Shown here in pieces: positions 1 to 42,628 of a DNA stretch of 42,628 nucleotides. This stretch comes from Coemansia sp. RSA 922 (taxonomy: Eukaryota > Kickxellomycota > Kickxellomycetes > Kickxellales > Kickxellaceae), in contig JANBQS010000062.1 in NCBI GenBank assembly GCA_027577415.1, forward strand, positions 1-42,628. The letters run 5' to 3'. Positions within the stretch are counted from its first letter, which is position 1. Each line of letters opens with the position of its first letter. A program made the position numbers and the translations under genes. The notes below the pieces were generated by a model, which was given only the letters and a program-made list of their open reading frames with translations, did not search any database and had not been told where the DNA came from.

Positions 1-1539
1 GCCCTCGATGGTCTCTGGTGCGACAAACTCGTCAAACGCATCTTCAATCGTCTCTACGTTGTCTGACGACACGTCCAGCGCCAGCCACTGGAAAGCCTCG
101 CGGTTGGAGCTAGGCGGATCCTTGCCCTTGGAGCCAAATGCTGACCCACCACTAGCGGCGCATGGCACATCCAGCGTCGACTGCAGCGATCCGCCGAATA
201 TCCGCGTAATAGGCGTCTTGGTGACCGCCACGCTGGAGTCACGAATGTGCATCGCCTTGTTGTGGTGACCAACTTCAAGCCAGCTCGAGCTGTCGCTAGC
301 TCCGGGGCTGATACCCGCTCCAGACGCAAGATTGGTGCTTAGCCGATGAGCACACAAGATAGTGGACATCTCCTCATTGATCCCGTCAACCAAGTAGCTC
401 ATAAACTCTTGCGCGTCTTCTTGCTGGCCACGCAGCGTTTGGAACACGTTCTTTTTCCGCAGCGCCTCGTACACATTTTCGGGCACAAATGGCTCAGCCA
501 GTTCTGTCAGCATATGTGACAGTGGTGTCCGATCGTGCTTAAACTCGTGCACGTACTGGATTAGTGCCTCGAGCAGAGGCGTCGTTGCCTTGAAGCTAAA
601 GGCTACGCTGGCCTTGACACCCCATAGCAAGTTGTAAAAGGGTGCGCAATAGAGCAGCGCTTGAAGGACAACGTTCATAAAACACATGTTGCCCGTGTTT
701 ACCAGTCCCCGAGGCTGTACTGGCGGCGCATTAAAGGCAAGATGCCAGCTTTCTAGCGCGTCTTCGAGCGACTTGAACGAGGGCTGCTTGCCAGAGTTGT
801 AGTCGTCGTAGAATGTGTCGGAATGTCCATTTGCCCTAGAGCTGTTCGTTGATCCACCTTTAGAGGCAGATGAGCCATTGGCAGGCTTTAGCAAAGCTGC
901 CCAGCTGACTGGCTTGGGCTTTGGTGTGGGTTCAGCCGTGGCAGGCGCGCTCTCCGTGGCATTGGTACCGTCTCGATTGTGACGAGCATCGTGCATACGT
1001 TTCCAAAAGTCTACAATAAGAGTAACATCGAGTTTAGCTTTAAATACTGTAGTAGTAGAAGTAAGAGCAAGGCATTGTGATCTTTTCATTAGTTGTGCTT
1101 ACCATGATCTGGGGGTATGAGTAGTGGCAACTACAGTATTCAAGAAGCATAATAAGAATAACGATAGCATGTTAGCATACAATGTTGCGTGTTGCGTATC
1201 AGCCAAGTAAAGTCGCAGTTCAAACAGCGTACACACCTTCATATTTGTGGCCTCTATTACCACACTTCGAGTGCCAAAGGCAAGGCACGGGCGGTCGATC
1301 GGCAGCTCTGGCTTTGGGGCAGGCATACTTGTGACGCATTGTATCGGAGGCTCTGGTCGAGCTTGCTGAACTTGTTGTACAGGCTCAGCCTGCTTTGGCG
1401 GGGCTGCGGGTGCCTGAGGCACGCCTTTCTATCAAGTCAATGAAGCAAAGTACAAGTCGTTTGGGTATTAGTAATGGATTCAAATTCAACTCAATCTAAC
1501 CTTTTTTTCAGTCTGTGGCCGCAGCAACGCAGTGCTCAT
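1..1539 (-). CDS. UBP3: Ubp3/USP10-type ubiquitin carboxyl-terminal hydrolase, 5' part
   Basis: Cysteine protease that removes ubiquitin; in yeast Ubp3 acts with Bre5 in transport and ribophagy. Exons on the minus strand: 1539-1501 (13 codons, begins MSTALLRPQ), 1428-1237, a 28-nt micro-exon 1130-1103, and 1010 to beyond the left edge. Splice phases agree throughout (donors gttaga, gtgtgt, gtaagc; acceptors gatag, ctgtag, ttgtag). The Pro/Gln-rich N-terminus is followed by FWKRMHD, a region typical of this family just before the catalytic domain. The Cys box reads PRGLVNTGNMCFMN with the catalytic Cys codon at 684-682; QQEDAQEFMSYLVDGINEEM (446-387) is the second family block. The His box lies outside the window. 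The family call rests on the Cys box and the FWKR context; the first intron's donor is the least certain junction. Confidence 0.85.
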
Positions 1540-2285
1540 TTCCATATACCTTTGCTATTGCAGCCCAGTTTAGCGACATTTCGCTATGTGTTATTGTGAG
1601 TTCACTGTAGCGCTACTGTTCTTGGGGGGAGATTTTGTATACGGCTGCGATTTAAAGTGGTTTCGACGAATTGAATATAGCTTGGCGCTGGTCCGTCTAC
1701 CTAGCTGAAATCCAAGACTGTGACAAATGTCCCAAAGGGAATAATTTTAAAGAAAAAAAGAAATATACAAATAGAGAAAAGACGGTGTGAAAAGAAGAAC
1801 TTTGTAAACCGCAAAAGCAGGGTTTTTTTTCTGCGATGCGTATGCACCTGCCTACGTTCGGCTTGTGTCCTGCGGCTCACCTGTGAAAGGGCTGTTGATC
1901 AGTGCTGCAGCTCGCTTCAAGCACATATCAACTTTTGTCCATTAGATGGCCAACGTGTGGGGTTAAGCTAGATATTTGTGTCGCTAGCCGGCTTCCCTCT
2001 CCTCTATGAGCCAACACATGTGTGTCGAAAAGACATTGATGCTACTACTCAATAGGCCTCGCACAATTGTCCGACTACGTTCTGGCATCTCACTCCGCCT
2101 GAGTGGGCTCATTATCGCGATCCTGTGATCAAATATTAGATTCAGATTATGATATGGGCTGATATCAAAATAGCGCATCTGGCCCCCAGACTGAGCTTTT
2201 TTTTTTTTTTGTCTCTTTTCGCTCGTGTGGATTCGATTTCGTCTCTTGATTTTCGACAGTCTATAAAACAAAAAAAAGTGTAATA
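1540..2285. other. Intergenic region, divergent promoter area
   Basis: This 746-bp gap separates the starts of two divergently read genes. It is A/T-rich with pyrimidine and T tracts near 2199-2220. The short reading frames in it lack recognisable domains and I do not call them genes. A TATAAA at 2262-2267 lies only 19 bp before the COX start codon and is too close to act as an ordinary TATA box. Confidence 0.6.
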
Positions 2286-3110
2286 ATGTTCCGTCAAATT
2301 GCTGTCCGTTCCGCCCAGCTTTCGGGTCGCCGCCTTCAGTCGACTGTCGCAGTGCCTGCTGCCACTCAGGTCGAGCAGTCCTTCATTGCCCTCCCAAAGG
2401 AGGAGCAGAAGAAAGTGCTCACTGACCTCAGCGAGATAATGAAGCAAGACTGGACCAAGATTTCCATGGAGGATAAGCGGGCTCGTAAGTATTCGCATTG
2501 CTTGAATCTCTGACTCACGTTGCTGCATTGCTCAAAGGCTCTGTTTTTTTTGATGATAACCAAAAGTTCCGCTACTGACATGCATTATTCGATAAGAGAT
2601 GATCTCCATATGTAGTGTACTTTGTTACTTACGGCCCACACAACTCGCGCCGCCCGCACGTCAAGCCCGGAGACAACATGAAGGTGTTCCTCGGTGTTGT
2701 TGCGACCATTGGCGTGGCATGGGTTTTGTCCAGCCTTGCTCGCAGTGCTGGTAAGTATTGCTATGCGGTATTATTATAATCAGTTGCCTAGCACTGACTA
2801 TTTGTGCGTGCGTGCGTGCGAACAAGCCCTATGCGGGGTATACAAACACGGTGGCTGGCTGAGGCAGATTGCGTGGGTTTGCTCTGTTTGCGCCTCTATC
2901 CCCGCACATTCTATCCAGCCTGATGTTGTGCTAACTCCTTTCTGCTTTCTAACTGTCATGTCTTTCCACACTGTAGCTCCCAAGAGCCGCACTCTCACCA
3001 AGGAGTGGCAGGAGGACTCGAACAGGATTGCCAGAGAGAAGAACATCAACCCTATCCACGGTATCTCGTCAGAGGGATACAAGGGCAAGGGTTTCGTTCA
3101 GAACAACTAA
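2286..3110 (+). CDS. COX5: Cytochrome c oxidase subunit IV (Cox5-type), mitochondrial
   Basis: Nuclear-encoded subunit of respiratory complex IV in the mitochondrial inner membrane. Three exons, 2286-2484, 2616-2750 and 2977-3110, give 155 aa with consistent phase; both introns start GTAAGT and end in TAG. The N-terminus (MFRQIAVRSAQLSGRRLQST) is a basic, hydroxylated mitochondrial presequence. The middle has the family block KKVLTDLSEIMKQDW, then ALYFVTYGPHNSRRP, which crosses the first splice junction. One membrane segment follows (VFLGVVATIGVAWVLSSLA), then the conserved tail TKEWQEDSNRIAREKNINPI. Length and order match fungal Cox5/animal COX4. The second intron contains a short GTGC tetranucleotide run (about 2803-2820). 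Confidence 0.93.
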
Positions 3111-3491
3111 CGGGGCTCAAGCTTTAGATCTAGCTCTTTTCCTCCATTTCACAACATCACCTGATTTTTTTTAAAACACTGCTCTTTTTTTATTTTTGCC
3201 TTTTTCGCCAGGCCACTCAATGTATCATCGAGTTGCCACATATCTCTAATTGTCTTTGAAAAAAAGACCTAACGGTATGCAGCTCTGTGGTCTGTTTTTG
3301 TCCGACCACGCATGCCCCACAAGGAAGGAGTGCTCCGAGATTGAGTGCGCAAGCATCCTTAACGGAGCTCTTGCGGCGTCAACGAGATTGGCGGCAAGAT
3401 ATCTCCTTGCTTCTCATACTCTTAATCGTCTCTCGCTTTAGCCAAAAAAAAGTCTATATCCAGCTGTTATTTGGAGCTGGGTGTCTTGGAA
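3111..3491. other. Intergenic region between COX and DnaJ genes
   Basis: This 381-bp stretch holds the 3' UTR of the COX gene, with T-rich runs near 3165-3210, and the promoter of the DnaJ gene. Reading frames here are short and lack codon signal; no RNA gene or repeat was recognised. Confidence 0.6.
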
Positions 3492-4715
3492 ATGTCATCG
3501 CGGTCATACTATGAAGTCCTTGAGGTCGAAACATCTGCGACCGAGGCAGAGATCAAACGAGCATACCGCGGTCTTGCTATGAAGTTCCATCCAGATAAGA
3601 ACCCCGAGGGCGCAGAGATGTTCAAGGAGATTAGCCACGCATACGAGACGCTTAGTGATCCTCAGCGGCGTGCCACGTACGACCAGTATGGCGAAAACGG
3701 AGGAAGATTCGAGGGCCCAGACATGGACTTTGGGTTTGAAGGCATGTTTGGTTCTGGGCACCCAAACAGAGGCGCACCAAGAAAGCCAAGGGCCGAATTG
3801 CACCCACTGAGTGTGACACTAGAGGACTTGTTCCGTGGCAAGAAAATGCGCTTGAAGCTGGAGCGCTCCATTCCATGCAGTCACTGCAAGGGTCTGGGCG
3901 GCAAGCGGTCCGTTATGAAAAGCTGCACGCCTTGCAGCGGGCTCGGTTATGTCAACTCTTTGCGCCAAATGGGTCCTGGTATGTATTTGCCACAAAAGGC
4001 TGTGTGTCAGTCGTGCAAGGGATTGGGCAAGGTCATTCCAGAGAAGCACCGGTGCAAGAGATGCAAGGGATTGCGCGTCAAGACCGAGGCCGATACAGTC
4101 GAGATCAAGATCGACCCAGGAATGAGCGACAGGCAAAAGGTCGTTCTGAAGGGGAAGGGCGACCAAGCGCCCGGCGAAGAGGCCCAAGACCTAGTGTTTG
4201 TGCTCGAGCAAAAGACCCACGCGACGTTTGTCCGCGTTGGAGACGATCTGGTTGCCGAAGCTGAAATTGATCTGGCTGAGGCACTGTGTGGGTTCTCCAG
4301 AGTGATGCTCCATGATCTCAAGGGTAACCCGTTGTTAGTGACCCACAGGACGGGCGTCATTCGGCCGGGCGAGGTTCTATGCATTCACAACGAGGGCATG
4401 CCACGCGAAAAGCGCCCGGGAGATAGAGGCGATTTGTTACTCAAGCTTCATATAAAGTTCCCCGAAGGCGGATGGATGCCCGATCCGGCTCTCCGATCGA
4501 TGCTGCCGGCAACCAGGCGGCCTACCGATGGCAACGTCGATGGAGCCGAAATGGTTACTGGGCGTCCGATCACAGCCAGCGACTTTGCCATGCGTACAAG
4601 TCAGTCCTCGCAGTCGCGTCATGCGCACACTGAGCGCGATGAGGACATGTTTGAGGACTATGGCGACGACTACGCTGACTACAGCCACGGAGCGCACGAA
4701 TGCCAGCAGCAGTAA
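3492..4715 (+). CDS. Class I (DNAJA/Ydj1-type) Hsp40 co-chaperone
   Basis: Co-chaperone that stimulates Hsp70 ATPase activity and delivers unfolded clients. The 407-aa protein is intronless. The start at 3492 (MSSRSYYEVLEV) places the J domain at the N-terminus; the reading frame opens slightly earlier but without an ATG. HPD is at residues 33-35, a Gly/Phe-rich segment at about 66-95, and four zinc-binding CxxCxG motifs at 129-136, 145-152, 172-179 and 188-195; the fourth (CKRCKGLR) has lost its final Gly. Beta-rich client-binding domains fill the rest. The protein ends in CQQQ, a possible though unusual CaaX farnesylation box comparable to CASQ in Ydj1. It converges on the next gene with only 83 bp between the stops. 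Confidence 0.93.
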   Translation: MSSRSYYEVLEVETSATEAEIKRAYRGLAMKFHPDKNPEGAEMFKEISHAYETLSDPQRRATYDQYGENGGRFEGPDMDFGFEGMFGSGHPNRGAPRKPRAELHPLSVTLEDLFRGKKMRLKLERSIPCSHCKGLGGKRSVMKSCTPCSGLGYVNSLRQMGPGMYLPQKAVCQSCKGLGKVIPEKHRCKRCKGLRVKTEADTVEIKIDPGMSDRQKVVLKGKGDQAPGEEAQDLVFVLEQKTHATFVRVGDDLVAEAEIDLAEALCGFSRVMLHDLKGNPLLVTHRTGVIRPGEVLCIHNEGMPREKRPGDRGDLLLKLHIKFPEGGWMPDPALRSMLPATRRPTDGNVDGAEMVTGRPITASDFAMRTSQSSQSRHAHTERDEDMFEDYGDDYADYSHGAHECQQQ

Positions 4716-4798
4716 GGACTTTGCTAAATAGAAGACTTTTTTCAAGAGTATAATTGAGGATTTTAAATCAAAGAGAGACACTATAAAGAAGAAAAGAC

Positions 4799-5389
4799 CT
4801 AGTTCCTGCCGGCGTTCTGCTGTCCCTGCTGCAGACCATCCTTGAAGCCATCCTTGTATCCGGCCGAGTACTGGTTGCTGCCGCTGCTGGATCCACCCTG
4901 CTCTCTCGCCTGGTTCTTCCTGTCCTCCATGCGAGCGGCGAACATAGGATCGTTGGCTTTACGCACGGCCATTCTAGCGTTGAACTGGATGGCATCAGGC
5001 TGGTTCTTGCGGGCAAAGTTGGCGTTCAAAGATCTGCCGTTGAAAACAGAGCCATCGAGCGAGGCAATAGCTTCGGAGCAGCGCTTGACAACATCCTCAA
5101 CCTCGGCCTCAATGGGGGCTGGCAGCGAGGCCAGCTCCTCAATGGTGGAGGGAAGATCGCCACTGTAGAACTTCACAAAGGCAATAGCGTACTCATCTCC
5201 GGGACGCTTGGGCGTGAACTGGTACTCGTAGACGGGACCATACTTGCTGAGGCGATCAGCCAGCTCGCTCTCGGTTGTGTTGAGAGGCAGGTTCCTGACA
5301 TACATAACAGAGCTAGCCAAGTGGCGGCTCTGAGTGGCCTGCGAGAGGCGCTGAGTAGCAACAGTGCGGGCAATAGCGTTACGGAACAT
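4799..5389 (-). CDS. Mitochondrial RRM-like protein with four-tetrad Gly tail (family member A)
   Basis: 196-aa protein of unknown function. The ATG at 5389 opens a basic presequence (MFRNAIARTVATQRLSQATQ), so a mitochondrial location is inferred. An RRM-like domain follows: RNP2-like VMYVRN at 28-33, RNP1-like EYAIAFVKF at 66-74, then an insertion of about 25 residues after beta-3 (78-100) before helix 2 and a final strand near 119-126. A linker rich in Arg, Gln, Gly and Ser leads to a tail at 174-189 (4870-4823) made of YSAG, YKDG, FKDG, LQQG. The tail and the RRM insertion recur in the neighbour at 5667-6245 and in the protein at 32011-32541; the tail alone recurs at 32776-33108. Intronless. 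RNA binding is inferred from the fold only. Confidence 0.88.
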   Translation of the reverse strand: MFRNAIARTVATQRLSQATQSRHLASSVMYVRNLPLNTTESELADRLSKYGPVYEYQFTPKRPGDEYAIAFVKFYSGDLPSTIEELASLPAPIEAEVEDVVKRCSEAIASLDGSVFNGRSLNANFARKNQPDAIQFNARMAVRKANDPMFAARMEDRKNQAREQGGSSSGSNQYSAGYKDGFKDGLQQGQQNAGRN

Positions 5390-5666
5390 GGCTGTATATG
5401 TGTTTTTCTGAGCTAGATTCAGACCCTTCTCGCGAATAAATAAAAAAAGAAAAAGCAAAAGAAATGAAGCAAAGTTTTGAGATAACGCAAACACAAGAGA
5501 AACAAAATCGAGAATGCACTAGGCAAGCATTACGAAAATGCACTGAAATATTTTCATCTGGATCAAGCATGGTGATCAACTCGGTAATCCAGATTGGGCC
5601 AATATCGATTGTGCTGGGTAGCCTTTGCTCAGTTCTAACTCGCTTCTCGATTTTATTGTACTTTAT
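5390..5666. promoter_or_regulatory. Shared divergent promoter of RRM-tail genes A and B
   Basis: A 277-bp interval lies between the two divergent start codons. Because the two genes encode related proteins, co-expression from this single interval is a reasonable inference. The sequence is A/T-rich with no clear TATA box. Confidence 0.55.
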
Positions 5667-6245
5667 ATGTTTGCACACTTGTTGACTCGGCATACCGCAG
5701 GAGTATCGCGTCGGGCGACTCGGCGCTTTGCCTGCCTGGCGGTCAGAGTGGACTACGGCACGCTGCACACTTCTATGGACGACTTGCGCGGCGTGTTTGA
5801 GCGTGTGGGCAGCGTGTGGGATGTCTTGCCTATAGAGTCAAAGGCACCAGGGCGAATCCTAAAGTCAGCCGTTGTACGGTACTACGTAGGCGAGTTCACG
5901 CCAGGCAGCACACCCGATGCAGCGCCGCTGTTGCCGCCGCCAACGGCGGATGAGATTAGCGCAGTAAAGGTGATAGTTCGTAAAGCTCTTGCTGAGCTCA
6001 ACTTGTTTGAACTCAATGGAAAGAAGCTCAGAGTACGCGAGTTCCAGATAGACGACCCGAATCAGCTCCACGAGTGGTACGAGGACAAACAAGCCGAGCA
6101 GGATATTGCAAGCCAGCGAGTGAAACATGAGATCTTCCCAACCAGCCCGTTCCATAGTCCTGCGCAAAAAGGCGACGACTACCGGCAGGGATTCTTGGCT
6201 GGTTTTAACTTGGGCATGAAGGATGGCTCTAAATACCGGTCTTGA
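5667..6245 (+). CDS. Mitochondrial RRM-like protein with four-tetrad Gly tail (family member B)
   Basis: 192-aa protein of unknown function, head-to-head with its relative at 4799-5389. The ATG at 5667 gives a strongly basic presequence (MFAHLLTRHTAGVSRRATRR). The RRM is degenerate: the RNP2-like strand is LAVRVDYG (24-31) and the RNP1-like strand KSAVVRYYVG (66-75), which has lost most RNA-contacting aromatics. The insertion after beta-3 (about 77-100) contains TADEI, also present in the protein at 32011-32541 (ATADEI), a good sign of common descent. The tail at 172-187 (6180-6227) reads YRQG, FLAG, FNLG, MKDG. Intronless; its stop lies 133 bp from the stop of the convergent TPX2-like gene. 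Confidence 0.85.
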   Translation: MFAHLLTRHTAGVSRRATRRFACLAVRVDYGTLHTSMDDLRGVFERVGSVWDVLPIESKAPGRILKSAVVRYYVGEFTPGSTPDAAPLLPPPTADEISAVKVIVRKALAELNLFELNGKKLRVREFQIDDPNQLHEWYEDKQAEQDIASQRVKHEIFPTSPFHSPAQKGDDYRQGFLAGFNLGMKDGSKYRS

Positions 6246-6378
6246 GCGCAAATGTATAGACAGCATGATATGTTCGGTATGAAGTAAACAGAATTAGTAT
6301 AAAAATGATAATCGAAAGAGTGTGCGCCCATCCGCAGTAGTAGTAGCAACTAACTAGTAAATAAAAGGACGATGATAC

Positions 6379-8428
6379 CTAGTGCGTCGGAGTTGTTGGC
6401 GTTACCGACCGCTGGCGGGAGCGGATGTTCCACTGCGGTGTCTTTGGCACGGTGAGTGGACGGTCCGAGGGCTTGATCACAAGCTGCTTGTAGTGGCGGA
6501 CCGGCTGAGCCTTGTGGACAAGGATCTTGCGGAGGCGCTTGATCTCCTCTTCTTCGCGGCGCTCCTCCTCCAGCCGCTTCCGAGCCAAAACCTCTTCACG
6601 GATGCGCTCGCGCTCCATGCGGTCCTCGTCGTAGGCGCGGCGCTCCTCGCTTCGCAGCTCGGTTTTCAGCAGAATCTCCTCGATGGCAGTCAGCGGGATC
6701 GCCGATGGCTGAGGCACAAATGGCTGGTCAATGGACGGCGGGATGGGCCGTGCCTTGAACTCCATGCGCTCGCGCTTGCGCTGCTCCAATTCTTCCAGGC
6801 GCTCGCGCAACTGCCGCTGGTACGCATCGCCCCGCGTGTCGGTCTGCAGGTGAAAGGGCGACACGTGGAGCTCGACTGCCTGCCGCTTGGGCTTCTTGGG
6901 CGTGGGGAACGCTGGCAGTGGGTTGGCGCGGAACTGCCGCAGGGCCTCCTCTTCCGCCTTGAGCCTTGCAATATCCTCGCGCAGCTTAAGCAGGTGCCGC
7001 TCGGCCACGGCGTCACTGCGGAATGTGAACGGCTGGGGCACAGTGCGCTTGGGCGGCGAAAAGTGAGGGAGAACGGGAGCTGCGAGGTTAACCTTTGGCT
7101 TTGCGACGGGCTTTGCCTCCAGCACTGTCTCAGCTACTGTCTCGGCGACCTCTCGCCGAACACGCTTGGGCTTTGCAAACTGCGGCGTCATGGGCATGGT
7201 GAGCTTTGGCTTCTTTGCCAGCGCTTTCTTGGGCGGAGTCGACACATCGCCGCCACTGACTGGGTGGTTTTCCTGTTCCTCTTTGTCAGCATCGTCAGCT
7301 TTTCCCATAGACTTGCGCTTGGACGTTAGCTTGGAAACCAGATGGTCCTGTGCCTTCTTGCTCAGCTTGGCATCTTGCTTGGTTGCTGGCACACTTCCCA
7401 CCTCAGTCTGTGCGACGCTACGCACGGGCTTGGACTCGTGGAAGTGGAATGGCTTTGGCACTGTCAGGCCAGCTGCAGCATCTTGCGAAAGCCGCCGGTT
7501 GATCGACTTTGCTATGACCTCGGCAATTGCTTGCTGGTTGGCCTTATCGCGCTTCTTCATGGATAGTCGCCGCGCTGCAACTTTGGTCGGCTGCATAAAC
7601 CGGCTGCCTTCAATCGGGATAGTCAGCGTTTTGGCGGCAGCTGCCTGCGCCGTCCTCTTGACTACTTTCCCCGTGCCATTCGCCGCCGCTACTGGCCGTT
7701 GCCTACCGATGGAGGGCTGTGATATTGTCTTGACAGGCCTCACATCGTCCTTAGTGGCGATGTTTGTGCTCTTCGCGTCGTCGGTAACTGCTGTACTATC
7801 GCTGCTATCTTTGCGATCATCGGCGTTGGCGTCTTCGTTATCGGGGAATGAGTAGGCACGCTTCCAATTGTTAAACTCAATCTCCTCGTCAGTATCAAGC
7901 TCGGCGTCCTTGACTCTCTGCGATCTGTTAGATTTGGGCGTCATCTTCGAGGCAGAATCGCTGTCAATCGTCAGTCGACCGTCCGCTTGGACCACGATGC
8001 GCGAGGGCGACAACGACGGCCTATTTGGCAGTAAGCTCTCCTTCCTATCGGGCGAGAGGAAGGATATTTCACTCAGACGCGCACTCTTTCTCTTTCGAGA
8101 TATAGCTGGCGTTGGGTGTGCATAGTCTACATAAAAAGTAAATGAACGCTTGTGTTTAGCAATAGATAAAGCGCAACAAAGTCGTGTCAGTCGCGTTAAT
8201 GCCCACTATACGCCTGAACTTACCAAACCACTTGTCTGCCTTCTGTCCTGGTGTTTTGGCATTGGCAAAGTCGTAATACATGGGCGCCTCAAAGTCCCAC
8301 ATGCCGCGCGAGTCGCCATCGCTATCATTGTCTTTATCTTCGTCGACTGGCTTCCGTGTGCTGCTCCGCTTGGGCGTATGTGGCATGGATAGCCTGCTTC
8401 CTCGAGACGACGGCCTGGCTTTTGTCAT
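6379..8428 (-). CDS. TPX2-like spindle assembly / Aurora-activating protein
   Basis: TPX2 proteins bind microtubules, activate Aurora A and promote spindle assembly. Two exons, 8428-8224 and 8126-6379 (donor GTAAGT, acceptor TGTAG), give 650 aa. The N-terminus carries the TPX2-like motif MWDFEAPMYYDFAN followed by ADKWF, resembling the Aurora-binding segment. The middle is basic with repeated short motifs of the type VPxPFxF (VPKPFHFHE, VPQPFTFRS) and FKARPIP. The C-terminus is a charged helix ending EEEIKRLRKILVHKAQPVRHY, which closely fits the family's C-terminal signature. Many Lys/Arg clusters suggest a nuclear or spindle location. Orthologues are absent from model yeasts. The upstream region has paired forkhead-type sites. 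The long opposite-strand frame is a shadow. Confidence 0.85.
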
Positions 8429-8720
8429 TTGCTTTCAAAAATAAAATGATTAGCGTGAGTCAGATGTGCGATTTCAATAAATCAAAAATAAAAAAGTGGG
8501 GAACACGAGTGAGAGACAAAAGAAGCGGATGCTCGGGTCAGGCGTCTCCTGTTTACCATTCACACCCTGTGTTTACCATTATTTTTTGCATTAGCGGATT
8601 TTGTTGATGCGGATCAAATCAACCTCAAAGCGGATATACTGCTTGTCCGCAGCCCCTATAAACACCCCAAACACACACTTCCTTCCTCTTCGCCTTTCTG
8701 CTTTATTCACCTTTACGACA
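8429..8720. promoter_or_regulatory. Divergent promoter of TPX2-like and F-box-like genes
   Basis: This 292-bp divergent promoter serves a mitotic-type gene on the minus strand and an F-box-like gene on the plus strand. A TATAAA at 8657-8662, 59 bp before the plus-strand ATG, fits the F-box-like gene. Two forkhead-type sites lie in the half nearer the TPX2-like gene. Confidence 0.6.
8550..8576 (-). promoter_or_regulatory. Paired forkhead-type sites (GTAAACA x2)
   Basis: TGTTTAC occurs at 8550-8556 and again at 8570-8576 within a repeated GTTTACCATT. On the minus strand both read GTAAACA, the core bound by mitotic forkhead factors in other fungi. They are exactly 20 bp apart, about two helical turns, and lie 122-148 bp upstream of the TPX2-like start. 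Function is inferred. Confidence 0.5.
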
Positions 8721-10400
8721 ATGCAAACTCTATCGCCGTTCCAGTTACTTCCGCCTCATGTTGTCGAGCTGGTGGTGAACCATATCGCTGGTACTAGACG
8801 CAGGACTTATTCTGGCTCTGACGACCCCGAAGAGGAAGCCGAGTTGCTGATGCCCCTTTTGTGGGTCTGCCACAATTTTCGTGTCGTTGTATACTCGCGC
8901 TTCTGCCGTGGCTATGAATTGTGTCTGAACAGCGGCAATGACACTGTACATTCAACGCGATCCTCGTGGCCAGATTGCCTTGAGCAAGCCGACTATCAGA
9001 CACAGCACCTGGCCAAGGACCTTCAAATCGAGGTAGATATTTGGAGTATCTACTCGGGCAAGTCGTCTGAGCTGCTTTCTCGCGGACCCAACACCGACCT
9101 TGTATTCCCACTCGTTCGCTCGCTTACGTTCTTTTTTGTCCCGTCGTTGAAGAAGAAACAGAAAACAACGACTAGCGTGCAAGACATCGAGGCCAACATC
9201 ACAGCATTTGTGCAGCGGATTAAGCGTATGGTGCCCATGGCAAACGAAGTCAAGGTGGAGACCTCTGCCTATTCTCATGACGTACACCCAAACGCCTGCC
9301 CTCATTTTGTCAGCCTGGTTTCACAGCTCTATCGGCTTACCGACAGTGTTGTACGCAGCTCTCTCAACTGCGCTGTACCATTTTGGCAGCAGCACGACCT
9401 AGTCCAAAGCATTGCCTACTCTGGCCATCAGGATTACAACAGCAGCGAGTCAATTATGCAGCTAGTGCGGCGTAATGCGTTGGTGTTACGGACTCTAGAC
9501 ATTGCATTGGAGGCATCTGACATAACTGGGCTCATCTGGGATGACAACAGCAGCTATGTTTGCTATCCGCGCTTGCACAGACTGAATTTGACAATGCTTT
9601 CAAACTGCACCGACTTAAAACGACCGACGTTTACCGGCGCCACACCATTTCCTGCGTTACAGTGGCTACAAATCAGCGACCAGTACCCGTTTGGCGATGA
9701 TACGCCCTTCAGAGGCAACGCAGGCACCCTCGAAAATTTGAAAATCAACATCGACGCTGAATCAGCTGTAGCATTTAGCCGGTGCCATGTGTTTACGCCA
9801 GACAGCCACCCAAAGCTACAGTGTGTCATGCTTGGGCTTATGCCAAACTTAGTGTCGGAACACTTTGGCTCGGATGTTGCGTGTATGCGGTTTATACTAG
9901 ATATCGCACCCAATGCATCTGTGCGAGAGATCATGGGCATTGACTGCGATCAAGGACTGTCGGCTGCTCTTTCCTTACTTTACGACCACGCACGAATCCA
10001 GGTCCTGCTGCTACCCAACACAGACATTAGTCTCTGGGATTCCATCACCTTGGTAAAGTCGCTTCCTGTTCTCTCGGATTTGCGTACCATGGCCCCAGCC
10101 TTGGGCTCGATTCCTACTGGCACCACTTTGCCCAAGCTTTCTGTGTATGTGCCATCGACGTACGGTACAATTAGTGAGCGGTTTCGGTGCTGGCACCTAA
10201 ATATGAAACGGGGAGGCACGCCTAAGGACGCTGCGAGATGTGTGCTGTTACTAGCTCTGATATGTCCCAGCTTTGATTTTGTTCTGCCACCAGTAGCTAG
10301 ACACTCGGCTTTCACATCACAAATGAAAAAGCTCGTAGCCACGAATGCATTCAAGCAGCACGAGCCTCGCTTGCAACGCCTGCTGTTTGATAGATTATAA
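8721..10400 (+). CDS. F-box-like protein of a presumed lineage-expanded family
   Basis: 559-aa intronless protein without a precise known function. It begins MQTLSPFQLLPPHVVELVVN, an F-box-like helix (Leu-Pro followed by Val/Ile-rich turns); the rest has an irregular leucine-rich pattern, as in substrate receptors of SCF ubiquitin ligases, but no canonical LRR could be aligned by eye. I recall similar N-termini in many predicted Coemansia proteins, which supports both the family call and the organism guess. The ATG at 8721 is preceded by a TATA box 59 bp upstream and a pyrimidine-rich leader. An upstream extension of the frame starts without an ATG and is rejected. The SCF role is inference; the ORF itself is secure. 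Confidence 0.85.
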   Translation: MQTLSPFQLLPPHVVELVVNHIAGTRRRTYSGSDDPEEEAELLMPLLWVCHNFRVVVYSRFCRGYELCLNSGNDTVHSTRSSWPDCLEQADYQTQHLAKDLQIEVDIWSIYSGKSSELLSRGPNTDLVFPLVRSLTFFFVPSLKKKQKTTTSVQDIEANITAFVQRIKRMVPMANEVKVETSAYSHDVHPNACPHFVSLVSQLYRLTDSVVRSSLNCAVPFWQQHDLVQSIAYSGHQDYNSSESIMQLVRRNALVLRTLDIALEASDITGLIWDDNSSYVCYPRLHRLNLTMLSNCTDLKRPTFTGATPFPALQWLQISDQYPFGDDTPFRGNAGTLENLKINIDAESAVAFSRCHVFTPDSHPKLQCVMLGLMPNLVSEHFGSDVACMRFILDIAPNASVREIMGIDCDQGLSAALSLLYDHARIQVLLLPNTDISLWDSITLVKSLPVLSDLRTMAPALGSIPTGTTLPKLSVYVPSTYGTISERFRCWHLNMKRGGTPKDAARCVLLLALICPSFDFVLPPVARHSAFTSQMKKLVATNAFKQHEPRLQRLLFDRL

Positions 10401-10906
10401 AGTTAGCTATATATTTCCGATACATACACCTTATTTAACAGCGCTCATGTTTGAGAATGAAAGCAGCTTTGCTAAGACAATGCCGGGTAGGTTAATTAGC
10501 AGCGTGTTGATTACACAGCGGTGAGAATAAAGAATGTTCGACGAACTATCTGACAATGTACTGATACAAATTTATGCCAACCCACATACAAGCTGCATAT
10601 TTGGCGATTTGCAATGCTCTAGAGGACAACGTCTTTTAGTCGCTACAAAAAAATTAAAAGTGATGATTAATGTAAAAATATGCAGCTTGATGCACATACT
10701 CATTTTACATTGTCCATACACTTGTGACAATATCAGATTAGGTTTGGTATTGCTAGCCATTCAAATTCCCACACAAATGGCTTGCCCCATGCCAGAACGC
10801 TATAAAACTACAACACTTGGCACGGCCTCTCCAGTTGATCATCACCAACATCTTCTACAACCACCAAAGCAATTCTAGATATATTCACCAGCACCTTTGT
10901 TTTACA
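10401..10906. other. Intergenic region with TATA box for the HD-like gene
   Basis: A/T-rich 506-bp gap. TATAAA at 10801-10806 lies 101 bp before the next ATG and is followed by a CA- and A-rich leader. The small frames in the gap have no recognisable content. Confidence 0.55.
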
Positions 10907-11461
10907 ATGTCCACTACTATGACTCCCGAGCAGCGCGTATCCACGGTATTCCAGACACTTGAAAGGGCTAAAAATGTGGATGTCACTATTGGTCTTACAA
11001 CGCTGCTGGATAGTGCCCTCGTAGTTGCAAATGTTGCCAAGCATATGAGCGCTGACGAAGAAACCATTTTGGCCGCCCTCTTGCAAGATATCGGCCTCTT
11101 CTGCCCACCACCAGAGAATTGGAGCGACAACCCGAGTCAGAGTGCAAGCGATATTGGCGCTGATTACTTGCGCAAGTTCGGGTTCCCCAAGAAGACGTGT
11201 GAGCTGATCAAGTCTGAAATATTGGTCAAGCGCTACATTGTGACAACTGATTTTGTGTACTTTAAAGTATTTAAAGACTCTCCACTGGCGGGTAAATGGA
11301 TAGCCCCGCTTTCGCCTGAAGAGATGAGCGAGCTCGAGAAAGACCCGCTCTTCCATCAGAAGGTACAAATTAGGAAATGGAAAGCTGGCATTTGGAATCC
11401 TGAGCTTCCACCTCCCTTGGACACGTACCGTGATATGGCTATCAGAAATATACAAATCTAG
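10907..11461 (+). CDS. HD-fold protein related to PhnZ/TmpB-type oxygenases, metal site lost
   Basis: 184-aa protein. The pattern matches the small HD family that includes the di-iron oxygenases PhnZ and TmpB: ILAALLQDIG (54-63) where active members have ALLHDIGH; ASDIGADYLRKFGFP (80-94) for HEExGAxYLxxxFP; VKRYIVTTDFVYF (107-119) for AKRYLCxTDPxYY; then LSPEEMSELEKDPL (135-148) and RKWKAG for RxWDDxAK. The metal-binding histidines appear replaced: HD is Q60-D61, the His of HEE is missing, His before KRY is Glu, and the final WDD is WKA. It should therefore be catalytically dead in the known chemistry, perhaps binding a ligand or partner. The ATG at 10907 follows a TATA box. An AATAAA signal at 11512-11517 follows the stop. 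Confidence 0.8.
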   Translation: MSTTMTPEQRVSTVFQTLERAKNVDVTIGLTTLLDSALVVANVAKHMSADEETILAALLQDIGLFCPPPENWSDNPSQSASDIGADYLRKFGFPKKTCELIKSEILVKRYIVTTDFVYFKVFKDSPLAGKWIAPLSPEEMSELEKDPLFHQKVQIRKWKAGIWNPELPPPLDTYRDMAIRNIQI

Positions 11462-12040
11462 TCGTTGTATTTGAGCTCTTGACTCTGAGAGCAACTCAGC
11501 GTCTTACACCAAATAAATTTATCATAAGAACATTGCTCCAACCACATTTGTGAGGCTTACGCCTTAAAAACTTTAAGAACATTTTAAATAGACATGCGGA
11601 TTTTAACATAACAACCCCAGCCACAATCAAATATTTTGTACAGCATCGCGAATTCGATTAGACGGTTTGGTTTCATTTCATTAGGATGGTTTTGCAACCC
11701 CCCATCTCACGCTCTGGCATAATGGAGACTCTTTATGCCAGAAGCACCCTAACACAGCTATAACTATGTGGAAAAAATAATGTCATATTTGTTGATATTG
11801 GTAGTTGTGGCTTGAGTGGCCTCTTGTGTAAGCGCGTTGTCAGTAGCTACACATCAACAGTCAGATTTTAAATGAACAACCGATGCGTCCCACTAATAGT
11901 TGCCTGTAGAATCCTAACAAGTAGTATATGTGGTTTTATCGCGTTATTAACGTATGAATAAGGGTTTTTTGGCGCAAAATATATCAAGAGCTCCTTAGAA
12001 GCTGACAAGAGCGAGAAAGCGAAACAAGTGTATGAGAATA
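11462..12040. other. A/T-rich gap before the mariner element
   Basis: 579 bp with a polyadenylation-like AATAAA at 11512-11517 just after the HD-like gene. The remainder shows no coding signal, repeat or RNA gene that I can support. It ends with the TA target duplication (12039-12040) of the mariner element. Confidence 0.6.
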
Positions 12041-12066
12041 TACAGTCAAACTTTCAATGAGTCTGG
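12041..12066 (+). repeat. Left terminal inverted repeat of mariner element
   Basis: Begins TACAGTCAAACTTT; it matches the reverse complement of 13291-13316 except at positions 15, 20 and 23. Preceded by the TA duplication. Confidence 0.88.
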
Positions 12067-12180
12067 ATTCTCAAAACCTAGAACACCTATGCCCCCCTAG
12101 TCCTTGCCTTTTTCAAGATCGCTGACAACCACCACCTTGTGTACTCCTACTTCACTTCGATACTTCTCCTATTTATAAAT

Positions 12181-13258
12181 ATGCCTCTTAAAAGAATTGA
12201 CTTCTCACAGAATTCAACCCCATGATTCCAGGGTGAAATTCAGTCTCACCTTTGCGTTTTTATTCTGGACAGTTTCGCTCAGAGTCTTTCTTTGGATGAT
12301 GCTCTCTCTTATATTCATGGTCTAGGACCTGGTGTGAGCGTTTATAAGAACACCATTAGATACTGGTATAAGCGCTTTGAACAGGGAAATTTTAACCTTG
12401 AAGATCGCCCCAAATCAGGCAGAATTCTGAACTACGATAATGACGATTTGACTGAAATATTTCACGACGAAATAGTCGAGAACCCTAGGATTACTTGGGA
12501 GAAGCTAGCGACCATTGGGCACTGTAGTATTGTCAGGGTACATCACATCGTAACTGAGCGGCTTGGGTACAAACGTTGTATGGACCATATGATACCTCAT
12601 GTATTGACACCTGACCAAATCGAAGGAAGGCTCGATTTCTGCCACAACTTCATAGACAAGTATACCAACGCCTCTCCACAGACATTCGCCAACCTTGTGA
12701 CAGGCGACGAGACCTATTTATCTTTCCATACACCGCCAATACATAGTGAACGTCATGCATTTACAGGATATGACGTGCCCAGAGCTGAATTAGTATGGCC
12801 AAGTAAGGTCCTATGTGGATTCTTTGTGTTGCAAAAGGGATGTCTCCTTGAGCACTACCTTCGATGTGGAGAGTATATGAATCAAACCATTTTTGGGGAA
12901 AAGTTATTTCACAAGTCGTCAAAGTTTGGAAGTCTATAGCTGGAAACCACTGTCCTTCAAGAATACACATGCACTTCGACAACGCACAGCCACACAATCT
13001 CCCTAGGGACATGGGCCCGCCGAAGTTCCATTTACTCGAGGTGCCTCCATACTCTCCAGATCTGTCACCCTGCGGCTTTTTATTCTTTCCTTGGATGAAA
13101 AGCCAGATGCCAAATGATGTTGAGACAAAGGAAGAATTGGTTAAATCTGCTTGAACAAAGTGGTCTCTCATGTTCCACTGGAGTACCATACGACTCTTGT
13201 TGATGAATGGTTAAAGCGGTGCAGGAAGGTTATTGCTGCAGATGGACAGTATATTTAA
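12181..13258 (+). pseudogene. Mariner transposase, frameshifted
   Basis: Cut-and-paste transposase relic. A possible N-terminal ATG at 12181 is followed by an in-frame TGA at 12223. The helix-turn-helix region is readable (VYKNTIRYWYKRFEQGNF then LEDRPKSGR), typical of mariner. The first catalytic Asp is in VTGDETY (about 12700). After a run GGGGAAAA near 12897-12904 the frame shifts by one base and continues with HFDNAQPHN (second Asp, about 12979) and PPYSPDLSP (third Asp, about 13060). Only about 26 residues separate the second and third Asp instead of about 34, suggesting an internal deletion. A further frameshift near 13150 precedes the tail ending at the stop 13256-13258. At least one stop and two shifts make it non-functional. 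Confidence 0.85.
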
Positions 13259-13290
13259 AATGGACTTTGGGTTTAGGAATAAATATTGAT

Positions 13291-13316
13291 CCAAACACAT
13301 TTAAAGTTTGACTGTA
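13291..13316 (-). repeat. Right terminal inverted repeat of mariner element
   Basis: Reverse complement begins TACAGTCAAACTTT as in the left repeat. Followed by the TA duplication at 13317-13318. Confidence 0.88.
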
Positions 13317-13318
13317 TA

Positions 13319-13927
13319 ATCCAATCAGGCAGTGGTGGCAATTTGAGCACGCTGGAAGCCTCTATGCGCCTTTCACAACAAAACTTAAAACAGATCCCAT
13401 CAATGCTATTTTCAACAACAATGTTATATTTGCTACTCACTACGCCTGGGCCTATATTTCAGAAACAGGAAAGCGAATGCAGGGGGACGAATTAGTAGCG
13501 GCGCAAAGCCTCTTTGCATTTATTCAAGTGCGTAGCACTGCTCCAAGGCATTTCCTGAGCCACTTTCAGGACACATCAGTACTGATCTGGCATGGTGGCA
13601 CTGCGACAAACAAGAGACAAGCAATAAATAAGAGCACAACATTCGTACACGGCAAAATTCAGCCACCACCTTTCTGCTTTCAGGCAGATAAAACAAGCCT
13701 CAATGTCAGGGCATGAATTTTAAACAATCAAAGCACAACATTGGATGATTCACACACCACGCAATTATTTGCATGACAAATTTTCACATACGCCTTTGGT
13801 CTTAAAAAAAAGGTGGCGAGGAGCGCATGTATAAAGTAGCGAGTCCAAACATAGCCCAAACATATCTTTGATCTTTAGCTTGCAATACTTTTTTTACTGT
13901 TCCAATCCTTTCATTTTTATATTACTC
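13319..13927. other. Gap between mariner element and surface-protein gene
   Basis: 609 bp with no gene I can support; the small frames within have no signal or domain. A TATAAA at 13830-13835 lies 93 bp before the next ATG and is its likely promoter element. Confidence 0.55.
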
Positions 13928-14383
13928 ATGTCGCTAGTCAAGTACACTTTCCTCGTAGTCTCTCTGGCTCTTGCGCACAACTCGGTAGCTGAGATGGCTG
14001 AAGTAGGATATGCGCGAAAGACATCGGTAGTCGCTCAACAGTATATGGCATTCAGACCTACCTTTGCTCGAGGCGATGACATACACGGATACGGTCAAGG
14101 CAATGGCAGTCAAGATCATGGCGGTCAAGGCAATGGCGGTCAAGATCATGGCGGTCAAGGCAATAGAGACGAAAGCGATGAAGATAAATGGGGCAATGGA
14201 CGTGGTGATGTCGAAACTGATGTCGAAGCTGATTTCGAAACCGAAGACGAGACCCTAGTATTAAGAGATTTTTTGATAGCGTCATCCGAATTCGAGGATA
14301 ACTCTGCTACATCCCCATATGGCGGCTCCCTGGTACTAACTGCGCTACTAGCTGCTGGCAGCGTGTGGGCGGCTGCCTTTTAG
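13928..14383 (+). CDS. Small secreted, probably GPI-anchored, Gly/Gln-rich protein
   Basis: 151 aa. The ATG at 13928 begins a signal peptide (MSLVKYTFLVVSLALAHNSV). The centre contains a Gly-Asn-Gln-Asp-His repeat, unit GNGGQDHGGQ encoded by a 30-bp tandem repeat, followed by an acidic stretch rich in Asp and Glu. The C-terminus is a Ser/Asn/Gly segment then a hydrophobic tail ending WAAAF, the usual GPI-attachment layout. It is most likely a cell-surface or wall protein; no family was recognised. A TATA box lies 93 bp upstream. The stop falls inside the decayed 3' end of the opposite-strand HGH1 pseudogene. Confidence 0.75.
   Translation: MSLVKYTFLVVSLALAHNSVAEMAEVGYARKTSVVAQQYMAFRPTFARGDDIHGYGQGNGSQDHGGQGNGGQDHGGQGNRDESDEDKWGNGRGDVETDVEADFETEDETLVLRDFLIASSEFEDNSATSPYGGSLVLTALLAAGSVWAAAF
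14094..14163 (+). repeat. 30-bp tandem repeat within surface-protein gene
   Basis: Just over two near-perfect copies of a 30-bp unit starting GGTCAAGGCAATGGCGGTCA. Each encodes a ten-residue Gly/Gln/Asp/His unit, so copy-number change would keep the frame. Confidence 0.75.
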
Positions 14384-14384
14384 T

Positions 14385-15152
14385 AACAATTTCAAACAAT
14401 TTCCGTATTATATTCCATACCCTCCATATCAAATTACTTAGGCCCACACAACGGAAGAAGAATATAGGGAAGCGTATTAGTTTCCTTAGGATCAAGGATC
14501 TCGCGATGGCTTTCCTTCTCAAAGCAAATATTCTTCATCGTCGAATCCTCTCCACCGCGCCTGATAACATCGGGGCACTCAGTAAAAACCATGATCCTTG
14601 TAATAGGCATTTTGTCGCTATAGCTAGTGCGCTCCAGAAAATAGCGCCAACTGAATGGGTGATTAGTAACATCAGCAAAGACGCTGGCCAAGAAATTGAA
14701 CCTGGTGTCCTCAGCATATGCCTTGTCCAATCCCTCGACAAACACGTATGTAAGCTGATCCAACAAAAACCGCGAGTCACACATGCTTGGAACATCGCCC
14801 ATGTCTAGCTTGGCTAGAATGCGGCAGATCGAGTCCTTTTTTGTCAGGTTCGATAGCAACATACACGCTGTGTCTGCGATAATGCTCATGGGGAGGCCAA
14901 TAAGCCGCACAACCATTCGTAGAGAGCCCTGGTCATATTCAGGAGAAAACTCAGTGCGCTGTCGGTGACAACTGGTAGCTTGTGGCAGATAACTGGCAGC
15001 TGTTGCACTACTTTTTTATTCCTTACTTGCAACAGCTGATGGTGCTCAGACGTGGGGTGCGAGAACCCAAAAATGTAGGTTGCCGCTAACTGGTGCACAT
15101 CTGACCAAGGGCTGACCAAGAATCCTATGAGTGCGTCCAATTGCTGCTCCAT
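14385..15152 (-). pseudogene. HGH1: HGH1-like (armadillo-fold) gene, frameshifted and truncated
   Basis: HGH1 is an armadillo-repeat chaperone for eEF2 folding. The ATG at 15152 starts a normal-looking N-terminus (MEQQLDALIGFLVSPWSDVH). The frame continues to DSALSFLLNMT, after which a shift near 14945 is needed to continue with MVVRLIGLPMSIIADTACML and LSNLTKKDS. Family blocks follow: a divergent FNFLASVFADVT, ITRIMVFTECPDVIRRGG, then STMKNICFEKESHREIL and LPYILLPLCGPK. A TAA at the next codon stands where the family normally has Glu; beyond it the frame still reads FDMEGME, matching the family's next block, before a second stop. One frameshift plus a nonsense codon indicate a dead gene. A functional copy presumably exists elsewhere. 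Confidence 0.8.
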
Positions 15153-15384
15153 TGAACATCTGGTAAAAAAACATTTTGAATGAGAACTGCAATTTTTTTA
15201 CTAATGTATATTTGTGAGAACAAAATTTACTATGCTAAAAGTAGCCTAGTCTACATTCATTGTTGGTTGTAAGATACTACGTAGGAAAGAAACAATATGT
15301 GCATGGTTGTCAGCCATCTTTATCTCTACATTACTCACCTCTATTATTTTTATTGTCATTATTCTTAACCACTACTTCATATCA

Positions 15385-16247
15385 ATGCCACACACGCCTA
15401 GCCGCACATCTCAGGGACAGCCTCAGGGTTTGCGTTCCCCTCGCACCCCGATCTCGAGTATCACTAAATATGTAAGTATACATAGCGGTATCTTTCTTAG
15501 CGCCCACACACCTAATACTTTAATAGGGTAGTGATATGTGCATTAGTTGTTGCTAATTACTATATGCAAACCCCATGTGCTATGTAGACGATCACTGGCC
15601 CACTCCACAAGAGCACTCCTGGCCGCGAATTCCTTCCAAATGAGGCTAACGAAAGCAAGCTCGAGCTTGACAGTTGCCGTAGCCTGTTAACGGCTAAGCT
15701 TGAAGATCTGGGGACCTCACTTTTATTCCCCGAGCTTTTGGACGAACTCGGCCTGGAGAGCGCCTACAAAGCTTATGAGGACACAGCTGGCAAAATGTTT
15801 GACAACGTTCCAGGCAAACTACTCCTATTCTTAAGAACGCATACGTCAAGCGTGAGGACCCAGATGAGAAACTGGCCGAGAAGAGCTGCGTGAATAAACT
15901 CATGGTCATTGTTTGGTTTATGAGAAATTAGGCACCCAAGGGCAAACAGTTCCTTAAAATGGCACAAGTTGATTAGTCAGTCCAAAACTCTTCAATAGAC
16001 AAGTCCAAGGCGAAACCGGACGCCATATTTACCTTTAATGGACAAGTAGAGGCCATTTTTCGTGACGTTTTTATGTTTCTCATGGCCAAGGGGCAGAACG
16101 CAGAGTCAGAGGCCGAACATGAATATTTTGGTCAGCTGGCACACTACACCCTGGTACTTTGGAAATACCAGCAAACTAACATTTGCTCTCATTCTCACAG
16201 ACAGGGGATACTTACCTGCCAACATTAGCCTTGTTACAAGAGTATAA
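15385..16247 (+). pseudogene. FunK1-like fungal kinase gene, N-terminal region only, broken
   Basis: Exon 1 (15385-15471) reads MPHTPSRTSQGQPQGLRSPR and ends at a GTAAGT donor; exon 2 starts at 15588 after ATGTAG. It encodes a helical region with FPELLDELGLESAYKAYED and MFDNVPGK. A frameshift near 15825 is followed by ILKNAYVKREDPDEKLAEKS, then stops; after them KPDAIFTF, VEAIFRDVFMFLMA, and EYFGQLAHYTLVLWKYQQT, which resemble the region before the kinase core in fungal FunK1 proteins. A last shift gives LTFALILTDRGY. The kinase core is absent. The family call is from remembered patterns in Coemansia-like proteins and is moderate; the broken state is clear. Confidence 0.6.
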
Positions 16248-16698
16248 AATCAATAATAATTCAAAACGCAGAAAAGAGGATTTTCCCTGATTCCCAGTCA
16301 GGATTCTAGGCATGCGAGAATATAAATACAAAGCAGCACACTATGATCATCAAAGGCAACCATAGCCGTTGATATCACATATGACGTCGGGCTCACCCGG
16401 GTGTTAATTTGCCAAATCAGCATGCTTGCACCTCCAAAGCATTAGGGACAGACCAGTCTACTGTTGACTACTTGTCTCTTTACTCAGCAGCTCCAGTAGA
16501 CAACGAGTACTGTGCATATTCTTGCGTACTGAACTATTTTATTTGCCGCTGTCTCGCGCAAGTATACTGGGAATTTTCTCGTAAAATCTTCCAATGATTT
16601 AGGCCATACTTTTGTTGAGTGACCTCCCCGTATGGTTGGTTGGGGATTACTGGGATTTCTCGAATAAAATATCCGTGTTAAATATTTTTACGCTCAAA
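16248..16698. other. Gap between FunK1-like relic and RlmN gene
   Basis: 451 bp. It may hold further degraded sequence of the upstream relic, but nothing is readable. No other feature is seen apart from the presumed RlmN promoter. Confidence 0.5.
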
Positions 16699-17865
16699 AT
16701 GATCTGCTGTATGATATCCCGACCGCTACGTCGCTTTGCATGCTTGCGCGCAAGGATGTACTCTACCGCCAGTAGTGCTGGGACTGAGGCGCGATCAAAT
16801 TTGTTTGGCAAGCCAAAGAGCGATATTGTCAAGATCGTTGAAGAGATGGGTCAGCCAGCGTTTCGCGGCAAGCAGATCTACGAGTGGATATACTCCAAGG
16901 GCGCAACGCTATTTCAGGACATGGCAAACTTGCCAAATAGTCTACAAGAGCAACTAGAAAGGGGCTACTGCGTAGACTACGGCCAGATCTTGCAAAACCA
17001 GTTGTCGGTGGATGGGACTCGCAAAATGCTGATCCAGTTCAAGAACGATTCACGAGCAGCCGTCGAGGCAGTGTTTATTCCAGAAGAACACCGAGGAACA
17101 TTGTGCGTGTCTTCGCAAGTTGGGTGCTCGCTTTCTTGTACGTTCTGCCACACTGGAACGCAGTCTTTGTACCGGAACTTGACTGCTGCCGAGATTGCCG
17201 GCCAGTACATGATCGCAGCGTGGATAGCAAAGGACTTGCCCCGCAGAATTAACCAGCGGCCTAACGTCTCTAACATTGTGTTCATGGGCCAGGGTGAGCC
17301 GCTCTATAACTTTCGCAATGTGAGCTCGGCGATCAAGCTCATGACTGATCCTGACGGCGCTGGCGTAGCTCCATGGCGGATCACCATCTCCACCTCAGGC
17401 GTAGCGCCTCTGATACCGCGCATTGCGACGGAGCTCCGCGTAGGTTTGGCTATATCGCTGCACGCTGCTGACAACGACTTGCGTACCGAGATCATGCCCA
17501 TCAATAAGACTTACCCGCTGCCCCTGCTGATGAACAGCTGCGCGGAGTTTGCTCGGATTGCTGGGCCTCAGAACCGGCGCATTACGTTTGAGTACGTGAT
17601 GCTAGATGGCGTGAATGACTCGGACCGCCACGCCAAACAGCTTGTAGACCTCATCCATGGACTGCCTGCACACGTTAACCTCATACCATTCAACCCATGG
17701 CCAGGCAGCGCATATCGGTCGTCGAGTGCTGCGCGTGTGGCAGCCTTCTGTGGCCTAGTGCGTAACTCTGGCGTCCATGCGTCGGTCCGGACTCCTCGCG
17801 GCGACGACATTCTAGCCGCCTGTGGCCAGCTCAAAAGTGTACACGACAAGACTGTCGATGCCTGA
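16699..17865 (+). CDS. RlmN-type radical SAM RNA (adenine-C2) methyltransferase, mitochondrial
   Basis: RlmN methylates C2 of A2503 in large-subunit rRNA and A37 of some tRNAs using S-adenosylmethionine. 388 aa, intronless. The ATG at 16699 adds a basic, Ser/Arg-rich presequence (MICCMISRPLRRFACLRARM, then YSTASS) absent from bacterial homologues, suggesting mitochondrial import. All catalytic features are visible: the 4Fe-4S motif CSLSCTFC (C143, C147, C150), the first catalytic Cys in TLCVSSQVG (C136) and the methylated Cys in AACGQL (C375), plus MGQGEPLYNF for SAM binding. Full bacterial length is kept. It is presumably of bacterial origin, by endosymbiosis or transfer; the two cannot be told apart here. 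Confidence 0.93.
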   Translation: MICCMISRPLRRFACLRARMYSTASSAGTEARSNLFGKPKSDIVKIVEEMGQPAFRGKQIYEWIYSKGATLFQDMANLPNSLQEQLERGYCVDYGQILQNQLSVDGTRKMLIQFKNDSRAAVEAVFIPEEHRGTLCVSSQVGCSLSCTFCHTGTQSLYRNLTAAEIAGQYMIAAWIAKDLPRRINQRPNVSNIVFMGQGEPLYNFRNVSSAIKLMTDPDGAGVAPWRITISTSGVAPLIPRIATELRVGLAISLHAADNDLRTEIMPINKTYPLPLLMNSCAEFARIAGPQNRRITFEYVMLDGVNDSDRHAKQLVDLIHGLPAHVNLIPFNPWPGSAYRSSSAARVAAFCGLVRNSGVHASVRTPRGDDILAACGQLKSVHDKTVDA

Positions 17866-18022
17866 AGGTGGTGGCCGATCGGCTGCTGATCTCGCCTCTA
17901 TGCGCAGATTTAGATCAGTTGAACTGGCTTCTTTCGTGCGCGTGAAGCTGGTGGTTTCAATTTGCTTTTCTTGACAAAAATAATTCGCATTTCATATTAT
18001 TTCGTTTCTTTTGAAAAAAGCA

Positions 18023-18701
18023 ATGTCTGGAATCTGTCGCAATAGACTAATGGAGGAGAGGAAGCAGTGGAGGAAGGACCACCCCTACGTATGTATCGGC
18101 CACCACCAACATGGAGACGCCACTATGGCTTAAATGCTGCGCATTCCTAATTCTGTTTACTATCTATTGTATTGACAATAGGGCTTCTACGCTCGCCCAC
18201 AGAAGAGCGCCGATGGCTCACTGGATCTCATGCGTTGGGAGTGCGGTATACCTGGAAAGGAAGGTACGCCCTGGGACGGCGGTCTCTTCAAGTGCGTACT
18301 ATTATTCACCGATGACTATCCCGTAGCACCACCAAAGTGTCAGTTTACGCCGCCGCTGTTCCACCCAAACATATTCCCATCTGGAACAGTATGCTTGTCC
18401 ATCCTCAACGCTGACAAGGGCTGGAAACCAGCAATTACTATCAAACAGGTACGTAACTTTTCATATTCGGGCTACAGGCGCAGTGTATATCGTGCAGTGT
18501 CTTATTGCAATGCTAAATGGGTACTTCTCACGTATTATTTTTTGTGAAAGATAGATTCTGCTTGGCGTTCAGGGCTTGTTAAACGAGCCAAATAACGATG
18601 ATCCTGCACAAACTGAGGCCTACCAGATGTACCGGAAGAATGTTGATCAGTACCAGGCCAGGATCCGCTTACAGGCTCAGCGATTCGCCAATACCAACTG
18701 A
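18023..18701 (+). CDS. UBC9: SUMO-conjugating enzyme E2 (Ubc9)
   Basis: Transfers SUMO to substrates in the nucleus. Three exons, 18023-18088, 18182-18448 and 18555-18701, give 159 aa, almost identical in length to human and yeast UBC9. Introns start GTATGT and GTACGT. Catalytic C93 lies in [10 protein letters not shown], preceded by HPN (83-85). Other signature stretches are [35 protein letters not shown] and [14 protein letters not shown], the last crossing the second junction and fixing the acceptor at 18554. It converges on G6PD with 114 bp between stops. Confidence 0.97.
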
Positions 18702-18815
18702 TTATGTAGCTTGGTATTGAAAGTATAGGATAAAGTATGTTTAGGCGTCAAATGGTCTGTGAAATGAGATATTTGAATACTCCGTATCTAAAATAGGCAC
18801 AGCCTAGTAGCGCTC

Positions 18816-20348
18816 TTACTGAGGCGCCTCCCAGTGATACTCAAGACTAGTTCTCTTGTAACCAGCGCGATTCTCAACAAACTGGTACACACCATCAGGT
18901 CCCTTGGAGCCGTACTCGTAGGGCAAAGGCTGCACGTGCTCCTTCTCGATCTGGTGAAGCAGGGGCGTGAAAATGCGCCAAGCCTCGTCGAGCTCGTCGC
19001 TGCGAACAAAGTTGGAGTGGTCGCCATTAAGCACGTCGAGGATGAGCGTAGCATAGGCGTCGGGGATCTTGACGTCGTGGTAGCGGGTCTTATAAGACAA
19101 ATCTAGCTCGGACATGGCCAGGCTAGTCGACAGTCCGGGCTCCTTGACAATGGTCTTGATATACACGGCCTCCTTGGGGCTGACCTGGATGACTAGCTCG
19201 TTGCGAGCCAGCTTGGGGAACAGGGCATTGGGCATGTCCTTGAACTGGATGCGAATGAGCATCTTGGCCTCGTCCAGCGCCTTGCCAGCTTTGATGACCC
19301 AGGGCACGCCACGCCACCTGTCGTTGTCAACGTGCAACACGCACTGAGCAAACGTCGGTGTGATCGAGTCCTTTGGCACGGTGTCGTCGTCCTTATATCC
19401 GGGCTTGCTACCATCTTTGGTGCCGACGTACTGACCAAGCATGGTGTCTTCGAGCTGGAGAGGCAGGATACGGCGCAGAACCTCCGTCTTGCGGTCGCGG
19501 ACATCTTCGGCGCCCAGCGATTGCGGCTGGTTCATGGCCACAATACTGAGAACTTGCAACAAGTGGTTCTGCATAACATCGCGGACAATGCCAAACTCGT
19601 CAAAGTACCCGCCACGACCCTCAGTGCCAAATGGCTCCTTGAAAGTAATCTGGATATTGGAAATGTAGTGGCGGTTCCACACGGCCTCGTAAAACACGTT
19701 GGCGAAGCGCAGAGAGAGGATGTTCTTGACCATCTCTTTGCCCAGATAGTGGTCGATGCGGAAGACCTCTGCCTCGTCAAACAGGGCGCCAATGTCGTGG
19801 CTGAGCTGGCGGCTGGACTCCAAATCGTGGCCAAAGGGCTTTTCGATGACCACGCGGTTAGTGCAAGTCTCGTCATAGACATTGCGCTTGATCTGACCTG
19901 CCACATCCACAAACACCGAAGGCGGAAGAGCCATGTAATAGACATGGATCCGCTCGCACTCGCTGCTTATATTTGCAGCTCTTTCGTGGCTGTCAATCTC
20001 GCTGCGCAAGGCTTGGAAGTCAGCATCTACGTCGTATTTGCCGCTAACGTAGTTGCAGACTTTGAGGAACGCCGCCACGCTGTTCTTTTTGGCGTCGGAG
20101 CTAAAGTGTGAAGTGGCGCGCTTGTGGAACTCGTCGATCGTCATTTGCGTGCGCGCGTATCCGATAATGCTGACTCGCTTGGGTAGCAGTCCTTGCTCAA
20201 AGAGGTGGAATAGCGCCGGGAACGTCTTTTTCTTGGCTAGATCTCCAGATGCGCCAAAGACGACGATAGTCGTTGGGACGTCGTTCTTGGCAGCACGATC
20301 AATGCCACATGCCAGCGAGGCAAAAGAGGTCGATGGAGACTTTGACAT
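18816..20348 (-). CDS. ZWF1: Glucose-6-phosphate 1-dehydrogenase
   Basis: First enzyme of the oxidative pentose phosphate pathway: converts glucose 6-phosphate and NADP+ to 6-phosphogluconolactone and NADPH in the cytosol. 510 aa, intronless. The NADP-binding loop FGASGDLAKKKTFPALF starts at residue 31, EKPFGHDL at 169-176 and the active-site signature RIDHYLGKE at 197-205. The C-terminus ends YHWEAPQ. The ATG at 20348 (MSKSPSTSFASL) is preferred; the frame extends nine codons upstream only through a TTG. Length matches fungal enzymes. Confidence 0.96.
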   Translation of the reverse strand: MSKSPSTSFASLACGIDRAAKNDVPTTIVVFGASGDLAKKKTFPALFHLFEQGLLPKRVSIIGYARTQMTIDEFHKRATSHFSSDAKKNSVAAFLKVCNYVSGKYDVDADFQALRSEIDSHERAANISSECERIHVYYMALPPSVFVDVAGQIKRNVYDETCTNRVVIEKPFGHDLESSRQLSHDIGALFDEAEVFRIDHYLGKEMVKNILSLRFANVFYEAVWNRHYISNIQITFKEPFGTEGRGGYFDEFGIVRDVMQNHLLQVLSIVAMNQPQSLGAEDVRDRKTEVLRRILPLQLEDTMLGQYVGTKDGSKPGYKDDDTVPKDSITPTFAQCVLHVDNDRWRGVPWVIKAGKALDEAKMLIRIQFKDMPNALFPKLARNELVIQVSPKEAVYIKTIVKEPGLSTSLAMSELDLSYKTRYHDVKIPDAYATLILDVLNGDHSNFVRSDELDEAWRIFTPLLHQIEKEHVQPLPYEYGSKGPDGVYQFVENRAGYKRTSLEYHWEAPQ

Positions 20349-20939
20349 GTTTCGATATAAAGGAAGAATGTTCAAAAATAAATTGAGTTTTTGGGCAGGG
20401 TTAGTGGCAGAGAGTGCATATGGCTTTAAGTGTTCAGTTTTTTTTTATCATGGCGTGGAAGCCTAGCCTCCCTTCCCTTCCCCTCACCCTCGCAATCCTT
20501 TTTTGTGCAAAAAGGCTCTCTCCCTTGCATCAGCAGGATTAGGTTCGCAAATATGCATACCTGGGTTATTTGTCATGAATTTGTAATCCAGCTCCCAGAT
20601 GGTGATCGTGGTTGATCTGGTCGGCTATTTAGCAAAGGACTAACACACTCTCTCGGAGCTTTTATGCTGAATGAAGGGCCGTGCGCATATAGTCACTTGA
20701 TGGCCAAAATGTACCACGCGCGCCTTTCTTGCCGTAAATCTTGAGGTCTGTGCCCGGCCATCTCTTTCCTTTAGATGAGAGCGCACTTTGGCGCATGTGA
20801 TGCGCTCAGAGTAGCTAGAGACGTAGACAAGGAGCATGTGCTGGCCTGAACGCTTTTTGTTTTCTTTGTTGGCTTGTGTACAACTTGAAATAATTACATA
20901 TCACATCTCTTTTCATCAACCCAGGGCCAAAGACGAAAC
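20349..20939. promoter_or_regulatory. Divergent promoter of G6PD and CHY/RING ligase genes
   Basis: 591 bp between two divergent starts. It has a C/T-rich block with CCCTTCCCTTCCCCTCACCC near 20468-20490 and a T run near 20439. I see no TATA box at a sensible distance and no further gene. Confidence 0.5.
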
Positions 20940-21893
20940 ATGTGTACATCAGAGAGTCCTCTGGCGCAAGCAGCACTGCGGTCAGAAATAAAGTCTTTGA
21001 TGGCCAATACAACGCTGACAGAGACAGAGAGAGCCAAGCGCATCCAAGCGCTTATGAGCGAGCGTACGAGTACTAGCGCTAGTATGACCGAGGAGAGCAG
21101 TGACTCCCCAGTCGAATTTTGTAAATCATATCACAACGAGGAGCGAGGGATATTGGGTTGTCCCCACTACCAACTCAAGGCGAAACTTCTAGCGCCCTGC
21201 TGCAACCAGTGGGTGACATGCCGCTTCTGCCACGACGAAAGCAGACGTCATACCATGGACCGGTTTGCCGTCACTCGCATGAAGTGCATGCTGTGTTTCG
21301 AAGAGCAGCCAGTGGGCCAGCGATGCAGCGGCTGCCATCAAGACATGGGTCGCTACTACTGCCAAACATGCCGGCTGATAGACGATGGGCCTGACAAACA
21401 TATTTTCCACTGTGAGCAGTGTGGGATCTGCCTGAGCGGACGTCGCAGTGACTATTACCACTGTTCTGTATGCGATGCCTGCGTGGCTGTTGATGCCCGC
21501 GAGCGTCACAGCTGTAAAGAGAAGCGATTACAGTGCACCTGCCCGATCTGCGACGAGTGGCTATCCGACTCGGTTAAGAGTATCGTCCAGCCCGAGTGTC
21601 AGCATTTGATGCATGAGAGCTGTCTGAGCAGGCACATGGAGCACTCGTACAAGTGCCCAGTGTGCTCGGCATCGCTGTGCGATACACGGGATATCTTTGA
21701 CTCTATTGAGTGCTATTTGCGGCTTTCAGTCATGCCGCTGGAATACAAGGACAAGATGTCGCTGATATTCTGCAACGACTGTCGTAAGCGATCGGTAACA
21801 AAGTTCCACTTTCTATATCACAAGTGCCAGGCGTGCTGCTCATTTAACACGGCGATGTTGTCGACATGGCCAAAACCTGCCGCTGGGCAGTAG
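20940..21893 (+). CDS. CHY-type / CTCHY / RING-finger ubiquitin ligase (RCHY1/Pirh2-like)
   Basis: E3 ubiquitin ligase. 317 aa, intronless. An N-terminal helical region of about 60 residues precedes a CHY zinc finger (GILGCPHYQ to PVGQRCSGCHQDMGRYYC), a CTCHY finger (HIFHCEQCGICLSG then YHCSVCDACVA and HSCKEKRLQCTCP) and a RING (CPICDEWL to PECQHLMHESC to YKCPVC). The last third (FCNDCRKRSVTKFHFLYHKC) matches the rubredoxin-like C-terminal domain of RCHY1. The order and spacing are those of the animal p53-directed ligase Pirh2 and plant MIEL1/ZFP34; the S. pombe homologue is little studied. Baker's yeast lacks it. Substrates here are unknown. Confidence 0.93.
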   Translation: MCTSESPLAQAALRSEIKSLMANTTLTETERAKRIQALMSERTSTSASMTEESSDSPVEFCKSYHNEERGILGCPHYQLKAKLLAPCCNQWVTCRFCHDESRRHTMDRFAVTRMKCMLCFEEQPVGQRCSGCHQDMGRYYCQTCRLIDDGPDKHIFHCEQCGICLSGRRSDYYHCSVCDACVAVDARERHSCKEKRLQCTCPICDEWLSDSVKSIVQPECQHLMHESCLSRHMEHSYKCPVCSASLCDTRDIFDSIECYLRLSVMPLEYKDKMSLIFCNDCRKRSVTKFHFLYHKCQACCSFNTAMLSTWPKPAAGQ

Positions 21894-22050
21894 CGCTTCG
21901 TTTTTAGTTGATCTGTCCCTTGCTGCGATGATTGGTCCGACCAAATCTGTTGTCAACAAAACAACTTTTTTTCTTTTCTTTCTCGTATTTTTTTTTCGTC
22001 TCGCATAATTTACCCAATTTGAATTTGTATTGTACCTTTGTCTAGTTCAT

Positions 22051-23150
22051 ATGGCCAACCTTAACGAGTGCGCACAGTAAGTTTTACAGTATAAAAATTG
22101 CGCATTTGCCAGGGGGGCACGACAGCTCAGCTCATTTCGACTAACTAGACCTTGCACACATTCATTATGTAGACGTCGCGACGAGCTTTTGACAAGCAAG
22201 CTATGGATCAACGACCTTAAAAGCCAGTACATTCGGTCGATAGTTGACTGTGCCAAGGAGCTGCCAACAGACTTGGAACGCTTCCCAAGTAGCATCCACG
22301 CATATGTCGAATACTACAGCAACAGCTATGCGCTAAACCGTGAGGCGCTAGTGGCATACCGAGCCCAGGCTATATTCGCCGAGCGCATGAGTGGTGCGGC
22401 GTTTATCCCGAATGACAGCGAGCTAAAGAAACTAGGTACGCATCTCATTTGTGCCACACATGCTATGAACCCAGCACAAACCAGCTCTAACTGCATTGAA
22501 CCCTTTATATGCTTTGGATAGAAATGTCGGTGCTCGAGGAAGAGCGACTTCTTGAGCAAGTTCAAGTGCGACTGAGCGAAAAAGTTCAAGCGGCGAACGA
22601 GAAGATTGACAGCGAGTGCCAGCGGTACGAGGATGCGCTGTGGCTCGCCCAAGAGAACGATGTGCTGGCGAGAGAGGTTTCTGAACTCGAGGCAGAGCTC
22701 GAGACTCTTGCAAAAGCATTGGAAGAGAAGGAGGCCAAGGAGCGCGACGCTGTTGAGCAGCAGACTCGTGAATTGCAGGCGGTGCACAACGACTTGTTGC
22801 GCGAGGCAGCGATGCGCGAGGATGTTGACCGTGAGCAAGTGCGGCTGGAGGACCGCCTGTTGCGGCTCAAGAACGACGAGCAGAAGCGGCGGATGAGCGC
22901 TGCTGACAGCCAGGAGCAGCAGAAGCTCGTCGAGCGCTGGATCAGGAGCATTGCGCCGGTGGTCAATGCACGCGTCGAGAATAGCACACTGATCCTCACT
23001 CTGGGCGAAGGGCTTGGTGCGATGTCGGGTCGGCGCATTCTTGTCGGGTTCAGTCCAATGGGTAATGTCACCAGCGTGGAGACTGACGACGGCCGCCGGT
23101 TCCCTCCGGTGCTCAACCACGATACGCTAATGAAGCTGCTCAGCGAATGA
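22051..23150 (+). CDS. Coiled-coil protein, possible kinetochore Sos7/Kre28-like component
   Basis: Three exons, 22051-22076, 22173-22435 and 22522-23150, give 305 aa with consistent phases (donors GTAAGT and GTACGC). The N-terminal 85 residues are helical (KLWINDLKSQYIRSIVDCAK). Residues about 95-235 form a long coiled coil with heptad Leu/Ala and many Glu, Arg and Gln. The last 70 residues (SIAPVVNARVENSTLILTLG and RRILVGFSPMGNVTSVE) look like a small alpha/beta RWD-type domain. Coiled coil plus RWD is a common kinetochore layout, and the LKxQYIRSIV segment resembles the Sos7/Kre28 family, but that is weak. The gene model is good; the function is a guess. An AATAAA at 23164-23169 follows the stop. 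Confidence 0.8.
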
Positions 23151-23163
23151 GCATTTCTATATC

Positions 23164-23169
23164 AATAAA
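23164..23169 (+). terminator. Probable poly(A) signal of coiled-coil gene
   Basis: AATAAA 13 bp after the stop codon of the gene ending at 23150. Confidence 0.5.
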
Positions 23170-23358
23170 TTCTCATCAAACCCAAAAAATGCATGCGGTC
23201 TGCCAAAAGCGGGCCCAGTTGATCACCGCTTGACAGTGCAGCATTCTGGACTACTATCCCTTTCTCTTTCTATTTGGTTTCTTGCTAATTTCGATACATT
23301 TGTACATTTTCCTCCTTTTTTTACCTCCCGTACTATACAACTCCCTTTTCTTGTTCAC

Positions 23359-24876
23359 ATGGCAGCTACATTGCGACGCATTGCGTGGTATATGGTCGCT
23401 GCGCTTGCTAGCGCTAGAGTATACTCTGCTGAGACTACAGAGTCGGCGGCCCACGTTCTCGATGGCAAAATGTTCAAGACTTGGTCGGCGGCCCAAAGCC
23501 TGGCACTTGTCGAGTTCTATGCCCCGTGGTGTGGCTATTGTCAGGCAATGGCACCGGCATACGAAATGGCGGCGAAGACATTGCAAGAGGACAAAATACC
23601 TCTGGCCAAGGTGGACTGCGTTAAAGAAAAGGGTCTCTGTGACGACATGGACATTCCAGGATATCCGACGCTAAAGGTTATCAGGAATGGCTTGTTTTAC
23701 TCCTACAACGGGACCCGGCAGGAGACGTCCATAGTTGCCTACATGCGCAAGCACCATCGCTCGGCGGTGACCGAGGTATCGTCGACCGATTTTGGAGAAT
23801 TTGTAAAGTCTGAGCGTGTTGTGGTAATGGGCTTCTTTGACGGTGACTCTTCGGCGCTGCGGGTTCTTGAAGAGGTTGCCAGCGATTTCCGAGACGAATA
23901 CGCCTTTGGCTACACGTCAAGCAAGCTGACTGCCAAAAAATTAGGTCTAACCGCGCCTGGCCTCGTTGTGTACAAGGAGTTTGACGAGCGCTGGGATCCT
24001 TTCAGTGGCATGTTTTTTGCTAACGATGTTCGAAAGTTTATCAAGGCCAGGTCCATTCCGCTGCTGGGCGAGATGTCGGCCCGGTCCTTCGGTACGTATG
24101 CCAAGGCTGGTTTCCCTATTGGTACAATCTTCTTTAAGGGCGACGAGTCGCGCAAAAAGCTGGAGGCCGCGCTCTTGCCAGTCGCCAAGGAGTTTAGGGG
24201 AGTCGTTAGTTTTGCCTTGGTCGACGCAGAGTTCTACCAGCGCCATGCTTTTCTGCTCAACCTTAAGGCCGAGTGGCCCGCATTTGCTATTCAAGACGTC
24301 GCAGCCCAGACCAAGTATCCGATGGATCAGTCCAAGGACCTCACCACCGAGGAAGTCCGCAAATTTGTTCAGGCATTTGCAAGTGGCAGCTTGGAGCCCA
24401 GCTACAAGTCGGATCCTATTCCCAAAGACAACTCTGGTCCGGTCTTTGAGCTGGTATCCAAGCAATTCACCCAAGTTGCCTTTGACAAGACAAAGGACGT
24501 TTTGATTGAGTTTTATGCCCTGCAGTGTATCTACTGCAAGCGACTGGCTCCTATCTACAGCGAGCTGGGCAAGAGCCTGATGCACAACAGTGGTCTCGTA
24601 GTCGCAAAGATGAACGCAGTCACCAACGATATTCCCTCCAACGACCCCGAGCTGAGCATTCCTGGGTACCCGACCATCGTCTTGATTCGCGCTGATGACA
24701 ACAAGGTTATCAAGTACGACGGTGACCGCTCGCTAGAGTCGCTTGTCGAGTTTGTCAGAGCAAATGGCGCTCGCCCGATATCATACGCCCCGGTTAATAT
24801 CGAGAAGGCTCGTGGACAAGTTCATGGCGCCAGTACTGGATTTACTCCAAAAGAAACACGGCATATAGAATTATAA
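23359..24876 (+). CDS. PDI1: Protein disulfide isomerase with atypical second active site
   Basis: Oxidises and isomerises disulfides in the ER. 505 aa, intronless. The ATG at 23359 opens a signal peptide (MAATLRRIAWYMVAALASAR). Layout is a-b-b'-a'. The first thioredoxin domain has a good site, FYAPWCGYC (C58, C61). The second has FYALQCIYC (C390, C393): the Trp before the first Cys is Gln and the Gly-His pair is Ile-Tyr, so this site should behave differently. Cis-Pro loops are present (GYPTLK, GYPTIV). The C-terminus is HIEL, a variant of the HDEL/KDEL retention signal. AATAAA at 24909-24914 follows the stop. Length equals classical PDI. Confidence 0.95.
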   Translation: MAATLRRIAWYMVAALASARVYSAETTESAAHVLDGKMFKTWSAAQSLALVEFYAPWCGYCQAMAPAYEMAAKTLQEDKIPLAKVDCVKEKGLCDDMDIPGYPTLKVIRNGLFYSYNGTRQETSIVAYMRKHHRSAVTEVSSTDFGEFVKSERVVVMGFFDGDSSALRVLEEVASDFRDEYAFGYTSSKLTAKKLGLTAPGLVVYKEFDERWDPFSGMFFANDVRKFIKARSIPLLGEMSARSFGTYAKAGFPIGTIFFKGDESRKKLEAALLPVAKEFRGVVSFALVDAEFYQRHAFLLNLKAEWPAFAIQDVAAQTKYPMDQSKDLTTEEVRKFVQAFASGSLEPSYKSDPIPKDNSGPVFELVSKQFTQVAFDKTKDVLIEFYALQCIYCKRLAPIYSELGKSLMHNSGLVVAKMNAVTNDIPSNDPELSIPGYPTIVLIRADDNKVIKYDGDRSLESLVEFVRANGARPISYAPVNIEKARGQVHGASTGFTPKETRHIEL

Positions 24877-24908
24877 ATTGGATATATTGAATATGGCCAT
24901 TGGATTTA

Positions 24909-24914
24909 AATAAA
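24909..24914 (+). terminator. Probable poly(A) signal of PDI gene
   Basis: AATAAA 33 bp after the PDI stop codon. Confidence 0.5.
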
Positions 24915-25014
24915 AACTATAGCTAAACATTACACCTGGCTCTGGAGTTGTTGAGAAGGCTGCAAACTAGGCTAGCCAGAAATGTGTGCTATTAAAAAAT
25001 GTTAGGCAAGCTTA

Positions 25015-25359
25015 TCATATATCAGCGTGCAATATAACCTCACGATCACTCCAATCAATTGGCATAAGATGACGTAAAAACGCACCCTCCTCATTGCCAA
25101 AATGGTCAATTAGCTTCACGTTCTGATTGTACCTTGAAAATTCTACCTTCTCGAACCCTGTAGGTGCGCCACTACTGTCGAAGCCTGTGGGTTTCTTCCA
25201 TGCCATGTCAAATTCTTTAGCGGTTACCTCCCGCCCAAGAGCTCTGAATAAATTAGCCACTGTACTCATATCAGTATAAGTAAAAAGGGTCTTAGTCCGG
25301 GCCCTTTTACCATCTTGAGTGACAAGAACAAGGAAGAACTGTGCTATAACAGTAGTCAT
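25015..25359 (-). CDS. Short uncharacterised protein, possibly a truncated enzyme
   Basis: 114 aa from the ATG at 25359 (MTTVIAQFFLVLVTQDGK). No family is recognised with confidence. The segment LFTYTDMSTVANLFRALGRE resembles the C-terminal part of NmrA-like Rossmann proteins, and the first residues could be the start of the same fold with the middle deleted, but this is speculative. A TATA box on the same strand at 25484-25479 lies 120 bp upstream and the leader is pyrimidine-rich, so the promoter looks real. It could be a young gene, a truncated copy or a relic. Confidence 0.45.
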   Translation of the reverse strand: MTTVIAQFFLVLVTQDGKRARTKTLFTYTDMSTVANLFRALGREVTAKEFDMAWKKPTGFDSSGAPTGFEKVEFSRYNQNVKLIDHFGNEEGAFLRHLMPIDWSDREVILHADI

Positions 25360-26029
25360 ATTTAAATGCAAAAATGGAGCAACTGTTGTATGTTAAGAAT
25401 AAAAGCCAAAATGTGTGATGGAGTAAAGAAAAAGTATGTGTTGGAGTAAAATTGAGGGAAGGGCGGGAGGCAGCGCGTTTTATAACAGAATTGCCACCAA
25501 GAGGGCACAACCAATTCTCCGTTACCTCTCCACTAGGGTATGTTTCAGTCACAGCTTGTCCTCCATGGAATGTTCTTGTAGCCGGCAAATCTCGCTTGCT
25601 AAAAGGGGTTTGGCCCTTGTCTTTGGGATGCCGTTTTGTGTAATGGGGTACTTGTCAGAGAGTTGCAGTCTTTCTTTTGCCAGGTTGAGGCAATCATGAC
25701 CAATACATTCCGCACGCTCAGTGAGTGACATGTTGGTGAAGTCAGTGCTTCCAGAGCTGTGTAAACCTTCTTCGACTACGTCCGTATATTTACTGTGGCT
25801 AGCACTGCTGGTTTAAGGCAAATAGGCTGTATGTGCGGTTAACAGTATTTACGTTTGCAAACGGCAACATTGCATAAAATATTGGCCCATATTCGTGGGG
25901 TTGAGTTCTGCCGAGAACACACGAACTTGTCATTGCGCGCTTTCTTTTGGCCTGCGTGTGTTAGTCGTGTATTGCTTTAAAAGTTTGTATTCCTAATTTT
26001 CCAGTCGTGCAGCTCTCACTTTTCCCCAA
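25360..26029. other. Intergenic region upstream of WDR91-like gene
   Basis: 670 bp. It includes the promoter of the short minus-strand frame (TATA at 25479-25484). A minus-strand open stretch at 25549-25731 (about 60 codons, MSLTERAECIGHDCLNLAKE) has a protein-like composition but no start context or family, and may be a relic exon. No other feature was recognised. Confidence 0.4.
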
Positions 26030-27844
26030 ATGCAGCCAATTTCGCCGAGCACGGCTGACTATATACAGTCGGCCAAGGCAGGGATAGAGTCCTTAGAGTA
26101 CATTGATGACCTGATACGGGAGTACCTGCTCTTTCGAGGGTTCAAAGACACACTCAAGGCGTTGGAGGAGGATCTCGAAGGAGACCATGACAAGGGATTC
26201 CACGCAGAAAAGATTGTAGACGAACTCCTGGGTATGGCCACTGGCTTGGATGCCGACGGCTTGCTCGAGTACTGGAAGTATTTGTCGTATCGGTTCTTTT
26301 CACACTTGAGTCCAAAGTACCACCGCACGACTCGCATGTTTGAAAAGAGGCTCATTAGGCTATTCCTGGTTAGTGCCGTAAACGCCAACAAGCGGGAAAA
26401 GATTCGTCAGTTCATGGACAAGCACGGCAAGGCGCTCGGACAGCAAGGCGGAGGAGACTGGATTCCGTGGCTCGGCTTGGAGTATGTAGATGAGCCAAGT
26501 TTGCGGTCAGAGTTTGCGGCACACTTTAGCGACGACTGGCTTGTAAGCTTGAAATCAGCCTTGACAGACTTTATCCAGACGGTGTTCCCCGCTATGGCTG
26601 TGCCACGTATCATGCTATTTGACAAGGATCGGAGAGAACGCGAGGCTCTTCAGCGCAGGCTCAAAAGCTACGAGGAGCAACTTAATGGCGAGACCAAGAT
26701 CAAGGCGCTAGAGCTGAGCTGTATGTCCTCTGCTCTTGTCGAAGACCATATCGGAGGCGTGGCAGTTGCGCGGAGTCCCAATTTGAATCCCGCAGCCGCC
26801 GAGCTGGAGGCGGATAGCATTGCCGCCATCGACCAGTCACTGGGCGTTATCCAAACCTCCGAGCCTTCCAGTATGCTTAAAATCAGCCAGGAGGAAGTGT
26901 TTTTAGAGCACAACTCGGGAATCAGCTTGGCAAAGTTCTCGCCAACGGGTACGCTGATTGCAAGTTATGACGACGAGTGCATTTTGAAGATCTGGTCGCC
27001 CGACTTGACGTCGACGGCGCCCAAGTTAAAGAACGAGCTCGATTTTACGGTAAACGCAATGGCATGGGACAAAAAGCACGCGCACTTGCTCTATCTGTAT
27101 GACGATGACGGCTACTTACACACACTCAACACAAACACGAATCTTATGAGCCGGCAGTTGCTGCTTGAGCGGCGGCATCCATGGATCCAGAGTATGCAGG
27201 CTAGCTCAGCCAGCTCTACACTGCTGACGGTCTGCTCATCCAAACCTGAGGCGACGTCCGATCTTTTAGTGCATATATGGGACGCCAATGCGAATAAAAC
27301 TATCGCCTCAAAGCGCCTTTCGCCAGGTGCAGAGTCGCACGGAGTCTGCGCAGCGCTTAACCACAACGGAAACCTGGCGGCACTTGCATTCAACACGGGA
27401 CACGTACGCTTGCTTGATACGCGCATTTTGGAGACGGTGGCCTCGATAAGCACAAAGCAAAAGGGACTATGCTCAGCCGAGTTTAGTCTGGATGAAGATT
27501 CCCTGATGGTAGTCACCGAGACTGGCGGGCTGACACAGTGGTCTCTTAGGAAGGACAGCCAAATGACCGCCGAATCGAGTCTGGGCATAGGGGCTGCGGA
27601 TGGTGGACCAGTCTCTGCCGATTCGCGCTTGGACTACGAAAGGGTCGCGTTTACGCCAGACAGGGAAAACATTGTCATTGCTCCCAAGGACCAGTGCCTG
27701 GTGTTCAACGTCGATTCAGCGGCGCTCACGGACACGATGCGACGGCACAAGGGTTTGGTCTCGTGCGTCGACTTTGTTGCTGACCGCTCGCTGTCTGCTA
27801 GCGAAGACGGCACAATTCGTGTCGCACGCTACCGCAAGGTGTGA
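26030..27844 (+). CDS. WDR91-like WD40 protein, endosomal PI3P regulation
   Basis: 604 aa, intronless. Animal WDR91 (SORF-1) acts with WDR81 and Rab7 to lower PI3-kinase activity during endosome maturation. Here the N-terminus has the LisH-like family block YIDDLIREYLLFRGFKDTLK (residues 24-43), then EYWKYLSYRFFSHLSPKYH and LIRLFLVSAVNANKREKIRQ, strong matches to WDR91. A coiled coil (about 205-225) is followed by a seven-blade WD40 propeller (about 285-600), with repeats such as HNSGISLAKFSPTGTLIASY and HKGLVSCVDFVADRSLSASE. Yeasts lack a clear orthologue. The role in this organism is inferred. Confidence 0.88.
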   Translation: MQPISPSTADYIQSAKAGIESLEYIDDLIREYLLFRGFKDTLKALEEDLEGDHDKGFHAEKIVDELLGMATGLDADGLLEYWKYLSYRFFSHLSPKYHRTTRMFEKRLIRLFLVSAVNANKREKIRQFMDKHGKALGQQGGGDWIPWLGLEYVDEPSLRSEFAAHFSDDWLVSLKSALTDFIQTVFPAMAVPRIMLFDKDRREREALQRRLKSYEEQLNGETKIKALELSCMSSALVEDHIGGVAVARSPNLNPAAAELEADSIAAIDQSLGVIQTSEPSSMLKISQEEVFLEHNSGISLAKFSPTGTLIASYDDECILKIWSPDLTSTAPKLKNELDFTVNAMAWDKKHAHLLYLYDDDGYLHTLNTNTNLMSRQLLLERRHPWIQSMQASSASSTLLTVCSSKPEATSDLLVHIWDANANKTIASKRLSPGAESHGVCAALNHNGNLAALAFNTGHVRLLDTRILETVASISTKQKGLCSAEFSLDEDSLMVVTETGGLTQWSLRKDSQMTAESSLGIGAADGGPVSADSRLDYERVAFTPDRENIVIAPKDQCLVFNVDSAALTDTMRRHKGLVSCVDFVADRSLSASEDGTIRVARYRKV

Positions 27845-28133
27845 GAGCCCTTCTTCTCTTTGGCCACAAGGCACAAAGTGCATTGTAATCCCCTGCCAAG
27901 CCAAATCAGGAATATGTGTTCTTTCTTGACCAGTGACGTGCCAACAGCGCTTGCCAAGCCCACCCCTCAGAAGTGCGCGAGTATGCCTTCCCGCTTCTCT
28001 CTTCAATTGCATTCAAGCTTTTACTTTATTTTCTAAGCGCTTTTTTTTGTTACATTTATATTTTCGTACTTTACTGACGCCTTTGAGCCACATACTTTTT
28101 AGCTACAACTACTAGCAACACCACGACTACAGT

Positions 28134-30425
28134 ATGGATGAGCAACTCATCAAGACCGTAAACAAATTGCAGGATGCATTTGCCACCGTTGGCGTGCACA
28201 ACCCTGTCGACCTGCCGCAAATCGTCGTCATTGGAAGGTAAGCATGCTTTGCTGGTCCATGTGTCCAAGATGCGTGTTCCTCATGTGTAATGCATAATAG
28301 CAGGTCCTTGTCATACTAATGTGAAACACACACGCCTTTTTGTACCATTGTTACTTGTAGTCAAAGCAGCGGAAAGAGCTCAGTGCTCGAGAACATTGTC
28401 GGTCGCGATTTTTTGCCGCGCGGAACTGGTATTGTGACTCGTCGTCCGCTAGTGCTGCAGCTGATCAACCGCCCCGCAAAGTCAGCTCCCAAGGAGAATG
28501 GCGACGTCAACGAAGTGAAGGGAGAAGGCAAGTAGACGGAGAGTGCGTGGGCTATAAAGCCGAAGTGTTGCCATGCCAGATTGGTTACTAATGATGACTC
28601 TGGATATATATGCTCGATGTTTATCAGTGTAGAAAACCCTGACGAGTGGGGCGAGTTCCTGCACTTGCCAGGCAAAAAGTTCTTCAACTTTGACGAGATC
28701 CGCCAAGAGATCATTCAAGACACGGATAGGAAGACGGGCAAGAACCTGGGTATCTCGCCTGTGCCCATCAACTTGCGTATTTTTTCGCCCAACGTGCTGA
28801 CTCTGACATTGGTTGATCTGCCCGGCCTGACTAAGGTCCCCGTCGGCGACCAGCCAAAGGACATTGAGCGTCAGATCCGGGAGATGATCATGGCATACAT
28901 CACCAAGCCTAATGCCATCATCCTGGCGGTCACGGCAGCCAACACGGATCTTGCCAACTCGGACGGTCTGAAGCTGGCGCGCGATGTCGACCCAGAAGGT
29001 ACGCGAACCATTGGTGTCTTGACAAAGGTTGACCTGATGGACAAGGGCACGGATGTTATCGATATCTTGGCAGGGCGCGTTATCCCGCTGCGTATTGGCT
29101 ACGTGCCTGTTGTCAACCGTGGCCAGAAGGACATTGAGAACAAGCGGAGCATTCACTCGGCGCTGGACGCAGAGCGCAGCTTTTTCGAGAACCACGTGTC
29201 GTACCAGAACAAGGCCCAGTACTGCGGAACGCCCTTCTTGGCTCGCAAGCTAAGCGTGGTCCTCATGCACCACATCAAGGCCAACTTGCCCGAGATCAAG
29301 GCCAAGATCTCGGCGGCACTCGTAAAGTACATGAGTGAGCTCGAGCAGCTCGGCGATCCGCTGACGGACGCGGCAGGGCAGGCAGCCAACACGACGCTCA
29401 GCATTATTACCGAGTTTTGCAATGACTTCCGAAGCTCCTTGGAGGGCCAGTCGACGGATCTCTCGACATATGAGCTATACGGTGGTGCGCGAATCAACTT
29501 TGTGTTCAACGAAATCTTTTGCAATGGCATAAAGTCGATTGACCCACTGGAGCACGTCAAGGACACTGACATTCGCACGATCTTGTACAACTCGTCGGGC
29601 TCGTCGCCATCGCTGTTTGTGGACACTAACGCGTTCAAGGTCATTGTCAAGCAGCAGATCAAGCGACTAGAGGACCCCAGCCTCAGGTGTGTGACGATGG
29701 TGTACGACGAGCTTGTGCGCATTATCAACCAGCTGCTAGGCAAATCCAACTTTAGGCGCTTCCCGCAGCTCCGCGACCAGTTCAACTTGGTGGTTATCAC
29801 GTTCCTTAAGAATGCCATGATCCCGACCAACAAGCTCGTGCAGGACCTGGTCGCCATGGAGCAGTGCTACATCAACACGGCACACCCTGACTTTACCAAC
29901 GGACAGCGCGCCTTTGCCATTGTCAACGATCGCATGCATCCGCCCAAGCCCATTCAGCCTGGCGCGCCGCCCACCGGTCGTCCGTCGATGGCGATGACTG
30001 CCAACGAGCGGTCGTTGGACGACGAGATGAACCTGAACAAGGACGCCGGGTTCTTTGGCTCGTTCTGGCAGAACAAGAACAAAAAGAAGACGATGACGAT
30101 GGAGCCGCCACCACAAGTTCTCAAGGCCTCCGGCACGCTGTCTGAGCGCGAGCAGCAGGAGACCGAAGTCATCAAGCTGCTGATCCAGTCGTACTTTAAC
30201 ATTGTCAAGCGCACGGCTATCGACATGGTGCCCAAGTCGATCATGTTCAAACTGGTGTGCTTTGCCATGGATGGTCTGCAGAGGGAGCTGCTCAAGGAGC
30301 TGTATAACCCAGAGGCCCTGTTGGATCTGCTCAAGGAGAGCGAGAGCACGATTGCCCGCCGAAACGAGTGCAAGAAGATGATTGAGGCGCTCAAGAAGGC
30401 TGACATTATCGTGTCGTCCGTCTAA
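28134..30425 (+). CDS. VPS1: Dynamin-like GTPase Vps1
   Basis: Membrane-scission GTPase acting at Golgi, endosomes and peroxisomes. Exons 28134-28237, 28361-28527 and 28633-30425 give 687 aa, near yeast Vps1 (704). The P-loop GSQSSGKSS (34-42) spans the first junction, followed by switch [40 protein letters not shown], the stalk, a variable insert with [11 protein letters not shown], and the GED with [20 protein letters not shown]. The second intron is best read as GC-AG, AAG|GCAAGT to GTGTAG (28528-28632). An alternative, GTAGAC at 28532 with TATCAG at 28627, also keeps the frame but has a poor donor. Vps1 is preferred over Dnm1 because of length and the insert sequence. Confidence 0.95.
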
Positions 30426-30785
30426 AGTTTACCCCCTTTTTCAAGTGTCCTTTTTCTTAAGCTATTTCTGACCTTCCTAACGTGTCTCCTTCCTTTCAAG
30501 CATTCAATTTAATCTATTATTTTCTGCTAAAACTGTACTCTGGAGAGTTTGGGGGGTTGGGCGGTGTTCGATTGTCTCTTGGCATGTACAATGCTCTCCG
30601 AGCATGGTGTGGCTGTCGCGTAAACTCTTTTCTCTTCTGCTTATTTCCGTTTCTTTATATATATTTTTTGCATTTTACTTGTCAAATTCCCAATCTCTCA
30701 CTTTGCACTGTTTTTCAAGGGCTCGTGTGCACTTGTCTTGTTTTATTTGCCTTAACAAAGCGAGGCTATACTACTTTTTCGAGCG
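30426..30785. other. Intergenic region, VPS1 3' end and CDK promoter
   Basis: 360 bp, strongly T- and pyrimidine-rich on the plus strand. Long pyrimidine tracts upstream of the ATG are common in this window. No gene or repeat is seen. Confidence 0.55.
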
Positions 30786-31886
30786 ATGGAGGGAAACTAC
30801 CAGCGGCTCGAGCACTTGGGAGAGGGAACATATGCGACGGTTTATAAGGGCAGGTCGCCCAGGGGCGAGATTGTGGCGCTGAAGGAGATACACCTGGATC
30901 CCGAGGAGGGCGCGCCGTCGACGGCTATTCGCGAGATATCGCTGATGAAGGAGCTGGACCACGAGAACGTCGTTAAGCTCCTGGACGTGGTGCATACAGA
31001 GACCAAGCTCATGCTGGTGTTTGAGTTTATGGACAAGGACCTCAAGCGGTATATGGACGCCAATGGAAACCATGGCGCACTACCGCCGCAGACAATCAAG
31101 CTGCTCATGTACCAGCTTCTCAAGGGCATCAAGTACTGCCACGAGATGCGCGTATTGCACAGAGACCTCAAGCCGCAGAACCTGCTCATCAATGCGCGCA
31201 ACCAGCTGAAGCTGGGGGACTTTGGCCTGGCGCGTGCCGTGGGTATCCCTGTGAATACATTCTCCAACGAGGTGGTTACGCTGTGGTACCGCGCTCCAGA
31301 TGTGCTACTGGGGTCGCGCAACTACACGACCACAATTGACATCTGGTCGGCTGGGTGTATCATGGCCGAGATGTTTACTGGGCGGCCCCTTTTCGCCGGA
31401 TCGAGCAACGACGACCAGCTAATAAAGATATTCCGCATCATGGGGACGCCGTCGGAGGCTACATGGCACGGCGTATCGCAGCTCAGCAATTGGAAGAACA
31501 ACTTTCCGCCCTACCCGCCGCAGAGGTTCGAGCAGCAATTGCCCCAGATGGATCCCTATGCGATCGACTTGCTCAAGAAGCTGCTAGTGTATGACCCTAA
31601 TCTGAGATGGGAGGCGGCGCGCTGTCTGACGCACCCGTATTTCCAGGACCTGTGGCAGCCGCCCGTACCTCAGCACTCTCTGCAGATGCCCGCTCACATG
31701 CACGAGCAGCAACAGCTCCAGCAGCTCCACATGCAGCAGCAGTACCAGCACCAGCAGAACATGCGCCTTCAGCTGCAGCAACAGCAGCAGCAGCAGTACC
31801 AGCAACAACAGCACCAGCATCCGCAGTACCCGCAGGGAATGAATCCGCATCAGCAACACCCTCAAGGGCCGCCTTACCAGCAATAG
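30786..31886 (+). CDS. PHO85: Pho85/CDK5-type cyclin-dependent kinase with Q/H-rich tail
   Basis: Ser/Thr kinase activated by cyclins, controlling phosphate response, cell cycle and polarity in yeast. 366 aa, intronless. Residues 1-290 form a kinase: [12 protein letters not shown] (11-22), K33, cyclin-binding helix PSTAIRE (44-50), HRDLKPQN (125-132), DFG (145-147) and [28 protein letters not shown] is the Pho85-specific activation loop, with Ser160 in place of the Cdc2 Thr. The last 70 residues are Gln, His, Met and Pro rich (CAG/CAA runs from about 31690 to 31880), an extension not present in S. cerevisiae Pho85. The ATG at 30786 lies directly before the kinase start. Confidence 0.96.
31704..31857 (+). 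repeat. CAG/CAA-rich polyglutamine stretch
   Basis: Low-complexity CAG/CAA/CAC codons encode Q and H runs in the CDK tail, the longest being eight consecutive Gln codons at 31776-31799 (one run) and others nearby. Likely length-variable. Confidence 0.7.
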
Positions 31887-32010
31887 TCTCGATTCATATT
31901 AAATTAAATAATTAAAGCTTTGGTCTATCTTTTGACGTGTGGATCGTTCAAACGATTATTTTTTCCATCACCTTTGCAACTTTTTCTCTATCATTTTCTC
32001 GAAATCGGTC

Positions 32011-32541
32011 ATGTTTTCCATTGCTAGAAACGTTATCACACAGCGGTTTGCTACCCGCGCATATGCGGCTCGTGCAATTTACGTTGCCAATCTGAGCCCC
32101 GCGACTGACGAGACCAAGATGCGCGAAGTGTTTGGCAAGTACGGCAATATCATCGGCATGCGCTTTGGCGAGGGCAACAACTCGTACAAATACGCTCACA
32201 TTTACTTTGGCGCGGGCCAGGTACCGGAAAGCGAGACGAACGTGTTCATGTACACGCGCGATCACGAGGCCACGGCTGATGAGATCCTGGAGGTGGACAC
32301 TTCTGTGCAAAAGGCAGTGGAGGAGAACCAGTCGATTACCGTCGACGACAATCTGCTGGTGGTGCGTAGCGCGCTGTACCGTGTTGCGGACGATAAGAAG
32401 CCCGTTCGGATGGACCGCGCCCCACAGAAGGCCGCTCAGGATGTGAATGCATTCAACCGGGGCTATTTTGCTGGGTACCGCAAGGGCGTTGAGGACGGCC
32501 ACAAAATGACCAAAAATCCTAGTGGAAACGCCTCGTCGTAG
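32011..32541 (+). CDS. Mitochondrial RRM-like protein with four-tetrad Gly tail (family member C)
   Basis: 176 aa, intronless, unknown function. The ATG at 32011 starts a basic presequence (MFSIARNVITQRFATRAYAA) resembling that of the protein at 4799-5389 (both MF, Arg-rich, TQR). RRM: RNP2-like AIYVAN (22-27), RNP1-like YKYAHIYFG (59-67), then an insertion (about 68-92, including ATADEI) before helix 2, as in the two relatives at 4799-6245. A basic linker leads to the tail at 148-163 (32452-32499): FNRG, YFAG, YRKG, VEDG. Its tandem neighbour 234 bp downstream carries the same tail without the RRM. Confidence 0.88.
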   Translation: MFSIARNVITQRFATRAYAARAIYVANLSPATDETKMREVFGKYGNIIGMRFGEGNNSYKYAHIYFGAGQVPESETNVFMYTRDHEATADEILEVDTSVQKAVEENQSITVDDNLLVVRSALYRVADDKKPVRMDRAPQKAAQDVNAFNRGYFAGYRKGVEDGHKMTKNPSGNASS

Positions 32542-32775
32542 AAACTACATTGATGACATTGGTTAGCATCGAGGATTTCTACTTTTTAAATATATATACC
32601 AGCAAATTTTTCAGACTAGCATTTGCCCATATCAGCTGTTTTTCTTTCCATGGCAGACTCGTCATCTTTTTATTTTATTTTTTTGATCTGTACAGCACTT
32701 TTCGGAATACATCTTGTATATCGTTTGTATATTTTGGAGGAAATACTACTGCGGCTCTAAGCACCTGGTTTAGAC

Positions 32776-33108
32776 ATGTGGATGGCTTCAAGAAAGGTGG
32801 CGGTCGGATGGCGGATGGCCAGGCGTTGTATTGAGACAACGGGTGCTCGGAAACAACGAGCCATGTCCAGCGACAGGCGCATTGCTAGCGATGGTAACGA
32901 CAACTGTCAAAAAGCCAGTTTATCTGGTCATAACAGGGATGACAGTAAGCTTGGGGATGCAAAGGCACAGCAAGCCGAGGCAGAAATTATTGGATATGAC
33001 GCTGGGTTCCGGGACGGGTACATGGCCGGGTTTGACCATGGGCATGGGTACCTAGAGTCTATTTTGAACTCGAGAAGGAAGCAGATGCAAAAACAGACGC
33101 AGGATTAA
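32776..33108 (+). CDS. Mitochondrial protein with four-tetrad Gly tail, no RRM (family member D)
   Basis: 110 aa. The ATG at 32776 gives a basic start (MWMASRKVAVGWRMARRCIE then TTGARKQR), a plausible mitochondrial presequence. Residues 30-70 are polar and look disordered; no RRM is present. The tail at 74-89 (32995-33042) reads YDAG, FRDG, YMAG, FDHG, then HGYLESILNSRR. The shared tail and tandem placement after the RRM member at 32011-32541 indicate common descent or functional coupling. An intron joining the two into one gene seems unlikely because of the upstream stop and the new presequence. It could be a degraded copy, but the tail is perfectly kept. Confidence 0.75.
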   Translation: MWMASRKVAVGWRMARRCIETTGARKQRAMSSDRRIASDGNDNCQKASLSGHNRDDSKLGDAKAQQAEAEIIGYDAGFRDGYMAGFDHGHGYLESILNSRRKQMQKQTQD

Positions 33109-33358
33109 TGCAAGAATCCTTGGAATTATCTAGCCCCAAGAGCCCAGATCCATGGGGCCATGGTGACGTCTCTTTCTTTTTCTTTTCTTCAATTTCCTGC
33201 GATATATATATTTTAATTCTACGTAGTTGTAATATTTTCTCTCTCTCTCTCTTTTGTGGCCTTTACACTTTTGCGCTACGCACCTTATTTGGCATTACTG
33301 AGCGCTGGACCCAGTAGTGGTTTGGACAAGTGCATTTAGTGAGCGATAATTTACACAA

Positions 33359-36300
33359 ATGCCCGAGGTGGCAAGGTAAGCACAAGGAGAGTAGACATAC
33401 TGGTCTAGGCAACGGGGCGGCAATGCCAGAAGCCAACGTAAATCAGGTCGATTCCTATATGTATACTAATTGCGTACTATGTGTTGGGGTGCTCTACTTT
33501 CACTCAATGTAGGACGCTCAAGGTGACAGGCAAGTTCAGCATGGCAAAGAGCCTTAGTAGGGCCAGGCGGATAGTGCGAGAAGAGGAGAGGGAGGGTGTG
33601 TCACAACAGTTGAGGAGAACTGACAGACACACATGCTCACACAAAGTCCCAAGACTCACAAAGAACCTTCTCCTCACCTGCGTTAAAGTGCCCGAAACCC
33701 TATGCTCAAAAACGGAGGTCTTGGCACTAATATGTATGTGTGTATGCGTTTGCTTATTCGAGCGGTGTAGTCCTTGCGGCCGACAACCTGTACAAGCGCG
33801 AGCTGTTCCGTAAGTACACCCACAAAGCGTCCTTTTGGAGCATATACTTGGGGATATGCTCATCTTTGAGCGTCGCATACTTACTAACCAGCACAAAGGA
33901 AATGTAGGTTTGCCAGATCCTTTTGTGGTGCTCACCGTGGACGGAGCGCAGACCCAGACAACAAAGGCACTCAAGCGCACGTTAGCGCCATACTGGAACG
34001 AAACGTTCGAAGTTGAGGTCAAGTCGTCCAGCGTCATCACAGCGCAGGTGTTTGACCAGCGCAAGTTTAAGAAGCGCGGGCAGGGATTCTTGGGTGTTAT
34101 AAATGTCCAGGTCAGCCAGCACATCAACGTCGCAGCTGGCGGCGAGGCCATGGTGACGCAGGACCTCAGGAACTCTAATAACAGTGATCCGGTACAGGGC
34201 CGGCTGGCTGTGCAGTTCCGTGTTGTATCGTCAGCGCCATCGGCTGAGTCAGGGTAAGTACATGAGTGTGTCAGCAAGTAAGCCAAGGTGGATTTTTTTT
34301 TGGGTTGCCTGGGCCCTGCTTTCTATTTTAATTCGGTGCTGCAAAAAGCCTGCGGCCCGCACTCCCCACTCCCGCCCTCAAAACAAATGTTTCCAGTCAA
34401 GGGCCACAAAAAAGGGGGAGGGGCTGGCCCTCATCTTTTCTTTTCTCCTTCCCTTTTGTTTTATCCTGCAACCTCGTCTCTCTTTCGCGTCCAATTGCTC
34501 GCATTTTTAAAGCACAAATGTTTTCCACGCTGTTTTCCCGAAGCAAAAACAATAGGGACGCAGCGCGGAATGCTGCCGCCGCCGCCGCCGCCGCTCGCAC
34601 ACACCCACCAGCGAGCTCTAGTGAAGTTAACGCTCCACCGCCGCCACAACCGCCTCGCACTCCGGCCGCTGCTGCGACACCAAATACAGCGTCGTCGCAA
34701 GCAGCGCGCAATCCACCGCCAGCTTCGACTGGCGCGGCCAGTGCACAAGCAGCCAGCGCACATAACATTACAGAGTCGGGCGACGCGCTGCCGCAGGGGT
34801 GGGAGCAGCGTATCGACCACCTAGGGCGCGTTTACTATGTGGACCACAACACACGCACTACCACCTGGCGGAGACCAGGAGCAACCGGTGCCGCGCCTGC
34901 TATTGCGCCGACGGAGGGCGAGCGCCAGCGCCATATGAACCGCACCTTGCCTGACAACCTCACTACTATGCCGGCCACCAATGGCCCTCCTACGCCCAGT
35001 CGGCCGCCTGGCGCCACTGCTGCTGCTAGTGGTCCGAGTCCTCCGCCTGCTGGTAGCGCATCTCCGCCCGCAGCCGGCGCAAGCTCGGGAGCCGCACTGG
35101 GCCCGCTTCCGTCTGGATGGGAGCAGCGGTTCACTGCCGAGGGTCGTCCGTATTTTGTCAACCACATTGCGCGCACTACTACCTGGGACGACCCGCGCAT
35201 GAGGAGCAACCAAGCACCCAACACCAACCGCGCTGCTGCTGTCGCTGGTATCGCCGGCCAGACCGCATCGCGTCTGGGACCGCTGCCCTCTGGCTGGGAG
35301 ATGCGTCTCACTGCTCAAGGCCGCGTGTACTTTGTCGACCACAACACAAAAACGACAACTTGGGACGGTAAGTATCTGTGGTTTATATGCTTGGTGCTCT
35401 TTTGTAACTTTGGTCCTCGCCAGTGGCTTGATTTCTTTTCCTTGCTTGGCGGGGGGACTTCTATCGTGGAAGGTGGTGCGGCATTCCCTTTCCAAGCATC
35501 ACGTGGTTTGGTTTTCCCGCCAATTATGCTTGCCTTTCTTTTTTTTTGTAACGATAATGTCCACTAACTCTGTTTCCTTGTCTTTGGCTCTATAGACCCG
35601 CGCTTGCCCAGCAATCTCGACCAGAACGTGCCGCAGTACAAGCGTGACTTCCGTCGCAAGTACATATACTTTCGCTCACAGGCGGCTATGCGTCCAGTGC
35701 CCGGCCAGTGCCACATCAAGGTCGTGCGCGACAGCGTGTTTGAGAACTCGTACAACGAGGTCATGCGCGTTCCAGTGTCGGAGCTGAAGAAGCGACTGAT
35801 GATCAAGTTTGACGGCGAGGATGGCCTGGACTATGGCGGCGTGTCGCGCGAGTTCTTCTTTTTGCTGTCGCACGAGATGTTTAACCCTCAGTACTGTTTG
35901 TTCGAGTACTCGGCTCACGACACTTACACGTTGCAAATCAACCCGCATTCAGAGATTAACCCCGAGCACCTGAACTACTTTAGATTTATCGGCCGTACCA
36001 TGGGGTTGGCTATCTTCCACCGGCGCTTCCTCGACGCCTTCTTCACGTCGTCGTTCTACAAGATGATATTGAAGAAGCCCATCACGCTCGATGACATGCA
36101 GAGTGTCGACGCTGACATCCACCGCAGTCTCAAGTGGACGCTGGAGAACGACGTCAGCGACATGGGCTTTACGTTTACTGTCGACGATGACCACTTTGGC
36201 GAGCGCGTCGAGGTCGAGCTCAAGCCCGGTGGCAAGGACATTGACGTCACAGAGGAGAACAAGAAGGAGTTTGTTCAGCTCAGTATCCAATATCGCGTGT

Positions 36301-36773
36301 GCGACCGGATCAAGGAGCAGTTTGAGGCGTTCCAGGCTGGGTTCCACGAGCTGATTCCCGAGGATCTTATCCAGGTGTTTGACGAGCGCGAGCTGGAGCT
36401 GCTCATCGGTGGTCTGGCGGAGATTGACATGGACGACTGGAAGAAGAACACGGACTACCGTGGGTACACCGAGTCTGACCAGGTGGTGCAGTGGTTCTGG
36501 AAGTTTGTCACGGAGATGGATGCCGAGCACCAGACGCGTCTGCTGCAGTTTACTACGGGTACATCGCGAATCCCAGTCAACGGATTCAAGGACTTGCAGG
36601 GTAGCGACGGCCCGCGCCGATTCACAATTGAAAAGTCTGGCGATATCATTGCCCTGCCCAAGAGCCACACTTGCTTTAACCGCATTGACTTGCCGCCGTA
36701 CCCAGACTATGACACTTTGGCGTCAAAGCTCACGCTGGCTATCGAGAACACTGTTGGGTTTGCGCAAGAGTAA
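33359..36773 (+). CDS. RSP5: HECT-type ubiquitin ligase Rsp5/NEDD4
   Basis: E3 ligase for membrane-protein sorting and much else. Six exons: 33359-33375 (17 nt), 33513-33529 (17 nt), 33771-33809 (39 nt), 33908-34253, 34544-35367, 35596-36773; total 806 aa against 809 in yeast. Intron 2 starts GCAAGT; no GT donor gives the required phase. The joined N-terminus reads [20 protein letters not shown], matching yeast Rsp5, into a C2 domain ([22 protein letters not shown]). An Ala/Pro linker, then three WW domains: [60 protein letters not shown]. The HECT domain ends with catalytic Cys774 in [19 protein letters not shown]. The start of exon 5 is the least certain junction. Confidence 0.94.
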
Positions 36774-36932
36774 AAAAGAGTTCACGATTCAATACCATGG
36801 TGTTCTCTTTTTTTTTTCTTCACTTTTCTTTTATCTCTCCAAGCCTGTACACCTTTTCTTTTTTTTCTGCTTTCGTTCTTGAACACTTTTTTTATTACTA
36901 AACTCTCTCTCTATATATATTTTTTTTATGAT

Positions 36933-37496
36933 CTAGGCTTTTCTAACTGGCAATGTCTTGCGTAGCTCCTTGTTGGTGATCATGTTGCCTCGCTTTAGGT
37001 CCAGTTTGTCGTGTTCCACCCATTGGGGCCATTTCAGGCCAGCGCTTTCGACCTTTTGGATCCAGTCGCTGTCTTCCCAGAAGAGGGTGATCTTTTGAGA
37101 TTCAGCTTGTGGAATAGCCTTGGAGCCCACAGAGTCCATGTAGACAAAGCTGCGAGCGAGCTGTGCGATCTGGCGTTCGACCATGTCCATCTCGGCGAGA
37201 CGCTTATTGCGGAGTGTGAGCAATGCGTATTCGCGTTTCTCCTGTGCTGTTTTGGGCGTCAGAGGGTGTCCTGGCTGGGCGGCTAGCGTGAATACATCGG
37301 CTTGGGCTTGTTCGGACTCGAAACCAGAGGCGACTACTAGGGGTGTCCAATGATCTGGGCGAATTACTGTGGGCCGCAGAGCTGGGTTTGTGATTTGCGT
37401 GTTGATAAAGGAAGTGGCGGACATTACGGACGAGGACGGACAGGCTAGTACCTGTTTCGTGCGTATGTTGCGAAAAAAGTATAGAGCGCGACTCAT
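36933..37496 (-). CDS. Predicted mitochondrial protein of unknown function
   Basis: 187 aa, intronless. The N-terminus MSRALYFFRNIRTKQVLACP is a typical mitochondrial presequence. A helical middle (TAQEKREYALLTLRNKRLAE, MDMVERQIAQLARSF) is followed by FWEDSDWIQKVESAGLKWPQ and a basic end with TNKELRKTLPVRK. I do not recognise the family; a mitochondrial ribosome or translation accessory protein would fit the size and charge but is a guess. It converges on RSP5 with 159 bp of T-rich sequence between stops. Confidence 0.8.
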   Translation of the reverse strand: MSRALYFFRNIRTKQVLACPSSSVMSATSFINTQITNPALRPTVIRPDHWTPLVVASGFESEQAQADVFTLAAQPGHPLTPKTAQEKREYALLTLRNKRLAEMDMVERQIAQLARSFVYMDSVGSKAIPQAESQKITLFWEDSDWIQKVESAGLKWPQWVEHDKLDLKRGNMITNKELRKTLPVRKA

Positions 37497-37624
37497 ATTT
37501 TCAAAAAATAAAGAAATTTTTTAGAAATAGATAAAGGTTTCAAAATTCAAATATTTAGAAAAAAGAAACAAGTGGGGGCGTATATCTCAAAAAAACTTTC
37601 CAAAAATAAAAATAAAAAAATTAA

Positions 37625-40600
37625 TCAGGAAAAGTGCTTGCGGAACCCCTTAAATGGAGAACGAATACGATCAAAGGACGCAGACAGCGAGTCGTTGCGA
37701 GGTCGGCCACTTCCACTGGCATTGCTGTTGGTGCTATCGCCAGACAGAGGCTCAGTGTGCACGGGTCGTCTGGTAGAGCTGCCGCTTCCTGTGCTGTCAG
37801 CGGATCCAGGGCGATTAGGGTCTAGCGCGAGAGAGGCAGTCGAAGCAGCTGATGGATCCAAATTGCCGTGCAAGTTGGGAAACATGGAGCTCATAGGACG
37901 CGATCTGGGACCATTAGGTGAGCGGCGGGACTTTGCCGATGCATGGGCGTTAGGCGGCAGAGGAACGCCGTTTCCATTGTTGCTGGCCGAGCGCGAAAAG
38001 CCCGGGAACTTCATGCCACTGCCATTTGACGTGGGCTTCTTCAGGGCATCGTTCTCGCTGACGGCCAAAGCAAGCTTGGTCTCGAGGTACTCGATGTGCT
38101 TCTGCATGTTTTGCAGCTGGATCTTGAAGCGCTTGTGCGATTTAGACCCGATGCTGCCAAAGCGCGGGGTTTTGTCGGCATCGCCTTCATCCTCAGCAGC
38201 AGATGTTGTGTCGGCTGGGTCGACAGCACGCACGCGGATACCGTCGGAGGCATCTGCAGCGGCACCGCGAGCCCTGGCTTCAGCGTCGCGCAGGCGGCGT
38301 TCCTTCAAGGCGAGATCCTTGGCATAGAGCGATTTCTCAGACTCAAGGCGCGATACCTCGCCCTCCAAGCGCGCGATCTCAAACTGCAGTCTGACATGCA
38401 CGGCGGCAGCCTCCTGGAGTTCGAGTTCTAGCGCATGGATGGACTTTTGCATCGCAGGGACAGCCGGATCATGCATGGTCTTCGTGGCAGCTACTGGTAC
38501 TGGCGGCGGCGGGGGCTGAGCGTTCTTGAGATCTGTCAGCTGGTCAAGAGCCTTGCGTGAGGCGCGGCGCAGATGACGCAGCTCCTTGTCGCGGGCCTCA
38601 ATGGTCGCGTGCATGGTAGCGATTTCCTCGTCGCGGCTGGCGACAGTCGTTCTGAGCAAATCGGCGTCACGCATCATGGCGTCAAACTTTTCTTCGGCCA
38701 GCTTGCAGGCCTGCTGCGCAGTGCGAATCATGTCTTCGAGCAACGCACGGCCCTTCGACTCACGACCGATCCAGGCCAAAAGCTCGGCAGCGCGGGCTTC
38801 GGCCGCCGTGCGCTGCTGCTCGGTGTCTGCCAACTGAGAACGCAGACTCAGTACCAAGTCGTCAGCCATAGCTTTGTAAAGGTCCAGTGCGTGCTTCTCA
38901 ACAGACTCAGCCGGCTGTGGCGTAGGAGCGTCGATGGCACCGCGACGGCGCGGGTGTTCGGACTTGCGGCGGCCACGACGCGAGCCATCAGGCGACGTGA
39001 GGTCGGCCGGGTCGCTGGGCGCCAGGGCACTGCACACAGAGAGAACGGCAGTGTGGATGGCTGCGAGGTCAGCGGCCTGGCCATCGAGGCGCGCAGCAAG
39101 GCGATCGCACTTTGTGCCGACAACCGACAAGGCATCGCTGGCCACACCCGCTGACACGCGGCGCTCGGCGCGCGAGACGGGCGCCAACGACCGGCGATGC
39201 TCGATGCCGGGCTTGGACGCATCGCTGTTGACAAGAGTGGCAACGACTGTGGGCGGGGCCTCATCTACAGCACTGCTGATCGACCGCCTAGGCGCCGTAG
39301 AGCTCATTCGCACAGGCGACAGTGTCGCAATTCCCGATACTCGCGGGGCTGCTGGCTCCGTTTGCATGCTGATCTCTCGCTGTGCTGGCGCGGGCGCTGC
39401 TGCTCGGGCCTCGAGTGCCGTACACTCGGCTACCAGCCGCCGCCGCTCAGCATCCCAGTCGCGCTGGGCGGCTTCAAGATGCTCCACGCGGGCACGCAGC
39501 CTCAGGATAACGGCGTTGGCATCGTCCACCTCGGCCTTGCACGCCGAGGGCTGTGCGGCTGTGTGCGTAGCGAGGGCGCGCGGCGCATAGGTAAAGCCAA
39601 TGAACGGCAGCTGCTCGCCGGCAAAGGCGCGGCCGTGGCCGAGACGACTGCTGCTGGCGCGGGCTGCGGCGGCAGCATCGACTTCGGCGTCCTCATCGCC
39701 AACGCTAAAGTTGGACGTGTCGTCGGGCGTGGCGATATGCGGAACAAACGGCGCATCCGAGTCGCGGATCGTGGCCCAGTCGACAGCTGCAAAGAACGGG
39801 TGCTGCTTGATAGCGGCAGCATCCAGGCGTGCTTCGCGCCGCACAAGCAGACGCCGCATAAGATCCTTCGCATCGTCAGACACCTGCGCCGCCTCGTCGT
39901 CAAAGCCCAGGTGCGCGTCGCTGGCCATGATTTTGGCGTACGTCTCCGGCACAGAGTCACTGTAGAATGGCGGGTCGCCGTAGAGCATCTCGTACAAAAC
40001 CGCTCCCACCGACCACCAGTCACAGGCCGGGCTCGCAGTGACCCCGCCAGCCTCGCGTGCTCGCAGCGTCTCGGGCGCAATGTAGTCGCATGTTCCCACT
40101 GGTACCGATGCCTTGGCTTCATGCGCCCCTATCGCCCCAATGCGCGCGCACGACCCAAAGTCTGCTAGCTTGACATGGCCTCGCGCGTCCAGCAGCGTGT
40201 TCTGCGGCTTGCAGTCGCGATGCACGTACCCGATCGCGTGCAGATCCTCCAGTGCTAGCACCAGCTCTGCCGCGTAGAACCGCGCTGCGTCCTCGTCAAT
40301 CACCGCGCCTTCGCACCGGTCCAGCATGCTAAACAGGTCGCCGCCTGCTACAAACTCCATCACTAGGTACAGGTTGTCGCGGTCCTGAAACGCCGCATGC
40401 AAGTCGGGGATCCAAGCCGAGTCGCGCCCTAGCACGAGTACATCGCGCTCCTCAAGAAACGCCGCTTGCTACACATGAAGCCAAGAGTATTAGTAAAAAA
40501 AAATGTTTATCCAAGAATACAATGGGCGAAAGAGAGCCTGCGCTTATTACTTGCCTCGCGCTGGCTGAGCAACGCCTGCTTGTTGAGCGTCTTCATAGCA

Positions 40601-41013
40601 TACACGCTCTTGTCGTGCTTGCCTCGCACTATATCCACGATCCCAAACTGCCCACGAGCCAGCGTACGTATAGGCTCAAAGTCATCTTTGCCTATGCGTA
40701 GCGCTTTGACTCCCTCCACCGCCACCTTGTCTAAAAGCGCATTCACAGAAAGAAAAAAAGTATGTAGAAGGTCAGTATCCAGCACACACTTTGCCTTAGT
40801 ACAAAGTCAGTTACGTTACTTACATCGTTCGACAAACTCGTTAATGTTTGGTGAGCTCAGAAACGGTCGGTCGTTGAGTTCCTCGTGTAGTCCAACCACT
40901 GTGTCAAGAATAGCTTCTGTGTCTATGGCTCCACGGTACGCCAGCACGTCTGTCGCAAACAGCGCTTCAGACAGCTTGGTACCGCGTTCCTCAAGTGTCT
41001 TTACACCTGGCAT
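37625..41013 (-). CDS. AGC kinase of the DMPK/MRCK (GEK) group with long coiled coil
   Basis: 1069 aa from exons 41013-40824, 40730-40555 and 40468-37625. In animals such kinases act downstream of Cdc42/Rho on actomyosin. The N-terminal extension NINEFVERYK matches the MRCK capped-helix region. Kinase: LARGQFGIV (first loop Gly is Ala), K110, LNKQALLSQRE|QAAFLEERDVLV across the second intron, HRDCKPQN (205-212; usually HRDIKPDN), DFGSC (225-229), GTCDYIAPETL, CDWWSVGAVLYEMLYGDPPF and the AGC tail SDTSNF-type TPDDTSNFSVGDED. Residues about 440-870 include long coiled coils; the Ser-rich C-terminus has no C1, PH, CNH or CRIB domain. The second intron uses a GC donor (GAG|GCAAGT). Confidence 0.92.
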
Positions 41014-41341
41014 GGCCTTTAAAAATATGAATGCAATAACAAAATTTGAATACGCAAAAAAGGAATATAAAAATCAACTGTAAAGAAAAGTTGTGTCTTC
41101 CGCGACCCTTTGTTGTTGTTTTTTTCTTGCAAGGGACTTTCAAAGATGAGCAGTCCCCGCGCTATATCCCTACTTTCTGCACGCCCGTTTTTTCAACTAA
41201 TTTCAGGCGACGTCATCAACTGTAAATTGATTCATTGTTTGTTGTCGATATTCTCGACTCCAGGAACATGTAACGAAAGAAATATATATGAAAAGTAAAA
41301 AAAGAAAAGTAAACAGTTTAGAAATATCACACGAACGACCT
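41014..41341. other. Promoter of the DMPK-like kinase and 3' end of downstream gene
   Basis: 328 bp of A/T-rich sequence between two minus-strand genes. No supported gene; the only frame of any length has no start context or domain. Confidence 0.55.
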
Positions 41342-42628
41342 TTAGCTTACACAGGATGGAGAAGTTGAAGAGAGTCCAAGCTTAGCCAGCCGGTCAATCA
41401 TCTCTTGCTGCTTGTCTGTCTCCGAGACAGCAGCAGCAGCGGAGCTAAGGTTCATAGCGTCCAGCTCACGCTCGAGCTCATCAATGTCACTGGCCTCCTC
41501 CTCATCTTCAGAGCAAGACTCACTGTCAACTTCATCCTCGTCGCTGTCGCTGTCGTCATCGTCATGTGCAATGGCAGATTGCTTCTTTTGCTCCTCCATC
41601 TTGCGCGCATACAATGTGTTGATGCGAGCCAAGAGCTGCACAGCAACACGAAGCAACTGCTGCTTGTCCTCGGGGGTATTGACCCCCTCCATCTTGGCAA
41701 CAGCAGGGGCAAGGGTCTTGGCAGCAGAGGCGATCGGCTGCTTTTCGGCATGCAGTAGTCCGCTGCGCTTGCGCAAGTACGACACGGGCTCATCGCTAAC
41801 AGAGTCCGAGTTGCTGCCGCTAACAGTAGACACAGATGGGCGAGCCAGTGAGCGCGAGGCAACCGACGGCCGAGCCAGCGAGCGTGAGGCAGCCGAGCGC
41901 TGCACGAGGATAGAGTTCTTGACAGCCGGATGCCTCATCGAGTAATGGTCGCCACGCTCCGCGTCCTCCAGCTCAGGTTCCTCTTCGTCAGCTGCGGAGG
42001 CCATCAGGGGCGTTGGCTCTGGGGTGGGCGGAACAGCCGTCAGCGTCACAGTAGGCATAAGAGGTGCCGAGGGCGTGGGCACGACAGCGTCTCCAATAGA
42101 GCGAGTGCGAGCAGAGGCCGCACCACCGGCGACATCATTCTCGGTGATCTTCTCCGAATCCAGCCACTCGTCAAGCGACAGCTCGCGGTCCTCCTCGCCA
42201 TCGTCTTCACCGTCTTCTGGTGCGCGGCACTGTAGTCCCATTGCACGATACGCCATGAGTGCGTTCATATTGGCCTGGTGCGTAGCGGGATCGATGATTT
42301 GGGCGCTAGGCATAGGCACGCGCTGCATGCCGTATCCCATCATCGTGGCGGCCGTCTGCGCCGCATACACTTTCTGCTGCTGCTGCATCCGCAGTTGCTG
42401 CTCAAACTGAGCCTGCTGTTGCGCCTGCTGCAATTGCATTGGCGTATACAAGTTGGAGTACAGCGAGCCGTTCGCAAGAGGAGCTGCCTGAGTGCCTGTC
42501 GGTGCCGCAGAGTATCCGCGAGCCCGAGCAATAGGCCGTGTGCTAAGCACCGAGGCGTCGTGCAGTCCGGGCATCGCTGGCGACGCCGACGACATGCGTG
42601 GCCGACCCGCACCATTGATGCCGTCGCT
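41342..42628 (-). CDS. Gln-rich, acidic protein of unknown function, 5' end outside window
   Basis: The frame is open to the right edge (in-frame codons before the ATG at 42595 read SDGINGAGRPR), so the true start may lie outside; from 42595 it encodes 417 aa. The N-terminal part has a Gln/Met-rich stretch (MQLQQAQQQAQFEQQLRMQQ), then DRELSLDEWLDSEKITENDV, a Pro/Thr-rich region and a duplicated SRSLARPSV motif (about 41832-41890), a helix with QLLRVAVQLLARINTLYARK, and a highly acidic Asp/Glu/Ser tract. The C-terminus is helical and ends SPSCVS. Composition suggests a regulatory or RNA/transcription-associated protein; no family is recognised. Confidence 0.75.
   Translation of the reverse strand, partial: SDGINGAGRPRMSSASPAMPGLHDASVLSTRPIARARGYSAAPTGTQAAPLANGSLYSNLYTPMQLQQAQQQAQFEQQLRMQQQQKVYAAQTAATMMGYGMQRVPMPSAQIIDPATHQANMNALMAYRAMGLQCRAPEDGEDDGEEDRELSLDEWLDSEKITENDVAGGAASARTRSIGDAVVPTPSAPLMPTVTLTAVPPTPEPTPLMASAADEEEPELEDAERGDHYSMRHPAVKNSILVQRSAASRSLARPSVASRSLARPSVSTVSGSNSDSVSDEPVSYLRKRSGLLHAEKQPIASAAKTLAPAVAKMEGVNTPEDKQQLLRVAVQLLARINTLYARKMEEQKKQSAIAHDDDDSDSDEDEVDSESCSEDEEEASDIDELERELDAMNLSSAAAAVSETDKQQEMIDRLAKLGLSSTSPSCVS

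Follow-up and report, generated by a model that had tools for sequence, protein, structure and literature searches.

A short aromatic GxxxG tail in diverged, probably mitochondrial RRM paralogues of Kickxellales and in a small companion protein

Two loci, four tail-bearing genes

The window analysed here, a whole stretch of 42,628 nucleotides from Coemansia sp. RSA 922, carries at two loci four short genes, A to D, whose proteins bear near their C-termini four consecutive tetrads closed by glycine. The features are as follows.

4799-5389, minus strand: gene A, 196 aa, stop codon included; leader, RRM, linker and tail; RRM_1 E 8.5e-9
4823-4870, minus strand: tail of A, YSAG YKDG FKDG LQQG; conserved core, the first three tetrads, at 4835-4870
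5012-5317, minus strand: RRM fold of A, residues 25-126, from AlphaFold2 and Foldseek
5390-5666, no strand: A-B intergenic space, 277 bp between divergent genes, from coordinates
5667-6245, plus strand: gene B, 192 aa, paralogue of A whose RNA-contact surface is degenerate, from hhalign and RNP positions
5730-6041, plus strand: RRM fold of B, residues 22-125, AlphaFold2 mean pLDDT 67
6180-6227, plus strand: tail of B, YRQG FLAG FNLG MKDG
32011-32541, plus strand: gene C, 176 aa, paralogue with canonical RNP2; RRM_1 E 6.2e-5
32071-32370, plus strand: RRM region of C, approximate bounds from alignment to A
32452-32499, plus strand: tail of C, FNRG YFAG YRKG VEDG
32776-33108, plus strand: gene D, 110 aa, without an RRM; strong conservation only in the tail region
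32995-33042, plus strand: tail of D, YDAG FRDG YMAG FDHG, with IIG before it and HGYLESI after it

The positions given for all four tails in the original prediction are exact, and the six frames of the window hold no other run of three aromatic-x-x-Gly tetrads followed by a hydrophobic one. The four tails are real, beyond chance: second-order Markov shuffling of the window, repeated 60 times, never produced the four-tetrad pattern, and the three-tetrad core recurred in 1-8 of 200,000 shuffles of each protein's own residues and in 2-29 of 200,000 when only the tail neighbourhood (31-36 residues) was shuffled. The tails had been said to end the proteins, but 7 (A), 5 (B), 13 (C) and 21 (D) residues still lie downstream of them. 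Judged by consecutive locus tags, relatives of A and B are neighbours in four genomes, Kickxella included, and relatives of C and D in two; the 277-bp space between A and B is possibly a shared promoter.

An RRM paralogue family and its companion

By sequence comparison, A, B and C are diverged, anciently duplicated paralogues over almost their full length. The families align by hhalign at 8.9e-16 (B against A), 8.8e-14 (C against A) and 1.1e-10 (the remaining comparison), although identity between clades is only 18-29%, and they have in common a basic leader, a single RRM, a variable linker and the tail. The idea of a family defined by its tail alone, everything else in the proteins being different, does not survive this homology, and we rejected the tail as sole definer of otherwise unrelated proteins. 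Besides window A, the database holds 11 relatives of A, from Coemansia, Kickxella, Dipsacomyces and Linderina, as well as 9 of B and 10 of C. All relatives of A, B and C with a named source that were recovered by word-seeded protein-database searches belong to the Kickxellales, two of those of B and C having no named source; this distribution had been anticipated, as had the unannotated status of these proteins, whose public names are only "hypothetical", "uncharacterized" or "RRM domain-containing". Literature searches listed no paper on the A-D family, nor any on mitochondrial RNA biology of these fungi. The host lineage is a group of soil fungi.

By profile or predicted fold, A, B and C have an RRM; D has no RRM_1 match. 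A (35.6 bits) and C (23.2 bits) both score above the RRM_1 (PF00076) cut-off of 20.7 bits; window B has no Pfam match, and RRM_1 hits three of the ten members of the B family, the strongest at E 4e-5. The AlphaFold2 model of B has strands and helices in RRM order; in Foldseek, 117 PDB chains match it at E <= 0.001, mostly RRM by title among the 50 listed. In the model of A, a block with pLDDT 83-95 spans residues 21-130 and an insert lies between beta-3 and alpha-2, at about residues 77-93; its Foldseek matches are mostly RRM entries, judged by title, and a PDB sequence search with the A family found varied RRM proteins, mostly over the N-terminal half of the RRM, among the 60 of 248 matches listed. 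The RNA-contact aromatics divide the paralogues: Y30 and F71 are kept in 11 of 11 A proteins, and 11 of 11 C proteins have Tyr at what we take to be RNP2-2 and RNP1-3, which makes two of the three usual contact positions aromatic in A and in C, while none of the three is aromatic in any of the nine aligned B proteins. Within the same genome, an RRM protein on G000:C258, found with the C relative P0037 at E 0.012, was rejected as a member; it has no such tail, and we take it to be the exon-junction protein Y14/RBM8A. Further weak own-genome matches lie in long RRM frames on C542 (E 0.08 and 1.2) and C356 (E 0.72).

D is tied to this family more loosely. A word-seeded database search gave six relatives, all from Coemansia; D has no Pfam match, and a PDB sequence search with its family gave two matches (best E 0.46). 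It matches C in the tail only, at an hhalign probability of 18.7%, and is otherwise tied to it by position alone.

The first 25 residues contain 4-5 Lys/Arg and no Asp/Glu in A, B and C, and six Lys/Arg and one Asp/Glu in D. The earlier reading that these N-termini fit mitochondrial import holds for their basic residues but less well for their hydrophobic moments, which are high in B (0.56) and D (0.61) and low in A (0.19) and C (0.13), so that the leaders make import plausible. Of the 30 alignment rows that reach the leader end, all have R22 and 29 have A25, and these residues could mark a leader cleavage site. Under the model preferred below, A, B and C most probably enter mitochondria.

Conservation and resemblances of the tail

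Every one of the 40 family proteins has an intact [YF]xxG[YF]xxG[YF]xxG core; counting partial records, these are 12 of A, 10 of B, 11 of C and 7 of D. A fourth glycine stands in all 10 B and all 7 D proteins and in 10 of 11 C proteins, but no more than 5 of 12 A proteins have it, and the conserved unit is therefore three tetrads, not the exactly four that had been claimed. The proposal of strong selection on the tail is supported. An alignment of 31 A, B and C proteins has only 8 invariant columns, of which the core glycines are 3. The tail core carries on average 2.99 bits of information per column, the N-terminal half of the RRM 2.48 and the 19 residues that precede the tail 1.15; the core is conserved above both RRM halves, and the adjoining linker is not. 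In the D alignment, 21 of 25 invariant columns fall within the tail block. The A copies on C62 and C310 differ by 9 codons, every one synonymous, and the two differing codons of the B tail are synonymous as well.

Contrary to what had been supposed, the pattern is not confined to the four proteins. A sub-threshold match in a Yae1_N search of the genome is an unrelated Gln/Pro-rich protein on G000:C758 with a tail of the same grammar, FDQGYNDGYTDGFDDG, so the tail is not a private code of the A-D family. The second sub-threshold match, a 94-codon frame overlapping a longer frame on C540, is probably due to chance and was set aside.

The tails had been likened to the deca-GX3 motif of Yae1/Lto1, in a shorter and aromatic form; the resemblance and the shortness stand, but an aromatic residue after glycine is already found in FliH, as the available text of PMC2674601 describes. 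Deca-GX3 is a GX3 repeat that mediates a complex of two small proteins; the available part of its 2015 description states that it is absent from other eukaryotic proteins, and reports mild effects when the first two glycines of Lto1 are mutated (PMC4523923). Yae1/Lto1 (PF09811) have about ten repeats in 40 residues and act in cytosolic Fe-S assembly, whereas A-D have three conserved repeats and at most five glycines in register. Yae1_N (cut-off 27.5 bits) matches none of window A-D at E <= 5; below the cut-off it finds one of six D relatives (12.3 bits) and two of ten B-family proteins (best E 0.091).

FliH/YscL, of flagellar and type III secretion systems, are alike in grammar, having glycine at every fourth residue followed by Tyr or Phe, and differ in that FliH is a bacterial export protein. 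According to the available text of PMC2674601, Tyr and Phe make up more than 45% of the residues after glycine in FliH GxxxG repeats, GYxxGFxxG is twice as common as expected, which was read as possible aromatic-on-glycine helix packing, and helix pairing has been proposed for the repeats. This rule (Gly at each fourth residue, Tyr/Phe at x1), which we took from PMC2674601 and applied as a motif and not as family membership, is satisfied in 40 of 40 proteins. NCBIfam FliH profiles match residues 126-192 of A (E 6e-4) and 35-90 of D (E 0.023), at bit scores far below the equivalog cut-offs (A scores 19.5 where 180 is required, D 14.1 where 260 is), and give no match in window B or C; at E <= 0.1, one of these profiles picks up nine of the 31 family members. 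With profile scores under the cut-offs, we rejected the assignment of A-D to Yae1/Lto1 or to FliH.

How the tails may act

The idea that the tail is an assembly or docking element is supported, be it through mutual binding or through a common partner. We lean on a model to which we give about an even chance: short GxxxG tail helices join mitochondrial RRM subunits, family members pairing mutually and D capping or regulating. A, B and C would be mitochondrial single-RRM proteins, with D the product of a small companion gene beside C. The tail would form a short amphipathic helix whose glycines line one ridge (i, i+4, i+8) and whose Tyr/Phe residues line the ridge beside it; AlphaFold2, run on monomers only, predicts a helix at residues 173-193 of A and 171-191 of B, with pLDDT of about 50-65 (about 52-64 in A). 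Two such glycine ridges could come into close contact, each helix setting its aromatic rings above the glycine backbone of the other, and we propose that this packing lets the tails pair family members. A might pair with B, the other half of the divergent pair, and C with D or with A/B, such that paired tails may gather several RRMs on one mitochondrial RNA. A and C have RNA-contact residues; B, without them, would be a structural subunit, and the RRM-less D may cap or regulate the assembly.

SLIRP is a small animal mitochondrial protein with a single RRM, and we know of no GxxxG tail in it. The plant proteins ORRM3, ORRM4 and ORRM5, likened here by description only, are several mitochondrial single-RRM paralogues with a C-terminal glycine-rich tail; unlike theirs, the tail of A-C is short, regular and helically spaced, beta-3 and alpha-2 of the RRM are separated by an insert, and the proteins are not known to take part in editing. 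In the available text of PMC5853588, the glycine-rich domain of ORRM4 is required to bind ORRM3 and itself, and ORRM1, 3 and 4 need no more than their RRM for editing. By analogy we suggest helix pairing of the A-D tails. Several points count against the model: three conserved tetrads are short for a stable two-helix contact, the tail helices are predicted at low confidence, window B and C match no FliH profile, the leaders of A and C have low hydrophobic moments, and the tail grammar recurs in the unrelated protein on G000:C758. Nor does every glycine-rich tail pair: ORRM5, whose tail is short, does not self-associate according to that same text (PMC5853588), and the mild effects of the Lto1 mutations and the sufficiency of the RRM for editing point the same way. 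A fuller version of the pairing model is a Kickxellales-specific mitochondrial RNA-binding assembly of two RNA-binding RRMs, a pseudo-RRM and an RRM-less chain, held together by three-tetrad aromatic GxxxG recognition with the x2/x3 positions setting partners, so that a pairing helix of FliH type would be at work in eukaryotes beyond Yae1/Lto1; we regard it as tentative and less likely than not.

It is rather doubtful, and yet the best of the alternatives, that the tails all dock in one groove of a single mitochondrial partner, be it the mitoribosome, a PPR-like protein or an enzyme that processes RNA, in which case A, B and C would compete for one site. A single receptor would hold the motif near-identical in grammar across paralogues as diverged as these, and the low-confidence monomer helix of A fits folding on binding, but long soluble GxxxG repeats have been linked to helix pairing in the available texts of PMC2674601 and PMC4523923. 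The x2/x3 positions speak against it as well: they are stable inside a clade and different across clades, mostly KD in A, LA or MA in B and FA or TA in C in the second tetrad, which suggests clade-specific partners.

We think it improbable that the tail lies as an amphipathic helix along the inner mitochondrial membrane and tethers RRM proteins near translating mitoribosomes. The helix predicted in the A and B models would allow this and aromatics beside glycine suit interfaces, but membrane binding needs no invariant glycines at exact four-residue spacing, and the x2/x3 positions of A are for the most part polar or charged. There is likewise little to be said for a tail that contacts RNA or drives condensation, as disordered glycine/aromatic-rich tails of other RNA-binding proteins can: Gly with Tyr/Phe beside an RRM, and a helix modelled at low confidence, fit such a tail, but tails of low complexity are as a rule variable in length and residue order, whereas all 40 proteins keep the core at one length, spacing and register, and RGG or GGY repeats are absent from the aligned A, B and C tails. 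Least credible is the reading of A, B and C as ordinary paralogues with an inherited tail of little current function, and of D as a decaying fragment, for although their shared ancestry accounts for the likeness of three of the four tails, the core is kept better than the RRM halves and the linker is not, the codon differences in A and in the B tail are all synonymous, and the invariant columns of D cluster in its tail block.

Pairing through the tails would reduce a vague "tail code" to simple tests involving three glycines, four short proteins and six mixed pairings. The tail would be a minimal natural aromatic GxxxG helix outside Yae1/Lto1, which have the longer form described in the available text of PMC4523923. 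A family known publicly only by uninformative names gains a defined architecture, and A-D could be a route to how these fungi handle their mitochondrial RNA.

Three RRM paralogues in Kickxellales

Three of the proteins share one order of parts, namely a leader, an RRM with an insert between beta-3 and alpha-2, a variable linker and a tail of four (aromatic-xx-Gly) tetrads near the protein end, and the fourth carries the tail without an RRM.

4799-5389, minus strand: A, RRM protein with tail
5667-6245, plus strand: B, RRM protein with tail
32011-32541, plus strand: C, RRM protein with tail
32776-33108, plus strand: D, tail protein without RRM

Pfam recognizes an RRM domain in A (E 8.5e-9) and C (E 6.2e-5), and a Pfam scan of the window's B and D returned no match. 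In the AlphaFold2 model of A, residues 25-126 form a confident RRM (block pLDDT 83-95) and residues 173-193 a tail helix of low confidence (pLDDT 52-64); in B the RRM is predicted less confidently than in A, and the tail helix lies at 171-191. Among the Foldseek matches listed for these two models, most are RRM structures going by title.

The original prediction was right that the tail matters, but its claim that everything else in these proteins differs does not stand, as A, B and C align over nearly their whole lengths. With a family set of 12 A proteins (the window's own included), 9 relatives of B and 10 of C, profile-profile alignment gave E-values of 8.9e-16 (A-B), 8.8e-14 (A-C) and 1.1e-10 (B-C), at between-clade identities of 18-29%. 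In six-frame searches of its own genome, A matched C at E 1e-4 (residues 5-191) and B at E 0.003 (residues 21-190), while C found A, not B, and B found A, not C. A tree of 31 proteins, from which the partial records P0008 and P0030 were excluded, separates B and C with support of 100/99 and A weakly (58/66); 8 of its 28 inner branches are firmly supported. Because each clade holds other Kickxellales genera (including Kickxella, Dipsacomyces and Linderina in A, Kickxella in B and Martensiomyces in C), the duplications seem, from these sequences, to predate the split of those genera and Coemansia, itself of the order Kickxellales.

The window belongs to a fungal assembly of 20.4 Mb in 960 contigs, and the named proteins nearest to its genes come from Coemansia species, among them C. 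aciculifera and C. pectinata, the latter at 92% across a partial record. Relatives of A-D are recorded as "hypothetical protein", "Uncharacterized protein" or "RRM domain-containing protein", with two (P0033 and P0037) bearing no name. This little-annotated family is probably lineage-specific.

The clades differ on the RNA-contact surface, at positions that we take to be RNP1 and RNP2. The RNP2 tyrosine and the asparagine-leucine that follows it are present in 11/11 A and 11/11 C proteins and in 0/9 of B; of the two aromatic positions in RNP1, one is retained by A (Phe, 11/11) and the other by C (Tyr, 11/11), and B has neither. Lacking these aromatics, B is probably not a canonical RNA binder, though its fold and tail are kept. 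The B-family pseudo-RRM (5667-6245, plus strand) also retains the clade-specific stretches VxV[DS]YGTL, GxxWD and QLHEWY[EK]D, which could form a protein-binding face.

Gene arrangement and the origin of D

A and B are divergently transcribed with 277 bp between them, and their relatives bear consecutive tags in Coemansia sp. S610, RSA 2050 and BCRC 34301 and in Kickxella alabastrina. The two pairs are therefore not generally linked as they are in the window: about 376 tags separate A-B from C-D in RSA 2050, and one genome of C. aciculifera has 20 tags between B and C. The A-B locus is also found on another contig, C310, 97.2% identical to the window's C62; the two A genes encode the same protein and differ by 9 synonymous changes, and B has 2 residue differences and 11 synonymous codons, as we would expect of alleles under purifying selection. 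In the same assembly, several more RRM matches are paired on two contigs with equal or near-equal scores. Together with the doubled A-B locus, this pairing suggests that the assembly contains two haplotypes or two nuclei. Long antisense open frames opposite A (4787-5416, plus strand, 209 codons) and C (31948-32544, minus strand, 198 codons) are probably by-products of codon bias. By eye, the neighbor at 3426-4715 (plus strand) reads as a DnaJ co-chaperone and that at 30756-31886 (plus strand) as a cyclin-dependent-type kinase with a Gln-rich end.

D sits 3' of C, and relatives of the two have consecutive tags in C. furcata and Coemansia sp. RSA 2050. Its six relatives are all from Coemansia, and 21 of its 25 invariant columns fall within the block IGYDAGFRDGYxAGFDxGHxYLExI; its leader is uncertain because 3/6 gene models begin at an internal methionine. 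That D arose as a duplicate of C minus the RRM is just a guess, since in the profile comparison only the tails align, and not significantly (probability 18.7%). In Coemansia strain S146, the gene model of P0016 fuses the D tail to a downstream gene (window span 32776-34257), probably through a gene-prediction merger, with an alternative transcript a lesser possibility.

33814-34257: frame of the C2-domain gene downstream of D

Conservation and reuse of the tail

The tails lie where the original prediction placed them, with no other such stretch in the six frames of the window. The pattern occurred in 0 of 60 shuffled windows, and the three-tetrad core, [YF]xxG[YF]xxG[YF]xxG, arose in 1 to 8 of 200,000 trials when each protein's own residues were shuffled and in 2 to 29 of 200,000 when just the surrounding 31-36 residues were; the tails of A-D are therefore real. 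They had been described as the very ends of the proteins, but 7 (A), 5 (B), 13 (C) and 21 (D) residues follow the fourth tetrad. Nor are all four tetrads conserved throughout: the core is present in every protein (12/12 A, 10/10 B, 11/11 C, 7/7 D), but the fourth glycine is kept in 5/12 A, 10/10 B, 10/11 C and 7/7 D, so that the fourth tetrad lies outside the conserved unit of A. Only eight columns are invariant across 31 aligned A/B/C proteins, and the core glycines are three of them. Per column, the core carries 2.99 bits of information and the fourth tetrad 2.37, compared with 2.48 for the RRM's first half and 1.15 for the 19 residues just ahead of the core. The second and third residues after each glycine are mostly steady within a clade and different between clades. 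The tail reads as a sharply conserved, predicted helix of a pairing type, and such pairing would be a plausible mechanism.

When A, B, C, D and a distantly related C protein served as whole-protein queries against the same genome, no additional clear member turned up. A Gln/Pro/Tyr-rich protein unrelated to A-D, on contig C758, carries FDQGYNDGYTDGFDDG near its C-terminus in the same (aromatic-xx-Gly)4 grammar, which is thus reusable and no private mark of A-D. A Pfam Yae1_N search picks it up as a sub-threshold match (E 0.0021).

L019 1483-1953; G000:C758 match 11991-12059 (-): C758 tail protein, 5' end not seen

Comparison with known systems

A passage of PMC2674601 reports that, in the GxxxG repeats of FliH, Tyr and Phe account for >45% of the residues at the first x and GYxxGFxxG is found at twice the expected frequency, perhaps because aromatic rings touch the glycine backbone of the partnering helix. 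Among the window's proteins, A and D are matched weakly by NCBIfam FliH models, and B and C not at all. A passage of PMC4523923 states that the deca-GX3 motif of Yae1-Lto1 serves complex formation, that it occurs in no other eukaryotic protein and that changing its first two glycines has mild effects. Part of PMC5853588 describes the mitochondrial RRM protein ORRM4 as needing its glycine-rich domain to bind ORRM3 and itself, and ORRM5, whose glycine-rich domain is shorter, as showing no self-binding. By membership our family consists of RRM proteins and is neither FliH nor Yae1/Lto1, and probably not ORRM; by working principle, and by analogy, it would most resemble RRM proteins grouped as in the ORRM set and held together by helices like those of FliH.
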